DNA of 64,000 nt from Alphaproteobacteria bacterium (GTDB lineage: Bacteria > Pseudomonadota > Alphaproteobacteria > Rhodobacterales > Rhodobacteraceae), in contig JAUHYC010000005.1 in NCBI GenBank assembly GCA_030426685.1, positions 1 to 64,000 on the forward strand, read 5' to 3'. Positions 1 to 64,000 of this stretch are shown here, piece by piece. Position 1 is the first letter of the stretch. Each line of letters starts with the position of its first letter. Position numbers and translations under genes: made by a program. A model generated the notes under the pieces. The model did no database searches. It had not been told where the DNA came from and worked only from the letters and a program-made list of their open reading frames with translations.

Positions 1-1625
1 CCGCAGACGACATCCCCACAACGCTGCATGATCTGCTGGCACAGCAGGTCGATGCGGCAGGCGACATGCGCCGCGCCGCGGTTGAGGCAGCAGTGATTGG
101 CGGTGCCTTTGACGCGACCATGCTGTCACATATCAGCGATCTGACAGAGCTCGACGCAGAAAACGCGATCTCGCGCCTTGCGGCCGACGGAATGCTGCAG
201 CCAATGCCCAAGCGAGGCTCTCGTGACAGGCAAAGCTGGCGGTTCCGTCACGAGTTGGTTCGAGAGGCGGCCTATCAAAGCCTTGTTCGTGATCGCCGCA
301 CATATCTGCACCAACGCGCGGCCGAGGCGCTGGCCGCCCAGCCGGAAACAGCACGGCAGTTCGAACAGATCGCAAGACACTGGGAACTGGCGGGCTCGGC
401 ACCCCGTGCGGTAGAGGCGTGGATCGAGGCCGCGCGCCAGAACCTGCGACGTCATGCCAACAGCGAAGGGGTGCAGCAAGCCCGGAACGGTCTGCGATTG
501 CTGGACGCGCTGCCCCCTGAGCGTCGCGACCAGGCGGAACTGAACCTGCAATTCCTGTTGGCCGCTGCTGAACGTGTACGGATTGGATATGGCGCAGAGC
601 CCGCAATTGATGCCTTCAGCCGCAGCTTTGAACTGGCCCGGAAACTGGATGATCGCCGCACTCTTGTCAGGGCCGGGCGCGGGTTGTTCACGGCGGCGAT
701 GGTCAAAGGGGATTACCGCAGCGCCGAGCGCTGGGGTGCGGCAATGGTGGATGCCTATGATGATCACCATACCAGAATGGTCGGCAACTATATTTGCGGC
801 GCGGCCCTGTCTCCACGCGGTCAGTTTGCAGAAGCCGCTGCCGCGTTGGAGCGAGCGGCGAACCATGCGAAGGCGCACGGGGATGAGGCCGGAAATGCCC
901 CAGATGTTGCTGCGATGGTGCAGATTGAGGCGATGACTGCGCTGGTTCAATGTTTCCAGGGACAGACCGAAGCGGCACTGGCCGGGGCAAAGGCGGCTGT
1001 CGATGCTGCCGGGGCGCTCGGCCAGCCCCTGATGCTGGCCAATGCGTTGCACTGGATGACTGAAATCCATATGCAGCTTGATCACCCCGATTACCCAAGC
1101 GTGGCCAAGAGATTAGATGAAGCGGTTCGCGATAACGGTGGCCCTTACTACCGCGCCGTCGCCGTTGCGCATCTTGCCGGTGCGGCAATCCGCACCGGTA
1201 ACACGGAACATGGCGTCGAACTGCTCGGAGCGGCGTGGCAAAAAATGCGCGAAACAGGTGCTGAGGCAGCCGGTGTATTGGTAAACACCGAACTGGCACG
1301 GGGATATATGGCATTGGGTCAGATCGACGCCGGATTATCCGCCGTAGAAGCCGGGCTTTCCTGCCTGGCATCGACTGACGAGCGCAATTATGAGGCTGAA
1401 TTGCGCCGGATACAGGCTGCGCTGTTACTGGAACGAGGCGGATCAGTCGATAAGGTCGAAGCCGCTTTGCGTCAGGCGATTTCCGTCGCTCAGAAGCAGG
1501 GCGCACGCCTGTACGAACTGCGCGCGCTGAATGATCTTGCCTGTATCTACCCCCAAAACGCGGAGCTTGCGAACCGCGTTGTGGAACTGCAATCGGGTGA
1601 TCTGAAGGCGTATGGCCGCGCCTAA
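1..1625 (+). CDS. C-terminal part of an AAA-ATPase/TPR regulatory protein (5' end outside window)
   Basis: The reading frame is open from base 3 to a TAA at 1623, so only about 540 C-terminal residues are visible; the ATG at 66 is internal. The opening residues IPTTLHDLLAQQVDAAGD, followed by a winged-helix-like stretch ending RFRHELVREAAYQSLV, match the end of the ATPase module in class III adenylate cyclase/ATPase/TPR proteins and related LuxR-type ATPases. The rest is alanine-rich paired helices of TPR type (AIDAFSRSFELARKLDDRRT, EAAAALERAANHAKAHGDEA). The N-terminal catalytic or sensor domain is outside the window, so the output cannot be named. Its stop overlaps the stop of the convergent peroxidase gene by three bases. 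Confidence 0.65.
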   Translation, partial: ADDIPTTLHDLLAQQVDAAGDMRRAAVEAAVIGGAFDATMLSHISDLTELDAENAISRLAADGMLQPMPKRGSRDRQSWRFRHELVREAAYQSLVRDRRTYLHQRAAEALAAQPETARQFEQIARHWELAGSAPRAVEAWIEAARQNLRRHANSEGVQQARNGLRLLDALPPERRDQAELNLQFLLAAAERVRIGYGAEPAIDAFSRSFELARKLDDRRTLVRAGRGLFTAAMVKGDYRSAERWGAAMVDAYDDHHTRMVGNYICGAALSPRGQFAEAAAALERAANHAKAHGDEAGNAPDVAAMVQIEAMTALVQCFQGQTEAALAGAKAAVDAAGALGQPLMLANALHWMTEIHMQLDHPDYPSVAKRLDEAVRDNGGPYYRAVAVAHLAGAAIRTGNTEHGVELLGAAWQKMRETGAEAAGVLVNTELARGYMALGQIDAGLSAVEAGLSCLASTDERNYEAELRRIQAALLLERGGSVDKVEAALRQAISVAQKQGARLYELRALNDLACIYPQNAELANRVVELQSGDLKAYGRA

Positions 1626-3268
1626 TCCCTGCGCCCCAGCACACATTCCTCAGGCTCAAGCCCGACATACGCAGCCACCTGCGCAAATGTTGAAGTGCGC
1701 TGCAGCAACTCGTAGCCTCGCTCGGAGAACGTCTCTTCCGAATAGAGGTTCTTGGACACCATGGGATTGTTCATCAACTGAGTGATCGCGTCGTACCCCA
1801 CCATGGATGTCATCAGATCACCCATGATAACGGTCCCTTTGTGTTGCTCGGCAAACAGGCCCGGAAACAGCTCGACCCGGTCGACACTGCAGTACAGACG
1901 GCTGAGATCCGCGACCAATTCGTCGGCGAAAGGCTGATCGCCGACAAGCTCGGCAAAGCTGGCATGGGGCTTGCGCCGGAAATGTCGCCGGTAGGCATTC
2001 AGCGAGGGCAGCCGCGCCTTGCGGGTCAGCGCGATGGTCGCTTCGACAGGCGCCGGGTGGTCGGGTGAAGGCTTTTCAAACATGAAGTCTGGTGTATTGC
2101 GTAGCGACATTCGGGCTGCTGGCTGGCGCGAGAGTGACTCGATCATTTTTTCCAACCCCGTCTGCTCGACCAGTCTTGGATTGAAACGGAACCCTAAGGG
2201 ATCGATTTGCGTACCGTCGATCAGGAACCGGTCGGGGATCATCGAATGCCAACGATACAGCAGATTGAATTCAATCGCGATCTGGTTCGACTGGTGCCAG
2301 CGCTTCCGACGATTGACGCCCACGGGCAGCTTGAATGGCATGTTGGCGATGTGGCCAATATAATCCTCCATCACCACCTTGATCAGCAATGCAATCAGCG
2401 TACATCGCGTGGTCTGAAACACTCTTTCCTCGTCCCAGTCAGGCAGGTCGCGCTTTTCGTTCCAGATCTTGTCGGCCAACTCGTTATGGGCCCGCAACAT
2501 CAACGTATTGACGACCACGTAGCCTATGGTTCCATTGCCGTTGTCGAGCCCAGTGGCATGAAAATCGAGCAAGCGCTCGTTGATCCCGGCACCGTCCAGA
2601 TCGGGATGCACCCGCTTCAGGACGTTTCGCAGTTTTGTCGGATCGTGCAACGGTCGCCCGGCATTCTTTCCGTTGGCAAGGCTGCCGTCAAAGGGTGGTG
2701 CCAGTTTTACGCCTCCAAACTCTGCGCGGCGGAACAGTTTTGGCGACCACATCTCACCCTTGTCGTCCATTCGGAACGCCAGCCGGTGGGTCAGATCCCC
2801 TGTTTCTGGGTCACGTTCGCGCAGCATGTCGGTCTGGTAGTCATTCAGCCCGTATATCTGGCACAGGTCGACCTCGTGGTTCGAATCCGTCTGCCCGACC
2901 GGCCCGCCAGCCCCAAACGTGCGCAGAAAGCTGTCGGTGAACCATTGCGCCGCCGATATGAACAGCAAGGTTGAGCCTTGCGGGCACAGCAGCGTCAGCG
3001 GGCTGCCATCCAACTGCTTCCTCCGGCGGAACAGATCGGCCACTTCGTCTTCAGGCGGCAGGATTGTCGGCGGGTCCTCGGGTGGCAGATGGCGTCCAAT
3101 CCACTTATGGGCCTGCACACCGGACCATGTCGAATAGTCAGTCCCCATGGTCAGAGGCCGAGGTCGATGGACACGAGCCGCCCCTGCCAGCCGCTGCGCC
3201 ACGACCCGGCTCGCCAGCCCGCGGTTGATCTGGAACAGAAGGTCGGTCAATTTATCAAGATCAAACAT
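1622..3268 (-). CDS. Animal-type heme peroxidase, cyclooxygenase/alpha-dioxygenase-like, distal His replaced
   Basis: A 548-residue protein whose start has a strong GGAGGGG ribosome site. It follows the cyclooxygenase family order: a distal-helix segment with Q108-W-F-T-D112, then NHEVDLCQIYG, then LMLRAHNELADKIW, then EFNLLYRWHSMIPDRF. The last holds Y338, equivalent to the catalytic tyrosine of cyclooxygenases, and H341, equivalent to the proximal heme ligand. The position four after Gln, normally the distal histidine, is Asp112. Members use heme to oxygenate fatty acids or act as peroxidases; without the distal His, ordinary peroxidase activity is doubtful. There is no signal peptide. It lies 18 bases downstream of the catalase-related gene on the same strand, so the two are probably one transcript. 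Family call is firm; substrate is unknown. Confidence 0.8.
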   Translation of the reverse strand: MFDLDKLTDLLFQINRGLASRVVAQRLAGAARVHRPRPLTMGTDYSTWSGVQAHKWIGRHLPPEDPPTILPPEDEVADLFRRRKQLDGSPLTLLCPQGSTLLFISAAQWFTDSFLRTFGAGGPVGQTDSNHEVDLCQIYGLNDYQTDMLRERDPETGDLTHRLAFRMDDKGEMWSPKLFRRAEFGGVKLAPPFDGSLANGKNAGRPLHDPTKLRNVLKRVHPDLDGAGINERLLDFHATGLDNGNGTIGYVVVNTLMLRAHNELADKIWNEKRDLPDWDEERVFQTTRCTLIALLIKVVMEDYIGHIANMPFKLPVGVNRRKRWHQSNQIAIEFNLLYRWHSMIPDRFLIDGTQIDPLGFRFNPRLVEQTGLEKMIESLSRQPAARMSLRNTPDFMFEKPSPDHPAPVEATIALTRKARLPSLNAYRRHFRRKPHASFAELVGDQPFADELVADLSRLYCSVDRVELFPGLFAEQHKGTVIMGDLMTSMVGYDAITQLMNNPMVSKNLYSEETFSERGYELLQRTSTFAQVAAYVGLEPEECVLGRRD

Positions 3269-3286
3269 CTGTGCCCCTCCGCTGAT

Positions 3287-4345
3287 TTATCGGTTCGGAA
3301 ACCGGGCTTTGGCCAGGCTCAGATATGTTCCGAGCCGGATGGCATTGATGGGCCCAAGTGGCTTATGTTCAGCGGTCACGCGCCAGGGGGAAAAACTGAG
3401 TGCGTCGCCATCATGGGGATCAAACGTGGCTTCGTGGGCAATGGTAATGTCAGCCACTGGGGTCACCGTTGGGTGGTGCGGGTTCAACGGAGCATCATTG
3501 TGCGGATCACAGGCCCAGCGGATGCGATTGTCGAGCAGGTCAAAACCATCGTCTGTCCGAGGCGGTTCGATTACGCAGAACTCAAATCGGTTTTCCCCAA
3601 CGGCGACGTCGCGCCGCAGGTGCTGCGAGATGCCATCAGGTTCATCAACGGGGCGTGTCGGAATGTCTGGCCGGACGCTACGTGCAAGGTAGCGCACGGT
3701 CAGCTCTGGCCCCAACCGATAAGGTGTTGTTGACCAGAAATGTACTGCAAACGGTGAATGCATGTAGTTTGATGCGAACTCAAACGCCATACGACGATGC
3801 CGTTTTCCCTCTTTGGTCAACAAAACGCGCAGAGCCGCGCGCAGGCCTTCCTTTATCACGCGCAAGCTCCACCCGCGGCGTTTGTTCCGTGCGTGATGCA
3901 GAGCCTGTCCTGCCGCAACAAGCCGGTTCAGACGCTCATATTCATTCGGTTCGTAACTGGGGAATGTATCCTGATCGGTAAGGACAAAATCGAAGTCGTC
4001 ACTAGACTGGGCAATCCCCAAATGCGTCAGCGCCTCTTTGTCGATCAACTTAGGCCCGGGAACATCGAACAGCTTGACCGCCATTCCGTGAACATCGGGG
4101 TCCCGATCATCATAATGCGCCCCATTCGAAAAGCGGAGCGCGGCGTCAAAGATCCCCGGTTGCGCAAAAAGTCCATAGCGCATCCGTTTGGGCAGATTCT
4201 CCCTCACCTGGAATGTTGCAGCAACGCATCCAAGGCTGCGCCCATGCTGCGCCCGCAACCGGCGCCCGTTCCAGCGCGGAACCGCTTCGAGGTTCTGATC
4301 GATGACATCCTTTACAAGTTCGGGGGGCACTGAAACTAACGACAT
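3287..4345 (-). CDS. Catalase-related heme protein (allene-oxide-synthase/mini-catalase type)
   Basis: Start taken at the ATG at 4345 (352 residues); the frame also extends to a TTG at 4396, but the added residues look unlike the family. Landmarks of the catalase fold are present: H34 in RAQHGRSLGC as the distal histidine, FASNYMHSPFAVHFWSTTPY as the Asn-containing core segment, and R337-L-G-T-Y341 near the C-terminus as the proximal tyrosinate ligand with its arginine. It is far shorter than a true catalase (about 480 or more residues) and resembles catalase-related proteins that act on fatty-acid hydroperoxides. Being directly upstream of a cyclooxygenase-like protein, it may process that enzyme's product. 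The function is inferred; a general heme peroxidase is the alternative. Confidence 0.7.
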   Translation of the reverse strand: MSLVSVPPELVKDVIDQNLEAVPRWNGRRLRAQHGRSLGCVAATFQVRENLPKRMRYGLFAQPGIFDAALRFSNGAHYDDRDPDVHGMAVKLFDVPGPKLIDKEALTHLGIAQSSDDFDFVLTDQDTFPSYEPNEYERLNRLVAAGQALHHARNKRRGWSLRVIKEGLRAALRVLLTKEGKRHRRMAFEFASNYMHSPFAVHFWSTTPYRLGPELTVRYLARSVRPDIPTRPVDEPDGISQHLRRDVAVGENRFEFCVIEPPRTDDGFDLLDNRIRWACDPHNDAPLNPHHPTVTPVADITIAHEATFDPHDGDALSFSPWRVTAEHKPLGPINAIRLGTYLSLAKARFPNR

Positions 4346-4518
4346 TCTTGCTAACCAACTTACTTCGACAACCAATCCTGACAACGTCAGGCCCAAATGC
4401 TGCGATCGAAAGACATTTCTAAATCACGGCAGCTTACACCAGTTTGACAGTTCCGCAAAATCGCCGGGCTTAACCGTCAGATCCCATTGCTCAAGCGCAC
4501 GATACGGTTTGAGGAAAC

Positions 4519-5397
4519 CTATCCCGCTTGGTTTCGTGCTTCGCTCAGCACCCAATCGCGAAAAGCCTCAGCGTCGGAGCTCAATGGAACGCCTGACATC
4601 GACAGGACATGATATTCCTCAACACCTGCGACCCCCGCGTCTGGTAAACAGCACTGCAATCTGAATTTTCTGATCAGATCGTCGCTTGCCGGTGGTCGCG
4701 CCAATGCAATACCTCCGCCGGCCCCGGCCAGTGCCAGCGCCGCCAGCGTGGTATCGACATAGCTTACTCTGGCGCGTTCAGGCAGCACATCCGCCCCCAG
4801 AACCTGCGCCCAGTTGGTGCGGTGATCGGAAACCTCGATCAGCATGTGATCCAGCAGGTCCTCTACCGAGTCTATCGCCGCAGCAATGCGCGGTTGCGCG
4901 ACCGGAATCAGTGTTTCCCCAAAAAGCCGCAAGGCCTGCGTGCCCGGAGGGGGCTGACCAAACGCAATCCAGATCGCAGCGTTCCGGGGTGGTGTTTCGG
5001 GGCGGCCGATTAAAGAGTGAAGCTCGAGGGGCACCTCGGGATAGGCGTCAAGAAACTTTGGCAATCGCGGCGCAAGCCAGCCGGTCGACAACAGCAGCGA
5101 GGCTCCGATCACCAGCGGCTTGGAACGGGGCGAGGAAAGCGCCGCAGCGGCACCCTCCATCCGGCCCAGCGACTCACCCACCACCACGAGCAGGCTGCGT
5201 CCGGCTTCGGTCAGAGACACTCCCGCGGCTTTGCGCTCGAACAAGGAACGTCCCAGATGGTCTTCCAGCGCCCGGATTTGCTGGCTGACCGCCGGGGGTG
5301 ACATCGCCAAACGTTCTGCGGCCCGCGCAAAACTGCCGGTGCGCGCCGCGGCCTCAAACACCCGCAGCCAGTTCAGCGATGGAATGCGTCTGCTCAT
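4519..5397 (-). CDS. LysR-family transcriptional regulator (GcvA-like)
   Basis: A 292-residue regulator of full family length. Residues about 6-65 form the LysR winged helix-turn-helix (FEAAARTGSFARAAERLAMS, then PPAVSQQIRALEDHLGRSLF). Residues about 90-285 form the periplasmic-binding-like effector domain (KPLVIGASLLLSTGWLAPRL). The N-terminal pattern is typical of the GcvA branch. It is divergent from the oxygenase pair at 5496-6973 across a 98-base gap that contains a LysR-type box beside its own start, so it most likely controls that pair and itself. The effector is unknown. Confidence 0.9.
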   Translation of the reverse strand: MSRRIPSLNWLRVFEAAARTGSFARAAERLAMSPPAVSQQIRALEDHLGRSLFERKAAGVSLTEAGRSLLVVVGESLGRMEGAAAALSSPRSKPLVIGASLLLSTGWLAPRLPKFLDAYPEVPLELHSLIGRPETPPRNAAIWIAFGQPPPGTQALRLFGETLIPVAQPRIAAAIDSVEDLLDHMLIEVSDHRTNWAQVLGADVLPERARVSYVDTTLAALALAGAGGGIALARPPASDDLIRKFRLQCCLPDAGVAGVEEYHVLSMSGVPLSSDAEAFRDWVLSEARNQAG

Positions 5398-5406
5398 GGC
5401 TCAGGT

Positions 5407-5419
5407 TAAGCTCAGCTTA
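5407..5419. promoter_or_regulatory. LysR-type T-N11-A box
   Basis: TAAGCTCAGCTTA has 6-base inverted arms around one central base and obeys the T-N11-A rule for LysR-family sites. It lies nine bases upstream of the LysR start codon, the usual place for autoregulation. A second, wider inverted repeat (GCTGAG at 5454-5459, CTCAGC at 5474-5479) lies nearer the oxygenase start and could be the activation half of the same regulatory region. Confidence 0.55.
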
Positions 5420-5495
5420 TGCTGTGGGGCAAGAGACACGTCTTCTCCGATCGGCTGAGCAGTTTAGATTTGCCTCAGCGTCAACGGGGGGAACG

Positions 5496-6362
5496 ATGCG
5501 AGATTCGATGTCTGACTATGTCGAGAGCTACCGCGAAAACGGATTCGTTTCCGGACTGCCCGTATTTACCGGCAGCGAGGTCGCCGCGCTGCGCCAACAG
5601 ATTGAAACGCTTGAGGCACAGCACGCGGCCGGTGCGGGTGGGCATGGCCTGACCCAATTCTTTCGCGTCAACGGCCATGTCGTGATCCCCTTGTTGGCCG
5701 AGCTTTCCAGAACACCGGCAATCCTGGATGTAGTCGAAGGCATACTGGGTCCCGATCTTCTTGTCTGGTCGGTCGAGCTGTTCATCAAGGAGGCCAACAG
5801 CCCGCATACCGTTTCGTGGCATCAGGACATCACCTATTGGGGTATGGGCGAAACCGACGACGAAGTGACCGCCTGGGTGGCGCTGTCGGATGTTTCCGTG
5901 AAAGCGGGCTGTATGCGGTTTATCCCCGGCAGTCACAAAAGTGGCATTGCCGAGCATGAAGACACTTTTGCCGAGGATAACCTGCTGTCGCGCGGGCAAT
6001 CCATCGCGGGGATTGACGAGTCGATGGCGCGGCACGGGCCATTGGAACCCGGTCAGATGTCGCTTCATCACGGGCGGTGCTTTCACGCCTCGGGCGCGAA
6101 CGGCAGCGATGATCGACGCATTGGTCTGGCGATCCGCTACGTAACCCCCGCTGTGCGCGATCACGCGCCAGGGTGCGACTGGGCGATGCCGGTTCGCGGC
6201 GAAGTGCCAGCAGGCGGCTGGAGTTGCATCGCAGGTCCGCGCGGCTTGTTTCATCCCGCTGATCTGGCACTCTATGAGCGGATTCTGGTAGGTCAGGCCG
6301 CAACGCTGGCAGCCGGTGCAGATCAAACCGTCGACCTTTATGCAATGGGAGGAGCCACATGA
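5496..6362 (+). CDS. Phytanoyl-CoA-dioxygenase-family Fe(II)/2-oxoglutarate oxygenase (PhnY-like)
   Basis: Start chosen at the ATG at 5496, preceded by a GGGGGGA ribosome site (288 residues); the longer frame upstream covers the promoter. PhyH-family iron ligands are visible: H109 and D111 in SWHQDITYW, and H197 in GRCFHASGAN, followed by the 2-oxoglutarate-binding arginine in DDRRIGLAIRY. Members hydroxylate an unactivated carbon using O2 and 2-oxoglutarate. The gene overlaps the HD-domain gene by four bases (ATGA), so the two are translationally coupled. In the known PhnY/PhnZ pathway such a hydroxylase feeds an HD-domain di-iron oxygenase that cleaves the hydroxylated phosphonate. The family is secure; the phosphonate substrate is inferred from the pairing. 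Confidence 0.85.
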   Translation: MRDSMSDYVESYRENGFVSGLPVFTGSEVAALRQQIETLEAQHAAGAGGHGLTQFFRVNGHVVIPLLAELSRTPAILDVVEGILGPDLLVWSVELFIKEANSPHTVSWHQDITYWGMGETDDEVTAWVALSDVSVKAGCMRFIPGSHKSGIAEHEDTFAEDNLLSRGQSIAGIDESMARHGPLEPGQMSLHHGRCFHASGANGSDDRRIGLAIRYVTPAVRDHAPGCDWAMPVRGEVPAGGWSCIAGPRGLFHPADLALYERILVGQAATLAAGADQTVDLYAMGGAT

Positions 6363-6973
6363 GCACCACGGTCAGTTTCACAGCCATGAAAGATGGGACC
6401 AGAGAAGACTACGAACTGTTGGAACGGCTGGAGAAACCCTTTCTGGCCCTAACTGCCGACAGGGTTCTGGACGAGCTGCGTCGCGCGGGTGAGGTCACGC
6501 TCGAGGGTTACCCGATCACTCGGCTGCAACACGGTCTGCAATCGGGCACGCGCGCCCTGCGCGACGGTGTGGATATTGACTGGGTCGTGGGTGCTCTGCT
6601 GCACGATATCGGAGATGGATTGGCGCCTCAGAACCATGATCGCATGTCTGCCGAAGTGATCCGTCCTTTCGTGCGGTGGGAGGTCTCGTGGACCGTCGAA
6701 CACCATGGAATATTCCAGACGCTGTATTACGGACATCACTATGGCTGGGATCGCAACGCGCGTGACCGTTATCGGAATCATCCCCTGTTCGACACCTGCG
6801 CTGCCTTTTGCGAGCACTGGGATCAATCCAGCTTTGATCCAGACTATCCCATGGAGCCAATGGAAACCTTCGAACCCATGGTTCGTGAGGTGTTTGGGCG
6901 CACCGCCTATGACCCCACCGTGATCCGCGAAGGAGAGATTACAGGGCTGCCCGATCATCTTGCCAAATGTTGA
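6359..6973 (+). CDS. HD-domain protein, probable di-iron oxygenase (PhnZ/TmpB-like)
   Basis: A 204-residue protein with a complete set of HD-fold metal ligands in order: H58 (RLQHGLQSG), H82-D83 (LLHDIGDG), H93 (NHDRMSAEV), H115/H116 (VEHHGIF) and D155 (CEHWDQSSF). This arrangement and size fit the mixed-valent di-iron HD oxygenases (PhnZ, TmpB, myo-inositol-oxygenase superfamily) better than HD phosphohydrolases. PhnZ carries a substrate-responsive Tyr and Glu just before the first ligand; here that stretch reads LEGYPITRL, with Tyr where I would expect the Glu, so substrate handling may differ. Coupled by an ATGA overlap to the upstream 2-oxoglutarate oxygenase. A hydrolase role cannot be excluded from sequence alone. 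Confidence 0.65.
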   Translation: MSTTVSFTAMKDGTREDYELLERLEKPFLALTADRVLDELRRAGEVTLEGYPITRLQHGLQSGTRALRDGVDIDWVVGALLHDIGDGLAPQNHDRMSAEVIRPFVRWEVSWTVEHHGIFQTLYYGHHYGWDRNARDRYRNHPLFDTCAAFCEHWDQSSFDPDYPMEPMETFEPMVREVFGRTAYDPTVIREGEITGLPDHLAKC

Positions 6974-7593
6974 ATGCCATTACCTGCACCGCCCGCTGAA
7001 CTGACCTCTTAGCGGCGCGGTGCTTTGACTTTGAGCCTGCATCCGCCACTCCAACAGCGTCAGAAGCTATTCATGATTACAATACCCGGGTGAATGGTGG
7101 AGCTTTGCGATGATGCGGGCCTCTTTTTCGATATTGCCGCCTTTGCGGGTACATATGCACCGCAGCTGCTGAAGTCGATGCCATCCTGTTGGCAGAAAAC
7201 GGTGTGAGAGCTGTTTGGAGAGCTCACGATACCATTGCTGATGGTGATCCCCGATACGCGTTGGAAGAGGTATCAGCAATTCAGCCTCGCCGATAAAGAC
7301 CGCAATGGTGCAGATGCCGAGGATATTCATGTTGAACAGGGCACTGTCGTCAGATGCGAGCGTATCCGGAAGTGAGTAGACAGATCCTGTAGCTTTGTCG
7401 CCAATCTGTTCGAGATCAGCTTTGGGATCTTCACATTTGAGGCTGCTGGCGATGGTCACCCTGCGGGGGATGGCGCTGAGATTTTCATCCGGCACGCCAT
7501 CATCTTTGGAGTGCGCGGAATCAACACTACAGGCCGACCCACCTGCGTCAGCTACGGGTTATCGCCGTCGTCAAACAGTTCCGAATTGACAAA
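6974..7593. other. About 600 bases with no recognisable intact gene
   Basis: A minus-strand open frame at 7067-7495 (142 codons) has no motif, no ribosome site and a composition unlike its neighbours. On the plus strand, protein-like stretches appear in two frames that stop within 45 codons: LCDDAGLFFDIAAFAGTYAP in one, then AILLAENGVRAVWRAHDTIA continuing to YALEEVSAIQPRR in another. That pattern suggests a decayed gene with frameshifts, but I cannot name a parent family. Treat as probable degenerate sequence apart from the terminator at its left end. Confidence 0.4.
6987..7022 (+). terminator. Hairpin after the oxygenase pair
   Basis: CACCGCCCGCT (6987-6997) pairs with AGCGGCGCGGTG (7011-7022) with one bulged base, starting 13 bases after the HD-gene stop. 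It is followed by CTTTGACTTT. This is a plausible intrinsic terminator, although the T-run is interrupted. Confidence 0.55.
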
Positions 7594-7974
7594 CTACAGC
7601 ATATCGCGCTCTTCGAGCACCTTGCGCGCGACGCGAAAACACTCGAGCGACTGAGGTACACCGCAATAGATGCCGATCACGTGGATGATCGAGCGGATTT
7701 CCTCTTTGGTGACGCCGTTGTTCAGTGCACCATTGCAGTGCACTTCCCACTCATGCATTTTGCCGAGCGCGCCGATCATGGCCAGGTTCATCATCGATCG
7801 GGTCTTATGGTCGATTGTGTCGTCGCCCCAGCCAAAACCCCAGCACCAGGTGGTCATCGCCTCCTGAAACGGGCGGGTGAAGTCATCCGCAGCGGCCAGG
7901 TTCTTCTCGACATATTCTGCGCCCAGCGTCGACTTGCGCTGTTTCAGCCCGTGTTCGAACAGGTTGTCGTCCAT
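7594..7974 (-). CDS. Carboxymuconolactone-decarboxylase-family protein
   Basis: Start placed at the ATG at 7974, which has GGAG six bases upstream; the in-frame ATG at 7986 lacks a ribosome site. The 126-residue product shows the family pattern around MHEWEVHCNGALNNGVTKEE and HVIGIYCGVPQSLECFRVA. It has no CxxC pair, so it is not an AhpD-type peroxidase; it sits with gamma-carboxymuconolactone decarboxylases and uncharacterised relatives that occur in many catabolic operons. It follows the Rieske oxygenase gene after 106 bases on the same strand and is probably co-transcribed. The gap holds a 12-base palindrome (7994-8005). Its role in betaine or other breakdown is unknown. Confidence 0.75.
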   Translation of the reverse strand: MDDNLFEHGLKQRKSTLGAEYVEKNLAAADDFTRPFQEAMTTWCWGFGWGDDTIDHKTRSMMNLAMIGALGKMHEWEVHCNGALNNGVTKEEIRSIIHVIGIYCGVPQSLECFRVARKVLEERDML

Positions 7975-8080
7975 TGTTTTCTCCATTGGTAAACGGGTCG
8001 ACCCGCTTTGGTTTGACTTGTTTTCCGGGTCACCTTGGCGTGGTTGTCATCGAAGGTCGGCAGGCCCGGCATTTCTCGTT

Positions 8081-9172
8081 TCAGTCGACTGCCTTGCGCA
8101 TCCATTGCTGCAGCTTGGCCACGGAATGCTCGCTCATCACGCCACACGCAGGGTCCAGCACCAATGGGCCGGGCACATAGCCTTTGGATTTCAGGCCGCG
8201 ATGAACGGATTCTACCAACCGGATATCCTCGGCCACCGTGGTGTCGCGGTCCTGCGCAGCCAAACCACGGATCACATCGCTTTCATGACCACCTTCGGTG
8301 TACCATCCGCGCCAGACGGTGCAGGTATCCACGGTATGGGCGCGCCAGTGATAGGTGTTCAGCACATTACCCGGATAGCATTGGAACGAGAAGGTGGGCC
8401 ACAGAAACCAGCTCTGGTAATCGCCAGCATGCTCATTGCTGTCCAGATCAACCGGATAGGTCATCTTTTCCAGGCTCTGACACTCGGTCGTGTGACGCAG
8501 CACGTAGCCACCATCTGCGTCAGGTTGAATGTCATAGGTTTCGGGCTTGATGACTCCTTCGGCAAAGGTCGGGTGGTTGGACGGGCAATGGTAGCATTCC
8601 GAGTAGTTCTCGATCGAAACCTTCCAGTTGCAGTTTTCGGGGATTTCGACCCATTCCAGCGGTGCGAGTTGGTTGATGTTCGGAACGAACTCGGCCAGTT
8701 CTTTGCGCACGCCGGGATACCAGTCGTCCATCGGGATCGCGTCATTATCGAGATTCACGAAGATGAAGCCCAAAAAGTCTTCGGTCCGCACTTCGGTCAG
8801 GCAGATTTTCGAGCGATCGAAACCCGGCACTTTCTTGATGTTCGGCCCCGCCCGCAAACCGCCGGTCAGCTCATAGGTCCACTGGTGGTAGGGGCAGACC
8901 ACGACACGGGTGTTGCCGGTTCCGGTGACCATCTCATGCGCGCGGTGCTGGCACACATTGTAGAAGGTGCGGATCACGTTGTCGTGGCCCCGGATCGCGA
9001 ACAGGTTCTGCCCGGCAATCTGAAACGCGAAATAGTCGCCCGGATTTGGAATATCCGCCGCATGACCTGCAAATTGCCACGTGCGCGACAGTAAACCGCT
9101 TATCTCATTTTCGAAGATGACGGGATCCGTGTAATAGCTGGCGTCCAGCGTACGGGTGAGGGGGGCGTTCAT
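8081..9172 (-). CDS. Rieske non-heme iron oxygenase, betaine-demethylase type (alpha subunit)
   Basis: A 363-residue oxygenase. The Rieske [2Fe-2S] ligands are C74-x-H76 in CQHRAHEM and C93-x-x-H96 in CPYHQWTY. The mononuclear iron site is visible as H195 and H200 in ENYSECYHCPSNH. Size and motifs match the group containing glycine betaine monooxygenase, choline monooxygenase, stachydrine demethylase and carnitine oxygenase, which hydroxylate an N-methyl group so that it leaves as formaldehyde. No reductase gene is adjacent, so electrons must come from elsewhere. It is divergent from a dimethylglycine-dehydrogenase-like gene and near a hydroxyproline-betaine-epimerase-like gene, so proline betaine or hydroxyproline betaine is the favoured substrate (inference). 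Confidence 0.85.
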   Translation of the reverse strand: MNAPLTRTLDASYYTDPVIFENEISGLLSRTWQFAGHAADIPNPGDYFAFQIAGQNLFAIRGHDNVIRTFYNVCQHRAHEMVTGTGNTRVVVCPYHQWTYELTGGLRAGPNIKKVPGFDRSKICLTEVRTEDFLGFIFVNLDNDAIPMDDWYPGVRKELAEFVPNINQLAPLEWVEIPENCNWKVSIENYSECYHCPSNHPTFAEGVIKPETYDIQPDADGGYVLRHTTECQSLEKMTYPVDLDSNEHAGDYQSWFLWPTFSFQCYPGNVLNTYHWRAHTVDTCTVWRGWYTEGGHESDVIRGLAAQDRDTTVAEDIRLVESVHRGLKSKGYVPGPLVLDPACGVMSEHSVAKLQQWMRKAVD

Positions 9173-9500
9173 GATGGGTCCTTCGGGTACTGGCAGAGCT
9201 GATGGCGACGCTTGTGCAAATTATCGACGCGGCCTGCGTCTTGGTCCAACGATAATGCGAGAATCCACGCCGTTCCTGTCAGGGAGCGACAGGGAAAGCG
9301 TCGGACTGTGGCGGTGTGCGCTCCTGTGCCGGGGGTAAGTCTAAGAGACTTCGGCAGAGCCTGTTTGTCGAGCTTCGATGGATTTGCGTGAAGCATGTTG
9401 GGGCAGGGCGTACATTTGTTCCATTATGTGTTGACTTCGGTACAACTGAACCAATACTGAGTCCACTAAAATTTTCGACTCTCGAACAGGAAAGCTTGCA
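9173..9500. promoter_or_regulatory. Divergent promoter region of the betaine genes
   Basis: A 328-base gap between divergent starts, with no gene. It contains a short inverted repeat CCTGTC/GACAGG around 9275-9295 and, near the dehydrogenase gene, a TTGACT hexamer at about 9432 followed after 16 bases by AATACT, a reasonable housekeeping promoter. The downstream start has AGGAAAG as ribosome site. No local regulator gene adjoins it. Confidence 0.4.
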
Positions 9501-11978
9501 ATGTCCAAAAAGGAACTGCCTGCACGCGCAAAAGTCGTCATCGTTGGTGGAGGTGTCATGGGCTGTGGCCTGGCCTATCACCTGAGCCACGAAGGCTGGG
9601 GCGAAGAAACCGTGTTGCTGGAGAAGGCTGAACTGACCAGCGGGTCCACCTGGCATGCGGCGGGTCAGATCACCCATTCGACCAGTTCCTACGGGTTGGG
9701 CAAGATGGTCGATTACAATATTGGCCTCTATTCCAAGACGCTCGAAGAAGAGACCGGCCAGGCCGTCACGTGGCATGGCTGCGGCTCGATTCGGCTTGCC
9801 TATACCGAAGATGAGATGGACTGGCTGCGCCATACGCTTTCGGTCGGGCGCGCGCTGGGGTTCAATATCGAACTGGTCGATCCGGCATTCATCGCCGAAA
9901 AACACCCGTTCTATAACCTGGATGGCGTTCTGGGTGCACTCTACACCCCGGATGACGGTCATGTAGACCCATCAAACGTGACGATGGCCCTCGCCGCTGG
10001 TGCGCGCCAGAAGGGTGTGAAGATCTTCCGCCATTGCCGGGCCACAAATATCGCGCAGAATGATGCCGGTGATTGGGTGGTCGAGACCGAACAGGGCACG
10101 ATCGTCTGTGAGCACGTCGTCAACGCCGGTGGCACCTATGCCCGCCAGATGGGTGAATGGTCCGATTTGCAACTGCCCATGACCTCGATGACGCACCACT
10201 ATTTCGTCACCGAGAATGTGCCCGAGTTCAAGGATCTGGACAAAGAACTGCCGGTGATCCGCGACGACAAGAAGGTCTCGGGCTATATTCGCATGGAGCA
10301 GAAGAAGGGCCTGATCGGGATTTACGAGAAAGAGAACTCGAATTCCGTCTGGCATGATGAATGCCCGTGGGAATATGAGAACTGGTTGTTCGAGGCTGAT
10401 TATGACCGCGTTATGCCTTGGCTGGAAAACGCGCTAGAGCGGATGCCAATCTTTGCCGAACTGGGCATCACCCGCGAGGTGCATGGCGCGATCTCGCATC
10501 CGCCCGATGGCAACCCGATGGTCGGCCCTGCGCCGGGGGTCAAGAACTACTGGTGCTGTTGCGGTACCCAGATTGGTATCGGCTGGGGACCAGGCCTGAC
10601 CCGCGAGCTTGCCAAGTGGATGGTGCACGGAGCTGCCGATATCAACATGCGCGACTATGATCCGCGCCGCTTTGGCAGCTATGCCAGGAAAGACTGGCAG
10701 GTCATCAAGGCGCATGAGGATTACAAGCTGCGGCACGAGATCCCTTTTCCGCATTTCAACCGCCTTGCAGGACGTCCGATCAAACCCTCGCCTCTTTATG
10801 AAATCCTCAGGGAAAAGGGCGCGGTGTACGAAGAGGTCTTTGGCCATGAACGCCCTCGCTGGTTCGCCCGCGATGGCGTGGCGCAGCGCGACCACTACTC
10901 GTTCCGCCGCAACGAGGTGTTCGACATGGTGGCGCGTGAGTGTAAGGCCGTGCGCCAAGGTGTCGGCATCATGGACGTGACAGCCTTTACCAAGGTCGAG
11001 GTTTCGGGTCCGGACGCGCATGCGCTGCTGGACCGGCTGACGGCCAACAGGATGCCGCAAAAGAACGGCTCGATCACTCTGACCCACATGCTGAACCGCC
11101 GGGGTCGGATCGAACTGGAGACAACCATCGTGCGGATGGCCGAGGATCGCTTCTATCTGGTCTGTGCGGCCTTCTTCGAACAGCGCCTGCTGGACCACCT
11201 GAACCACAACCGCGCGGATGAAAACGCCGGCATCACCTCGCTGTCCGAGGACTGGTCGGCCTTGTCGCTCAACGGTCCGAAATCGCGGGACGTGCTGGCG
11301 CAATGCACCGATGCCGACCTGTCGAATGCCGGGTTCCGCTGGCTGTCGGCGCAGGAGATCACCGTGGCGGGCCACAAGGTCTGGGCCTTACGCATGTCCT
11401 ACGCGGGCGAATTGGGCTGGGAGCTCCACATGCCCGACGCTGCCTGCGTGGACGTCTATAACGCGCTCTGGACTGCAGGTCAGGCGCATGGGATCGAGAA
11501 CTACGGCTCGTTCGCGATGAACAGCCTGCGGATGGAGAAAGCCTTCCCCGGTGCGGGTGAGTTGACCAACGAAGTCACCCTGCCGGAGGCGAATGTCAGC
11601 CGGTTCTTTAAGCTGGACAAAGAATATCTGGGCGTCGAAGCCACCCGCGCCAGCGCAGCACAGGCGGTAAGCGGCAATATGCCGTGGATCTGTGCCTATC
11701 TGGAAATCGAACCGGACGGGGTGGAAGACGGCCATGGCGGCGAGGCCATTTGCATCAATGGCGAGGTTGTAGGCGCAACCGCATCGGTCGCCTATGGTCA
11801 CAGCGTCGGCAAGATCCTCGCCTTTGCCTTCGTCAAGCCGCATGTGAACGTGCCGGGAACTGAGGTCGAAGTCGTCATCGCAGGAAAGCCCCGCGCAGGG
11901 CGCGTCCTTGGCGAAGCGGCCTACGATCCCAAGTCCGAACGCCCACGTGCCGACGCCACGCTGGTCGCGGCAGAATGA
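9501..11978 (+). CDS. Dimethylglycine/sarcosine dehydrogenase-like flavoprotein with GcvT domain
   Basis: An 825-residue protein with the full two-part layout. The FAD-dependent oxidoreductase domain spans about residues 8-400, with the dinucleotide motif VVIVGGGVMG and GSTWHAAG carrying H52 at the position of the covalent flavin histidine. The folate-binding aminomethyltransferase (GcvT) domain spans about 430-815 (YAGELGWELH, MRMEKAFP-like segments). Such enzymes oxidise an N-methyl group of dimethylglycine, sarcosine or a related N-methyl amino acid and pass the C1 unit to tetrahydrofolate. It would remove the methyl group left after Rieske demethylation. The exact amine is not fixed by sequence. 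Confidence 0.85.
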   Translation: MSKKELPARAKVVIVGGGVMGCGLAYHLSHEGWGEETVLLEKAELTSGSTWHAAGQITHSTSSYGLGKMVDYNIGLYSKTLEEETGQAVTWHGCGSIRLAYTEDEMDWLRHTLSVGRALGFNIELVDPAFIAEKHPFYNLDGVLGALYTPDDGHVDPSNVTMALAAGARQKGVKIFRHCRATNIAQNDAGDWVVETEQGTIVCEHVVNAGGTYARQMGEWSDLQLPMTSMTHHYFVTENVPEFKDLDKELPVIRDDKKVSGYIRMEQKKGLIGIYEKENSNSVWHDECPWEYENWLFEADYDRVMPWLENALERMPIFAELGITREVHGAISHPPDGNPMVGPAPGVKNYWCCCGTQIGIGWGPGLTRELAKWMVHGAADINMRDYDPRRFGSYARKDWQVIKAHEDYKLRHEIPFPHFNRLAGRPIKPSPLYEILREKGAVYEEVFGHERPRWFARDGVAQRDHYSFRRNEVFDMVARECKAVRQGVGIMDVTAFTKVEVSGPDAHALLDRLTANRMPQKNGSITLTHMLNRRGRIELETTIVRMAEDRFYLVCAAFFEQRLLDHLNHNRADENAGITSLSEDWSALSLNGPKSRDVLAQCTDADLSNAGFRWLSAQEITVAGHKVWALRMSYAGELGWELHMPDAACVDVYNALWTAGQAHGIENYGSFAMNSLRMEKAFPGAGELTNEVTLPEANVSRFFKLDKEYLGVEATRASAAQAVSGNMPWICAYLEIEPDGVEDGHGGEAICINGEVVGATASVAYGHSVGKILAFAFVKPHVNVPGTEVEVVIAGKPRAGRVLGEAAYDPKSERPRADATLVAAE

Positions 11979-12029
11979 CCACAAGCGGGGGGGAGCCTTC
12001 CTCGCCAATCCAACAACGATGGGTGTGAG

Positions 12030-13133
12030 ATGAAGATCATACGTATCACGGCATGGGAGGTTCCACTGACCTCTCATGACACTTATTACATGGCCGAGGG
12101 CAAGACCTGCGGCAGGACGATCTCGGTGGTCGTCCGTCTGGATACTGATACCGGCGCATCGGGATGGGGTGAGGTCTGCCCGATCCCGCATTACCTGCCC
12201 GCCTATGCAAAGGGTGTGATCCCGGCGCTGGAAGAGATGGCACCGGTTCTGATCGGCACCGACCCTGTGGGCCCTGAGGCTTTGATGGAGCGCCTCAACA
12301 AACATCTGATCGGACATGACTACGCCAAATCGGCCATCGATACCGCCCTTTGGGACCTCACGGCGCAGGCCGCAAACCTGCCACTCTATGCCCTGCTTGG
12401 AGGCCGGGCGGTCAAGGACATGCCGCTTTATCACTCGATCACCTGTATTGCCCCGGAAGAGATGGCGCGTATGGCCCACGAAGCCTGCAATCAGGGCATA
12501 CGGCAGTTTCAGGTGAAGCTTGGTGCCGACAAGAACTGGGAAGCGGATGTTGCCCGCCTGACTCAGGTACGAGAGGCCGTGGGCGATGGTCCGCTGGTCT
12601 ATGGTGACTGGAATTGCGGCTCGGATACGCTGACCGCCACCCGGGTTGGCCGGGCGGTTTCCCATCTGGACATCATGCTGGAGCAGCCCTGCGCCACCAT
12701 CGAAGAATGCGCCCATGTGCGCGCGGCTACGGGCCTTCCGATGAAGTTGGACGAAAGCGCGCGGGACATTCCCTCAATCCTCGCCGGTCACCGGGCCGGG
12801 TGTATGGACGCCGCGGCGTTGAAGCTGTCGAAGATGGGCGGGTTGTCGGCCATGCGTCGGATCCGTGATCTGTGTCTGTCGCTGGGCACGCAGATGTGCA
12901 TCGAGGATACTTGGGGCAGCGACGTCACGACGGCAGCGCTGCTGCACCTTGCGGCCTCGACCCCTGAGCGTGGCATCATGAACACGTGCGACCTGTCACA
13001 TTACGTCGGTCCGCGCCTCGACCCGAACGCACCCTGTCGTCAGAACGGGCGCATCTCACCACCCGAGGGGCCGGGTCTGGGTATCACCCCGGACTCAGAT
13101 GTTCTGGGACAGGCCATAGCCATACTCGATTAA
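12030..13133 (+). CDS. Enolase-superfamily racemase/epimerase, HpbD-like (hydroxyproline betaine 2-epimerase type)
   Basis: A 367-residue member of the muconate-lactonising-enzyme subgroup. Metal ligands are D193 (YGDWN), E218 (MLEQP) and D241 (KLDES). Candidate acid/base lysines are K163 (FQVKLG) and K265 or K268 (ALKLSKMGG). Length and lysine placement match 4R-hydroxyproline betaine 2-epimerase (HpbD) and the related cis-3-hydroxyproline dehydratases. It lies 51 bases after the dehydrogenase gene on the same strand. In betaine degradation such an enzyme interconverts the L- and D-forms of proline-type betaines. Substrate is inferred from relatives and from the neighbouring demethylation genes; an amino-acid dehydratase is the main alternative. 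Confidence 0.75.
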   Translation: MKIIRITAWEVPLTSHDTYYMAEGKTCGRTISVVVRLDTDTGASGWGEVCPIPHYLPAYAKGVIPALEEMAPVLIGTDPVGPEALMERLNKHLIGHDYAKSAIDTALWDLTAQAANLPLYALLGGRAVKDMPLYHSITCIAPEEMARMAHEACNQGIRQFQVKLGADKNWEADVARLTQVREAVGDGPLVYGDWNCGSDTLTATRVGRAVSHLDIMLEQPCATIEECAHVRAATGLPMKLDESARDIPSILAGHRAGCMDAAALKLSKMGGLSAMRRIRDLCLSLGTQMCIEDTWGSDVTTAALLHLAASTPERGIMNTCDLSHYVGPRLDPNAPCRQNGRISPPEGPGLGITPDSDVLGQAIAILD

Positions 13134-13159
13134 CGCGCGACACAAACGCGGACAAACCT

Positions 13160-13341
13160 ATGGATGACTTCTCCAACGCCTTTCATTGGCACAATCCCGC
13201 CCGGTGCAGGCGGTTCACGCCAACCACGATCCCCAAAGCTGGTCAATACAGAGCGGCAAGCTGCGCGTTATCACGGGTGGCGAAGTCGGCTGGGTCTGCA
13301 CCACCGATGGCGGGCGTGGTTGTGATGCCTCTGTCCCTTAA
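13160..13341 (+). pseudogene. Remnant of a DUF1349-like gene
   Basis: An ATG at 13160 begins MDDFSNAFHWHNPA. The likeness to a beta-sandwich DUF1349 start continues only after a frame change near 13205 (DPQSWSIQSGKLRVITGG) and ends at a TAA at 13339, about 60 codons in all, against roughly 190 for an intact family member. This looks like a truncated, frameshifted relic. Family recognition is tentative because the piece is short. Confidence 0.3.
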
Positions 13342-13375
13342 GGGGACCGTCCTGACCAACGAGCGGATCAAACCA

Positions 13376-14494
13376 TCAGATCCCGGAATCAGACTCCTGA
13401 TCGACCAGGTGAACGGTCTCACCGGTTTCTATTGCCTGTTGCGCCGCCTGGCCTATCCTGACGGCCCAAAGGCCGTCGTTCAAACTGACATCCGGGTGCG
13501 CCTGTTCATCGCGCAACAAAGCTAAAAACCGCTTGTGCTGGTAGTAGGTTGATCCATTGTGATCGCCGGCCTTCAACAGACTTGGATCGACGGGGGCGTC
13601 CAGTGAAACAGGTCCCTTGGGGCTTCTCGGGCTGATGATCACCTGAGGCACGGGCGGGTCGCCCAGGTGAGCGGGCCAGAAGCGTCCGGGTCCCGGAACC
13701 AGCGCTTCGAGTCTGGCGTCAGGCCCGACGGCCACGATTTCCTCTTGATAACGCGCGCCTTCGGCGAACATGCAAAGTTCCAGCATCGCCCGTGCACCCG
13801 ACGCAAAATCGACGATAACATATCCGTGGTCCAGGATATCGGGCGTTTCGCCGCCGTAGGCCTCGTCCAGATGATTGATGGCCTGTCCGCCACTTGCAGT
13901 CACTCGCACCGGGTCGGACTTCAAAATGAGGCGCATCAGGTCAAAGAAGTGACAGCATTTTTCGACAAAGGTGCCGCCGGTATTGCGGTTGAATCGGTTC
14001 CAGTTCCCAACTTTCTCAAGAAAGGGAAAGCGATGTTCGCGGATCGACAGCATTTTCACACCACCCGTGGCGTCGAGCTTGTCGATCAACGTGGCGATGG
14101 GCGGCATGTAACGGTATTCCATCGCAACCCAGATCGGGCAGGGGTAGTCGCGTTGCAGCTGAGCCAGCCGGGCCGCATCCTCCGGGTTGGTAAACAGTGG
14201 CTTTTCCACCAGCAGCGGCAGCGGGCGTGTATTTGCCACTTCGAAGATCTGATCCACATGCAGGTGGTTCGGGCTGGCGATCACGAGGCAATCCAGATTC
14301 TCAACGGCCAGCAAATCTTGCACAGAGCCCACCATTTTGGCCCCCGGCGCGATGGCCTTGGCCGCCACCGCCATATCCGGGTCAGGCTCGTAGATCGCGG
14401 ATACACGGGTACCCGCCAGTAACGCGATATTGTGCAGATGTTCCTGCCCCATCATGCCACATCCGATCAGCCCGTAGTTGATGGTCCGGGTCAT
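13376..14494 (-). CDS. Gfo/Idh/MocA-family NAD(P)-dependent oxidoreductase
   Basis: A 372-residue enzyme with the N-terminal Rossmann motif YGLIGCGMMGQEH and the family signature LLVEKP near residue 100; the C-terminal half holds the alpha/beta substrate domain (GGTFVEKCCHFFDLMRLI). Members oxidise or reduce sugars, inositols and sugar acids at one hydroxyl. It is the second gene of a minus-strand unit, 12 bases downstream of the GntR regulator, and is divergent from the flavin monooxygenase/TRAP set, so it probably acts on the same compound or a product. No substrate can be read from the sequence. Confidence 0.85.
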   Translation of the reverse strand: MTRTINYGLIGCGMMGQEHLHNIALLAGTRVSAIYEPDPDMAVAAKAIAPGAKMVGSVQDLLAVENLDCLVIASPNHLHVDQIFEVANTRPLPLLVEKPLFTNPEDAARLAQLQRDYPCPIWVAMEYRYMPPIATLIDKLDATGGVKMLSIREHRFPFLEKVGNWNRFNRNTGGTFVEKCCHFFDLMRLILKSDPVRVTASGGQAINHLDEAYGGETPDILDHGYVIVDFASGARAMLELCMFAEGARYQEEIVAVGPDARLEALVPGPGRFWPAHLGDPPVPQVIISPRSPKGPVSLDAPVDPSLLKAGDHNGSTYYQHKRFLALLRDEQAHPDVSLNDGLWAVRIGQAAQQAIETGETVHLVDQESDSGI

Positions 14495-14506
14495 GCGCGT
14501 TTCCTC

Positions 14507-15217
14507 TTATTTCAGACGTTGGACATAAGTGGCCCGATCTGGATCGAACCATGTTTTTGAGAACTCGACCGGTTCGGATTTCTCCGACCAGCTGAACCGC
14601 TCGATATACCCGGCGGTTTGACCGGCCAGTTTCGTGAAGCCGGGCGGTGTCCAGCCGGGCAGGGCGGCAACCGAAACGCGGTCTTCCGCGCGGGTAATCC
14701 AGAACCCCAACTGTTGCTGGTAATAGCGATAGAGCGAGTCCGACAGCAGATTCCGATCGATGCGCCCCGCCGATTCGTCCAACCAGATTTCTTCGACTGC
14801 GATGATTGTGTCATTCAGGTAGCGCATCCGCCGCACCCGTGATCCGTGATCCGATTGGCCGAATTGCGGCAGGTCGGCGGGCTTCTTAAGATGATCAACC
14901 GACAGGATATCGGCGCGCGGTAACCCGCCGCCTTCGGGCAGTTCCAGCCGAAACATCGCATAGACGCTGTTCTGTGTTCCGGTCTCGCGGATGTAATTAC
15001 CCGAGCCCTGAATGCGTTCCAACATGCCTTTTTTCTCAAGCTCGGCGAGGGATTTTCGCAAGGTCCCGACCGAGACATTCAGCTGCGAGGCCATGTCCCG
15101 CTCAGGCGGAAGACGCTCACCGTCGATTAGACGGCCCGCTGCGATGTCACGGATCAACAGCTCGGAGATCTGAACGTAGATTGGCAGGGCGTTGGGGTTT
15201 CGGCTGTTGGATGTCAC
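14507..15217 (-). CDS. GntR-family regulator, HutC/UTRA type
   Basis: A 236-residue regulator starting at GTG; no other in-frame start keeps the DNA-binding domain. Residues about 12-78 form the GntR winged helix (GERLPPERDMASQLNVSVGT, then LRKSLAELEKKGML). The C-terminal UTRA ligand-binding domain includes VEEIWLDESAGRID and ends EFSKTWFDPDRATYVQRLK. It is divergent from the SsuD-like operon across 105 bases holding an inverted repeat at 15258-15273, so it is the likely regulator of both arms. The ligand is unknown. Confidence 0.88.
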   Translation of the reverse strand: MTSNSRNPNALPIYVQISELLIRDIAAGRLIDGERLPPERDMASQLNVSVGTLRKSLAELEKKGMLERIQGSGNYIRETGTQNSVYAMFRLELPEGGGLPRADILSVDHLKKPADLPQFGQSDHGSRVRRMRYLNDTIIAVEEIWLDESAGRIDRNLLSDSLYRYYQQQLGFWITRAEDRVSVAALPGWTPPGFTKLAGQTAGYIERFSWSEKSEPVEFSKTWFDPDRATYVQRLK

Positions 15218-15257
15218 TTAAGGCGCTTTACTCGGTCGCAGGAAAAATTGATACACT

Positions 15258-15273
15258 ATTGATCTACATCAAT
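15258..15273. promoter_or_regulatory. Candidate GntR operator
   Basis: ATTGATCTACATCAAT is a 6-base inverted repeat with a 4-base centre in the gap between the divergent GntR gene and the monooxygenase operon. An overlapping direct copy of ATTGAT starts at 15248. The AT-rich setting fits a promoter under GntR control. Confidence 0.5.
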
Positions 15274-15322
15274 ACGATTGCTACGCAAGAAAAAAGTAAA
15301 AGATGTACGGAGCGCGAATCAA

Positions 15323-16477
15323 ATGACCATCGTCCCCATCACATCCCCCGATCTGGATGCGGCCGAGGTATCGTGGTTTGCCGCGCTTTGCTCGGATGAC
15401 TATCAGTTTCTGGGTGTGCCCGACGGCGATTTGCGGTCCAGCTGGGATCACTGCTCTGGCATCGTGAAAGAGGCAGAGGCGCAGGGATTCCGCAACATCC
15501 TTTGCCCGTCCTCCTATCAGGTCGGTCAGGACACGCTGAGCTTTGTCGCGGGCTGCGCGCCGATCACGGAACAGATCAACCTGTTGGCGGCTGTGCGCTG
15601 CGGCGAGATGCAGCCGATCATGTTGGCCCGCACGATTGCGACGCTGGATCACATGCTGAAGGGGCGGTTGACCGTCAACATCATCTCGTCCGATTTCCCT
15701 GGTGAGAAAGCCGATAGCGCTTATCGCTACCAGCGCTCGCGCGAGGTTGTCGAAATACTGAAACAGGCCTGGACGCAGGATGAGATCAATCATGCAGGTG
15801 AGGTTTACAATTTCTCGGGTTTGACCACCGATCCGGCAAAACCATATCAGACCGGCGGGCCGTTGCTGTATTTCGGGGGGTACTCGCCATCGGCGCTGGA
15901 ACTGTGCGGAGAGCATTGCGACGTCTACCTGATGTGGCCTGAGACCAAGGAGCAGTTGGCAGAACGAATGAAAGCTGTTCATTCGGTCGCGGAAAACTAC
16001 AACCGCACACTGGATTACGGTTTGCGCGTTCACATGATCGTCCGCGATACCGAGGCTGAGGCGCAGGAATATGCGGACTACATCGTCTCGAAGCTGGATG
16101 ACGAATATGGCCGGGCCATCCGGGAACGCGCATTGGACGCAACCTCGCTGGGTGTGGCGCACCAATCCAAGAACCGGGATTTGGCGGATGAATATGGCTA
16201 TGTCGAACCCGGACTGTGGACAGGCGTTGGGCGTGCCCGTTCGGGCTGCGGTGCCGCCTTGGTGGGTTCAACCGATCAGGTCATGACCAAGATCGAAGAC
16301 TATCAGAAGATGGGCATCCGTGCCTTTATCTTTTCGGGCTATCCGCACATCGACGAGGCCAGGCACTTTGGAACCCGCGTGATGCCTCATCTCAAAACCT
16401 GTTCCCTTCCAGAGGCTTACGGAAGGGTGCCCGCCACGACCCCGGCCACACCGCTGGGCAACGGAGTTCGTCGTTGA
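15323..16477 (+). CDS. LLM-class flavin-dependent monooxygenase (SsuD-like)
   Basis: Start at the ATG at 15323 with GGAG ten bases upstream (384 residues); the frame continues 15 codons further up without a ribosome site. The TIM-barrel luciferase-like fold is evident from EAEAQGFRNILCPSSYQVGQ, MLARTIATLDHMLKGRLTVN and a central SRSREVVEILKQAW, as in alkanesulfonate monooxygenase SsuD. Such enzymes use reduced FMN and O2 to cleave C-S or other bonds. A flavin reductase gene that could supply FMNH2 lies two genes downstream, so this is a two-component system. The tandem aldo/keto reductase would reduce a released aldehyde. An organosulfonate substrate is likely but unproven. Confidence 0.85.
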   Translation: MTIVPITSPDLDAAEVSWFAALCSDDYQFLGVPDGDLRSSWDHCSGIVKEAEAQGFRNILCPSSYQVGQDTLSFVAGCAPITEQINLLAAVRCGEMQPIMLARTIATLDHMLKGRLTVNIISSDFPGEKADSAYRYQRSREVVEILKQAWTQDEINHAGEVYNFSGLTTDPAKPYQTGGPLLYFGGYSPSALELCGEHCDVYLMWPETKEQLAERMKAVHSVAENYNRTLDYGLRVHMIVRDTEAEAQEYADYIVSKLDDEYGRAIRERALDATSLGVAHQSKNRDLADEYGYVEPGLWTGVGRARSGCGAALVGSTDQVMTKIEDYQKMGIRAFIFSGYPHIDEARHFGTRVMPHLKTCSLPEAYGRVPATTPATPLGNGVRR

Positions 16478-17367
16478 TGCAACGTGTGAAACTAAATGAC
16501 TCGCTGGAACTCAGCCGTCTTGTCTATGGCATGTGGCGGTTGGGCGATGACAGTGACACCTCGGCGGCTCATGTCGAAGCCAAGATTCAGGCCTGTCTGG
16601 ATCAGGGGATTACCACCTTCGATCAGGCCGACATATATGGCGGATACGCGGCCGAGGCTGTTCTGGGCAACGCATTGCGTGCCAATCCCGGCCTGCGCGC
16701 GAAGATGGAGATCGTCACCAAATGCGACATCGTCGCGCCGGTTGGCCGTTATGCAGAGGCGAAGGTCAAATACTACGACACGTCGCGCGCGCATATCCTG
16801 AAATCGGTCGAAACCTCACTACAGGAAATGTCCATCGATCATATCGATCTATTGTTGATCCATCGCCCCGACCCGATGATGGATCACCATGAGACCGGTG
16901 CGGCACTGGATGAGGTCGTGGCCAGCGGCAAGGTCCGCGCCGTGGGTGTGTCGAACTTTCGCCCTTGGGACTGGAACCTGCTGCAATCGGCGATGAAGAC
17001 CCAACTGGTGACCAACCAGATCGAGATTTCACTGGGCGAAATAAGCCCGTTCACCAATGGTGATCTGGCGTTCCACCAGCAACACGGGCATTCGCTCATG
17101 GCGTGGTCTCCACTTGGGGGTGGTCTGCTGATGGCCGGAAACCCTCCGGTCGGGGTGGTTGCCGACGAAGTCGGAGCTGAGTTCGATGTCGACCGCGCCG
17201 CAGTGGCAGTAGCGTTCCTGTTGGCGCATCCCGCGGGTATCCTTCCCGTTCTGGGCACCAACAATCTGGAGCGCATAAAACACATATCGGATGCCCTGAA
17301 AGTCAAAATGGATCGCGAAACCTGGTTCCGCCTTTATGAGGCGGCACTGGGGCATGAGGTGCCATGA
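16477..17367 (+). CDS. Aldo/keto reductase
   Basis: The ATG at 16477 overlaps the monooxygenase stop (TGATG), which sets this start (296 residues). The catalytic tetrad is visible: Asp in TTFDQADIYG, Tyr in the same motif, Lys in EIVTKCD and His in LLLIHRPDP. NADPH-binding features appear near the C-terminus (PVLGTNNLERIKH). The sequence is of the YdhF-like branch. Its place between a flavin monooxygenase and its reductase suggests that it reduces a carbonyl compound released by the monooxygenase. Confidence 0.9.
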   Translation: MQRVKLNDSLELSRLVYGMWRLGDDSDTSAAHVEAKIQACLDQGITTFDQADIYGGYAAEAVLGNALRANPGLRAKMEIVTKCDIVAPVGRYAEAKVKYYDTSRAHILKSVETSLQEMSIDHIDLLLIHRPDPMMDHHETGAALDEVVASGKVRAVGVSNFRPWDWNLLQSAMKTQLVTNQIEISLGEISPFTNGDLAFHQQHGHSLMAWSPLGGGLLMAGNPPVGVVADEVGAEFDVDRAAVAVAFLLAHPAGILPVLGTNNLERIKHISDALKVKMDRETWFRLYEAALGHEVP

Positions 17368-17882
17368 TGAACGCAATTTCCCGGGACATGATCCACACAT
17401 TCGTACCGCATAAGAACGATACCCGCACGCTGCGGGACGCATTTGGCCGCTTTGCTACAGGTGTGACGATCGTGACCTGCGACAGCGAAGACGGGCCGAT
17501 CTGCATCACGGCGAACAGCTTTTCATCGCTGTCGCTCGACCCACCGCTGGTGATGTGGGCGGGCGACCGAAACTCGCGCCGCTTCGCCTATTTCCACAAA
17601 GCACGCCATTTCAGTGTGCATGTGTTGTCCGCGAAGCAGGCCGAGCTGTGTTTTGGCTGCTCAAAGGACGCGCATGCGTTGCGGGATATCGACCATGATC
17701 GATGCGAGAATGGCACCCCTTTACTGCCGGACAGCCTCGCCCGGTTCGAATGTGAGCAGTATGCCTATCACGATGCAGGCGATCACGTCATCGTCGTGGG
17801 CAAAGTTCTGAAGGTCAGCATGGCGGATGGAGACGCGCTGACCTTTTACGCCGGAAAACTCGGCCAATTCGCGCAACAATAA
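17364..17882 (+). CDS. Flavin reductase (FMN-binding split-barrel, HpaC-like)
   Basis: A 172-residue protein overlapping the aldo/keto reductase stop by four bases. Family features include LRDAFGRFATGVTIVTC, NSFSSLSLDPPLVMW and a C-terminal GDHVIVVGKVLKV. It supplies reduced FMN or FAD to a monooxygenase, here most simply the SsuD-like protein two genes upstream. Two adjacent ATG codons make the exact first residue uncertain by one. Confidence 0.88.
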   Translation: MMNAISRDMIHTFVPHKNDTRTLRDAFGRFATGVTIVTCDSEDGPICITANSFSSLSLDPPLVMWAGDRNSRRFAYFHKARHFSVHVLSAKQAELCFGCSKDAHALRDIDHDRCENGTPLLPDSLARFECEQYAYHDAGDHVIVVGKVLKVSMADGDALTFYAGKLGQFAQQ

Positions 17883-17935
17883 GCGCGATGTGACGACCGC
17901 GGGTTAAACTCGCGGCTGACAGTGGGAGGATCCGC

Positions 17936-18523
17936 ATGGGCGGACTGGCATCGGTGCTGGCACCGATTGCATTTGTGAACGAAACCGTGCTGCGATTGGG
18001 CCGCGCGGTTGGTGTCGTTGCGATTGCAGTCATGGTTGTGGCGATCCTGATCCAGGTGTTTTTTCGATACGTTCTTGGCAACGCCCTGCCATGGCCGGAC
18101 GAGGCCGCCCGATTCTGCATGCTCTGGATGACCGGCCTGATGGCCCCCACCGCCTTCCGGCGCGGCGGGTTCGTCGCCATCGACATGCTTGAGCGCTTCT
18201 TGCCACGTGTGTTGGGCCTGTCGCTCAATCTATTCCTGCTGCTGATATCGCTGGCCGTGCTGCTGGTTGCGGTCAATATTGGCTGGTCCGAGGTCACGGG
18301 TTTTGGTGGCAAGTTCGCCACCGCGGCCCTGTATCTGCCCACGTCTTTCGGGTTCGATGAATGGTACCGCATCCCACGTAGTTGGATGATGGCTTCGCTA
18401 CTGGTGGGGATCATCCTTCTGATCTCGGTGAATATCGAGCTGATCTTGCGATCTGTGGTTACCATGCTTGGCGGAGCACACCTTCTGCCCGAAATTCCCG
18501 ATGCTGCGGTGGGGGCCGAATAG
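17936..18523 (+). CDS. TRAP transporter small permease (DctQ family)
   Basis: A 195-residue membrane protein with four hydrophobic segments and the family segment FFRYVLGNALPWPDEAARF after the first helix. The ribosome site GGGAGG is clear. It is followed directly by the large permease, whose ATG begins at the base after this stop, then the binding protein, so the uptake system is complete. The substrate is presumably that of the preceding monooxygenase genes. Confidence 0.9.
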   Translation: MGGLASVLAPIAFVNETVLRLGRAVGVVAIAVMVVAILIQVFFRYVLGNALPWPDEAARFCMLWMTGLMAPTAFRRGGFVAIDMLERFLPRVLGLSLNLFLLLISLAVLLVAVNIGWSEVTGFGGKFATAALYLPTSFGFDEWYRIPRSWMMASLLVGIILLISVNIELILRSVVTMLGGAHLLPEIPDAAVGAE

Positions 18524-19813
18524 ATGCTGATCTGGTTCCTGCCCACCTTCCTGATTTTCCTGCTGATCGGCCTGCCGGTCTTTTTCGCGCTGCTGGCAGC
18601 CCCCGGTATCCTGCTGTGGCTTAGCGGTCAGACCAACGACATCACGCTGCTTTACCGCAATGTTTATAACGGCATGGACAGCTTTCCACTGATGGCGATC
18701 CCCTTCTTCATGCTGGCAGGAGAGCTGATGAACCGGGGCGGTATCACCATCCGACTGGTCGAGTTCAGCCAGGCTCTGATGGGTCATCTTCGCGGGGGGC
18801 TGGCGCATGTGAACGTGCTGAGCTCAATTCTGTTTGCGGGCCTGTCCGGCTCTGCCGTTGCAGACACATCGGCGCTTGGGTCGATGCTGATCCCGGCGAT
18901 GGAGAAACAGGGTTATACCCGCAAATTCGCCGCAGCGATCACGGCAGCCAGTTCCGTCATTGGCCCGATCATTCCACCCTCGGGTATCATGATCATCTAT
19001 GCCTATGTCATGGGCGAAAGCGTTGCAGCCTTGTTTCTCGCCGGTATCGTGCCCGGGATCATGGTTGGCGTCGGTCTGATGCTGATGATCAAGGTCATGG
19101 CCGACCGCTATGACTTCCCCGTTGCCAGCCGCAAATACACTTGGGGCGAGCGCAGGCAGGCCAGTCTAAAAGCCTTTTTCCCGCTGATGACGCCCGTGAT
19201 CATTCTTGGCGGTATTCTGGGCGGCATTTTCACCCCGACCGAGGCCGCTGCTGTGGCTGTGGGCTATGCTTTCATCATCGGTTTCTTTGTCCTGCGCACG
19301 CTGACCCTGAAGGAAGTGCCCGAGATCCTCAGCAATGCGGGCATGACCTCTGCTGTTGTGCTGCTGTTGGTTGGCGCGGCGATGGCGTTCAAGACCGTGG
19401 TCAGCCTCAGCCATGCGCCGGAGCAATTGGCCTCACTCATCCTCAGCCTGTCCGAGAACCCGCTGATCCTGTTGTTCCTGATCAACTTGCTGCTGTTCAT
19501 CGTCGGCATGTTTCTGGATGCAGGCCCCGCTATTATCATCCTTGGCCCAATCCTTGGTCCGATCTTCACCAGCCTCGGAGTAGACCCGATCCATTTCGCA
19601 ATCATCATGAGCGTCAACCTGACCGTTGGTCTGGCCACACCGCCGATGGGGCTCGTGCTGTTCGTGGCCGCCGCCGTATCACGCGAACGGGTCGAAACCA
19701 TCGCCAAAGCGATCCTGCCGTTTCTGGCGGTTGAAATCATCGTGATCTTTTTGATCACCTATATCCCCGCACTATCCATGACAGTCCCGAGAATAACGGG
19801 GTTTGCCAACTAA
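18524..19813 (+). CDS. TRAP transporter large permease (DctM family)
   Basis: A 429-residue protein with about 12 hydrophobic segments and family signatures such as PFFMLAGELMNRGGI, LSGSAVADTSALGS and NLTVGLATPPMGLVLF. It couples substrate uptake to the sodium or proton gradient with the DctQ and DctP partners on either side. Full length, no anomalies; start abuts the dctQ stop. Confidence 0.93.
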   Translation: MLIWFLPTFLIFLLIGLPVFFALLAAPGILLWLSGQTNDITLLYRNVYNGMDSFPLMAIPFFMLAGELMNRGGITIRLVEFSQALMGHLRGGLAHVNVLSSILFAGLSGSAVADTSALGSMLIPAMEKQGYTRKFAAAITAASSVIGPIIPPSGIMIIYAYVMGESVAALFLAGIVPGIMVGVGLMLMIKVMADRYDFPVASRKYTWGERRQASLKAFFPLMTPVIILGGILGGIFTPTEAAAVAVGYAFIIGFFVLRTLTLKEVPEILSNAGMTSAVVLLLVGAAMAFKTVVSLSHAPEQLASLILSLSENPLILLFLINLLLFIVGMFLDAGPAIIILGPILGPIFTSLGVDPIHFAIIMSVNLTVGLATPPMGLVLFVAAAVSRERVETIAKAILPFLAVEIIVIFLITYIPALSMTVPRITGFAN

Positions 19814-19837
19814 CTGAGTTCCACAGGGAGGAAACGC

Positions 19838-20899
19838 ATGCTCAGAGACTTCATCAAAACCGCTGCGGTGGCCACATCGCTGGTGGCCGCGTCCGCCATC
19901 GCTGCAACGGCTGCAGATTACACACTGCGCGCCACCGCAAATTCTAATGAAAATGACGAGGATTATGACGGCCTCATCGTGTTCAAGAACTACGTCGAAG
20001 CGGCCTCGAACGGCGCCATCGAAGTGGAACTGTTTATCGGTACACAGCTGTGCTCCAACGGTGCCGAATGCCTTCAGGGCGTAGCTGACGGCACAATCGA
20101 CATCTACATCTCAACCTCTGGAGGGGCCTCGGGCATCTTCCCTTACGTGCAGGTTCTGGACCTGCCTTACCTGATGGCCGATGACCGGATTGCAGAGCAT
20201 GTGTTGTCGGGTGATTTCACCCGTAAGATGCGCGACATGGCGCTGGAGGATTCCGGTGGCGCGATCCGTCTGATGACCATCGGCAACACCGGCGGCTGGC
20301 GCAACTTTGCCAACACGCAGCGCCGTGTGGCCGAGCCTGCCGACATGGAAGGTCTGAAGATCCGCACCGTGGTGGCCGACCTGCCGCAGGAACTGGTCAA
20401 AGCACTGGGCGCATCGCCGACCCCAATCCCTTGGCCGGAACTGTTCACCAGCTTCCAGACTGGCGTTGTCGAAGGCTCGAAAAACGGCATCACCGACATT
20501 ATGGGCATGAAATTCCCCGATGCGGGACTGCAATACGTCACGCTTGATGGTCACGCTTATATGGGCGCGCTGTGGTGGATGAACAACGCCAAGTTCCAGG
20601 AGATGCCCGAGGACATGCGTCGTGTGGTAGTCGATGGTTTCTATGCGCTGCAGCAGGCCACCTTTGCCTCGCCCAAGCGCAAATCGATCCAAGCATACGA
20701 AGATTTCGTCGCCGGCGGTGGTGATCTTTATGTACCTACACCTGAGCAGAAGGCCGCGTTCAAAGAGGCTGCTACGCCGGTCTATGCTTGGTTCCAGTCC
20801 AATGTGGCGCGCGGAGATGAAGTGTTCAACGCATTGACCGAGGCCGTTGCCGCGGCTGAGGCGGATGTAAACGCCTCGCGTGATGCGGATCTGAACTAA
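19838..20899 (+). CDS. TRAP transporter periplasmic binding protein (DctP family)
   Basis: A 353-residue protein with a signal peptide ending near residue 25 (SAIAATAA), and a strong GGGAGG ribosome site. The DctP fold is shown by VADGTIDIYISTSG, then DMEGLKIRTVVADLPQELVK with the conserved arginine that usually binds a carboxylate or sulfonate group, and ELFTSFQTGVVEGSKNG. Last gene of the operon. Confidence 0.92.
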   Translation: MLRDFIKTAAVATSLVAASAIAATAADYTLRATANSNENDEDYDGLIVFKNYVEAASNGAIEVELFIGTQLCSNGAECLQGVADGTIDIYISTSGGASGIFPYVQVLDLPYLMADDRIAEHVLSGDFTRKMRDMALEDSGGAIRLMTIGNTGGWRNFANTQRRVAEPADMEGLKIRTVVADLPQELVKALGASPTPIPWPELFTSFQTGVVEGSKNGITDIMGMKFPDAGLQYVTLDGHAYMGALWWMNNAKFQEMPEDMRRVVVDGFYALQQATFASPKRKSIQAYEDFVAGGGDLYVPTPEQKAAFKEAATPVYAWFQSNVARGDEVFNALTEAVAAAEADVNASRDADLN

Positions 20900-20929
20900 G
20901 CTGTTGGGTCGGGCCGAATGGCCCGGCCC

Positions 20930-21400
20930 TCACCGAAACGGGTACATCCACCCTTTGTAGTCGTTGACCAGAACATGCGCCCTTTCGATCTGCTCCGGCG
21001 ACATTTTCTTGACCACCTCCTCAAGGCTGATCGCCGCATCGGGATCGCCGCCAATGGCGCTGAGCGTGTACCACATGTAAGCCCGCACCAGATCAGGGGC
21101 GGGCATGCCCAAACCCAGCTCATAATACCAGCCGATGCCGGATTGCGCCCCCGGATGCCCCTTCATCGAGGCGCGCAGGTACCATTCGAACGCTCGCTCG
21201 TAATCTTGCTCGACCCCAAGTCCCAGCCCGTACATCACTCCGATCAATTCCTCGGCCTCGGCATTGCCGGACCGCGCTGCGGGCAGCAGTTCCTCGCGGG
21301 CGGCCTCGAACGCGCCGGCCTCCATCAGATCGCGCGCCTGTTCCAGTTCGGCCAGCGCCGGGGATGCAAACAGGCAAAGGGCAAATACAAACTGGCGCAT
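20930..21400 (-). CDS. Secreted Sel1-repeat protein
   Basis: A 156-residue protein with a signal peptide (cleavage after PALA, about residue 18) and two or three Sel1-like helical repeats: AEELIGVMYGLGLGVEQDYE, then FEWYLRASMKGHPGAQSGIG, then RAYMWYTLSAIGGDPDA. Sel1 repeats mediate protein contacts, often in the envelope. The start is three bases from that of the divergent di-heme peroxidase, so each promoter must lie inside the other's coding region, or one start is misplaced. Confidence 0.8.
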   Translation of the reverse strand: MRQFVFALCLFASPALAELEQARDLMEAGAFEAAREELLPAARSGNAEAEELIGVMYGLGLGVEQDYERAFEWYLRASMKGHPGAQSGIGWYYELGLGMPAPDLVRAYMWYTLSAIGGDPDAAISLEEVVKKMSPEQIERAHVLVNDYKGWMYPFR

Positions 21401-21403
21401 GGG

Positions 21404-22687
21404 GTGGTTGCACTCCTATGGGTTGGGGTCGCCGCGGCGCAGGAGATGCCGCGCCCGCTAACCGATGACGACTTCATCGCCTTTGATATGGAACAGGCCG
21501 CCATCGGTCATCAACTGTTTTACGATCCGATCCTATCGGGGAACCGGAACATCGCCTGCGCTCATTGCCATCATCCGGATTTCGGCACATCAGACGGGCT
21601 GTCTCTGGGCATCGGCGAGGGTGGACAGGGTCTGGGACCCGACCGCACCCCGGGCACCGGAGCCGATAGAATCCGCAAGCGCATTCCCCGCAATTCACCG
21701 GGGTTGTGGAACCTCGGTGCAAAAGACATTCACACGGTTTTCTATGACGGGCGGCTCAGCATTTCCGACATCTATGGCAATGGTTTCAACTCACCGGCGC
21801 AGGAATGGCTGCCGGAGGGGTTGAACTCTTTGCTGGCTGCGCAGGCGCTGTTTCCCTTGACCTCACAGTTTGAAATGGCTGGGAACGTGGCTGAGAACCA
21901 GGTCACCGGAGCGGTGCATGACCGCATCGACAAGGGCTGGCCGATCTTGGCCAAACGCGTACGCACCGATCCAAGCTATGGCCCCGCACTGGTCGAAGCC
22001 TTCGATGAGATCGAAACGACCGACGAGATTACGATTACCCAGATCGCCAATGCGTTGGCGGCTTTCATGGCGATCGAATGGCGCAGCACCGACAGCCCGT
22101 TTGATCAATATCTAGCCGGGGACAGCAATGCTCTCACATCGGTTCAGCAGGAGGGGATGAACCTGTTCTACGGCAAGGCGCGGTGCTCTGGCTGCCATTC
22201 CGGGCCGCTGATGTCAGATCAGAAATTCCATGCGCTGGCGCTGCCGCCTTTCGGGCCTGGCCGCACGCGGCAATGGGACCCTTACGTGCGCGATGTTGGC
22301 CGGATGGGTGAAAGCAACCGTCTGGAGGATGCTTACCGATTTCGCACTCCGATGCTGCGAAATGTAGCGCTGACCGCACCTTATGGGCACAACGGAGCCT
22401 TCCCCGATCTGGAAAGCATAATCCGCCATCATTTGAACCCACGGAATAGCCTTGCGAACTGGACGCCCGACATGGCGGATTTGCCAAGGGTTCCGTGGCT
22501 GCAAAATGCAGATTTCCTGGTTTGGGATGACCGTTTTGAACTCGAACGCCAGCGCAACAAAGTTGATATAAATCCGATCAGGCTTTCGGATCTGGAAATC
22601 CAGAACCTCGTTGCTTTTCTGAATTCGCTGACGGGTACGAGCGTGGACACACCGATATTCGGTGTGCCCGAAGGATTTGTTCCCTGA
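21404..22687 (+). CDS. Di-heme cytochrome c peroxidase/MauG-family protein
   Basis: A 427-residue protein from a GTG at 21404; a CTG at 21392 with AAAGGG ten bases upstream would give a slightly longer signal peptide and is a real alternative. The exported segment ends VAAAQ. Two heme c sites are seen: C52-A-H-C55-H56 and C261-S-G-C264-H265. Other family parts are IGHQLFYDPILSGNRNIAC, PRNSPGLWNLGA and RTPMLRNVALTAPYGHNG. Members reduce peroxide or oxidise proteins in the periplasm. No heme-maturation gene is nearby. Natural electron donor and substrate are unknown. Confidence 0.85.
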   Translation: MVALLWVGVAAAQEMPRPLTDDDFIAFDMEQAAIGHQLFYDPILSGNRNIACAHCHHPDFGTSDGLSLGIGEGGQGLGPDRTPGTGADRIRKRIPRNSPGLWNLGAKDIHTVFYDGRLSISDIYGNGFNSPAQEWLPEGLNSLLAAQALFPLTSQFEMAGNVAENQVTGAVHDRIDKGWPILAKRVRTDPSYGPALVEAFDEIETTDEITITQIANALAAFMAIEWRSTDSPFDQYLAGDSNALTSVQQEGMNLFYGKARCSGCHSGPLMSDQKFHALALPPFGPGRTRQWDPYVRDVGRMGESNRLEDAYRFRTPMLRNVALTAPYGHNGAFPDLESIIRHHLNPRNSLANWTPDMADLPRVPWLQNADFLVWDDRFELERQRNKVDINPIRLSDLEIQNLVAFLNSLTGTSVDTPIFGVPEGFVP

Positions 22688-22781
22688 AATAAGATGGGTA
22701 TTCGTTTTACACGCAGCTGCCAATTTGGATGATGCAGCCCTGCCAGTTGGCAAGCGAGGTGACCAGATCCGTCGAGACCTT

Positions 22782-23249
22782 TTAACGCGATTTGCGTCCG
22801 AGCAGGATCGAACGTGAATTGTACTTTAGACTTTCCGCTTCCTCGCCCGATAGTGTGGCCGCCTGCAATCGCAGCAAAATCTCATCCGGGATCGGTACGG
22901 CATGGGGGCTTGGTTTTTGCCGGACGTGAAGCTCCATGAATTCGCCAACAGCTACCAGATCATCACCGTTCAGCATCTGCATGTGCAGATGGAAACGCTT
23001 TTCATCACAACTCAGAATACGCGTCTCAATTCGAAGATTGTCAGCTTCCTTGACTTCCCGCAGATAAAACTTGTGGTCCTCAAGTAAGTAGATCGTGCAC
23101 CCGGTGCGCGCGCGATACTCAGCATCGAACCCGACCTCATCTTGCATTGCATCGACGGCGTAGCTGAACACCAGCCCGTAATAGGCATCTTGCATGTGGC
23201 CATTGTAGTCGATCCATTCAGGTTTCACGGTTGTTTCAAAAGTGAACAT
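22782..23249 (-). CDS. Hot-dog-fold acyl-CoA thioesterase, betainyl-CoA-thioesterase-like
   Basis: The ATG at 23249 overlaps the upstream stop by one base (TGATG); 155 residues. The hot-dog signature WIDYNGHMQDAYYGLVF places the catalytic Asp near residue 14. This DYNGHM version is the form I associate with thioesterases of carnitine breakdown, but no other carnitine gene is present. It ends a three-gene minus-strand run with an amidohydrolase and a SnoaL-like protein, divergent from the ABC operon. The acyl-CoA substrate is unknown. Confidence 0.75.
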   Translation of the reverse strand: MFTFETTVKPEWIDYNGHMQDAYYGLVFSYAVDAMQDEVGFDAEYRARTGCTIYLLEDHKFYLREVKEADNLRIETRILSCDEKRFHLHMQMLNGDDLVAVGEFMELHVRQKPSPHAVPIPDEILLRLQAATLSGEEAESLKYNSRSILLGRKSR

Positions 23250-24139
23250 CAATCCCGGGGCACCTCAAGGTCATAGAAACGCGCTGCGGTCTGACTGAAC
23301 ACCGCCGAATGCGCCTCTGCTGGCACCAGATCGTGGTAAGCCTGCGTCAGAGAGGCGTAATCGCCGTAGAGCTTGTCGACCGGGAAGTTCGAACCAAACA
23401 TGACCCTCTCAGGCCCGAATTGTTCAAGACAGGTCTCGACGATCGGGCGAATCGTGTCAGGCGTCCAACCGTGATCGAACATGCCGAGCCCGGAAAGCTT
23501 GCACGAGACTTGCGGCAGATCGGACAGCGCGCGCAGCCTCTGAGCCCAGTCGTTCAGGCCTGCGGGACTGCGGTCATGCGGTGAGCCTGCGTGACACAGG
23601 GCAACGCGGGTGTCCGGGGCCTGAGCGAGAATTCGGGCAGTTTTCTCCATCAACTCAGGAATAAGTTGCAGGTCAAAGCTCAGACAGCGCCGCCCGACCT
23701 CCTGCACCCCGTCCAGAAATCGCGGATCGTCCAGCAGAGAATTGGTGCCTGTGCGCGCGTCCTCTCCGGGTGCGCGGCCAACGATCTGGCGGACGCCGCG
23801 CACGGTCGGAAGGGTCTGAAACGTGTCCAACTGTTTGGACAGGTCGGTCGAGGTCAGGTCACAGAACACAACCTGCGCCATCGGCCAGTCTGGATTGGCA
23901 TCGGCGACGGTTTGGATCCATCGGGCTTCGTCCAGACCGTTTTCAGCCCCCACCTGGATATGGACCGACGCGCGTATGCCGCAGGGTTGGGCTTCGGACC
24001 GGAGCTCGCGCAGCAGGTAATCTCTTTGAATCGGCGTCGGGTCACCAAAGAACCGTTCCACTCCGCGTGCCATCAGCCACGGATAGTGCACCGCCGCAAG
24101 TTCCCAAAGGTGGTGATGCGCGTCGATCCGGCCGGTCAT
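23249..24139 (-). CDS. Amidohydrolase-2 family hydrolase (sugar-lactone/dicarboxylate lactonase type)
   Basis: A 296-residue TIM-barrel hydrolase. RIDAHHHLWE supplies the first metal-site or barrel-mouth histidines, ALCHAGSPHD the His after strand six, and FGSNFPVDKLYGDY the closing aspartate region. This is the COG3618 type, whose members include fuconolactone and 2-pyrone-4,6-dicarboxylate hydrolases and usually work without bound metal. It overlaps the SnoaL-like gene upstream by four bases. In this cluster it may open a lactone produced by one of the dehydrogenases. Confidence 0.82.
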   Translation of the reverse strand: MTGRIDAHHHLWELAAVHYPWLMARGVERFFGDPTPIQRDYLLRELRSEAQPCGIRASVHIQVGAENGLDEARWIQTVADANPDWPMAQVVFCDLTSTDLSKQLDTFQTLPTVRGVRQIVGRAPGEDARTGTNSLLDDPRFLDGVQEVGRRCLSFDLQLIPELMEKTARILAQAPDTRVALCHAGSPHDRSPAGLNDWAQRLRALSDLPQVSCKLSGLGMFDHGWTPDTIRPIVETCLEQFGPERVMFGSNFPVDKLYGDYASLTQAYHDLVPAEAHSAVFSQTAARFYDLEVPRD

Positions 24140-25137
24140 GTCCGCGGCACCTTCGCCATGCGCCCCAGAATATCGACACCTTGTTGCTTCCAGAAATGCA
24201 GAAGGTCGATGAAAATCCAGTTCTCGGCCAGCTTGTCGTCCTCGCGTCGATAGATGTCGATCACCCGGAATTCACCGGCCTTGTCACTAGCGGGCATACC
24301 CATGAACCCACCAGCGGGTCGCGCCGTGAAATTGGGCCAGCCGAAAAAACCGCCATAGTGACCCTCTGCCATACGGCATATGTGGTTGGTCTTGGAACGG
24401 TCCGTGAAGGCTGCGCGGAATGGGCCCGAGTGCTGTTTAGCGTAGCGTTCGATCGTATAAGTTGCACCGATCCCGGCAGGTCCCCACCAGATCATGTTTT
24501 CGCACCATGTTTGGCGCAATTCGTCCTCAAGGCTCAGGCCGCTGTTCCATTGGCCGAGATCGGAAATCATGGCATTAATCGTGCCCAGCGTTTTCTCACC
24601 CACTTCGGCGGGCTGCGGGCTGAACATTAGCCCGTCATGCGTCATCGGCCCGGGTTGAACCAGATGGGCCGCGGTCTGGGGCGGGAAGGGCTGCAGCCCG
24701 GTCTGCATCATGAGGTGCGGGATGTCGAAATACATCGCCGTCTCGGTGATTTTCCCGTTCTCGATCTTGTTGAATTCGCAATAACGCAGAAACGCCATCT
24801 TGCCTGTAGGGGCGATGCCCAGCCATGCATTGTCGAACAGTCCCATGAGGTGCCCCATCGAAACAACCCAGACCGTGGTGAACCCGTCCATCTCGTTTTG
24901 ACCGGCCATGAACACGTCCATCCGACGCTGCAGGTGCTTTAGGCTATGCTTCAGAGGGCACCAGAATTTCTGTGCCACATCTTCGGTTCCATGCAGTTCG
25001 TCAAACGGGTGGAATCCGCGCCACAGATAGTCTTCTGCGCAGAACTTGGACATCGTGCCAGCGATGGCCGATTCTTCAGCCTTGCCTAGCGCCTCATAGT
25101 AATCAAGAACGATAGATTTTTCGGCTTCATAAGGCAT
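24136..25137 (-). CDS. Tandem SnoaL/NTF2-like protein A
   Basis: A 333-residue protein made of two alpha+beta-barrel SnoaL-like units. The first spans about residues 5-165 and ends [20 protein letters not shown] plus ENGKITET; the second spans about 185-325 and ends VIDIYRREDDKLAENW, FIDLLHFWKQQGVDIL. SnoaL relatives are ester cyclases, isomerases or hydrolases with a small polar pocket; none I know explains this double form. It is first in the minus-strand arm and faces the ABC operon across a LacI-type control region. Three further paralogs lie within 11 kb. Biochemical role unknown. Confidence 0.8.
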   Translation of the reverse strand: MPYEAEKSIVLDYYEALGKAEESAIAGTMSKFCAEDYLWRGFHPFDELHGTEDVAQKFWCPLKHSLKHLQRRMDVFMAGQNEMDGFTTVWVVSMGHLMGLFDNAWLGIAPTGKMAFLRYCEFNKIENGKITETAMYFDIPHLMMQTGLQPFPPQTAAHLVQPGPMTHDGLMFSPQPAEVGEKTLGTINAMISDLGQWNSGLSLEDELRQTWCENMIWWGPAGIGATYTIERYAKQHSGPFRAAFTDRSKTNHICRMAEGHYGGFFGWPNFTARPAGGFMGMPASDKAGEFRVIDIYRREDDKLAENWIFIDLLHFWKQQGVDILGRMAKVPRT

Positions 25138-25200
25138 TATGAATTTCTTTCAGTGGTTTAGACTCTGCAGTGGGCCACTTTGCAGCGTGGCCATGTCCCA

Positions 25201-25220
25201 TTTTGCATGCGCATGCAAAA
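25201..25220. promoter_or_regulatory. Perfect 20-base LacI-type operator O1
   Basis: TTTTGCATGCGCATGCAAAA is a perfect palindrome with the central CG step and TGCA ends typical of LacI/GalR operators. It lies five bases upstream of the -35 hexamer of the ABC operon promoter, between the divergent SnoaL-like A gene and the ABC ATPase gene. A separate inverted repeat (GGCCAC 25173-25178, GTGGCC 25187-25192) lies on its left side. Confidence 0.75.
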
Positions 25221-25225
25221 AAAGC

Positions 25226-25255
25226 TTGTCAGATGTTTCTTTTGTTGTCTATGCT
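25226..25255 (+). promoter_or_regulatory. Promoter of the ABC/catabolic operon
   Basis: TTGTCA (25226-25231) and TATGCT (25250-25255) with an 18-base spacer resemble a housekeeping promoter. Operator O1 lies just upstream and O2 covers the expected start of transcription. Confidence 0.5.
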
Positions 25256-25258
25256 TTT

Positions 25259-25272
25259 TGCAAACGTATGCA
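25259..25272. promoter_or_regulatory. LacI-type operator O2
   Basis: TGCAAACGTATGCA matches the LacI-family half-site pattern TGNAANCGNTTNCA at nine of ten fixed positions. Its centre is 55 bases from that of O1, about five helical turns, which would suit binding by one tetramer or cooperative repression. Confidence 0.6.
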
Positions 25273-25297
25273 TGACGACCCATCAGGGAGGGACTCA

Positions 25298-26344
25298 ATG
25301 GCCGAGATTCAACTTCGTAACGTCGGAAAGCGATGGGGTTCGTTTGTCGGCGTTGACAATTTCGACCTGACGATTTCCGACAAAGAGTTTCTTGTACTTC
25401 TTGGCCCTTCAGGCTGCGGCAAAACGACGACCATGCGCATGATCGCCGGTCTGGAAGATGCCAGCGAAGGTGACATTCTGATCGACGGCACCCGCGTTAA
25501 TGATATGGAGCCCAAGGATCGTGACGTCGCGATGGTGTTCCAGTCTTACGCTCTGTATCCGAACATGAACGTTTACGAAAACATTCGGTTCCCGTTGAAG
25601 GTCCGCGGCATCGACCCAGCCACTCACGACGAAAAAGTACGCCGCGCATCCGCTATGGTCGAACTGGACGACTTCCTGCACCGCAAGCCCGCAGAATTGT
25701 CGGGCGGTCAGCGTCAGCGTGTTGCGTTGGCCCGCGCCATTGTGCGGGAACCGAATGTCTTTCTGATGGATGAGCCGCTGTCGAATCTCGACGCCAAACT
25801 GCGCGTGTCCACCCGTGCGCAGATCAAGAACCTCAGCCATGAACTGGCAGTGACAACGATCTATGTGACCCATGACCAGATCGAAGCGATGACGCTGGCT
25901 GATCGTGTGGTCGTCATGAAGCAGGGTGTCGTGCAGCAGGTTGGCAGCCCGACCGACATTTACGACACCCCAGCCAACACCTTTGTGGCCAGCTTCATTG
26001 GTAACCCGGCGATGAACCTCATGGAAGGTGAGGTTCGGGGCGGCACCTTCACGGCTAAGAACGTCGAAATCTCGGGGCTGAATGCTCCGGACGGCCCGAT
26101 GACATTGGGCTTCCGGGCCGAAGATGCCGGCCTTGCTGCCGAAGGGCAGGGGCAGATCAACGCGCCTATCTACACGCAGGAATTGCTTGGTGACGCCACC
26201 ATGATTTCGGTTCGCGTTGGTGGTGCTCTGGTCTCGGTGAAAGCTGACAAGAATTTCCGGGCAGAGATCGACGACATGGTTTCGATCTCGGTTCCAGCTG
26301 AAATTTGCCATCTGTTCGATGGCAAGACCGGCGCCCGAATCTGA
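25298..26344 (+). CDS. ABC transporter ATP-binding protein, CUT1 sugar type (UgpC/MalK-like)
   Basis: The ATG at 25298 has AGGGAGGGA upstream (348 residues); the longer open frame runs through the operators. Walker A is GPSGCGKTT, the ABC signature is LSGGQRQRVALARAI, Walker B is VFLMDEPLSNLDAKLR, and the switch histidine is in TIYVTHDQIEAM. The C-terminal regulatory OB-fold (about residues 235-345) is present as in MalK/UgpC. First gene of an operon encoding all parts of a CUT1 importer. Confidence 0.92.
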   Translation: MAEIQLRNVGKRWGSFVGVDNFDLTISDKEFLVLLGPSGCGKTTTMRMIAGLEDASEGDILIDGTRVNDMEPKDRDVAMVFQSYALYPNMNVYENIRFPLKVRGIDPATHDEKVRRASAMVELDDFLHRKPAELSGGQRQRVALARAIVREPNVFLMDEPLSNLDAKLRVSTRAQIKNLSHELAVTTIYVTHDQIEAMTLADRVVVMKQGVVQQVGSPTDIYDTPANTFVASFIGNPAMNLMEGEVRGGTFTAKNVEISGLNAPDGPMTLGFRAEDAGLAAEGQGQINAPIYTQELLGDATMISVRVGGALVSVKADKNFRAEIDDMVSISVPAEICHLFDGKTGARI

Positions 26345-26444
26345 ACACGGCCCCGCTCAATGATCGGGGGCAAACCCCGGCGCTAAATCTTCACGCGTGA
26401 ACGGGCCACGCACTCAAAAAACTCAGAAAAACAGGGAGACAGAA

Positions 26445-27689
26445 ATGTTCCTGAGAAAAATCGCTACTGCAACCGCCTTTGTGGGCCTGATGGGTTCGGC
26501 AGCCTACGCCGCCGACTGTGGGCCGGAAGGTCAATCCATTCGAATCCTCGCCAGCGACTTTCCGGCAATCCACGCAGTTGCGGGAGCCGCCGAAGCCAAT
26601 TGTGGTGGGGCCGCAGCCGAATTCAGCACCAACCACACCACCGAAGCGCGCTCGATCATGAACGCCGCTCTGACGCCGAACCCGTCGGAATATACATCGG
26701 TGATCCTGGCCAACTCGACGCTGACCCAGCTGATGAACGACGGTCTGGTGCGTCCGCTGAACGATCTGGTTGAGAAATACAAGGACAGCATTCCTCCGAA
26801 CCTGCTGATCACCATTGATGGCAATGTCATGGCCGTGGCCTTCATGGCCAACTCGCAGCACCTGTTCTCGCGCAAGGATATTCTGGAACAGGCCGGCTTT
26901 GAGGGCATTCCGGCAACCTATGAAGAGGTTCTGGAAGCCGCTGAGAAAATTCGTGCTGCTGGTATCATGGAACATCCGATCGCAATGAACCTTCAAACCG
27001 GATGGAACCTGGCCGAGGTGTTCAACATGATCTATCTCGGTCATGGCGGTGAGTTCTTTGTACCCGGTTCCGCCGAGCCATCGATCAACAACGAAAAAGG
27101 CGTGGCCGCGCTGGAAGTTATGAAGGCTCTGGCGGAATACGCCCATCCCGATCATCTGACCCACGCGTCGAACGAGACGCAGGGCCTGTGGGAGTCCGGT
27201 CAGGCAGCTCTTGCGGTCATGTGGGGTTCGCGTGGCGCGCCAATTCTGGATGATGAAGGGTCCACCGAAGAGGTGACTTCGAATACAGTTTTGTCTGCTG
27301 CACCGACCGTTGGCGGCGGATCGATCCCTTCGGCCACGCTGTGGTGGGACGGTATTACCATCGCATCTAACGTATCGGACGAAGAGGCCGAAGCAACCTT
27401 TGCTGCGCTGATCAGCGCCCTGACACCGGAAATGGTGGCTGCGAACAACGATGATGCCGTCTGGCTGCTTGAAGGGTTCCAGCCCGGACCGGCTGCGGCA
27501 GGTGTTGCAGAAACCGTTAAAGGTGGTGCGAAGCCTTATCCGATGATCCCGCAAATTGGCCTGTTGCATGCCGCACTTGGTGCGGAACTCGCGGATTTTC
27601 TGAAGGGTGACGAGAGCGCTGAACAGGCGTTGGCGGATGTCGAAGCCGCTTACCGGACTTCAGCCAAAGAAGCTGGCTTTCTTAAGTAA
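26445..27689 (+). CDS. ABC transporter substrate-binding protein, CUT1 type
   Basis: Start at the ATG at 26445 with AGGGAG upstream (414 residues). The signal peptide ends at about residue 23 (SAAYAAD). Family-1 extracellular binding protein features include SVILANSTLTQLMNDGLVRP, FSRKDILEQAGFEGIPATYE and ALWWDGITIASN. Tryptophan- and acid-rich segments suit a polyol or sugar ligand. It is followed by a hairpin and T-rich stretch before the permease genes, so it may be expressed above them. Confidence 0.9.
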   Translation: MFLRKIATATAFVGLMGSAAYAADCGPEGQSIRILASDFPAIHAVAGAAEANCGGAAAEFSTNHTTEARSIMNAALTPNPSEYTSVILANSTLTQLMNDGLVRPLNDLVEKYKDSIPPNLLITIDGNVMAVAFMANSQHLFSRKDILEQAGFEGIPATYEEVLEAAEKIRAAGIMEHPIAMNLQTGWNLAEVFNMIYLGHGGEFFVPGSAEPSINNEKGVAALEVMKALAEYAHPDHLTHASNETQGLWESGQAALAVMWGSRGAPILDDEGSTEEVTSNTVLSAAPTVGGGSIPSATLWWDGITIASNVSDEEAEATFAALISALTPEMVAANNDDAVWLLEGFQPGPAAAGVAETVKGGAKPYPMIPQIGLLHAALGAELADFLKGDESAEQALADVEAAYRTSAKEAGFLK

Positions 27690-27702
27690 CTCTCCCCGAC
27701 TT

Positions 27703-27735
27703 GAGGGGGCGCAATCTGCCCCCCTCTTCTTTTTC
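27703..27735 (+). terminator. Intercistronic terminator/attenuator after the binding protein
   Basis: GAGGGGGC (27703-27710) pairs with GCCCCCCTC (27718-27726, one extra C), closing a 7-base loop, and TTCTTTTTCC follows. Placed 14 bases after the binding-protein stop and 26 before the permease start, it would let a fraction of transcripts through. Confidence 0.6.
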
Positions 27736-27760
27736 CGGACTAAAGACTGGGACGTACGCC

Positions 27761-28792
27761 ATGAAGCACCGCACCTTTTTCTGGTTCATACTACCGACAT
27801 TATCCGCGATGATCCTGTTCATTGCGCTGCCGATCGTATCGGTCTTTATCCAGTCGCTCTTTGTTGAGCACGAGCAGGTTCTTCTGGTTTCCGAAAGCTG
27901 TGGCCCGTTTGGGTGCACCCCGACAACCACGGTTGATACAGAGGCAACGGCAAAGCTGCAGGAAGAACAGCCGCTGGGCCGGTTCAACGGTCTGGGCACA
28001 TATATCAACCGTTCGCACCTGGCTTTTGCCGAGATCGGAGAGGCGTGGGCGAATTCTGACAGCTTTGGTGATTTCTGGGCTCAGGTGTACAACCTGCCAT
28101 TCTACAGTGCCCTGACATTCACATTGGCGTACACCTTTATTGTCACGCCGCTGGTTTTGGCCCTTGGGTTGGCAATTGCCGTGGGTGTCAACAACCTGCC
28201 GCGTGCGCTCAAAGGGGTTGCGATCTTCATCTCGCTTCTGCCGTTTCTTGTTACTCCGCTGGTTGGTTCGTTGATCCTGTTCTGGATGGTCGATGGCGAC
28301 GGCGTTATCGGCGCCACCATTCAGCGGGTATTCAACGACCCGTCACTGAGCCTGAAGGCCTCGACGGCGCTGACATGGACCATGCTGATGGTCTACGGCG
28401 TGTGGCATACCCTGCCGTTCAGTTTCATCACCTTCTACGCGGGCCTGCAAACCGTCCCCGATGATACGATGGAAGCGGCACAGATCGATGGCGCGACGAA
28501 GTGGCAGCGCTTGATCCACGTGATCGTGCCACACCTGATGCCGCTGGTTTCGTTTGTGACGCTCATGCTGATCATGGATAATTTCCGGGTTTTTGAACCG
28601 ATCGTCAGCTTCAAGGCCGAGGCCCACGCACAGTCGCTCAGCTGGATCATCTACAACGACCTGCGCGAAAGCGGCAATCCGCTCTACGCGTCGGCTGGTG
28701 CGACTTCGCTGATAACCATCATCCTTGCGGTCATCCTGATGTCACCGGTGCTTGTTCGCACCTGGCGCGACTTCACCCGTAAATCTCACTGA
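27761..28792 (+). CDS. ABC transporter permease, MalF-type
   Basis: ATG at 27761 (343 residues). Six or more hydrophobic segments are visible, with the inner-membrane-protein-dependent EAA loop around DTMEAAQIDGATKWQRLIHV. Between the first and second helices lies an unusually long hydrophilic stretch of about 65 residues containing ESCGPFGC, which could form a disulfide if periplasmic. It works with the MalG-type permease directly downstream. Confidence 0.9.
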   Translation: MKHRTFFWFILPTLSAMILFIALPIVSVFIQSLFVEHEQVLLVSESCGPFGCTPTTTVDTEATAKLQEEQPLGRFNGLGTYINRSHLAFAEIGEAWANSDSFGDFWAQVYNLPFYSALTFTLAYTFIVTPLVLALGLAIAVGVNNLPRALKGVAIFISLLPFLVTPLVGSLILFWMVDGDGVIGATIQRVFNDPSLSLKASTALTWTMLMVYGVWHTLPFSFITFYAGLQTVPDDTMEAAQIDGATKWQRLIHVIVPHLMPLVSFVTLMLIMDNFRVFEPIVSFKAEAHAQSLSWIIYNDLRESGNPLYASAGATSLITIILAVILMSPVLVRTWRDFTRKSH

Positions 28793-28801
28793 GGACACGA
28801 C

Positions 28802-29683
28802 ATGGCGACCAAAGCACAATCCCGCATGACTCCGCTAAAGCTGTTCTCTTACGGCTTCGTGGCCCTCTGGCTGATAATTGCCGCTTTCCCATTCTTTTGG
28901 ACCTTCTGGGGCAGCTTCAAGGTACAGGCCGACTTCTTGTCCAAGGCCGACTGGATGAACGCCCTGACTGGTGCCAACACGATCGAGCAAACCGGCAGTG
29001 CCTTTACCGGTGCCGGCTACCACGGGGCATGGGTTCTGGAAGATTTCTGGTTCAACTTCAAGAACACCGGCATCGTGGTTTTCTTCACCGTGCTGATCTC
29101 GCTGACTTTCGGAACGCTCGGGGGTTACGGGTTGGCACGGTCCGGTTTCCGCTATGCCTTCTGGATCCTGATGGCCGCACTTGTGTTCCGTGCGATGCCG
29201 CATATGACGCTGGTCTCGGGCTATCTGCTGTGGTTCTTCGAATGGAATGTCTGGGGCATCCTGCCGACAACCATTATTGTGCTTGTGGCGATCAACCAGC
29301 CCTTCACCTTGTGGATGCTGCACTCGTTCTTCAAGAACATCCCCAAGGACATGGACGAAAGTGCCATGGTCGATGGTTGCACCCGGTTCCAGGCCTTCCG
29401 GCATGTGATTGTCCCGGTCATGTGGCCCGGCGTGATCACCACCGGCCTGTTCAGTTTCCTGCTGGCCTATAACGACTTTACCGTGGCCGTGATGCTCTTG
29501 AGTGAAGAGAACGAGACCATCATTCCCGCCATCAATAGCTTCATGGGCACCACCCAGATCGAAGGCAAGGTCATGTACGCGGTTGCCGCCGTGGTTTCTG
29601 CCACCGCTCCGCTGTTTGTCCTGATCCTGTTCTTCCAGCGCCAGATCGTCAGCGGTCTGACCGCCGGAGCGGTCAAGGGCTGA
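28802..29683 (+). CDS. ABC transporter permease, MalG-type
   Basis: A 293-residue permease with GAGGA as ribosome site. Hydrophobic segments begin at about residue 15; the EAA loop is KDMDESAMVDGCTRFQAFRH. A roughly 55-residue loop after the first helix (EQTGSAFTGAGYHGAWVLED) is longer than usual, mirroring the insertion in its partner. It completes the CUT1 importer. Confidence 0.9.
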   Translation: MATKAQSRMTPLKLFSYGFVALWLIIAAFPFFWTFWGSFKVQADFLSKADWMNALTGANTIEQTGSAFTGAGYHGAWVLEDFWFNFKNTGIVVFFTVLISLTFGTLGGYGLARSGFRYAFWILMAALVFRAMPHMTLVSGYLLWFFEWNVWGILPTTIIVLVAINQPFTLWMLHSFFKNIPKDMDESAMVDGCTRFQAFRHVIVPVMWPGVITTGLFSFLLAYNDFTVAVMLLSEENETIIPAINSFMGTTQIEGKVMYAVAAVVSATAPLFVLILFFQRQIVSGLTAGAVKG

Positions 29684-29718
29684 TGAGCTGCTCGGCCAGA
29701 CATAACGCCGTTGCGCGC

Positions 29719-29739
29719 CATCCGGCGCTCAACCGGATG
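29719..29739 (+). other. Intercistronic hairpin
   Basis: CATCCGG and CCGGATG flank a 7-base loop in the 135-base gap between the transporter and enzyme parts of the cluster. No T-run follows, so RNA processing or stabilisation is more likely than termination. Confidence 0.4.
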
Positions 29740-29818
29740 CCAAGGGACTTTCTGACAGCTGGCTAACTCTCCCCGTCAGCTTTGAACTTCTATTGGCACC
29801 CAAATAAGGAAGAGACAC

Positions 29819-30349
29819 ATGAAGGGCTCCCGCCCCGAACAAGCCGTGCTGACCAAAGACACGGACATGAGCAAGACAGACGAAACCCGCGCCGTGATCG
29901 AGGCGATGGTCGACGGGCTGAACGACCACCGCATTGACGACATAGGCGAGTTTTTTGCCGAAGGGTTTCGCTGGCTGGGCAACCAGGGCTGCGGCACCAA
30001 GACCGGGCTCAAGGAATTTCAGGAAAACTGGCAGCGCCCATTCCAGGCTGCGTTTTCCGACAAGACCTGCATCGATGAGGCCCGGCTTTACATGGGCGAA
30101 TGGGCTGCAGCTTTTGGCCGTCAGGAAGCGACCCATTCCGGTGAATTCCTGGGCATCGCGCCCACCGGCAAGCGGGTCGAAATCCGCTATATGGATTTCT
30201 GGAAAGTCGTCGACGGCAAGATTGTCGACAACTGGGTGAATGTCGATTTCGCCCATGTCGCCATCCAACTGGGCGTGGATCTGTTCAACGGCGAAGGCTG
30301 GGAAACATTCGACCGGGGGGAAAAGACTCCGCCCCGGCCCGACAATTGA
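29819..30349 (+). CDS. Single-domain SnoaL/NTF2-like protein B
   Basis: A 176-residue protein; GGAAGAG lies five bases before the ATG at 29819. One SnoaL-like unit spans about residues 22-165, with [20 protein letters not shown], then [16 protein letters not shown] and [11 protein letters not shown]. Its end closely resembles the C-terminal unit of SnoaL-like protein C two genes downstream, so the two share ancestry. Acid residues in DNWVNVD and the histidine after FA are candidates for the active pocket. Function unknown; ester cyclase is the usual automatic label. Confidence 0.8.
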
Positions 30350-30360
30350 GGACTAGGACA

Positions 30361-31707
30361 ATGGCTATCGAATACCTGAAACGCGGCAAGCCCGAGGCCG
30401 ACCGGGCCGAGGACGACGCCAAGACTCGCGCCGTCGTTGAAGCGACGCTGAAAGACATCGAAACCCGCGGTGACGCGGCTGTGCGCGAATTATCGGAGAA
30501 ATTCGACAATTACTCGCCGGAAAGTTTCCGCCTGAGCCAGCAGCAGATCGACGACCTGATCGCGTCGCTGACCGAACGCGAGCTTGCCGACATCAAGTTC
30601 GCCCAGAAACAGGTGATGAACTTCGCGCAGGCGCAGCGCGACTCGATGCTGGATATCGAGGTTGAAACCCTGCCAGGCGTTATTCTGGGTCACAAGAACA
30701 TTCCGGTGCAGTCGGTTGGCTGCTACGTGCCGGGCGGCAAATTCCCGATGGTGGCTTCGGCGCATATGTCGGTCGCAACCGCAAAGGTCGCTGGCGTGCC
30801 GCGTATCATCGCCTGCACCCCGCCGTTTCAGGGCAAACCGAACGCGGCCGTGATCGCGGCGATGCATCTGGGGGGGGCGCATGAGATCTATGTCATGGGC
30901 GGCATTCAGGCCATCGGCGCCATGGCCATCGGGACCGAGACCATCGATCCGGTTCACATGCTGGTCGGCCCCGGCAACGCATTCGTCGCCGAAGCCAAGC
31001 GCCAACTGTTCGGTCGCGTTGGCATCGACCTCTTCGCCGGCCCGACCGAGACCATGGTGATCGCTGACGAGACCGCCGCCGATGCCGAGCTTTGCGCCAC
31101 CGACCTGCTGGGTCAGGCGGAACATGGTTATAACAGCCCCTGCGTTCTGGTCACCAACTCGCGCAAACTGGCCGAAGAGACACTGAGCGAGATCGACCGT
31201 ATCCTGGGTATTCTCCCCACCGCTGGTACCGCCAAGGTCAGCTGGGAGGAATATGGCGAGATCATCGTCTGCGATACCTATGACGAGATGCTGAAAGTGG
31301 CCGATGACATCGCGTCCGAGCACGTTCAGGTCATGACCGACCGCGACGACTGGTTCCTGGAAAACATGACCTGCTACGGCGCGCTGTTCCTGGGGCCGCG
31401 CACCAACGTGGCCAACGGCGACAAGGTAATCGGCACCAACCACACGCTGCCGACCAAGAAGGCTGGCCGCTACACAGGCGGGCTCTGGGTGGGCAAGTTC
31501 ATGAAAACCCACAGCTATCAGAAGGTCGTCACCGACGAGGCGGCGGCGATGATCGGCGAATACGGCTCGCGCCTGTGCATGCTGGAAGGTTTTGTTGGCC
31601 ATGCCGAGCAATGCAACATCCGCGTTCGGCGTTATGGGGGCATCAACGTTCCTTACGGCGAAGGCGCGGCTTATCGCGATGTCGCAGACGCCTCCTCGTT
31701 GGCGTGA
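30361..31707 (+). CDS. Histidinol-dehydrogenase-family alcohol dehydrogenase (HpsN-like)
   Basis: The ATG at 30361 follows GAGGACTAGGACA (448 residues). The HisD fold is clear from [56 protein letters not shown] and [14 protein letters not shown], which holds the zinc/catalytic Gln-Ala-Glu-His. The N-terminal IEYLKRG and the C-terminal sequence fit HisD-like dehydrogenases of catabolic clusters, such as sulfopropanediol dehydrogenase HpsN, rather than histidine biosynthesis, and no his gene is nearby. Members oxidise a primary alcohol to an acid in two NAD steps. A polyol imported by the ABC system is the natural candidate. Confidence 0.85.
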
Positions 31708-31727
31708 GGACTTTGCTACAGCATCTG

Positions 31728-31747
31728 CGCTCGGTTTAGCCCGAGCG
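31728..31747 (+). other. Intercistronic hairpin
   Basis: CGCTCGG and CCGAGCG form a 7-base stem around TTTAGC in the 72-base gap between the HisD-like gene and SnoaL-like C. No T-run follows. Confidence 0.4.
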
Positions 31748-31779
31748 TTACGGATTATGAATGAGAAGCAGATAACACA

Positions 31780-32844
31780 ATGCGAGATTTCGCAATGGAC
31801 ACACACTCTACCCACAAGGCCCTGATCACGCCCTTGCGCGAGGCCATGTACAACTTTGACGAGGCCGGCGTCCGCGCCGCGCTAAAGGCGGTGATTGCGC
31901 CTGACGCCGTCATCCACATGCCGCATCCGTTCGGCGATCTGACCGGCCCGCAGGAGCTCTTCGACACCTGCTATGCGCCGCTGCTGACATCCATGCCGGA
32001 TCTGGAACGCCGGGATTGGATCGTGATGGGCGGGCCGACCGAGCACGGCAACGACTGGGTCGGCTGCGGTGGCCATTACTATGGTACCTTCGTCGCCCCC
32101 TGGCTGGACATCCCGCCGACGGGGCATCTGACCCATATGCGGTTCCACGAGTTTTACCGCTTCGAAAATGGCAAGGTTGTCGAGATCCAAACGCTCTGGG
32201 ACATCCCCGAAGTGATGATGCAAGCAAAGGCCTGGCCTATGGCCCCGTCGCTGGGGCTGGAATTCTGCATTCCCGGCCCGGCGACTCTGGATGGCATCGT
32301 GCCCGGACCGTGGGATGAGGCAAAATCTCAGACCTCGTGCAACCATATCGTCGACATGCTGGACCATCTGAAGAAGCATCCCAGCCAGGGTGGACCCGAA
32401 GTGATGGAGATGGAGCGGTTCTGGCATCCGCGCATGAACTGGTACGGCCCCGCCGGTATCGGCACCGGGCGCGGCATCGCGGGTTTCCGCAACTGGCATC
32501 AGATTCCGTTCCTGAATGGCATGCCTGACCGCGGTAAATACGTCGAAGATATCACCTACCATTTCTTTGGCGACGCCGAATATGCCGCCGTCACCGGCTG
32601 GCCGAACATGATCCAGACCGTCACCCATGACGGCTGGATGGGCATTGCACCCTCGGGCAAGAAGATCACCATGAGATCGTTGGACTACTGGCGGCTGGAA
32701 AATGGCCTGATCCGGGAAAACTGGGTCATGGTCGACCTGCTGGACGCCTACCGGCAATTGGGCGTAGATGTCTTTGCCCGCCTGCGCGAATTCAACAAGG
32801 CACGCGTACCGGGCACCATTCCATTCCCGGTTGGCGAGATCTGA
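31780..32844 (+). CDS. Tandem SnoaL/NTF2-like protein C
   Basis: A 354-residue protein with two SnoaL-like units: about residues 10-155 (LDIPPTGHLTHMRFHEFYRF and ENGKVVEIQTLWDIPEVMMQ) and about 195-340 (GWMGIAPSGKKITMRSLDYW and ENWVMVDLLDAYRQLGVDVF). The two ends align with each other and with proteins A and B. A second ATG at 31795 is possible; neither has a strong ribosome site. It ends one base before the SDR start signal region (stop 32842-32844, SDR ATG 32846). Function unknown. Confidence 0.8.
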   Translation: MRDFAMDTHSTHKALITPLREAMYNFDEAGVRAALKAVIAPDAVIHMPHPFGDLTGPQELFDTCYAPLLTSMPDLERRDWIVMGGPTEHGNDWVGCGGHYYGTFVAPWLDIPPTGHLTHMRFHEFYRFENGKVVEIQTLWDIPEVMMQAKAWPMAPSLGLEFCIPGPATLDGIVPGPWDEAKSQTSCNHIVDMLDHLKKHPSQGGPEVMEMERFWHPRMNWYGPAGIGTGRGIAGFRNWHQIPFLNGMPDRGKYVEDITYHFFGDAEYAAVTGWPNMIQTVTHDGWMGIAPSGKKITMRSLDYWRLENGLIRENWVMVDLLDAYRQLGVDVFARLREFNKARVPGTIPFPVGEI

Positions 32845-32845
32845 T

Positions 32846-33613
32846 ATGCCCCAATTCCCCAGCACCCCCAGCTTCAACCTGAGCGGCAAGCGCGCGCTGG
32901 TCGCCGGAGCTTCGTCCGGCATTGGCATGGCCTGCGCCGTGGCGCTGGCGGAACATGGTGCTGAGGTCACCTTAGCGGCGCGCCGTACTGGCGCGCTGCA
33001 GGATATTGCACAGGATATGTCGGCACAGGGGTGGTCTGCCGAGGTTCTGGAACTGGATGTTTCCGACGTGGCGGCAACCGCTGAAGCCGTGGCGCAGAAC
33101 GGGCCGTTCGATATCCTGCTGAATTCGGCCGGGCTTGCCCGTCACGGTAAGGCCGTCGACACGCAGCCGGATGATTTCGATGCGGTGATGGGCGTCAATG
33201 TCAAAGGGGCCTATTTCCTGACCCAGGCCGTAGCCAAGGGCCTGCTGGACGCCGGTCGCCCCGGTTCGCTGATCAATATCTCTAGCCAGATGGGTCATGT
33301 CGGTGGTCGCGAGCGCGCTGTCTATTGTGCGTCGAAATTCGCGGTCGAAGGCTTTACCAAGGCGATGGCGCTGGAATTCGGACCGGCCAAGATCCGGGTC
33401 AACACGATTTGCCCGACCTTCATCCTGACCGAGCTGACCAAGTCCACTTTCGACGATCCGGACAAACGCGCCTGGATTCTCGAAAAGATCAAACTGGGCC
33501 GCCCCGGTGAGATCGAGGACATCATGGGTGCAGTGGTCTATCTGGCCTCAGATGCCTCGGCGCTGGTGACAGGCACGGCGATGATGGTGGACGGAGGTTG
33601 GACGGCAGACTGA
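32846..33613 (+). CDS. Short-chain dehydrogenase/reductase
   Basis: A 255-residue SDR from the ATG at 32846, one base after the previous stop. The cofactor motif is GASSGIG near residue 22, followed by NSAG, the catalytic Ser in INISSQMG and the YCASK Tyr-Lys pair. The C-terminus has the classical GTAMMVDGGWTAD. The residue after strand two (LAARR) favours NADP. It overlaps the LacI start (TGATG). Likely oxidises or reduces a hydroxyl of the cluster's substrate. Confidence 0.9.
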   Translation: MPQFPSTPSFNLSGKRALVAGASSGIGMACAVALAEHGAEVTLAARRTGALQDIAQDMSAQGWSAEVLELDVSDVAATAEAVAQNGPFDILLNSAGLARHGKAVDTQPDDFDAVMGVNVKGAYFLTQAVAKGLLDAGRPGSLINISSQMGHVGGRERAVYCASKFAVEGFTKAMALEFGPAKIRVNTICPTFILTELTKSTFDDPDKRAWILEKIKLGRPGEIEDIMGAVVYLASDASALVTGTAMMVDGGWTAD

Positions 33614-34632
33614 TGGGTGCGCATAAGGTCACATCGGCAGAAGTTGCCCGCCTTGCTGGTGTCAGCCAGTCGGCGGTCAGCCGGGTCTTTACCCCCGGTG
33701 CTTCGGCCTCTGCCAAAACGATCGAAAAAGTGCGCAAAGCGGCCAAAGAGCTGGGGTATCGCCCGAATGTTCTGGCGCGTGCCATGGTGTCGGGCAAAAG
33801 CGGTATCATTGGGCTGGTGGTCGCCTATCTGAACAACCAGTTTTATCCCGAGGCGTTGGAAAAGCTCTCGAACGCCTTGCAAGAGCGTGGCTATCATGTG
33901 CTGGTCTTTATGGCGTCTCAACAGGCCGGCAACATCGACAAGGTGGTTGATGAGATCCTCGATTTTCAGGTCGATGGCATCATCGCTGCCTCGGTGGCCT
34001 TGTCATCGGATTTGTCAGATCGCTGCCGGGCGGCGGGCGTGCCAATGGTGCTGTTCAACCGGGCCCAGGACGATGTGGACATGTCTGCGGTAACCTCAGA
34101 CAATATTTCTGGCGGGCGCAAGGCGGCTGAATTTCTGGTGGCTGGTGGACACCGGAAAATCGGCTATATCGCCGGGTGGGAAGGGGCCTCGACCCAACGC
34201 GACCGTGAGGCTGGTTTCCTGGCGGGTCTGCGCGATAAAGGTGTCGAACTGCATGCCCGCGAAGTTGGAAATTTCGTGACCGAACAGGCGCAGGAGGCAA
34301 CCCGTCGTATGTTCGCCTCGGACCCGCCCGACGCTGTTTTTGTTGCAAACGACCACATGGCCATCGCCGTGATGGACACGCTTCGGTTCGAACTGGGTCT
34401 GAATGTGCCCGGTGATGTATCCGTTGTCGGGTACGATGACGTGGCCGTCTCCTCCTGGCCCACCTATGACCTGACAACCGTAAGGCAGCCTGCCAATCGC
34501 ATGGTCGCTGATACCGTCGATATTCTGCTCAGCAAGATCGAAAACTCCGACGTTGGCCCGCGCCGCGTTGAAATTGACGGCCCTCTAATTGTTCGCGGCT
34601 CTGCCCGCATACCTGAAGGATGGAAGACATGA
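33613..34632 (+). CDS. LacI-family transcriptional regulator of the SnoaL cluster
   Basis: A 339-residue regulator set by the TGATG overlap at 33613. The helix-turn-helix is VTSAEVARLAGVSQSAVSRV at residues about 6-25, with a hinge region ending ARAMVSGKSG; the ligand domain begins IIGLVVAYLNNQFYPEALEK. It lies inside the operon it probably controls; the LacI-type operators O1/O2 at 25201-25272 are the best candidate targets. The inducer is unknown. Confidence 0.9.
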   Translation: MGAHKVTSAEVARLAGVSQSAVSRVFTPGASASAKTIEKVRKAAKELGYRPNVLARAMVSGKSGIIGLVVAYLNNQFYPEALEKLSNALQERGYHVLVFMASQQAGNIDKVVDEILDFQVDGIIAASVALSSDLSDRCRAAGVPMVLFNRAQDDVDMSAVTSDNISGGRKAAEFLVAGGHRKIGYIAGWEGASTQRDREAGFLAGLRDKGVELHAREVGNFVTEQAQEATRRMFASDPPDAVFVANDHMAIAVMDTLRFELGLNVPGDVSVVGYDDVAVSSWPTYDLTTVRQPANRMVADTVDILLSKIENSDVGPRRVEIDGPLIVRGSARIPEGWKT

Positions 34633-35603
34633 AGGGATTTGATCCCAAGTTCAAAGATTTTCCCGACTATATCATCGGGATCACCAAGGAAATTTGGGAA
34701 GACCGTGGTATTGCCACGCTGCATCACTATTACTCCCCGAATATCGTCGTGCGCTCACCCGCGTCTGTGGTCGTCGGCAACCAGGACGTGATCGCTGCAA
34801 CCATGGCGACCTTGGCCGAATTCCCCGACCGCACCCTTCTGGGTGAGGATGTGATCTGGTCGGGAACGCCTGAGGAGGGCATGCTGTCCTCGCACCGCCT
34901 GCTATCCACCGCGACCCATCTGGGTGACGGGGTCTATGGCAAGGCGACCGGCAAGAAGCTCGTCTACCGCATTCTGGCCGACTGCCATGCTATCAACAAC
35001 CAGATCAATGACGAGTGGCTGATCCGCGACCAGAGCGCAATCGTGCAGCAGATGGGCTGGGACCCCAAGGAATATGCCCGCGATCTGATCGCGCGCGAGG
35101 GTGGGCCTGACGCCTGCGTACAACCCCTCACGCCTGCGAACGATCAGCCCGGCCCTTACAAAGGCCGTGGCAATGACAATGAATGGGGCCAAAAATACGC
35201 CGACATCCTGAACCGGATCATGAATGCCGATATGGGCGTGATCGAGGCAGAGTATGACCGCGCCGTCCTGTCTGAATATCCCGGTGGCACCACAGGTCAT
35301 AGCTGGGGGCCAGTGGATCGGTTCTGGATGGGCCTTCGCGCCGCGTTCCCGAATGCAGAATTCAAGATCGAGCACCAGATTGGTCGTGACGATCCGATGA
35401 TGCCACCGCGCGCCGCAATCCGCTGGACGCTACACGGCAAGCACGACGGTTGGGGCGTCTTCGGTGTGCCGACCGGGGCCGAGGTCTTTGTGCTGGGCAT
35501 CAGCCAGGCCGAGTTTGGCCCCTGGGGTCTGCGTAAGGAATACACCTTGTTTGACGAAACCTCGATCTGGAAACAGATTTTGCTGAAAACCGGCGATCTC
35601 TAG
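34629..35603 (+). CDS. Tandem SnoaL/NTF2-like protein D
   Basis: Start placed at the ATG at 34629, which overlaps the LacI stop (ATGA) and has GGAAG upstream; an ATG at 34620 is too close to its ribosome site. The 324 residues form two units, ending GKATGKKLVYRILADCHAIN with DEWLIRD (about residue 140), and GVPTGAEVFVLGISQAEF with LFDETSIWKQI near the C-terminus. It is the most divergent of the four paralogs. Function unknown. Confidence 0.78.
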   Translation: MKGFDPKFKDFPDYIIGITKEIWEDRGIATLHHYYSPNIVVRSPASVVVGNQDVIAATMATLAEFPDRTLLGEDVIWSGTPEEGMLSSHRLLSTATHLGDGVYGKATGKKLVYRILADCHAINNQINDEWLIRDQSAIVQQMGWDPKEYARDLIAREGGPDACVQPLTPANDQPGPYKGRGNDNEWGQKYADILNRIMNADMGVIEAEYDRAVLSEYPGGTTGHSWGPVDRFWMGLRAAFPNAEFKIEHQIGRDDPMMPPRAAIRWTLHGKHDGWGVFGVPTGAEVFVLGISQAEFGPWGLRKEYTLFDETSIWKQILLKTGDL

Positions 35604-35714
35604 AATGTCGCACCGTATCTCAAATCTCGATGCCGGGCAGGCGTTGCGGCGGTTCCACGCCCATCGCGCCAGCCTGCGCGCCCGGCGGCTGAACAATCGC
35701 CCGCCGGGAGGTTT

Positions 35715-35733
35715 GGTTTGATCCGATCAAACC
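35715..35733. promoter_or_regulatory. Perfect 19-base palindrome upstream of the cupin gene
   Basis: GGTTTGATC and its exact complement flank one central C; flanking TTT/AAA can extend the pairing after one mismatch. It ends six bases before the AGAGGAG ribosome site of the cupin gene, so it could be an operator or an RNA hairpin acting on translation. It does not match the LacI pattern found elsewhere in this window. Confidence 0.6.
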
Positions 35734-35754
35734 CAAATCAAGAGGAGAAAAGAT

Positions 35755-36717
35755 ATGAGTACCATCGAAAGCCGCATCGTGCGTTATGGCGAACTGAAGC
35801 CTTGTAAAACCGCGTTCATCGACGCCCACACGCCGGGCTCGGACCAGAAAGAGAATTTTACCATCATCGGCGGCGGCGTTTCCGAAAGCCCCGATCAGCA
35901 CGTCCACATCACCGACAAGATCGGGTTCAACATCGGCGCGGCGGGGCAACCGCCGAAATGCCGCAACTCGCTGCACAGCCACACCACCGCCGAGGTTTTC
36001 TTTGTCGCGAAAGGCCGGTGGCGGTTCTTCTGGGGCCGCTATGGCACTGCAGGCGAATTCATCGCCGAAGAAGGTGACATCTTCAACATACCGACGGGCA
36101 TCTTCCGTGGGTTCGAAAACGTGGGCCAGGATTACGGCATGATCATGTCGATGCTGGGTGGCGATGACGCCGGTGGCGGTGTGACCTGGGCTCCGCAAGT
36201 CATTCAGGACGCGCAGGCCCATGGTCTGGTGCTGGGCAATAATGGCGTCCTGTACGATAGCAAGAAGGGCGAGGAACTGCCGCACAATGTGCAGCCCATG
36301 CCGCTGCTGACCGAGGAACAGCTGAAAGCGTATCCCGAGGTTCCCGTGGATGCGGTGATCGGCAAATATGTCGCCCGCTACTGGGACCTGATGGCGCTGG
36401 CAGCGGACAAGCCTGCGGTTGTGATCGGTGAAAATGGCCTGATCAAGGACAAGCCCGGTTTCGAGGTGGATTTCCTGACACGCGGTTCGGCCGTGTCCGA
36501 ACCGGTCAAGGCGGACAAGCCCGTGGTTCTGATGCCGGCCAGCGGCCACTGGCGCATCAAGATCAATGAGGTTGAGGTTACCCTGTCCAACGGCGACACC
36601 GCGCTGGTTCTGCCCGGTGAAAGCTACAGCGCCGAGCCGTCAATGACCGGTGAAGCGGGTCTGTACCGTATCACCGCAACTGACGATCCGGCCGGGGCGA
36701 CCTGGACGGGCGCATAA
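35755..36717 (+). CDS. Cupin-domain protein
   Basis: A 320-residue protein with GAGGAG as ribosome site. The first cupin (about residues 45-140) has NSLHSHTTAEVFFVAKGRWR and GDIFNIPTGIFRGFEN, giving the His-x-His, Glu and later positions of a metal site, although the last His is Arg. A second, weaker barrel lies at about 230-310 (SGHWRIKINEVEVTLSNGDT). Cupins include dioxygenases, isomerases and epimerases. It begins the second part of the cluster after a palindromic control element. No specific reaction can be assigned. Confidence 0.8.
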   Translation: MSTIESRIVRYGELKPCKTAFIDAHTPGSDQKENFTIIGGGVSESPDQHVHITDKIGFNIGAAGQPPKCRNSLHSHTTAEVFFVAKGRWRFFWGRYGTAGEFIAEEGDIFNIPTGIFRGFENVGQDYGMIMSMLGGDDAGGGVTWAPQVIQDAQAHGLVLGNNGVLYDSKKGEELPHNVQPMPLLTEEQLKAYPEVPVDAVIGKYVARYWDLMALAADKPAVVIGENGLIKDKPGFEVDFLTRGSAVSEPVKADKPVVLMPASGHWRIKINEVEVTLSNGDTALVLPGESYSAEPSMTGEAGLYRITATDDPAGATWTGA

Positions 36718-36819
36718 CGCCAAAATTGCGTGTCCCGATTTCAATCGGGGCATGCTGAGCGCATCCTGCACCAGGTTTCCAGCCCGGCGCAGGAACAAGA
36801 TTTGAATGGAGATGAAGAC

Positions 36820-37944
36820 ATGACCCCTATTTCAACCACCCATGTTGGAAGCCTGCCGCGCAGTCAGGAGGTCGTGGACTTCATCTTCGCGCGCGAGCGG
36901 GAGGAGCCGTTCGATCAGGCCGCATTCGATGCCTGCATGACCGCTGCGGTTTCCGAAACCGTGCGCAAACAGGCCGAGGCCGGGATTGATATCGTCTCGG
37001 ACGGTGAGACCTCAAAAATCTCTTATGCCACTTATGTGAAGGACCGCTATACCGGCTTTGCTGGTGACAGCCCGCGCAAAGCACCGGCGGACCTCAAGAT
37101 GTTTCCGGGCTTTCTGCAACGTTTGGCCGATGACGGTGGAACGCCGCAATATGCGCGGCCCATGTGCGTGGGTGAGGTGCGCTCGAAAGGGCAGGGTGAG
37201 CTGCTGAAGGATATCGACAATCTCAAGGCCGCGATGGCCGAACACGGGGTCGAGCGCGGCTTTATGAACGCCGCCAGCCCCGGGGTGATTTCGCTGTTTT
37301 TGCAGAATGATTTCTACCCAACGCGTGAGGCTTATCTGGCCGCGCTGGCCGATGCGATGAAAGAAGAATATGAGACCATCGTTGGTGCGGGTTTGGATTT
37401 GCAGCTGGATTGCCCGGATCTGGCCCTGTCGCGCCATATGCTGTTCACTGATCTGTCCGACGATGAGTTCGTGAAAATCGCCGATATGCATGTTGAGGCG
37501 CTGAACCACGCATTGCGGGATGTGCCGGCGGACAAGGTGCGCGTTCATATCTGCTGGGGCAATTACGAGGGTCCGCATTGCTGCGACATCGGCATGGACA
37601 AGGTGTTTCCGACGCTGATGTCCACCAAATCTCGCTATGTGCTGTTTGAAACGTCGAACCCGCGACACGCGCATGAATGGACGGTGTTCCGCGACCGCAA
37701 AGGTGAGATTCCCGATGACAAGGTTCTGGTGCCCGGCGTGGTCGACACCACAACCAACTTTGTTGAACACCCGGAATTGATCGCGCAGCGTGTTGAGCGG
37801 TTTGCCAACATCGTAGGCGCCGAACGCGTGATTGCCGGATCGGATTGCGGCTTTGGCACCTTTGCAGGCTTTGGCGCGGTCGACCCGGATATCGCCTATG
37901 CCAAATTGGGCGCGCTGGTCGAAGGGGCTGCCCTGGTCAAATGA
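36820..37944 (+). CDS. Cobalamin-independent methionine-synthase-like (MetE C-terminal) protein
   Basis: ATG at 36820 (374 residues). Only the catalytic barrel of MetE is present, half the length of true MetE. Zinc ligands are suggested by VHICWGNYEG (His and Cys) and GSDCGFGTF (Cys). The opening ISTTHVGSLPRSQEVVDFIF is typical of short MetE homologues in catabolic clusters, which may move a methyl or alkyl group from a substrate to a thiol, or do an unrelated reaction. Overlaps the alpha/beta hydrolase by four bases. Confidence 0.82.
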   Translation: MTPISTTHVGSLPRSQEVVDFIFAREREEPFDQAAFDACMTAAVSETVRKQAEAGIDIVSDGETSKISYATYVKDRYTGFAGDSPRKAPADLKMFPGFLQRLADDGGTPQYARPMCVGEVRSKGQGELLKDIDNLKAAMAEHGVERGFMNAASPGVISLFLQNDFYPTREAYLAALADAMKEEYETIVGAGLDLQLDCPDLALSRHMLFTDLSDDEFVKIADMHVEALNHALRDVPADKVRVHICWGNYEGPHCCDIGMDKVFPTLMSTKSRYVLFETSNPRHAHEWTVFRDRKGEIPDDKVLVPGVVDTTTNFVEHPELIAQRVERFANIVGAERVIAGSDCGFGTFAGFGAVDPDIAYAKLGALVEGAALVK

Positions 37945-38636
37945 CGCCGCTTATCCTCCTGCCCGGCATGATGTGCGATGCGCGGTTGTTCACCCCGCAG
38001 ATTGACGCTCTGTCAGGAAAATACCCGATCCTTTCTGCACCGATCGGCGGACGGGACACAATGCAGGCGCTGGCCGCCGATGTGTTGACCTATGCGCCTG
38101 AACGTTTTGCGATGGCGGGGCTCTCCATGGGTGGCATCGTGGCGATGGAAATCCTGCGGCAGGCTCCGGATCGTGTGGCCGGTCTGGCCTTGATGGATAC
38201 CAATCCTCTGGCAGAGTTGGACGAGGTGCAGGCCAGGCGCGGCCCTCAGATCGACGCCGTCGAACGCGGCAACCTGCGAAAGGTGATGGCCGAAGAGATG
38301 AAGCCGAACTATCTGACGGATGGCCCGCGCCGCGCTTCCATTCTGGATTTGTGCATGGATATGGCCATGGATCTCGGGCCGGAGGTTTTCATCAATCAAT
38401 CCAAAGCACTGCGTGATCGCCCAGATCAGAGCAACACCCTACGCGAGTTCACCGGCGCAGCTCTGGTTCTCTGTGGGCGCGACGATGCCTTGTGCCCCGT
38501 CTCAAGGCATGAACTGATGCACGATTTGATACCGCAGAGCCGGTTGGAGATCATCGAAAACGCCGGGCATCTGCCGACTCTGGAGCAACCGCAACAAACC
38601 ACGGCGGCCCTGACCCGCTGGCTGGAGACAATATGA
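37941..38636 (+). CDS. Alpha/beta hydrolase
   Basis: A 231-residue hydrolase from the ATG at 37941, fixed by the ATGA overlap. The nucleophile Ser is in GLSMGG, the acid in LVLCGRDDALCP and the His in ENAGHLPTLEQP; the oxyanion region is LLPGMMCD. Small carboxylesterase or enol-lactone-hydrolase size. It overlaps the RraA-like gene by four bases, so the MetE-like, hydrolase and RraA-like proteins are made together and likely act in sequence. Confidence 0.87.
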   Translation: MTPLILLPGMMCDARLFTPQIDALSGKYPILSAPIGGRDTMQALAADVLTYAPERFAMAGLSMGGIVAMEILRQAPDRVAGLALMDTNPLAELDEVQARRGPQIDAVERGNLRKVMAEEMKPNYLTDGPRRASILDLCMDMAMDLGPEVFINQSKALRDRPDQSNTLREFTGAALVLCGRDDALCPVSRHELMHDLIPQSRLEIIENAGHLPTLEQPQQTTAALTRWLETI

Positions 38637-39328
38637 ACCAATCTCTGCTGGACCTGCTGAAAAAGGTCGACACGCCAACAGTTTGCAACGCCATCGAAGT
38701 GGCGCAGGGCAAGCGCGGTTTCGATGATTTTACCCGGGGCACAATGGTGTGCTCTGATCCCGAAGCGGGCGCGATGGTGGGATATGCCCGTACCGCGAAG
38801 ATTGCCGCCGTGAACCCGCCGACCGAGGCACCTGATGTGATCCGCGCGCGCCGCATGGATTACTACCGGCACATGGCCTCGGGCAGCGGCCCATCTGTGA
38901 CAGTGGTGGAAGATTTGGATTATCCCGACTGCATCGGTGCCTATTGGGGTGAGATCAATACGACCGTCCACAAGGGTTTTGGCATCAGCGGTGCATTGAC
39001 CAATGGCGTGATGCGGGACCTCGGCGACCTGCCGGATGGCTTCCCGGTGGTTGCCGGGTCTGTCGGACCAAGCCACGGGTTCGTGCACGTGAAAGAGGTT
39101 GGAACACCAGTGACAATCTTCGGCCTGTCGATCAAAGACGGCGACCTTGTGCATGCCGACCGACATGGTGCTCTGGTGATCCCGCCCGAGGTGGTGGACG
39201 AACTTGAACGGGCGATCATCAAGCTGCTTGAAACCGAAAGACTGATCCTGGATCCCGCCCGCGCTAAAGGGTTCGATTTTGACGCCTTCGAAAAAGCATG
39301 GGCGGCGTTTGAAGCCTCTCGGACTTAG
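38633..39328 (+). CDS. RraA-family aldolase/decarboxylase-like protein
   Basis: A 231-residue protein of the RraA/HMG-aldolase fold: DTPTVCNAIEVAQG at the start, then a central GALTNGVMRDLGDLPDGF with the Arg-Asp pair that binds metal and carboxylate in 4-hydroxy-4-methyl-2-oxoglutarate aldolases, and VHADRHGALVIPPEV. Catabolic members cleave 4-hydroxy-2-oxo acids or decarboxylate oxaloacetate. It is last in the cluster and could yield pyruvate-type products. RNase E inhibition is less likely in this setting. Confidence 0.83.
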   Translation: MNQSLLDLLKKVDTPTVCNAIEVAQGKRGFDDFTRGTMVCSDPEAGAMVGYARTAKIAAVNPPTEAPDVIRARRMDYYRHMASGSGPSVTVVEDLDYPDCIGAYWGEINTTVHKGFGISGALTNGVMRDLGDLPDGFPVVAGSVGPSHGFVHVKEVGTPVTIFGLSIKDGDLVHADRHGALVIPPEVVDELERAIIKLLETERLILDPARAKGFDFDAFEKAWAAFEASRT

Positions 39329-39349
39329 GGGCAAAGGCGCATCCAGTTC

Positions 39350-39383
39350 GAAATCAGCGATGTAGCCGGATTTGCTGATTTTC
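39350..39383. terminator. Bidirectional hairpin between convergent genes
   Basis: GAAATCAGC (39350-39358) pairs with GCTGATTTTC (39374-39383) between the RraA-like gene and the convergent LacI gene. A-rich on the left and T-rich on the right, it could end transcription from both sides. Confidence 0.5.
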
Positions 39384-39403
39384 GCCTTAGGTTTTCAGTC
39401 CTG

Positions 39404-40417
39404 CTAGGCGCTTTCGCGAATGATCAACTGGCCTGTGAAGCGGTCCAGGCCAGCGGGGGGTGACTCACCTTTCAGAATCTGAACAAGGTCTTCTGCCATC
39501 GCGGATATCGGTTGGCGGTAGGTTGTCAGCCGATAATGTGGGCTTGCCGCTTGGGGTGTGTCGTCAAATCCGGTGAGAGCGATATCGTCGGGGATGCGCA
39601 AACCATGGGCGTAGCGAAGTGCATCATAGGCCCCCATGGCGATGGAGTCGTTTTCGCAAACCAGAATGTCTGGTCGATCATCCGGGGCGATGTGGTTGAA
39701 GTGTTCCTTGACCAGTGTGAAGGCCCGGTCGGGATCGTAGCTGTTTGGTGTAATGAAGCTGGGTTTCGAACCTTTAACTTCTTGCCATCGCTTCAGGAAA
39801 GTCTCTTTGCGCATCAGGTGCGCCGATTGGGTTTGGGGGCCTGCCACGAAAAGCGGGCGTTGATACCCTCTGGCGATCACGTGATCGGTCAACTCGGTCA
39901 TGGCCAGGTGGTCGTCGCAGCAGATCGAGACCGTGTTTGCATTTTCAGATGTCCGGGCAAAGACGATCAGTTTTTTCAGGCGGCGGGCGCCATGTGCGGT
40001 TTCGAGCGCCTTGTCGTCAAACCCGCTACCGATCAGAACGGCGGCATCCACACGTCTTTGGCTCGCATTCAGCAGCGCGGCTGATGCGTCTTCGGTATCC
40101 AGCGTATTCACCAGCAGCGTATCCCAACCATTCTTACGCAGGATGCGCGTCAAGCGCTCCAGCATTACCAATTTGTGGGGATTGGAAAAATCGTCGACCA
40201 GCAGGGCGACCAAGTTCGACCTGTCCGAGGCCAGGCTGGCCGCCAGAAGGTCGGGGGCGTATCCCAGTGCTGCTGCGGCCTCCAGCACCCTTTTGCGGGC
40301 CTTGGCCGAGATTGAGGCCTCTTTTTTGAAGGCACGATTGACCGTCCAGCGCGACACACCCGCCAACGCGGCCACGTCATCGGCCGTAACAGTGTCCAAA
40401 GCCTTGTCTGTAGCCAT
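39404..40417 (-). CDS. LacI-family regulator of the inositol locus
   Basis: ATG at 40417 with GGAAGGAGG upstream (337 residues). The helix-turn-helix is VTADDVAALAGVSRWTVNRA at residues about 10-29, followed by the hinge LAASLASDRSN and the ligand domain from LVALLVDDFSNPHKLVMLER. It is divergent from iolG, and three LacI-type operators lie in the locus (40471-40486, 40494-40509, 41547-41560). An inositol or inosose is the presumed inducer. Confidence 0.9.
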   Translation of the reverse strand: MATDKALDTVTADDVAALAGVSRWTVNRAFKKEASISAKARKRVLEAAAALGYAPDLLAASLASDRSNLVALLVDDFSNPHKLVMLERLTRILRKNGWDTLLVNTLDTEDASAALLNASQRRVDAAVLIGSGFDDKALETAHGARRLKKLIVFARTSENANTVSICCDDHLAMTELTDHVIARGYQRPLFVAGPQTQSAHLMRKETFLKRWQEVKGSKPSFITPNSYDPDRAFTLVKEHFNHIAPDDRPDILVCENDSIAMGAYDALRYAHGLRIPDDIALTGFDDTPQAASPHYRLTTYRQPISAMAEDLVQILKGESPPAGLDRFTGQLIIRESA

Positions 40418-40470
40418 TTTAACGCCTCCTTCCGGCAAACTAGCGGGTGATTGTTCGGTTTTCCAGCCAC

Positions 40471-40486
40471 TTGCACGCGTGAGCAA
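40471..40486. promoter_or_regulatory. LacI-type operator, imperfect
   Basis: TTGCACGCGTGAGCAA has a CG centre and six of eight matching arm positions. It is 54 bases from the regulator start and 23 bases, centre to centre, from the perfect copy on its right. Confidence 0.55.
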
Positions 40487-40493
40487 AAAAGAC

Positions 40494-40509
40494 TTGCACG
40501 CGCGTGCAA
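40494..40509. promoter_or_regulatory. LacI-type operator, perfect palindrome
   Basis: TTGCACGCGCGTGCAA reads identically on both strands and lies between the divergent regulator and iolG, 41 bases from the iolG start. With its neighbour it would control both directions. Confidence 0.7.
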
Positions 40510-40550
40510 AACTACCGATGCTGTGGCCGACGCAAAGATTTGAGGGAAAA

Positions 40551-41549
40551 ATGCTGAATATCGGACTCCTTGGCGCGGGGCGCATCGGAATCGTGCATGC
40601 GCGGGCCATAACCGCGCACCCGGCCAGTCGCCTTGTGGCGGTATCAGACATAGTTGAGGAAAATGCGGCCAAGCTGGCAACGGAGCATGGTGCCGAAGCG
40701 CGCAGTTCTCAAGCCATTATCTCGGACCCAGCGATTGACGCAGTTCTCGTGGCCACTTCGACCGACACCCATTCGGACCTGATCGAGGCCGCGACTGCCG
40801 CTGGCAAGGCGGTTCTGTGCGAAAAGCCGGTTGATCTGAGTCTTGAAAGGGCGCGGTCTTGCCAGGCTGTTGCAGGCGCAACCGGGCAGCCGGTCATGAT
40901 CGGATTCAACCGGCGTTTCGATCCTAATTTCAGCGCATTGAAGGCGGCTGTGGATACTGGTGAAATCGGCAAGCCCGAGCTGCTGTCGATCACTTCTTTT
41001 GATCCGGCGCCACCGCCGGTGGAATACATCAAGGTCTCGGGCGGGTTGTTTCGCGATATGATGATTCATGACTTCGACATGGCGAATTTCATCATGGGTG
41101 AGGCTCCGGTTTCGGTGTTCGCTATCGGGTCATCCATAGTAGATCCCGAGATTGGCAAGGCGGGCGACGTCGATACGGCAGCCGTCACGCTTACCTATTC
41201 GGACGGTCGGATTGCAGTGATCAAAAATTCGCGGCGAGCGGCCTATGGCTATGACCAGCGGGTTGAGATTCTGGGCTCTGAAGGGCTGCTTCAAGCGCAG
41301 AACATGCTGGAGAACACGGTGGTGAAATCGACCGCCGCGGGCGTGATCGGGGCGAAACCGACGTATTTTTTCCTGGAACGTTACATGGCGGCTTATGAGG
41401 CCGAATGGGCGTCTTTTGTCGATGCGATTACGCATGAAACGGCACCACCGGTGACATTGGATGACGGAGTTGCTGCACTGGCAATTGCGGAAGCCGCTGA
41501 TCTGTCAGCGAAAAAACGACGATTGGTTGCGATAACAGAATTATTTTGA
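40551..41549 (+). CDS. iolG: myo-Inositol 2-dehydrogenase-type Gfo/Idh/MocA oxidoreductase
   Basis: ATG at 40551 with GAGGGA upstream (332 residues); the open frame that continues upstream crosses the operators and is not coding. Rossmann motif IGLLGAGRIGIVHA, signature AVLCEKPVDL with the catalytic Lys, and GGLFRDMMIHDFDMANFIMG with the Asp/His catalytic positions (about residues 165-180). It oxidises myo-inositol, or an isomer, to the 2-keto inosose with NAD. IolE and IolB in the same locus support the role. Its stop codon lies inside a LacI-type operator. Confidence 0.88.
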   Translation: MLNIGLLGAGRIGIVHARAITAHPASRLVAVSDIVEENAAKLATEHGAEARSSQAIISDPAIDAVLVATSTDTHSDLIEAATAAGKAVLCEKPVDLSLERARSCQAVAGATGQPVMIGFNRRFDPNFSALKAAVDTGEIGKPELLSITSFDPAPPPVEYIKVSGGLFRDMMIHDFDMANFIMGEAPVSVFAIGSSIVDPEIGKAGDVDTAAVTLTYSDGRIAVIKNSRRAAYGYDQRVEILGSEGLLQAQNMLENTVVKSTAAGVIGAKPTYFFLERYMAAYEAEWASFVDAITHETAPPVTLDDGVAALAIAEAADLSAKKRRLVAITELF

Positions 41550-41560
41550 AACCGGTTGCA
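41547..41560. promoter_or_regulatory. LacI-type operator overlapping the iolG stop codon
   Basis: TGAAACCGGTTGCA matches the pattern TGNAANCGNTTNCA at all ten fixed positions; its first three bases are the iolG TGA stop. It would give the downstream transporter genes their own regulated promoter within the 137-base gap. Confidence 0.65.
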
Positions 41561-41686
41561 AAATGAGTAGAATTCCGGAAACTGAGGCATGCTCCGCCAA
41601 TTGTCGGGGCGCCAGAGATTCGGCGATGCCGAATGAGCGGGGCCAGAACCTCGTATAAGAATTCAAATTCTACTGGGAGGAATGTA

Positions 41687-42628
41687 ATGAAAATGTTCGT
41701 AAAAGGGATCCTGATGGCCAGCGCCGTTTCGCTGGGTGCCGTGACCGGAGCTGCCGCAGAAGGCGAAAAGTACATACTGGTCAGCCATGCCCCGGACAGC
41801 GATAGCTGGTGGAACACCATCAAAAACGGCATTGCACTTGCGGGTGAGCAAATGGGTGTTGAGGTCGAGTATCGCAACCCGCCAACAGGGGACCTGGCCG
41901 ATATGGCACGTATCATCGATCAGGCGGCGGCGTCCGGCCCGAACGGCATCATCACGACGCTGGCAGATCCCGATATTCTGGAAGGACCGATCAAAGCAGC
42001 GGTGGATTCAGGTATCGACGTGATCATCATGAACACCGGAACACCTGAAAAAGCGCGCGAAGTGGGTGCCCTGATGTACGTTGGTCAACCTGAGTATGAT
42101 GCGGGTTTCGCCGCCGGTCAGCGGGCCAAAGGTGACGGCATCGGATCTTTCCTGTGCGTTAACCACTATATCGTCCAGCCATCCAGCCAGGAACGCTGCC
42201 AGGGTTTCGCGGATGGTCTGGGCATCGAATTGGGTGATCAGATGATCGACGCTGGACAGGACCCGGCGGAGATCAAGAACCGCGTTTTGGCCTATCTGTC
42301 GGCCAACCCCGATACGGATGCCGTATTGACGCTTGGCCCAACTTCGGCAGACCCGACCATTCTGGCGCTGCAGGAAAACGGCATGGCCGGTGATATCTAT
42401 TTTGGCACCTTCGATCTGGGTGGTGAAATCGTGAAAGGTATCAAGGACGGGACCATTCAGTGGGGTATCGATCAGCAACCTTTCCTGCAGGCTTATCTGC
42501 CGGTTGTTGTTCTGGCCAACTATCACCGATATGGCGTTTTGCCCGGCAACAACATCAACTCGGGCCCGGGATTCGTGACTGCGGATGGCCTGACAAAAAT
42601 CGAAGAGTTTGCTGGCGAATACCGCTGA
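41687..42628 (+). CDS. Sugar/inositol ABC transporter binding protein
   Basis: ATG at 41687 with GGGAGG upstream (313 residues). The signal peptide ends about residue 23 (GAAAEG). The periplasmic-binding-protein-4 (ribose-type) fold is shown by ILVSHAPDSDSWWNTIKNGI, GIDVIIMNTGTPEKAREVGA and TFDLGGEIVKGIKDGTIQWG. Followed by ribose-type permease and ATPase genes. In this locus myo-inositol or an isomer is the likely ligand. Confidence 0.9.
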   Translation: MKMFVKGILMASAVSLGAVTGAAAEGEKYILVSHAPDSDSWWNTIKNGIALAGEQMGVEVEYRNPPTGDLADMARIIDQAAASGPNGIITTLADPDILEGPIKAAVDSGIDVIIMNTGTPEKAREVGALMYVGQPEYDAGFAAGQRAKGDGIGSFLCVNHYIVQPSSQERCQGFADGLGIELGDQMIDAGQDPAEIKNRVLAYLSANPDTDAVLTLGPTSADPTILALQENGMAGDIYFGTFDLGGEIVKGIKDGTIQWGIDQQPFLQAYLPVVVLANYHRYGVLPGNNINSGPGFVTADGLTKIEEFAGEYR

Positions 42629-42710
42629 TCTTCACAATACAGGGGGTGCCAGTGCAGTGCGCCCCCTGCACAGTCCTACACTCAAAAGCCCGCGCGAGGG
42701 AGAACAAAAA

Positions 42711-43835
42711 ATGGCTGAGTCAGCACAAACCACGGCTGCCAGTGACGAACGAATCAAAGAAATTTCACCGCTGCGAAGGGCCCTGATCCGCCCCGAACTG
42801 GGCGGCATAGTCGGCACAGTCGCCGTTTTCACTTTCTTCATTCTATTCGCCTTTGACAGCGGAATGTTCACCGCTCAGGGGGTCATGAACTGGTCAGTCG
42901 TTTCTGCCCAGTTTATGATCATCGCGGTGGGAGCCTGCTTGCTGATGATCGCAGGCGAATTTGACCTGTCCGTCGGATCGATGATTGGGTTCGCAGGCAT
43001 GATGATTGCCATTTTCTCGGTCACGATGAGCTGGCCGGTCTGGATGGCGATCCTGATCACATTTGTCCTATGCGTAGCGATTGGGGCTCTGAACGGGTAT
43101 ATCGTGGTGCGAACTGGACTGCCGAGTTTCATTGTTACGCTGGCATTCCTGTTCATCCTGCGCGGTTTCACAATCTATCTGCCGCAGACAATTGAGCGCA
43201 AAACCATCATCGGCGGATTAAAGGACGTGGCTGAGGGTGACTGGTTGGCGTCGGTTTTTGGCGGCAAAGTGTTTCAAGGATTGTTCGTCTGGCTCGGCGA
43301 CAACGGAATAATCGAAACTTTCGAACGCGGAACCCGTCAGGGTCAACCTGTCGTTGACGGTGTTCCGATGCTAATTATCTGGGCCATCGTTATTATTATC
43401 TTTGGCCATGTGCTGTTGACCAAGACAAAATTTGGCAACTGGATCTTTGCCGCAGGCGGAGATGCCGAAGCAGCAAGAAACTCGGGTGTTCCGGTGAACA
43501 AGGTAAAGATACTGATGTTCATGTTCACGGCGTTCTGCGCCACAGTTTTTGCCACTTGTCAGGTGATGGAGTTCGGTTCAGCCGGTGCGGATCGCGGGTT
43601 GCTCAAGGAGTTTGAGGCCATCATTGCCGTTGTGATCGGCGGTGCATTGCTGACGGGCGGGTACGGTTCGGTACTGGGGGCTGCATTGGGTGCACTTATC
43701 TTTGGCGTGGTGCAGCAGGGGCTGTTCTTCGCCGGGGTCGAAAGCTCGCTGTTCCGGGTGTTCCTGGGTGTGATCCTTCTGGGTGCCGTGATCTTGAATA
43801 CCTACATCCGTCGCATCATCACAGGAGAACGCTGA
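42711..43835 (+). CDS. Sugar/inositol ABC transporter permease (RbsC-like)
   Basis: ATG at 42711 after CGAGGGAG (374 residues). Hydrophobic segments begin near residue 35; AGEFDLSVGSMIGFAGMM and GGDAEAARNSGVPVNKVKIL are characteristic of the ribose/xylose/inositol permease family. A loop of about 60 residues (IIGGLKDVAEGDWLASVFGG and following) interrupts the middle, as in many FrcC-like proteins. One permease gene serves as a homodimer in this class. Confidence 0.92.
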   Translation: MAESAQTTAASDERIKEISPLRRALIRPELGGIVGTVAVFTFFILFAFDSGMFTAQGVMNWSVVSAQFMIIAVGACLLMIAGEFDLSVGSMIGFAGMMIAIFSVTMSWPVWMAILITFVLCVAIGALNGYIVVRTGLPSFIVTLAFLFILRGFTIYLPQTIERKTIIGGLKDVAEGDWLASVFGGKVFQGLFVWLGDNGIIETFERGTRQGQPVVDGVPMLIIWAIVIIIFGHVLLTKTKFGNWIFAAGGDAEAARNSGVPVNKVKILMFMFTAFCATVFATCQVMEFGSAGADRGLLKEFEAIIAVVIGGALLTGGYGSVLGAALGALIFGVVQQGLFFAGVESSLFRVFLGVILLGAVILNTYIRRIITGER

Positions 43836-43836
43836 G

Positions 43837-44655
43837 ATGACCGAAGATACCAAATTTCATCACGGAGATGCGCAGGCCCGCGAACCGATCATCCGCATGG
43901 TTGACATCCAAAAGCATTTTGGCTCAGTCATCGCCCTGGCAGGGGTCAGTTTTGACCTGAAACCCGGAGAGTGCCATTGCCTGCTTGGCGACAATGGTGC
44001 AGGTAAATCGACCTTCATCAAGACCATGTCAGGCGTGCACAAGCCGACATCGGGTGAAATCTTTTTCGAAGGCAAGCCAATGCACTTTGAGGACCCGCGC
44101 GACGCGATTTCGGCGGGGATCGCAACGGTGCACCAGCACCTGGCCATGATCCCTTTGATGAGTGTCAGCCGTAATTTCTTTATGGGGAACGAGCCAACGC
44201 GCAAGGTGGCTGGAATCAATTTCTTCGACAAGAAGCTGGCTGACGAAATCACCATGGAAGAGATGCGTAAAATGGGCATCAACCTGCGAGGGCCCGATCA
44301 GGCGGTTGGTACTCTGTCGGGTGGCGAACGCCAGACTGTTGCGATTGCCCGCGCAGTGCATTTCGGTGCCAAGATCCTGATCCTGGACGAACCGACCTCG
44401 GCGCTTGGCGTACGTCAGACCTCGAACGTGCTTGCAACCATCGACAAGGTGCGCAGCCAGGGAATTGGTGTGGTCTTCATCAGCCACAACGTGCGCCATG
44501 CTCTTGCGGTGGGTGACAGGTTCACGGTGCTGAATCGGGGCAAGACATTGGGTACGGCCAAGAGGGGAGAAATCACTCCCGAGGAACTGCAGGACCTGAT
44601 GGCAGGCGGTCAGGAACTAGCCCAGCTGGAAGGTTCGTTGGGCGGAACCGTCTAG
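43837..44655 (+). CDS. Sugar/inositol ABC transporter ATP-binding protein, single domain
   Basis: A 272-residue ATPase starting one base after the permease stop. Walker A is LLGDNGAGKST, the signature is LSGGERQTVAIARAV, Walker B is ILILDEPTSALG and the switch His is in VVFISHNVRHAL. Ribose-class ATPases often have two ABC units; this has one, like FrcA, and is therefore complete. A hairpin follows, then the iolC/iolD scar. Confidence 0.92.
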   Translation: MTEDTKFHHGDAQAREPIIRMVDIQKHFGSVIALAGVSFDLKPGECHCLLGDNGAGKSTFIKTMSGVHKPTSGEIFFEGKPMHFEDPRDAISAGIATVHQHLAMIPLMSVSRNFFMGNEPTRKVAGINFFDKKLADEITMEEMRKMGINLRGPDQAVGTLSGGERQTVAIARAVHFGAKILILDEPTSALGVRQTSNVLATIDKVRSQGIGVVFISHNVRHALAVGDRFTVLNRGKTLGTAKRGEITPEELQDLMAGGQELAQLEGSLGGTV

Positions 44656-44674
44656 AGCTACCCGAAACAACGTC

Positions 44675-44707
44675 CACACGGCCCCGGTGTTCTCCCGGGG
44701 CTGTGTG
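44675..44707 (+). terminator. Strong hairpin after the transporter genes
   Basis: CACACGGCCCCGG (44675-44687) pairs with CCGGGGCTGTGTG (44695-44707), 13 pairs with one G-T. No T-run follows, so it may act as a processing or Rho-linked element. It lies 20 bases after the ATPase stop. Confidence 0.5.
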
Positions 44708-44937
44708 GGGCAGTTGGCCGGGATGGTGGCCAGATCGGCGGCCTGTCGGAAGACATGGGTGCCTTCGACGATTATATCGGTGGCAGCCCCGCCAACATCA
44801 TCTGTGGGACCGCGTGGCTGGGATTGAAGTCGGCAGTGATCACCGGGGTTGGGGACGAATATAGGGGCCGTTTCATCCGCAAACAGCTGGTGCGCGCAAT
44901 GATGAAAACATGCGTGGTATCGTGTTGCCCGGTCTAA
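44701..44937 (+). pseudogene. iolC: Truncated iolC (5-dehydro-2-deoxygluconokinase) remnant
   Basis: In one frame the sequence reads GRDGGQIGGLSEDMGAFDDY, IGGSPANIICGTAWLGLKSA, VITGVGDEYRGRFIRKQL, then loses likeness and stops at 44935. This is the N-terminal substrate-binding part of a PfkB-family kinase of IolC type (normal length about 330). The first 15-20 residues and everything after about residue 75, including the ATP-site DTTGAGD motif, are missing. The only ATG available (44755) would start inside the fold. The gene is broken and cannot make a kinase. Confidence 0.7.
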
Positions 44938-44947
44938 ATGCACCTGA

Positions 44948-45043
44948 TGGGGCGTCGCCGTACGCAAGGAGTCGACCCGCAGGGAACTAACCGAAATTGG
45001 TGCCGCTTGTAGGGGCGCGATCAAGGAAAGATACGAAAGATGA
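44948..45043 (+). pseudogene. iolD: Probable 3' remnant of iolD
   Basis: A 31-codon open tail reads WGVAVRKESTRRELTEIGAA and ends KERYER at a TGA that overlaps the iolE ATG (ATGA). Such coupling is what an intact gene upstream of iolE would show. The WxVAV...S start and the charged helical end resemble the extreme C-terminus of IolD (3D-trihydroxycyclohexane-1,2-dione hydrolase), which usually lies here. The piece is short, so identity is inferred mainly from position. Confidence 0.4.
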
Positions 45044-45945
45044 GCGTAAAGATCGGCATCTCACCGATTGCCTGGCAGAATGATGACTTGCCTGACCTGA
45101 CTGCGGCGTTCACCATGGAGCAGGCTTTGCGCGAAGCGCGTGAGATTGGCTATTCCGGCGTCGAACGTGGCCGACGCATGCCGCAGGACACCGAGGGGTT
45201 GCGCACCTATCTGGCGGCCAATGACATCGCACTTTGCGGAGGCTGGTGTTCGGGCAATCTGATGGTGTCCAGCGTGGACGAAGAGATTGAGGCGATCCGC
45301 AATCAGGTCGAACAGTTTGTGGCCCTAGATGCACCGTGTCTGGTTTATGCAGAATGCTCGAACACGGTGCAGGGCGACATCGCCACACCGGTGAACAATC
45401 GCCCCAAGCTGTCGCGGTCCGGGGTAATGGACTATGCCGAAAAGTTGTCCGAGGTGGCCAAATGGATGGCGGATCAGGGCATGGTGCTGGCCTATCACCA
45501 TCACATGGGCAGCATGATCGAGGATCAGGACGATATCGACTGGTTGATGGAAGGTACCACTGACGAGGTGAGTCTGCTGTTCGACACCGGGCATCTGCAG
45601 TTTGGCAGGGCCGATGTGTTGACCACGCTCGACAAATGGGGCCATCGCGTACGTCATGTGCATTTCAAGGATGTACGCCCAGACGTGGCGGCAATGATCC
45701 GCACTGAGAACAAGAGCTTTCTGGACGGCGTCATCGCCGGAGCCTTTACCGTGCCGGGCGATCCCGAGGGCTGCATCGACTTTCAGTCGGTGACCGACAA
45801 GCTGGCCGCGATGGGCTATGACGGCTGGATCGTGGTTGAGGCCGAACAGGACCCGGCCAAAGCCGCACCTTACGCCTATTCCAAACTCGGATACGAATAC
45901 ATTCGTGAACTCTGTGGCCGTTCCGGCCTGATCATCGACGGATAA
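45040..45945 (+). CDS. iolE: Inosose dehydratase
   Basis: A 301-residue TIM-barrel enzyme of the xylose-isomerase-like superfamily with IolE landmarks: IGISPIAWQNDDLPDL at the start, GYSGVERGRRMP, LAYHHHMGSMIEDQDD, LLFDTGHLQFG and VRHVHFKDVRPDV, which supply the metal-binding Glu, Asp and His residues. It dehydrates 2-keto-myo-inositol (inosose) to the diketone. The start overlaps an upstream stop that belongs to the iolD scar. Confidence 0.93.
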   Translation: MSVKIGISPIAWQNDDLPDLTAAFTMEQALREAREIGYSGVERGRRMPQDTEGLRTYLAANDIALCGGWCSGNLMVSSVDEEIEAIRNQVEQFVALDAPCLVYAECSNTVQGDIATPVNNRPKLSRSGVMDYAEKLSEVAKWMADQGMVLAYHHHMGSMIEDQDDIDWLMEGTTDEVSLLFDTGHLQFGRADVLTTLDKWGHRVRHVHFKDVRPDVAAMIRTENKSFLDGVIAGAFTVPGDPEGCIDFQSVTDKLAAMGYDGWIVVEAEQDPAKAAPYAYSKLGYEYIRELCGRSGLIIDG

Positions 45946-45955
45946 GGAAAAGGCC

Positions 45956-46762
45956 ATGGCTGACTTGCTCAAGAAACCTTTTGGCACCCATGGCAAGGTG
46001 CATGATATCACTCCCGCCAGCGCTGGCTGGCGCTATGTCGGCTTTGTCCTGCACCGGCTGCGCGCGGGCGATACAGTGGCCGAGGCAACCGGTGACACCG
46101 AAGTGATCCTCGTCATGGTCGAAGGCAAAGCAGCCATTTCCGGGGCAGGGCAGGATTGGGGCATTTTGGGTGATCGAATGGACGTTTTTGAAAAGACCCC
46201 GCCGCATTGCCTCTATCTGCCCAATGGCAACGACTGGTCGGCTACGGCTGAAACCGACTGCACCATCGCCGTGTGCGCGGCACCCGGTAAAGGTGGGCAT
46301 GAACCCCGCCGGATTGGCCCGGACGGGATCACCCTGACCGAGCGCGGAAAAGGCACCAATACACGTTACATCAACAATATCGCGATGGAGGCCGAAGATT
46401 ATTGTGACAGCTTGCTGGTGACCGAGGTGTTCACCCCGGCGGGCCATTGGTCGTCATTCCCTTCGCACCGCCATGACGAAGATGACTACCCGCGCATCAC
46501 CTATCTGGAAGAGACCTATTATCACCGCCTGAACCCGGCCAACGGGTTCGGCATCCAGCGGGTTTATACCGATGACGGCGATCTGGATGAGACGATGGCG
46601 GTCAGCGATGGCGACGTGGTCTGCGTACCCCGTGGTCACCACCCCTGCGGTGCGCCCTACGGGTTTGAGATGTATTATCTGAATGTCATGGCCGGGCCAC
46701 TGCGCAAATGGCGTTTCGTTCCCGCGCCCGAGGTCGAATGGATCATGGAGCGTGACGCCTGA
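45956..46762 (+). CDS. iolB: 5-Deoxy-glucuronate isomerase
   Basis: A 268-residue bicupin. The second barrel holds the metal site in SSFPSHRHDEDDYPRITYLE and later RGHHPCGAPYGFEMYYLNVM; the N-terminal half includes GDTEVILVMVEGKA. IolB converts 5-deoxy-glucuronate to 5-dehydro-2-deoxy-gluconate, the product on which IolC would act. Ten bases downstream of iolE. The gene is intact even though IolD, which makes its substrate, and IolC, which uses its product, are missing from this locus. Confidence 0.93.
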   Translation: MADLLKKPFGTHGKVHDITPASAGWRYVGFVLHRLRAGDTVAEATGDTEVILVMVEGKAAISGAGQDWGILGDRMDVFEKTPPHCLYLPNGNDWSATAETDCTIAVCAAPGKGGHEPRRIGPDGITLTERGKGTNTRYINNIAMEAEDYCDSLLVTEVFTPAGHWSSFPSHRHDEDDYPRITYLEETYYHRLNPANGFGIQRVYTDDGDLDETMAVSDGDVVCVPRGHHPCGAPYGFEMYYLNVMAGPLRKWRFVPAPEVEWIMERDA

Positions 46763-46860
46763 ATCCGGACTGGCGTGGTTCCATCGTCACCAGCGGCGTC
46801 AACACAAATCTGATCTGACCGGATAAGGACATTCCGTTCCAACTGGCGGCCTGCGCCGAA

Positions 46861-47631
46861 ATGTTCTGGACCGATAAGCCAATTCACTGGCGCGCGGCGC
46901 GGCTGACCGAGATGGGCTTTGGTGTCGGGCTCTGGAACTATCCCGATTGGGATTTGGCCAAGCTGGAGACCGTGGGCGCCAAATATACGATCATGAATGG
47001 CTATCTGCGTGGCCGACTTGCGGATCAAGACGGGGCGAATAAGCTGCTGGAATCGGCGCGCGATACGGCGCAGGCGGGCAAGCGTCTTGGCGTGGATCGG
47101 TTGAACCTGCACGGCACCGGACTTGGCGATGGCGGCATTCCGACCCGGCAGCACGAGCGGGTCACTGGGCCGATGTGGCTCAAGGCGCGCGACACGCTCA
47201 ACCGTATCTGTGATCTGGCCGAAGAAGAAGGTGTAGTGTTCACGTTGGAGAACCTGAATCTTCTGGAACATCCCGGTTGTCCTTTTGGGGCCACCGAGGA
47301 TGTGCTGGCCCTGGTATCTTCGGTCAACCGCCCTCAGTTACGCATCAATCTGGACCTTTATCATACGCAAATCGGCGAAGGGGACCTGATCCGCTGGTGT
47401 AAAAAATGCCTGCCCTGGATCGGTGAGGTGCAGGTTGCCGACAATCCCGGCCGATGCGAGCCGGGTTCGGGTGAGATTAACTATTCAGCTGTCGCGCGCG
47501 CACTTCAGACGATGGGGTATCAGGGGCCGAGCGGTATGGAAGCCTATGCCTCAGGCGACCCCGAACGGGCGCTCGAGGCCTTCAGAGCCGCTTTCACCTC
47601 ACACATCCGTCAATACCGCCATAGGTTTTGA
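46861..47631 (+). CDS. Hydroxypyruvate-isomerase/IolI-like TIM-barrel protein
   Basis: A 256-residue barrel of the AP-endonuclease-2/xylose-isomerase-like fold. Metal ligands are suggested by FTLENLNLL (Glu), NLDLYHTQIGEGD (Asp, His), VQVADNPGRCEPG and GMEAYASGD (Glu), the pattern of Hyi-type isomerases. The frame is open and homologue-like for ten codons before the ATG (IPFQLAACAE from 46831), where the only start candidate is ATT, so the true N-terminus may be longer. It ends the inositol locus; stops of this gene and the convergent RidA gene abut. Confidence 0.82.
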   Translation: MFWTDKPIHWRAARLTEMGFGVGLWNYPDWDLAKLETVGAKYTIMNGYLRGRLADQDGANKLLESARDTAQAGKRLGVDRLNLHGTGLGDGGIPTRQHERVTGPMWLKARDTLNRICDLAEEEGVVFTLENLNLLEHPGCPFGATEDVLALVSSVNRPQLRINLDLYHTQIGEGDLIRWCKKCLPWIGEVQVADNPGRCEPGSGEINYSAVARALQTMGYQGPSGMEAYASGDPERALEAFRAAFTSHIRQYRHRF

Positions 47632-48045
47632 TCAAGCACCGCCAGATCGATCTGTAATAACGGCGGTTGCCTCGATTTCCACCAGAGCCTCATCTTCGAT
47701 CAAACCGGCAACAACAACCATTGTCATGGCAGGAAAGTGGCGGCCTAAAACCCGCCTGTAGGCCTGCCCAACCTCGCGCTGACGGGCCAGATATTCCTGT
47801 TTATCGGTCACGTACCAGGTCAGCCGCGTAATGTCACTGATCTGACCCCCGGCCTTTTCCACGACGGCAACGATGTTGCGCAGGGCCTGTTCCATCTGGC
47901 CGATGAAGTCGTGCGTTTCGAACACCTGTTGTTCGGTCCAACCGATCTGACCGCCGACAAACAGTTGGCCGTCTCGGGTCAGGACGCCATTGGCATAGCC
48001 TTTGGCCGGTGCCCAGCCATCGGGAAAAATCTCAGTATGGGCCAT
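47632..48045 (-). CDS. RidA-family deaminase
   Basis: A 137-residue YjgF/YER057c/UK114 protein. Landmarks are LFVGGQIGWTEQQVF, the helical QALRNIVAVVEKAGGQISDI and PAMTMVVVAGLIEDEALVEI. The usual arginine that binds imine or carboxylate substrates (IRxxA, about residue 105) is not obvious, so it may be one of the Rid subgroups other than RidA itself. Last gene of the anthranilate operon; such proteins hydrolyse enamines or imines, which form when amino-cyclohexene-CoA intermediates lose ammonia. Confidence 0.85.
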   Translation of the reverse strand: MAHTEIFPDGWAPAKGYANGVLTRDGQLFVGGQIGWTEQQVFETHDFIGQMEQALRNIVAVVEKAGGQISDITRLTWYVTDKQEYLARQREVGQAYRRVLGRHFPAMTMVVVAGLIEDEALVEIEATAVITDRSGGA

Positions 48046-48447
48046 TCAATCCTCGTCTTTCAAATAAGGGGACAAAGCGCTGCGCATCTGTGCAGACCAT
48101 GGGCTGGGTTTGCCGCGGCTGTCGACATGAACCAGCGTTGCGGTGAAACCCATGCGGAGTTCGTCTGCGCAACGCGCGTCGATATTCAGCGCCAGGCTTG
48201 TCGTGCCAAGCCGGGTGATCTGCAACAGCAGCGTCAGGTCATCGCCGTGCCGGCTGGGCTTTGGAAAGCGGGCGTCTATGTTGACGGTCGGCACGGCACC
48301 CGCGCGGTGGATCTGTTCGAACGGATGGCCAATCTCGGCAAAAAAAGCCTCGACGCAATCGTTCATCATCTCGAAATAGCGCGGATAGAAGACGATCCCC
48401 GCCGGGTCGCAATGTTTGAACAGGACTTTCTGCGGATGGATAAACAT
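48046..48447 (-). CDS. 4-Hydroxybenzoyl-CoA-thioesterase-like hot-dog protein
   Basis: Start at the ATG at 48447 (133 residues), since the longer frame overlaps the ligase gene. The family motif KHCDPAGIVFYPRYFEMMND contains the catalytic Asp. It stops directly before the RidA start. In the Azoarcus-type 2-aminobenzoate cluster a thioesterase with this motif occurs beside the ligase and is thought to salvage CoA from dead-end aromatic thioesters. Confidence 0.87.
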   Translation of the reverse strand: MFIHPQKVLFKHCDPAGIVFYPRYFEMMNDCVEAFFAEIGHPFEQIHRAGAVPTVNIDARFPKPSRHGDDLTLLLQITRLGTTSLALNIDARCADELRMGFTATLVHVDSRGKPSPWSAQMRSALSPYLKDED

Positions 48448-48460
48448 CTGGTCCGCTACC

Positions 48461-50083
48461 TCAATTTTCTGGTCGCAAGCGGAAGCGCTGAATCTTGCCA
48501 GTTGCCGTTTTGGGCAACTGGTCGATGAACACAATCGAACGTGGGTATTTGTAAGGTGCGATCACCGACTTGACGTGATCCTGAAGAAGCTTGGTCAACG
48601 CGTCGCTTGGTGCGTGCCCTTCCGACAAAACGACATGCGCTTCGACGACCGAGCCACGCAGCTCGTCCGGGGCCCCGATCACGCCGCACTCGGCCACGGC
48701 AGGATGCGCCAGCAGCGCGGCCTCGACCTCGGGTCCGGCGATGTTGTACCCGGATGAAACGATCATGTCGTCATTGCGCGCAGCGAAATGCAGATAACCC
48801 TGGTCATCCTGTACGAAAGTATCCCCGGTAATATTCCAGCCATCCTGAACATACGAGGCTTGCCGGTCATCATCGAGGTAACGGCAACCGGTCGGTCCGC
48901 GCACGGCCATACGCCCGGGTTGTCCCGGAGGGCACTCAGCGCCGGTTTCATCAAGTATGCGGACTTCATACCCTGCTACGGGTTTGCCAGTGCAGGCCGG
49001 TTTGTGGTCATCGAAGCGGTTTGAAACGAAGATATGCAGCATCTCGGTTGCACCAATGCCATCCAGCATCGGTTTACCAGTCTTCTCGATCCACTCTTCA
49101 TAGACTGGTGCAGGCAGTGTTTCCCCCGCCGAGACAGCCGCCCGCAGGCTTGACAGGTCTGCCCCGTCCTCCATCGCGCGCATCATCACCCGATATGCGG
49201 TGGGGGCGGTGAAACAGACCGTCGCTTTGTATTTCTCGATGATCTCGATCATGTTTGGGGGTGTTGCGGTCTCGAGCAATGTGGCAGCAGCGCCGAACCG
49301 CAGTGGAAAAATCGCCAGTCCGCCAAGCCCGAAGGTAAATGCCAAAGGCGGAGAGCCGACAAAGACATCGTCGGGAGTGACCCCCAGAACCTCTTTGGCA
49401 TAGCCATCCGCGATGATCAGCAGATCACGGTGGTAATGCATCGTGGCCTTGGGGTCCCCGGTTGTGCCCGAGGTGAAACCCAGCAGGGCCACGTCATCCT
49501 GCGCAGTCTCGGCGGCGTCGAACCGCACCGGTTTCTCAAGCGCGAGGCGATCCAGCTCGGCATCGTGGTTGGAAGTGCCGTCAAAACCGACCACGGATTT
49601 CAGATGGTCGGAGGTTTTGGCGCATCTCGTCAGCTCATCCATCAATCGTGTGTCGCACAGTGCATGGGTGATCTGAGCCTTGTCGACGATCTGCGTCAAC
49701 TCGCCAGTGCGCAGCATCGGCATCGTATTGATTACAACCGCGCCAGCCTTTGTGGCCGCCAGCCAACAGGCCACCATCGCCGGGTTGTTGGCGGACCGGA
49801 TCAACACGCGGTTGCCGGGCTTCACGCCCAGATCCTCAACCAGCACATGTGCCAGCCGGTTGGTCCAGTCGCTGAGTTCTTTGTAGGTGCGTTGCCGCCC
49901 GTTGCCGATCAACGCGGTATGATCTCCAAACCCGCGTTCAACCATCCGATCCGTCAGTTCGACGGCCGCGTTCAGCTTGGCGGGGTAGTCAAAACCGTCC
50001 AGCAGGAAATCAGGCTGCGCCGAAGCAGGGGGCAGATTGTCCCTTGCGAATGTGTCCACGTGACCGGTGTACTGCGCCATCAT
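48461..50083 (-). CDS. abmG: 2-Aminobenzoate-CoA ligase (benzoate-CoA-ligase family)
   Basis: A 540-residue acyl-adenylate synthetase. The phosphate-binding loop is [19 protein letters not shown], the adenine motif is [13 protein letters not shown], the hinge [10 protein letters not shown] and the C-terminal catalytic lysine is in [15 protein letters not shown]. The early segment [20 protein letters not shown] is typical of the 2-aminobenzoate branch. It makes anthraniloyl-CoA from anthranilate, CoA and ATP, the substrate of the monooxygenase/reductase encoded upstream. Overlaps the acyl-CoA dehydrogenase stop by four bases. Confidence 0.88.
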
Positions 50084-51243
50084 TCCCCTCCCTGAAATTG
50101 TCCCAGCGTTTGCCGCGCAATGACAACGCGTTGCACATCAGACGCGCCCTCGTAGATGCGCAGGGCACGAATATCGCGATACAACTCTTCCACCTTGCTG
50201 CCGGTACGGACCCCGTCACCGCCATGCAACTGAACCGCCCGGTCGATCACCTGTTGCGCCTGATCGGTCGAAAACAGCTTGGCCATCGCGGCCTCGCGGG
50301 TCACCCGGGGGGCGCCGCTGTCCTTGGTCCAAGCTGCGCGATAGACCAAGAGCGCGCTGGCATCGACATCCAGCGCCATATCGGCGACATGCCCCTGCAC
50401 CATCTGCAGATCGAACAATGGGGCGTTCTGGATATGCCGGGTCGAGACACGGGCGAGTGTTTCATCAAGTGCCCGCCGGGCGAACCCAAGCGCGGCTGCA
50501 GCAACCGTCGACCGGAACACATCCAGCACCGACATGGCTATGCGAAAGCCCTGACCGGGTTCTCCGATCATAGCAGATTTGGGTACACGCATGTCGTTGA
50601 ACCGCAGTGTTGCCAGTGGATGAGGCGCGATTGTGTCCAACCGCTCGACCACTTCGAAACCAGGGGTGTCGGGTGTGACGACAAAGGCGCTGAGACCGCG
50701 TGCGCCCGGTGCCTCCCCGGTTCGGGCGAAAAGCGTATAGAGATCGGCAATCCCGCCATTCGAGATCCACGTTTTTTCACCGTTCAGCACATAAGAGGTG
50801 CCATCCGCGGTGGCGGTCATCGTGGAACTGGCAACGTCCGAACCCGACTGGGGTTCAGTCAGCGCGAAGGCAGACAGGGCTTTGCCGCTGCGGGTCAAAG
50901 GCAGCCATTCCTGTTGTTGACGGACCGTTCCGAACAAGGACAGGGCACCGGTGCCCAGCCCCTGCATGGCAAAAGCGAAATCAGCAAGACCGTCGTGGCG
51001 AGCAAGAATTTCGCGGCTCAGGCACAGGGTCCGGACGTCCAACTGTTCTTCCCCGATTGCGGCGGTGGGGGTCAGCCATCCGTCTTCGCCCAGCCGCCTC
51101 ACGAGCGCGCGGCAGGCTGCGTCGGTATCGCTGTGGTCGATATCGGTCAGCGTCGTATTCGCCCAACGTTCCAGCGCCGCTGCATGGGCGCGGTGGCGAT
51201 CCTCGAAGAAGGGCCATGTCAGAAAATTCTGGTCTGCCATCAA
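50080..51243 (-). CDS. Acyl-CoA dehydrogenase
   Basis: A 387-residue flavoprotein. FAD- and substrate-binding segments are [40 protein letters not shown] and [20 protein letters not shown]; the catalytic base region is [13 protein letters not shown] with Glu at the usual place. It probably desaturates a ring or ring-opened CoA thioester downstream of the monooxygenase/reductase step. Overlaps neighbours at both ends within the operon. Confidence 0.9.
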
Positions 51244-52040
51244 TCGCCCTCGAATTCCGGTTTTTCCTTGGCGACAAATGCGTCATAGGCGCGTTTGAAA
51301 TCGCCGGTTTGCATGCAGATCGCCTGAGCCTGTGCCTCGGCCTCGATGGCTTGCTCAATAGACATCGACCATTCCTGAGCCAGCATCGTCTTGGTCATCA
51401 TGTGGGCGAAATTCGGCCCCGCGGCGATGCGTAGGGCCATGTCCTGCGCTGTCTTTTCAAGATCAGAGGCCGGTGCGACGCGGTTGTAGAACCCCCAGGC
51501 GACGCCCTCATCGGCCGACATTGACCGGCCGGTGTAAAGCAGTTCGGCTGCGCGGCCCTGTCCGATGATCCGGGGAAGGATGGCACAGGCCCCCATATCG
51601 CAACCGGCCAGACCAACGCGGGTAAACAGAAACGCGGTTTTTGCCTCGGGTGTTGCGATGCGTAGATCAGCGCACATGGCAATGATCGCACCCGCACCGA
51701 CGCAGATACCGTCAATGGCCGCGATTACGGGTTTGCCGCAATTGACAATGGCCTTGACCAGATCGCCGGTCATGCGGGTAAAGGCCAAAAGCTCTTTCAT
51801 ATTCATCCGGGTCAGTGGCCCGATGATATCGTGCACATCGCCTCCAGAGCTGAAATTGCCGCCATTTGAACCAAAGATCACAACATCGATATCATCGCGA
51901 TAGGGCAGTGCACGGAACCAATCGCGCAGTTCGGCATAGCTGTCGAAGGTCAGCGGGTTTTTCCGGTCAGGCCGATCCAGGCGTACGGTCGCAATCCGGT
52001 CTTCACAACGCAGCTGGAAATGTTCTGGAGTCTCAGTCAT
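51240..52040 (-). CDS. Enoyl-CoA hydratase/isomerase (crotonase family)
   Basis: Start at the ATG at 52040, preceded by an in-frame GTG (266 residues). Oxyanion-hole segments are [11 protein letters not shown] and [20 protein letters not shown]; the active-site segment [20 protein letters not shown] has Val/Ala-type residues rather than the Glu pair of classical hydratases, so it may be a ring-opening hydrolase or isomerase. The clusters for 2-aminobenzoyl-CoA breakdown carry crotonases of this kind. Overlaps the MarR gene by eight bases. Confidence 0.87.
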
Positions 52041-52512
52041 CACCCGATCTTTCCTTCATCTCTGGCAGCGCCCCGGTCAGCAAATGGCCAATTCGGACGC
52101 TGGTTTCTGCATCCAGCCCCCCCAGCAATTCGCTTACCCATCCTTCGTGCGCCGCAGCTTGTTTCAGGAATTCTTCCATACCCCGCGAGGTCAGGCGAAC
52201 CCTGTGGGCGCGCCGGTCTCCAGGAACGGTTTCGCGCAGGATGAGCCCGTCGTCGCTCAGACGGTCGACGATGCCGGTGACATTGCCGTTCGAGACCATG
52301 AGCATCCGCGAAAGCTCGGACATCTTCAGTCCGGACTGATTGCGATAGAGCGCGGACATCACGTCAAAGCGCGGCAATGTGGTGTCGAAATTCACCCGCA
52401 ACCTTTCGCGCAGCTCGGCCTCGATCCGGCGGCTGGTCTTGAGCAGCCGCAACCACAGGCGAAGGCGTTCCTTGGAGGTCGTGTCGACAATGTCTTTAAC
52501 CGTTTGCGTCAT
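52033..52512 (-). CDS. MarR-family regulator of the anthranilate operon
   Basis: A 159-residue winged-helix protein: [20 protein letters not shown], then [20 protein letters not shown] as the recognition region, then the wing [18 protein letters not shown]. MarR proteins of aromatic-CoA operons usually repress until an aryl-CoA binds. It is embedded in the operon, and the inverted repeat at 55603-55630 before the first gene is the best candidate target. Confidence 0.9.
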
Positions 52513-53264
52513 ATCTCCCCCCCCGACAGGGTCATGGCGTGCCCGTTCATCGACGCCGCCGCATCAGAGCACAGCCAGAGCGCAGCACCCGCAACCTCCT
52601 GCGTTGTGACGAACCGTTTCTGCGGATTGCCCGCCAGCAGAGATCGGGCGGCATCATCGGTGGATTTCCCTGTCTTTGCAGCAATCTCGGAAAGCGAGCG
52701 TTGGAGCAAAGGTGTGTCGATAAAGCCAGGGCAGATCGCGTTGGTGGTGACCCCGGAAGCCCCAAGCTCCTGTGCCAGAGCGCGTGTCATGCCAACGACC
52801 CCATGTTTAGCGGCGCAATAGGGACTGACATAGGCGTATCCTTTGAGACCTGCGGTTGAGGCGACGGCGATCAGACGCCCCCAGTCAGCGGCTTTCATGT
52901 CTGGCAATGTGGCCTGCCACAGGTGAAACACTCCGCCCAGATTGACGGCGAGTGTAGCCTGAAACTCGCTTTCCGTGATCCTGTGAAACGGGGCAGAAGG
53001 TGCCGCACCAGCATTGGCAATGGCCACCGCGACGGGGCCGTGAATGTCGCGTGCCTTGTCAATGGCGGCTCCGACCGCCGCGCCGTCGGTCACGTCACAT
53101 CGCAGCGGCGTGGCACCTGTTTTGTCGGCAACCTCCTGCAGCGCCGTGAGGCGCCGGCCAAGGATTGTCACCCGGCCACCCGCTGCCGCGAACTGGGTGG
53201 CCAGTTCTGCGCCGACCCCGCTGCCACCGCCGCTGATGACGATATGCTTGCCTTGGATGCTCAT
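52509..53264 (-). CDS. SDR-family 3-hydroxyacyl-CoA-dehydrogenase-like protein
   Basis: A 251-residue SDR with ISGGGSGVG for the cofactor, ANAG, Ser in AVASTAG and YCAAK. The C-terminus has [13 protein letters not shown]. It overlaps both the MarR gene and the monooxygenase gene by four bases. In a CoA-dependent ring-degradation operon it most plausibly oxidises a 3-hydroxyacyl-CoA. Confidence 0.88.
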
Positions 53265-55546
53265 GCGCGCAAGGCTTCAGCTTCGCGGTCCGCGTTCCGC
53301 CACAACTGATCCCGACCGGCCTCATAGGGCAGGGGCCAGTGGGCGTGACGGTCCCCGATCTGGGTGCCTGCGTGCAGCGTCCAATACGGATCGGCCAGAT
53401 GGGGGCGGGCAAGGCATACCAGATCAGCACGCCCGGCCATCAGGATCGAGTTCACATGATCCGGCTCATAGATATTACCGACCGCCATGGTCGCGATGTT
53501 GGCCTCATTGCGGATGCGGTCCGAGAACGGGGTCTGGAACATCCGGCCATAGACGGGTTGCGCCAGCGTTGACGTCTGACCCGCAGAGACGTCGATAATG
53601 TCGGCCCCGGCGTCCGAAAATGCCTGCGCGATCAACACCGCCTCTTCCGGGGTCACGCCTTCTTCGCCCACCCAATCATTCGCCGAGATGCGTACGGCCA
53701 TAGGCTTGGATGCGGGCCAGACCGCGCGCATGGCGCTGAATACTTCAAGCGGATAGCGCAGCCGGTTTTCGAGGGTGCCGCCATATTCGTCCGTGCGAAT
53801 GTTCGACAGGGGGGAAATGAAGGATGAGATCAGATATCCATGCGCGGCGTGAAGTTCGATCATGTCGAACCCGGCGCTGTCGGCCATCTGCGCGGCGGTG
53901 ACGAACTGATCGCGTATCTCTTCCATCTCATCCCGCGTGATCTCGCGCGGGGTGGCGTTGCGGTTGGACCACGGGATTGCCGAGGCCGACACGACATCCC
54001 AGTTGCCATCGACCAGCGGCGCATCCATTTCTTCCCATCCCAGCTGGGTCGAGCCCTTGCGCCCGGAATGGCCGATCTGGCAGCAGATCTTGGCCTGTGT
54101 TTCGCTATGAACAAAATTCGTGAGCCGCGCCCACGCCGCCTGATGTTCCGGTGCATAAAGCCCCGGGCAACCCGGTGTGATACGCCCTTCGGGCGAGACG
54201 CAGGTCATCTCTGTATAGACCAGCCCGGCCCCGCCTTTGGCGCGTTCTGCGTAATGTACGAAATGCCAGTCGGTCGGACAGCCGTCCACCGCTTTGTATT
54301 GCGCCATGGGTGAGACCACTATGCGGTTCATCAGCTTCAAATCCCGCAGCCGGTAGGGGGCGAACATCGGGGCGCGCACCGGGTCCTGCGGACCCCCTGC
54401 GCGGGTCTGGAACCAGCGTTCGGCCCCTTTCAGCCAGTCAGGATCGCGCAGGCGCAGGTTTTCATGGCTGATCCTCTGCGATCGGGTCAGCAGGGAATAG
54501 TTGAACTGGACCGGGTCGAGGTGCAGATAGCGGCCCACATCCTCGAACCATTCCAGCGAGTTGCGCGCGGCGGATTGCAGGCGCAGAACTTCCAGTCGCC
54601 GATCTTCCTGATAGTGGACAAGGGCATCTTTCAGCGGCAGGGTATCGACATATTCGGCCAGCGCGATCGCGCTTTCCAGCGCCAGTTTGCTGCCTGACCC
54701 GATGGAAAAATGCGCCGAGGCCGAGGCGTCGCCCATCAGGACGATACTTTCATAGCTCCAGTTTTCGCAAAGTACGCGGGGAAAATTCAGCCAGGCCGAG
54801 CCGCGAATGTGGTTGGCGTTGGTCATCAGGCTGTGGCCGTCCAGATATTCGGCAAATATCTCTTCGCAAACGGCGATGCTTTCCTGCTGACTCATCTCGC
54901 CAAAGCCATAGGCATCCCATGTGGCCTGGTCGGTTTCCACGATGAAAGTCGCGGTATCATCGTCGAACTGATAGGCATGCACCCAAAGCCAGCCTTTTTC
55001 GGTTTCCTTGAAGATGAAGGTGAACGCGTCATCGAATTTCTGATGTGTTCCAAGCCAGACAAATTTGCACGTTCGCATGTCGATATCGGGCTTGAAATGT
55101 TCTGCCAGCTCCGTGCGAGTTTTCGAGTTCAGCCCGTCTGACGCGACAACGATATCATAGTCTTTGGCATATTCCGTCGCGCTGGCGGCTTCGGTCTCAA
55201 ATCGAAGGTCAACGCCCAATTCACGCGCCCGTTGCTGCAGCAACAGCAGCAACTGCTTGCGTCCAATGCCGCAGAACCCATGCCCGGTTGAGACGATTTT
55301 CTGACCCCGGTAATGAACGGCGATGTCATCCCAATAGGCGAAATGCCGTCGAATGGCTTCAGCGCTGGTGGGGTCGTTGTCGGCCAGATTGTCCAGGGTC
55401 TCGTCCGACAGGACGACGCCCCAACCAAATGTGTCATCGGGTTTGTTACGCTCGATCACCACAACTTCGGCGTCGGGCTGGCGAAGCTTCAGCGAAATGG
55501 CAAAGTAGAGCCCTGCAGGACCTCCTCCCAGACAAGCGACGCGCAT
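53261..55546 (-). CDS. abmA: 2-Aminobenzoyl-CoA monooxygenase/reductase (salicylyl-CoA-5-hydroxylase-type fusion)
   Basis: A 761-residue natural fusion. Residues about 1-385 are a flavoprotein hydroxylase ([15 protein letters not shown], then [20 protein letters not shown]). Residues about 395-750 are an old-yellow-enzyme barrel ([50 protein letters not shown]). This is the layout of 2-aminobenzoyl-CoA monooxygenase/reductase, which hydroxylates and then reduces the ring to a non-aromatic product. First gene of the eight-gene operon and its defining enzyme; a salicylyl-CoA substrate is the alternative. Confidence 0.9.
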
Positions 55547-55602
55547 TGTGCTCTCCTGTATTCGCTGGCGATTGGTGAAAGAGTACGTCCGGATCTCAAT
55601 TG

Positions 55603-55630
55603 CTTCAAGTATAAAGTTTTAGGCTTGAAG
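55603..55630. promoter_or_regulatory. Candidate MarR operator over the anthranilate operon promoter
   Basis: CTTCAAG and CTTGAAG flank a 14-base AT-rich spacer. On the minus strand the spacer contains TATACT, a fair -10 hexamer, so bound protein would cover the promoter of the monooxygenase/reductase gene, whose start is 57 bases further on. Confidence 0.55.
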
Positions 55631-55659
55631 GATTGGAAGTGCTGACCGGTAAGGGGTGA

Positions 55660-55685
55660 CCGGCAACAGTGGGGGCCGTTGCCGG
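55660..55685 (-). terminator. Hairpin after the cupin gene
   Basis: CCGGCAAC (55660-55667) and GTTGCCGG (55678-55685) form a perfect 8-base stem just past the cupin stop at 55694. There is no T-run, so termination would need help. Confidence 0.45.
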
Positions 55686-55693
55686 AGCCGGAG

Positions 55694-56143
55694 TTACTCG
55701 TTGGCTTCGGGGGGCAGAAAATCCACCTCGTGTTCGGCCGAAATCTTCACGACCTGTTCAACATCCGTCAGCTCGTGCAGCTCTTCGAACAGGTCTTTCA
55801 GCTTGCCCATGGGCGAAACCCAGAACAGCGCGCGGGCGGGTTTGTCGGACTTGTTGAAATACCCGTGCGGGATTCCGCGGGGCATACGCACCAGATCCCC
55901 GGCATAGGCTTTGGTCCAGACCCCATCCAGCTTGAGATCCAGTTCCCCTTCCTGAACCAGGATGAACTCATCCTGAGTGGGGTGAATGTGTACGGGTACA
56001 AAATCGCCGGGGTTCGAGTTGGTTTCGAAGGCAAAGGTCGTTTCGCAGACAGCCTTCGGATAATAGACTTGGCCGAGAATATTCCAGGTCGTCTCTTTGT
56101 ATCCGACACCATTCTTGGTGATGCCTTTTTCAAGATCTTTCAT
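55694..56143 (-). CDS. Small cupin protein
   Basis: A 149-residue single cupin with a full metal site: HIHPTQDEFILVQEGELDLK gives His, His and Glu, and MPRGIPHGYFNKSD gives the last His. The pattern suits a metal-dependent dioxygenase or isomerase, or a small-ligand sensor. It follows the flavin monooxygenase gene by 47 bases on the same strand and is apart from the anthranilate operon. Substrate unknown. Confidence 0.83.
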   Translation of the reverse strand: MKDLEKGITKNGVGYKETTWNILGQVYYPKAVCETTFAFETNSNPGDFVPVHIHPTQDEFILVQEGELDLKLDGVWTKAYAGDLVRMPRGIPHGYFNKSDKPARALFWVSPMGKLKDLFEELHELTDVEQVVKISAEHEVDFLPPEANE

Positions 56144-56190
56144 GGGGTTGTCCTCCTCAGTTTGAGATTTTGCACTGTCGGGTGCCGTTT

Positions 56191-57690
56191 TTAGTTGGCT
56201 TCATATTGCGGGGCCGAGGCCAGAAATTCGCCATAAGCCGCAGCATTGGGATAGCGAAACTGCTCGGCCAGCGGATTGCTGCGTTTGGTTTTCTTCGCGC
56301 CCATGTCGGTCAGCAATTCGTCAAAATGCTTGAAGTGAAACGGCGCCGAACACAGCCCGCCATAGATTTGCGCGGCAGGGCGTTCGTTGCGCCGCCAGTT
56401 GAGCATCATGTCAATGTTCGCATTCATCTCGGCCTCGGTTGGCTGGTTGGCCAGTTGTCCATCCGCAAAGCGCACCAGCCAGTTGGCGATCATTTCTGCC
56501 GACAGGATCGTGCAGAAGCTAGAGTTGAAACCGACAAAGCCCATATCCGGCAGATCTGGATTCACCGACAGACGATAGACCCGGTACTGACCATCCCGTT
56601 CAATCAGCTTGTCCTGAAAGTCCTGCGGCAGATAAGGGACGCCCAGTTTCCAGCCAACGGCGAGCACTGCGACGTCGCAGGGCACGACCTCGCCCGTGGT
56701 CAGCTTCAACCCGTCTTCGGTATAGCTGTCAAATGAACCGATGGTCGTTTGAAGCTGCCCGGCATTCAGCGCTTCGAAAAAACCGGGCGTGACAATTGGG
56801 ACGGAACAGGACACGTCCTTTTCGATGGGAATGTTCGGCACCATATTGTGTTTTTTCAGACCGAGCTGCAGCTTGAGCATCGTCTCAAGCCCTCGGAAGT
56901 TCGCCCAGACAAGCGGTTTGAACAACGCCGCCACGGCACGCTGGACCGGGGATTTGCCCCATTGATTAAACTGTTGTTCCTGCGCGCGCATATAGAGCAG
57001 GTGTTTGAAGTTGATGCCGCCCACGAAGTAGGGAATCCGCCAGACGTTTTCGCGATAGACCAGCCGCACGGATTTGGCGCCATTCCGGGTCGCGTTCACC
57101 GCTATGTCCGTCGCGGATTTCGAGCCGCCCAGCACCACCACATGCTTACCCCGAACGACGTCCGGGTCGATGTATTCGGACGAATGCATCACCAGTCCGC
57201 CACGCTGCACAAACCCATCCTGACCGGGATGTGAAATGATGTTCTTTTCCGAAAACTGCCCGGTGCAGACCGCGACAAAGTCAAAATCTTCTTGCCGTTC
57301 CACGCCGTCCGCTTCAATGGTCAAAGTCCAACCTGGCTGCCCGTCGCTGCGCCGTTCCATGGCCTTGATGTTGGAGTTCAGTCGGAATAGCGGCACCAGA
57401 TCGTGCTTTTGCGCGTATGACAGCAAATAGTCATGAACCTGCGGCCCTTTGGGCCATTCGGGATAGTCCCGGGGCATCGGCAGATCGGTATAGCAATACA
57501 AATCCTTGGGCGATTGGGTCTGCACATCCGGATAGGAGCGGGACAATTCCCAGACACCGCCAAAGTCGTGGCTCCTTTCGAACCCGGTGACCTGATGGCC
57601 TTTTTCAGCAAAGGCCTTTGCCGCTGCCAGCCCGCTGACACCACCGCCGATCACCGCCACAGACTTACGATTTACTGCGCCTGCCGACAT
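56191..57690 (-). CDS. Flavin-containing monooxygenase (FMO-like)
   Basis: A 499-residue protein with GAGAGAG upstream. Two dinucleotide motifs are seen: VAVIGGGVSGLAAAKAF for FAD near residue 10 and HVVVLGGSKSATDIAV for NADPH near residue 185. The FMO fingerprint region reads VQRGGLVMHSSEYID, keeping Gly, His and Tyr but not the leading Phe. Members oxygenate amines, sulfides or ketones. It is divergent from an AraC regulator and co-directed with a cupin, suggesting a side pathway that feeds or protects the anthranilate route. Confidence 0.85.
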   Translation of the reverse strand: MSAGAVNRKSVAVIGGGVSGLAAAKAFAEKGHQVTGFERSHDFGGVWELSRSYPDVQTQSPKDLYCYTDLPMPRDYPEWPKGPQVHDYLLSYAQKHDLVPLFRLNSNIKAMERRSDGQPGWTLTIEADGVERQEDFDFVAVCTGQFSEKNIISHPGQDGFVQRGGLVMHSSEYIDPDVVRGKHVVVLGGSKSATDIAVNATRNGAKSVRLVYRENVWRIPYFVGGINFKHLLYMRAQEQQFNQWGKSPVQRAVAALFKPLVWANFRGLETMLKLQLGLKKHNMVPNIPIEKDVSCSVPIVTPGFFEALNAGQLQTTIGSFDSYTEDGLKLTTGEVVPCDVAVLAVGWKLGVPYLPQDFQDKLIERDGQYRVYRLSVNPDLPDMGFVGFNSSFCTILSAEMIANWLVRFADGQLANQPTEAEMNANIDMMLNWRRNERPAAQIYGGLCSAPFHFKHFDELLTDMGAKKTKRSNPLAEQFRYPNAAAYGEFLASAPQYEAN

Positions 57691-57762
57691 CCGCTCTCTC
57701 CCTGCACTTGCTGCGTTTGCCCGAGTGTGCAGGAGGTTTGCGTATCCGCTTATCCAAAAAAC

Positions 57763-57788
57763 GAACCAATCTTAAGGTTAAATGGTTC
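57763..57788. promoter_or_regulatory. Inverted repeat between the FMO gene and the AraC gene
   Basis: GAACCA and TGGTTC flank 14 bases that contain CTTAAGGTTAA. It lies 72 bases from the FMO start and 52 from the AraC start. It may be the AraC-family site or an operator for both genes. Confidence 0.45.
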
Positions 57789-57840
57789 ATGCTTGAAATA
57801 AATCGGCTGCCTGCTAGCGTGATGGCAGGAGTTCTTACAT

Positions 57841-58833
57841 TTGACGCGCGCATCCCAACTTAGGCCCGATGGCTTTCTGAACCGATTCCCTTTGCTTCGG
57901 ACGGGTGATCTGGACGAGGCGCGAAGCTGTGTGGCGCAGAAATTCTGCGATCATCGGCTGGAGCGGACGGGCCGCAGCCGCGCTCTGGCGATGACCCATA
58001 ATCATGTGGCGGGGCGGGATGTTTCGCTGAACTATCTTCACTATGGTGCGGATGTCAGGATTGATCCGGGTATGCTGCGGTCGTTTTATCTGTTGCAAAT
58101 TCCGATCTTGGGCCGTTCCAGCGTGACCCATCGTGGAGAAGAGGTTTTGGCAGATGCGTCGGCAGCGACGCTTCTGAACCCGGATCGTAAAACCCGCATG
58201 ATGTGGCAGGCCGATTGCCGGAAGCTGATCCTGCAGATCAGTAAAACGCACTTGCAATCGGTGGCCGAAAGCCTGAGCGGCGCGCCCTTGCCAGGACCGG
58301 TGCGCTTTGATGCACGGGTTGATCTGAAGTCACAGAACGGTGCCCGCCTGAAACGCATCGTTTTGGCCTGCACTCACGCGATTGATCGGAGATCGCTGCG
58401 TCTTGGGGCCGGTCAGAGCAGCGATCTGAGGGTTGAGATGGATCTTGCCCACGCTTTGCTGACCCTGCAGCGCAGTAACGTTTCGCATATCCTTGAGCGG
58501 GCCGATGCAGGGCCAACACCCAGTGCCTTACGACTTGCCGTGGACTATATTCATGCAAATTTGAGCGAGCCGATTACCCTTGCGGATATTGCGGCACAGG
58601 CTGGTGTGAATATCAGAACCCTGCAAAAGGGCTTTCGCCGCCGCTACAACCTGACGCCGATGCAATATCTCAGGAACGTGCGTCTGGATGCGGCACATTA
58701 CCAACTGTCGGTTCGGCGGGACGGGCCGAGCATCACTCAAGCCGCATTTGGCAGCGGGTTTTCACATCTTGGGCGGTTTTCGCGGGATTATAAGAAGCGG
58801 TTCGGTGTCCTGCCCAGCCAGGTCGCACCATAG
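57841..58833 (+). CDS. AraC-family regulator
   Basis: A 330-residue regulator that begins with TTG, supported by AGGAG nine bases upstream and the absence of other starts. The N-terminal ligand domain (about 30-190) is of the AraC-binding-like-2 type (HVAGRDVSLNYLHYGADVRI). The C-terminal double helix-turn-helix runs from LSEPITLADIAAQAGVNIRT to ITQAAFGSGFSHLGRFSRDY and ends KKRFGVLPSQ. It probably activates the divergent FMO/cupin genes. Confidence 0.88.
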   Translation: MTRASQLRPDGFLNRFPLLRTGDLDEARSCVAQKFCDHRLERTGRSRALAMTHNHVAGRDVSLNYLHYGADVRIDPGMLRSFYLLQIPILGRSSVTHRGEEVLADASAATLLNPDRKTRMMWQADCRKLILQISKTHLQSVAESLSGAPLPGPVRFDARVDLKSQNGARLKRIVLACTHAIDRRSLRLGAGQSSDLRVEMDLAHALLTLQRSNVSHILERADAGPTPSALRLAVDYIHANLSEPITLADIAAQAGVNIRTLQKGFRRRYNLTPMQYLRNVRLDAAHYQLSVRRDGPSITQAAFGSGFSHLGRFSRDYKKRFGVLPSQVAP

Positions 58834-58854
58834 ATTCCCACTAGGCGCACAGGT

Positions 58855-59724
58855 TTACGCAATACGCCGTGATGCCGTCATCTGGGCGATGGTTTCGCGG
58901 CAAAGTGACCGGTCCTGATCCGCAAGGTCGACGACAACGTCGAAATGGTTGCGCCCGGCTGTCTCGGTTGCTGACACGGTAACGCCCTGCGCTTCCAGCG
59001 AGCGGGCAAAGGTGATGCTTTGCCGCTTGAACTCGTTGGTTTCGTATTCGCCCCAGGACACAATGATTTGTACACCCTCGTGTAGCATCTTGCCCAACGG
59101 GCTGTTGCGTTTAGCGGCATCTGAGTCAAGGTTCAACCAGGTGTTGGGAAGACACAGGCGTACCGGCTCAAGATCAAAAAGACCGCTGACCAGAACAGCA
59201 CCTTTGATGAGGTTCGCGGGCAGGGTGAACTGACCAGGCCAGTCGGTCAGCAAAGCCATTGCCCCCAGTTGCGCACCCGCTGATGAGCCGCAAACCCAAA
59301 GCCTGTCGGGATCGACACCATGCGCACCTGCCTGCCGGTAGATGCCTGCTATGGCGCGGCGGATTTGATCGACGATCTGGTCAAGCGTCGCAGCAGGAGC
59401 CAACGTGTACTCGACCACTGCAACCGCAATGCCGTTTTCCACCATTGTTTGAGCCATGAACGCACTGTCCTGCCGGCCCAGAAACCGCCAATATCCGCCG
59501 TGGATAAAGACGAGAACAGGGGCGCCGCTTTCGGCAGGAAAAAGGTCAAAACGCTCGTCCGGGTGATCCCCATAGGCAAGATCCCGGATCACAGCGCAGT
59601 TGACATAGCTTTGAGTGCTGAGGTCGCGATAGCGCTTCATTTCGGCGTCGAAATCATCGACCGTGGCGCGCGCATTATACTCGCGCTCCAGCGTCTCCTG
59701 ATCCATGCCACGATAGATCTGCAT
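58855..59724 (-). CDS. Alpha/beta hydrolase, kynurenine-formamidase-like
   Basis: A 289-residue hydrolase. The HGGYWRF oxyanion motif is the form found in arylformamidases of the BNA7/AFMID type; the nucleophile is the Ser in VCGSSAGAQLG, and the His lies in GRNHFDVV. N-terminal YNARATVDDFDAEMKRYRDL also fits this group. Kynurenine formamidase turns N-formylkynurenine into kynurenine, which leads to anthranilate. It follows livF by five bases, at the end of the transporter operon. Another formamide or carbamate ester is possible. Confidence 0.75.
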   Translation of the reverse strand: MQIYRGMDQETLEREYNARATVDDFDAEMKRYRDLSTQSYVNCAVIRDLAYGDHPDERFDLFPAESGAPVLVFIHGGYWRFLGRQDSAFMAQTMVENGIAVAVVEYTLAPAATLDQIVDQIRRAIAGIYRQAGAHGVDPDRLWVCGSSAGAQLGAMALLTDWPGQFTLPANLIKGAVLVSGLFDLEPVRLCLPNTWLNLDSDAAKRNSPLGKMLHEGVQIIVSWGEYETNEFKRQSITFARSLEAQGVTVSATETAGRNHFDVVVDLADQDRSLCRETIAQMTASRRIA

Positions 59725-59729
59725 CCGGT

Positions 59730-60431
59730 TCAGACCCCCAGGTAAGTCTCTGCAAAATCGGGCGTGGCACGCATTGCCTCGACATCACCTTGCCAGGCGA
59801 TCCGCCCTTTAAGGACGACATAGGCATAATCGGCCACGACCGCCATTTCATCGAGGTTTTTGTCGATCACCAGAATGGTCTGACCTTCGGCTTTCAACCC
59901 GGCCAGAACCTCCCAGATCTCGTGCCGGATCAGGGGGGCAAGGCCCTCGGTCGCCTCGTCGAGGATCAACAGACGTGGATTCGTCAACAGGGCGCGGCCA
60001 ATCGCCAGCATCTGCTGTTCGCCTCCAGACAGGGAATCCCCCATCTGGCTGGCACGTTCGCGCAGGCGCGGGAACAGGTCAAACACGCGTTCCAGCGTCC
60101 ACTGCTGCGTTGTTTCGCGGCGATGACGTTCTGTTGCGATAAGGTTTTCGCGCACGGTCAGCGTCGGGAATATTTGACGACCTTCCGGAACCAAGGCGAC
60201 ACCTGCCTGGCCGATCTGATGAGGTTTCAGACGCGTGACATCCCGGCCATCCAACGTGATCGTCCCAGAAGAAGGTGGAGTGAGCCCAGTAATCGCACGA
60301 ACTGTTGTGGTCTTGCCCATGCCGTTGCGGCCCATCATGGCCACCAACTGCCCCTCTCGCAGTTCCAGATCAACGCCGAAAAGTACCTGAGATGAGCCAT
60401 ATGCGGCGTGTATATTCTCGGCTTTCAACAT
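59730..60431 (-). CDS. livF: Branched-chain-amino-acid-type ABC transporter ATPase LivF
   Basis: A 233-residue ATPase: Walker A GRNGMGKTTT, signature DSLSGGEQQMLAIGRAL, Walker B LLILDEATEGLAP. LivF features include VALVPEGRQIFPTLTVRENL. It overlaps livG (TGATG). The HAAT class also carries aromatic acids, amides and urea, so the substrate may be an anthranilate- or kynurenine-type molecule. Confidence 0.92.
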   Translation of the reverse strand: MLKAENIHAAYGSSQVLFGVDLELREGQLVAMMGRNGMGKTTTVRAITGLTPPSSGTITLDGRDVTRLKPHQIGQAGVALVPEGRQIFPTLTVRENLIATERHRRETTQQWTLERVFDLFPRLRERASQMGDSLSGGEQQMLAIGRALLTNPRLLILDEATEGLAPLIRHEIWEVLAGLKAEGQTILVIDKNLDEMAVVADYAYVVLKGRIAWQGDVEAMRATPDFAETYLGV

Positions 60432-61186
60432 CAGGCGGACCTATCGTGAAATTCATGGCCACCCAGATAGGCCCGCTGCACCTCGGGATCCAACCGGATA
60501 TTCCGGGGCGTGTCGCTGGCGATGACCTTGCCATAGACAAGAACCGACACTTTGTCGGCCAGTCCGAAAACCACATCCATATCGTGCTCGACCAGAAGCA
60601 TGGTGATACTACCGCGCAGCCCGTCCAGCAGCGTTGTGATCTGGCGGCTTTCTTCGGCACCCATTCCTGCCATGGGTTCGTCCAGCAGCAACAGTTTGGG
60701 CCGGGCAGCAAGCGCCATGGCGATTTCGACCTGTCGCTTTTGGCCGTGGGCCAGATTTCGAGTGGTGGTTTCGGCCTCGTTTTCCAGCGCTACGCGCTCA
60801 AGAATTTCCATCGCTTCGGCGCGCTCTGCCTTGTCGGCTACAGCTGGACGGAACAAGCTAAATACCTGGTGGTTCATGGATTGCAGTACCAGACAGACAT
60901 TCTCGATCACGCTGAGATCGGGAAAGACCGATGTGACCTGAAAACTGCGCACCAGCCCGGCATGAGGCCGCAAATGTGCGGGCATCGCCAACAGATCCTG
61001 CCCGTCGAATTTGATGGACCCCGATGTCGGCGTCAAGTAGCCGGAAATCTGGGAAATCAGCGTGGTCTTGCCTGCGCCATTGGGACCGATCAGGGCATGG
61101 ATCGTGCCCTCATCGACATTCAGCGTCACATCATTGGTTGCTGCCAAAGCGCCAAAATTCTTGCACAGGTTTCGGATTTGCAACAT
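60431..61186 (-). CDS. livG: Branched-chain-amino-acid-type ABC transporter ATPase LivG
   Basis: The ATG at 61186 follows GGGAG (251 residues); the longer frame runs into livM. Walker A GPNGAGKTTL, the LivG-specific GLVRSFQVTSVFPDLSVIEN, a modified signature NLAHGQKRQVEIAMAL and Walker B LLLLDEPMAGMG, with the switch His in LLVEHDMDVVF. Confidence 0.92.
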   Translation of the reverse strand: MLQIRNLCKNFGALAATNDVTLNVDEGTIHALIGPNGAGKTTLISQISGYLTPTSGSIKFDGQDLLAMPAHLRPHAGLVRSFQVTSVFPDLSVIENVCLVLQSMNHQVFSLFRPAVADKAERAEAMEILERVALENEAETTTRNLAHGQKRQVEIAMALAARPKLLLLDEPMAGMGAEESRQITTLLDGLRGSITMLLVEHDMDVVFGLADKVSVLVYGKVIASDTPRNIRLDPEVQRAYLGGHEFHDRSA

Positions 61187-61190
61187 CGCC

Positions 61191-62192
61191 CTACTCCCTT
61201 GACCTGAACAGCAGGCCATAGATTCCGGATTTGGCAAACAATACGATCAGGATCAGGATCGGCCCCAGCACGAAACGCCAGTGTTCGCTCAGCAGATCCA
61301 GCCCGACCGAGTGCAGGATCAGCGGCAGGAATTCTTCCAGCAGCAGAAAAACGATAGTGCCCAGAACCGGACCCAACAGCGTGCCGATCCCACCCAGGAT
61401 GACCACAATCATCAGATCGCCTGACCGCGTCCAGTGGGTGAGCGCGGGGCTGACAAACTCTGTGTGATTGGCGGACAGTGCTCCGGCCAGGCCGGCGCCG
61501 GCCCCGGCGATGACAAAGATCAGCAACTTGGCGGTATAGGAGCGAATTCCGATGGAGGATAGACGCGCCTCATTCTGGCGGATGGCTTGCAGGGTGCGCC
61601 CGAATTTCGAGGCCACCAACCGGCGGCAGAACCAGAAGAAGGCGATCAGGCAGGCCAGACAGAAATAATAGAAAGACATCCGGTCGTTCAGGTCGAGCCC
61701 CGGCAATGTAATGCGCCCGTCGAACATCATCATGCCGTCATCGCCGCCATATTTTTCGAGCGACACAAACAGAAAGAACAGCATCTGCCCAAAGCTGAGC
61801 GTGATCATGATGAAATAAACGCCTTTGGTGCGCAGAGACAAAGCGCCGATCGCGAGAGCAACAAGAGCAGACAAAGCAACTGCCAGCGGCAGCACAATCA
61901 GCCCCGAAAGCGTGCCGGGCAGGCCAAAGAACGTGTCCCCCTCATAGGCATGAAAGGACAAAATACCGACCGTATAGGCCCCAACCCCCAAAAAGGCGGC
62001 GTGCCCGAATGAGACCAACCCGGTATAACCGATGAGCAGATCCAGGCTGACCGCCGCTATGGCAAAGATCACCAGCCGGGTTGCGGTGGAAATCAGATAA
62101 GACGAGCCAGATGCGTTCAGCATCAGGGGCAGCAGCAACAGCACAAGCACGCCGAGTGCCATGAGCTTGGGCAAATGACGCTCGCTGATCAT
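61191..62192 (-). CDS. livM: Branched-chain-amino-acid-type ABC transporter permease LivM
   Basis: A 333-residue membrane protein with about nine hydrophobic segments. The family block AVSLDLLIGYTGLVSFGHAA is near residue 50, and LQAIRQNEARLSSIGIRSYT is the cytoplasmic coupling loop. The start overlaps the livH stop by four bases. Confidence 0.93.
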   Translation of the reverse strand: MISERHLPKLMALGVLVLLLLPLMLNASGSSYLISTATRLVIFAIAAVSLDLLIGYTGLVSFGHAAFLGVGAYTVGILSFHAYEGDTFFGLPGTLSGLIVLPLAVALSALVALAIGALSLRTKGVYFIMITLSFGQMLFFLFVSLEKYGGDDGMMMFDGRITLPGLDLNDRMSFYYFCLACLIAFFWFCRRLVASKFGRTLQAIRQNEARLSSIGIRSYTAKLLIFVIAGAGAGLAGALSANHTEFVSPALTHWTRSGDLMIVVILGGIGTLLGPVLGTIVFLLLEEFLPLILHSVGLDLLSEHWRFVLGPILILIVLFAKSGIYGLLFRSRE

Positions 62193-63115
62193 GAGATTCG
62201 CCCTGCAACCGGGAACAGGCCCGTGGGTTTCAGCACCAGGACGATCACCATCAACAGGTAGATCGACATTGATGATAGGCCGGCCGCAATCCCACTGGCC
62301 GAAGCCGGGTCAAGAAACGCCCCAAGGATCGACGGCAGAAACGACCGCCCCATAGTGTCGACGATCCCCACTGTCAGCGCTCCGAACAGAGCGCCGCGGA
62401 TCGAACCGATCCCGCCGATGACGATGCAGACGAAGCACAGGATCAAAAGGTTTTCACCCATTCCAACCTCGACCGAGGTCAGCGGCCCTGCCATGGCCCC
62501 CGCAAGCCCTGCGAACATTGCCCCGACGAGAAAGATTGCAGTGTTCAGACCGTCGATATTGACTCCCAGTTGCTGAACAATCTCTCGGTTCGTTGTGCCC
62601 GCCCGAATCTGCATGCCAACCCGGGTCTTGGTGATGATGAACCACAGGATCGCGGCGACGATGATTCCTGAGGCGATGATTGCAAGCCGGTAGAGCGGAT
62701 AAGAGAACACTCCGAATAGAGTGACACTGCCGGACAGGGCCTCGGGCATGTCGACGAATTGCGGCGTCCGCCCCATCAGCATGGTTGTACCCTCGTTGAT
62801 GAACAGAATAAGCCCGAAAGTCGCCAGCACCTGATCCAGATGATCGCGCGTATACAGAGGGCGGATGATCAGAACCTCGATGATGAATGCCGCCAGCGCA
62901 GTGACCGGCAGACACAGGATCAACCCGATCCAGAACGATCCTGTCGCGCCCGAGATCAGCGCAATCGAATATGCGCCGATCATGAACAGTGAACCATGGG
63001 CCAGATTGATGATGTTCATGAAGCCGAACACCAGTGTCAAACCGGCTGAGACCAGAAACAGGAACATGCCGAGCTGGATGCCGTTCAGAAACTGCTCGAA
63101 GACAAGCTGAGACAC
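62189..63115 (-). CDS. livH: Branched-chain-amino-acid-type ABC transporter permease LivH
   Basis: A 308-residue permease: FGFMNIINLAHGSLFMIGAY near the N-terminus, AGTTNREIVQQLGVNIDGLN as coupling loop and ALFGALTVGIVDTMGRSFLP. Partner of LivM in the same operon, downstream of the binding-protein gene. Confidence 0.93.
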   Translation of the reverse strand: MSQLVFEQFLNGIQLGMFLFLVSAGLTLVFGFMNIINLAHGSLFMIGAYSIALISGATGSFWIGLILCLPVTALAAFIIEVLIIRPLYTRDHLDQVLATFGLILFINEGTTMLMGRTPQFVDMPEALSGSVTLFGVFSYPLYRLAIIASGIIVAAILWFIITKTRVGMQIRAGTTNREIVQQLGVNIDGLNTAIFLVGAMFAGLAGAMAGPLTSVEVGMGENLLILCFVCIVIGGIGSIRGALFGALTVGIVDTMGRSFLPSILGAFLDPASASGIAAGLSSMSIYLLMVIVLVLKPTGLFPVAGRIS

Positions 63116-63199
63116 GTCTTTGGATACCTGTTGGGAAGGAAGCGGTTTTGTTCAGACCGGCATATCACCGACATGCCGGTCCAGATTGTCAGGCAGCGA

Positions 63200-64000
63200 T
63201 TACAGATTGCAATCGCCGACATAGGCATCGGCATGATCCTCAGCGACGATGCCCGTGGTCTTGTTGCGGAATTCGCCATCTTCCTCGACAACGATACGGC
63301 TATACCAGTTCTGAACCGGGTGATTGTTCGAGTTGAACCGGAACGGGCCGCGGACCGAGTCAAAATCAGCGGCACGTAGAGCTTCCCGGAAACCATCCAT
63401 ATCTTCGGTCACCTTGCCCCCGGTCGCCTTCAGCGCGCTGGCGATCAGGCGTGCGGTGTCATAGCCTTGGCTGGCGTAGACTGTTGGCAGACGGTCATAT
63501 TTCTCGGCAAAGCTTGCGACAAACGCCTTGTTCGCTTCGTTATCCAAATCGTGGTTCCAGTGTGAAGTATTGGCGACGCCCACCATCGCCTCGCCCACCG
63601 CCCGCAGGATATTGATATCCGCAGAAGGTGCAGCCAGAACCAGCGGAACCTCATCGCGCAGACCAGCCTGATCATATTGCTTCATGAAGTTGATGCCCAT
63701 GCCACCGGGCAGGAACTGGAACACCATTTCGGGATCAGCGGCACGGATCTTGGCGATCTCGGCGGCATAATCTGTCTGACCCAGCTGGGTGTAGGTTTCG
63801 CCGACGATCTCGCCATTGAAATAGCGTTTGAACCCGGCAAGAGCATCTTTGCCCGCCTGATAGTTCGGCGCAAGGATGTAAGCGTTTTTGAAGCCGAGGT
63901 TGTTGGCGTTTATCCCTGCGGATTCGTGCAGCGAGTCATTCTGCCAGGAGGCCACGAAATAGTTCTCATGGCATTTGCTGCCGGCAAACTGAGAGGGGCC
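63200..64000 (-). CDS. Branched-chain-amino-acid-type ABC transporter binding protein, partial
   Basis: The frame is open from the stop at 63200 to the right edge (about 266 residues); the N-terminus with the signal peptide lies outside the window. The type-1 periplasmic fold is shown by FKNAYILAPNYQAGKDALAG, PEMVFQFLPGGMGINFMKQY and TVYASQGYDTARLIASALKA. The visible upstream segment SQFAGSKCHENYFVASWQND is typical of HAAT proteins for aromatic or amide compounds. It should be the first gene of the transporter operon. Confidence 0.9.
   Translation of the reverse strand, partial: GPSQFAGSKCHENYFVASWQNDSLHESAGINANNLGFKNAYILAPNYQAGKDALAGFKRYFNGEIVGETYTQLGQTDYAAEIAKIRAADPEMVFQFLPGGMGINFMKQYDQAGLRDEVPLVLAAPSADINILRAVGEAMVGVANTSHWNHDLDNEANKAFVASFAEKYDRLPTVYASQGYDTARLIASALKATGGKVTEDMDGFREALRAADFDSVRGPFRFNSNNHPVQNWYSRIVVEEDGEFRNKTTGIVAEDHADAYVGDCNL

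Follow-up and report, generated by a model that had tools for sequence, protein, structure and literature searches.

A block of 17 genes at positions 22782–39328 of the window (the whole 64,000-nucleotide stretch analysed) looks like an undescribed pathway for one imported small molecule. We read it as a LacI-controlled system for the uptake and breakdown of one imported small polar compound, a reading to which we assign a probability of roughly 0.6. Seven SnoaL-type units in four proteins (SnA, SnB, SnC and SnD) are mixed with genes for a CUT1 importer, an HpsN-like dehydrogenase (HisDL), an SDR, a LacI regulator, and cupin, MetE-like, esterase, RraA-like, amidohydrolase and thioesterase proteins. 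The genes named in a preliminary description of this DNA are present at or near the positions it gave, each backed by Pfam, and its proposal of a conserved catabolic island with several SnoaL-like enzymes for an imported molecule is supported. Several unassigned groups of enzymes find one shared context in the block, namely tandem SnoaL proteins in catabolism, an additional HisD-fold subfamily and a short MetE-like protein, so that a single growth experiment could identify them all.

Layout of the island and its SnoaL proteins

The block comprises the following features, in order of position:

22782..23252, minus strand: 4HBT_2 thioesterase-like protein at the end of the divergent unit (PF13279, E 7e-28)
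23249..24139, minus strand: AMH2, amidohydrolase-2 family, L-fuconolactonase-like (PF04909, conserved blocks)
24136..25137, minus strand: SnA, two SnoaL units (PF07366 in two stretches, PF12680)
25201..25220, no strand: perfect palindrome TTTTGCATGCGCATGCAAAA, candidate LacI-type operator (sequence pattern)
25258..25273, no strand: second operator-like site TTGCAAACGTATGCAT, two mismatches to TTGCATRCGYATGCAA
25298..26344, plus strand: ABC importer ATPase, UgpC-like (PF00005)
26445..27689, plus strand: solute-binding protein, SBP_bac_1 (PF01547)
27701..28792, plus strand: ABC permease A, start possibly 27761 (PF00528)
28802..29683, plus strand: ABC permease B (PF00528)
about 29867..30349, plus strand: SnB, one SnoaL unit (PF07366, E 9e-22)
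30361..31707, plus strand: HisDL, a subfamily of its own within the histidinol-dehydrogenase fold, with motif GKFPM (PF00815)
about 31795..32844, plus strand: SnC, two SnoaL units, in most cases next to the importer (PF07366 in two stretches)
32846..33613, plus strand: SDR dehydrogenase (PF13561/PF00106)
33613..34632, plus strand: LacI-family regulator (PF00356, PF13377)
about 34620..35603, plus strand: SnD, two SnoaL units, the second weak in Pfam (PF07366)
35755..36717, plus strand: cupin, H74/H76/E80 metal-site type, R118 at the last-His position (PF07883)
36820..37944, plus strand: MetE catalytic-domain protein, presumed zinc ligands H243, C245, E277 and C343 (PF01717)
37941..38636, plus strand: alpha/beta hydrolase, esterase-like, S62 and H210 (PF12697)
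38633..39328, plus strand: RraA-family aldolase-like protein, R128-D129 (PF03737)

All four SnoaL proteins exceed the whole-protein Pfam gathering cut-offs of PF07366 and PF12680. The earlier count of four such proteins with about seven units is upheld by these families; the second unit of SnD is the weakest, this protein having one clear PF07366 stretch (22–144) and another (202–294) that falls below the cut-off by itself. After the double proteins had been halved by hand, MAFFT alignment of the seven units revealed one Asp column and one Gln column common to all seven. The Asp of the C-terminal W-x-x-x-D segment is present in every unit; of the motif chain reported earlier (G-x-APTGK, ENG/DGK, W-x-x-x-D), this Asp holds throughout, and the exact motifs occur in some units only. 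Among homologs, D138 and D311 of SnA (23 sequences), D128 of SnB (58), D141 and D319 of SnC (42) and D137 and D312 of SnD (30) are invariant. Pairwise identity among the units is 13–34%, with A1/C1 (31%), A2/C2 (33%) and B/C2 (34%) the closest pairs. None of the four proteins has a PHROGs match at E 0.001, and phage origin was rejected.

The island units share PF07366 with the polyketide cyclases SnoaL, SnoL and IdmH, the cyclases SnoL, AclR and IdmH are among their solved relatives, and their near-C-terminal Asp aligns with that of IdmH and may serve in acid/base catalysis, as it does in SnoaL. These relatives are what favours a polyketide-like biosynthetic island that makes its compound. However, the island differs from such systems in its tandem units and catabolic context; no polyketide synthase is present among its genes, and an importer, LacI and an aldolase are the usual partners instead. 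Biosynthesis was rejected for want of a polyketide synthase and has, in our estimate, a next to negligible probability.

The regulator may act at the palindrome upstream of the importer. A CG-centred palindrome occurs there at three or fewer mismatches in all 53 loci with a divergent SnA, and at two or fewer in 52 of them, the pattern having been derived from the same loci that were later counted. Genome-wide, the pattern with two mismatches occurs at 3 places versus 2 for a reversed control, so it also arises by chance.

The solved relatives of the solute-binding protein are mostly sugar binders, at a weak match. In the divergent unit, AMH2 reaches 125 of 400 bits against NF052480, below the cut-off; the thioesterase-like protein matches the C-terminal part of NF005716, also below the cut-off, and its gene is patchy across other loci.

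Conservation within the family and beyond

Across 149 genomes of the family, SnC was found in 40, the cupin in 54 and HisDL in 66, under E-value limits that differ between proteins (SnC 1e-90, cupin 1e-3, HisDL 1e-150). All 40 SnC genomes also carry HisDL and the cupin, one of them only as a distant copy (Fisher P about 5e-19 and 1e-24, respectively). HisDL is present in 53 of the 54 cupin genomes, three of whose cupin matches are distant copies (G035, G065, G084), and lies within 10 kb of the cupin in 45 of the 51 with a strong cupin. Co-occurrence in other genomes, which the preliminary description had named as its check, thus extends far beyond chance. Among 18 genomes hand-picked for a bare SnC locus, with loci on the shortest contigs (L039, L052, L053) left out, HisDL was encoded elsewhere in all 18 at 74% identity or more, and the cupin in 17, one only as a distant copy. 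The locus comparison covers the best 80 of 374 loci, mostly from Ruegeria kin and other roseobacters, so that its counts are not independent; about twenty of these 80 are bare or truncated at a contig or flank end, so that a missing gene there means little. Judged by this co-occurrence of genes, the island is a conserved system.

Many marine bacteria share the block, and related forms occur in soil, leaf and salt-loving microbes. A core of SnoaL, HisD-type dehydrogenase, SDR, LacI, cupin, hydrolase and aldolase recurs in Sinorhizobium, Pantoea, Deinococcus and Priestia; most of these forms add an amidase. SnD has homologs in other phyla at 25–33% identity, and relatives of SnB and SnC are also found in a soil Ensifer. 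The earlier description had placed all four SnoaL proteins at the centre of the island; by homology, at least one SnD-like protein belongs to the cross-phylum core, whereas SnA, SnB and SnC lie outside it as additions that are frequent in the marine family.

Nor, in line with the earlier suggestion, did a literature search with most subscription journals outside its scope turn up a published pathway for the set. With its cupin in 53 of 148 sampled genera of a major marine family, its kin in organisms of soil, leaves and salterns, and no substrate described in the papers searched, the gene set suggests a widespread environmental compound whose breakdown has yet to be described.

The dehydrogenase HisDL and accessory enzymes

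HisDL is nearer CpHpsN (E 9e-115) than HisD (at best 7e-70), and HpsN is its closest solved relative. It retains the HpsN-type zinc ligands, catalytic Glu-His and Asp-Lys loop (QAEH, SEH, GDK), and lacks the HisD-type substrate motif (GKFPM instead), though it passes NCBIfam TIGR00069. In CpHpsN (PMC11382572), the sulfonate-recognition residue His126 sits in the motif G-R-Y-A/S-H, and a Lys contacts the sulfonate. This Lys is kept in HisDL, but Met, Leu or Ile takes the place of His126 in every one of the 70 non-control rows that have a residue there (the motif table has 73 rows, including one gap and two controls). The genome also encodes a separate HpsN-type protein (GRYSH) and a separate HisD-type copy (L105, GLASY), both named by motif.

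These observations bear on a sulfonated polyol (DHPS or a conjugate), named earlier among the substrates to try, with HisDL acting as HpsN. The relationship to HpsN and the retained Lys favour it, and the DHPS operon of roseobacters (hpsN, hpsO, hpsP, transporter) resembles the island in pairing a HisD-fold dehydrogenase with an SDR, HpsO, in a catabolic context. Yet the island adds SnoaL, cupin, MetE-like and RraA genes. Because the sulfonate-reading His is missing, and because the genome holds its own HpsN-type protein, a sulfonated polyol is very improbable; on the HpsN motif itself (GKFPM versus G-R-Y-A/S-H), it was rejected.

Of 13 regions fetched around HisDL in genomes without the cupin, 12 showed no SnoaL gene; in several of these, HisDL, alone or with the SDR, adjoins ribose-type or TRAP importers. 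Since HisDL occurs in such settings, it is not specific to the island pathway.

Y159 and K163 of the SDR are invariant (62 sequences), as are S62 and H210 of the esterase-like hydrolase (61 sequences), which matches the PDB esterase 4uhh at E 8e-25. The cupin departs from the four-ligand dioxygenase site, with HxH and E invariant and an invariant Arg in place of the last His; its profile match to acireductone dioxygenase is weak, and its best PDB profile match reaches only E 0.0018. The MetE-like protein keeps, in 46 of 46 sequences, the H, C, E and C that are the zinc ligands of MetE. In contrast to cobalamin-independent methionine synthase, which shares these residues, it comprises 374 aa, lacks the N-terminal half of that two-domain enzyme and stands in a catabolic operon, and all its NCBIfam equivalog scores fall below the cut-off.

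The RraA-like protein aligns with 3noj (E 0.002) and shares with 4-carboxy-4-hydroxy-2-oxoadipate aldolase (LigK/ProA) its family and an Arg-Asp pair, presumably catalytic, that is present in 52 of 52 sequences; it is, however, far below the equivalog cut-off (TIGR02798, 25.7 of 304.5 bits). In Pantoea, Deinococcus and Priestia, an HpcH-type aldolase stands in place of RraA. This replacement by an HpcH/HpaI-type protein beside the same partners, seen in four annotated records, of which two were checked and proved to lie below NCBIfam equivalog cut-offs, argues for a pyruvate aldolase step.

Proposed route and candidate substrates

We propose that the island directs the oxidative breakdown of an imported hydroxymethyl compound, probably O-methylated, with an aldol cleavage to pyruvate as its last step. 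The compound would enter through the CUT1 importer, and SnA, SnB and SnC, as cofactor-free acid/base enzymes, may remove or rearrange substituents. Like HpsN and HisD, HisDL could use NAD in two successive steps to turn a CH2OH flanked by a hydroxyl (or amine) into a carboxylate, with the SDR oxidizing or reducing a ketone or alcohol. SnD, as kin of aldol cyclases, might act on the carbon skeleton through an aldol-type reaction or a dehydration, and the MetE-like zinc protein would remove the methyl group. The cupin would open or isomerize an enol or ketone intermediate, and the esterase would cleave an ester or lactone. Finally, RraA, or HpcH elsewhere, may split a 4-hydroxy-2-oxo acid into pyruvate and a second fragment.

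Two neighbourhoods elsewhere favour this reading. In Novosphingobium, a MetE-like relative lies among O-demethylation genes (DesA, metF, purU) and LigAB, inside one of the THF-dependent sets (DesA/LigM, metF, purU); in a Halobellus SnoaL cluster, about 14 kb separate a homolog from a gene that resembles DesA/LigM, though below cut-off. In contrast, DesA/LigM was not found in the roseobacter island. A methoxylated aromatic substrate, with the cupin as a ring-cleaving dioxygenase, would account for the Novosphingobium setting and for the distant kinship of RraA to the CHA aldolase of gallate pathways. Against it, CUT1 sugar-type importers and LacI regulators, both present here, are unusual for aromatics; HisDL, by analogy, should require a hydroxymethyl beside a metal-binding group; and the cupin only weakly resembles known ring-cleaving enzymes. 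We regard this substrate as unlikely.

The CUT1 importer, the LacI regulator and the sugar-binder-like solute-binding protein would suit a methylated, branched or acylated sugar, polyol or cyclitol on which the SnoaL proteins act as keto-sugar isomerases or eliminases, as would the ribose-type importers beside HisDL elsewhere. A myo-inositol-type operon, with another LacI gene, adjoins the island and also speaks for this class; despite this neighbour, the island genes themselves do not suggest a cyclitol, which was likewise named earlier among the substrates to try. Kinase, sugar isomerase and glycosidase genes are absent from the conserved set, and this substrate class alone leaves unexplained why the other form has an amidase and a second HisD. 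It is possible, though doubtful.

A tentative candidate, of the same standing, is that the island serves mycosporine catabolism. Mycosporines are natural sunscreens built on a 5-hydroxy-5-(hydroxymethyl)-2-methoxy-cyclohexenone ring, which bears either amino acids (Gly, Ser, Thr) or amino alcohols. HisDL could then oxidize the ring CH2OH beside the tertiary OH, and the SnoaL units might free the attached amino acids and, reversing an aldol cyclization, open the ring through a retro-aldol reaction. Removal of the O-methyl would fall to the MetE-like protein and pyruvate formation to RraA/HpcH; the form with an amidase and second HisD would fit the fungal mycosporine-glutaminol and -glutamine. 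No reference mycosporine catabolic pathway was found in the literature search, most subscription journals being outside its scope. If a mycosporine is indeed the substrate, what becomes of these abundant sunscreens could be tested directly.

Amino-acid genes beside the loci would fit mycosporines, as weak evidence. The search for them took 175 of 188 loci (L001–L004, L100–L105 and L186–L188 were left out). At the identity limits used, among the 156 SnoaL-bearing loci, some of which overlap or share a genome, kbl occurs in four (Halomonas twice, Ensifer and one Rhodobacteraceae MAG), tdh in three (L091 ends in a further, partial copy), serine dehydratase in two (one genus) and sarcosine oxidase in two. 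About 2.99 Mb were covered, which at one copy per roughly 4-Mb genome gives about 0.75 by chance per gene, a figure derived from sequence length rather than from matched control regions.

De novo clustering of neighbour genes gave many antisense shadow ORFs. The only recurrent neighbours noted beyond the window's own genes were a LysR gene (11 loci) and a methyltransferase-like ORF (14 loci).

Composition of the SnoaL island

The window was placed on contig C39 of a 3.87-Mb assembly and contains the following features.

9501–13133: DAO–GCV_T fusion gene (dimethylglycine-dehydrogenase-like), then an enolase-superfamily gene
20918–22687, directly left of the island: gene with a di-haem cytochrome c peroxidase/MauG domain
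22782–39328: the island, 17 genes in two divergent groups
25201–25220, in the gap separating SnA from the importer: 20-base perfect palindrome centred on CG
25258: second operator-like site
33613–34632, rightward group: LacI gene
39404–46762: operon of myo-inositol type, with LacI, Gfo/Idh dehydrogenase, ribose-type binding protein and importer, TIM-barrel protein and KduI/IolB family protein
40494: another CG-centred palindrome, before that operon

The leftward group comprises the SnoaL-type protein SnA, an amidohydrolase (AMH2) and a thioesterase-like gene. The rightward group comprises a four-gene CUT1 (sugar-type ABC) importer, SnB, HisDL (a histidinol-dehydrogenase-fold protein of its own subfamily), SnC, an SDR, LacI, SnD, a cupin, and MetE-like, alpha/beta hydrolase and RraA-like genes. 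SnA, SnC and SnD each carry two SnoaL units in tandem and SnB has one, for seven in total, of which the second in SnD gives a weak Pfam match. All seven share one Asp and one Gln column in alignment; the Asp positions do not vary among orthologs and align with the Asp of the cyclase IdmH. In SnoaL itself, this Asp has an acid/base role.

Conservation of the gene set and its wider core

The SnoaL-rich gene set is a conserved system. The preliminary description had suggested a genome-context search for the gene order, and among the best 80 of 374 loci, where SnC finds its nearest named relatives in Ruegeria, the window's order is kept in most full-set loci. Per-gene clustering of these 80 plus eight annotated loci gave 77–78 for the permeases, 72 for SnD, 63 for LacI, 60 for the cupin, 58 for SnB, 57 for HisDL, 56 for the SDR, 52 for the hydrolase, 46 for RraA, 44 for the MetE-like protein and 30 for AMH2. 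Because these loci are mutually related and in many cases truncated at the ends, a Rhodobacteraceae sample of 149 genomes from 148 genera was used as well. Here, 54 genomes have the cupin, 40 have SnC and 66 have HisDL; every one of the 40 SnC genomes carries both cupin and HisDL (one, G035, with only a distant cupin copy), and 53 of the 54 cupin genomes carry HisDL. Fisher tests of SnC, cupin and HisDL co-occurrence gave 1e-24, 5e-19 and 1e-26 under an assumption of independent genomes that does not fully hold. HisDL lies within 10 kb of the cupin in 45 of 51 strong-cupin genomes. At E ≤1e-50, the SnC profile, which also catches SnA, matched 22/398 genomes of the phylum and 28/385 of the class.

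Annotated plasmid records from Sinorhizobium, Roseibium, Martelella, Novosphingobium, Deinococcus, Pantoea and Priestia share a wider core: at least one SnD-like protein (25–33% identity), a HisD-type dehydrogenase (unannotated in Sinorhizobium, yet with a stretch encoding one), SDR, LacI, cupin, hydrolase and aldolase. Identities to the window are 40–89% for HisDL, 40–70% for the SDR and 32–80% for the cupin. Some forms of the gene set carry a second HisD (HisD2); the single HisD of Priestia, at 40% to HisDL and 45% to HisD2, is no closer to the former than to the latter. HisD2 (at least 60% to that of Roseibium) was found in eight loci, all eight with an amidase, and an amidase occurs in six of the seven plasmid records, Deinococcus having a carbon–nitrogen hydrolase instead. 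The archaeon Halobellus encodes five SnoaL proteins and a MetE-like gene; some 9 kb ahead of the first of these lies a DesA/LigM-like gene that scores below cut-off.

Bare SnC loci were sampled by hand in 18 genomes; in two SnC is alone, and most of the others pair it with the importer, some also with SnD. HisDL is encoded elsewhere in all 18 (identity at least 74%; two matches partial), and a cupin, in one case a distant copy, in 17 of 18 versus 54/149 in the family sample; the single genome lacking it is a MAG. Since many second loci have their own SnoaL and importer genes, the bare loci are extra copies in core-bearing genomes, and may feed the same pathway as the core. A solitary SnC at one locus (L042) follows genes of MttB-type methyltransferase, FAD oxidoreductase and alkylsulfatase type; a sulfatase-like gene was also seen there by eye only.

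A candidate operator

The palindrome at 25201–25220 is a candidate operator, to which the island's LacI would bind. At 63 loci, the 300-base stretch ahead of the ATPase gene was scanned with a pattern derived from the same loci on which it was counted. At the 53 loci with divergent SnA, the 16-base core had no mismatch in 22, one in 25, two in five and three in one; at the 10 others it had one or two mismatches in four and was absent (≥4 mismatches) in six. Random 300-base stretches of the scanned loci, true sites included, matched at ≤2 mismatches in 225/20,000 cases. In the window's own genome this threshold yields three places, namely both island sites and one before the neighbouring LacI/Gfo–Idh pair; a reversed-pattern control yields two, leaving the perfect site as the only distinctive one. 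Within the window there are four matches at ≤3 mismatches where 1.1 would be expected, a count that 4/100 shuffles reach. A LysR gene directly precedes the importer at L035, L038, L051, L056, L060, L064, L068, L074, L075 and L079, and at L030, which has the full cluster; L038, L051, L056, L060, L068 and L079 have no such palindrome ahead of their ATPase gene.

Clues to the imported substrate

The nearest solved relative of HisDL is HpsN, dehydrogenase of the sulfonated polyol DHPS, and HisDL keeps the metal and catalytic residues. PMC11382572 describes the HpsN motif GRY(A/S)H, in which the His recognises the sulfonate. At this position, in contrast, the window's HisDL has GKFPM, and a 73-row motif table shows Pro plus Met/Leu/Ile in 70 rows and a gap in one, the other two being own-genome controls (an HpsN-type copy with GRYSH and a HisD-type copy with GLASY). 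Absence of the sulfonate-reading His makes a sulfonated substrate unlikely; by analogy, HisDL probably targets a CH2OH next to an OH or NH.

Other enzymes give further hints of the chemistry. The MetE-like protein retains all four zinc ligands in 46/46 sequences, and its Novosphingobium homolog lies among O-demethylation genes, together pointing to a methyl group on the substrate. RraA keeps Arg–Asp in 52/52 sequences and is replaced by an HpcH/HpaI-type aldolase in Novosphingobium, Deinococcus, Pantoea and Priestia (of these four, the two that were checked both fall below equivalog cut-offs), a swap that points to an aldol cleavage yielding pyruvate. In the cupin, HxH and Glu are invariant but Arg replaces the last His, and similarity to acireductone and 3-hydroxyanthranilate dioxygenases is weak; the alpha/beta hydrolase is esterase-like.

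We tentatively propose, at a probability of about 0.3, that the imported substrate is a mycosporine. Mycosporine chemistry fits a methyl group, a nitrogen substituent, a hydroxymethyl-carbinol, SnoaL aldol chemistry and a pyruvate aldolase well, and the habitats of the records (stony coral, leaves, dune soil, solar saltern) agree, although these reflect genome sampling and are not a test. Amino-acid genes beside some of 156 SnoaL loci (kbl in four, serine dehydratase in two, sarcosine oxidase in two) are suggestive at most, as about 0.75 per gene is expected by chance. However, a mycosporine gives the SDR no clear role, and HisDL occurs in unrelated importer contexts, where 12 of 13 regions examined showed no SnoaL gene. 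Cupin-less genomes (L166–L168, L170–L178) carry the HisDL subfamily, in several with an SDR, without SnoaL genes in the stretch examined, and in some HisDL adjoins ribose-type or TRAP importers; HisDL may thus serve other substrates too. No published account of the gene set or of bacterial mycosporine catabolism was found in titles and abstract openings, a search that could miss one, as most subscription journals lay outside its scope.

Further genes accompany some loci. A GMC (choline-dehydrogenase-like) oxidoreductase occurs at L025, L032, L037, L046, L049, L061, L118, L122 and L165, in the last three with importer genes on one side and SnB or HisDL on the other, and an SBP56 selenium-binding protein, of the methanethiol oxidase family, lies within the examined stretch of L062, L087 and L092. 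A 12.6-kb contig (L164) from the genome of L063 carries SnA and AMH2 followed by Gfo/Idh (64%) and RbsB (41%) homologs, an arrangement suggesting that the SnoaL island and the inositol-type operon may adjoin each other in other genomes as well.
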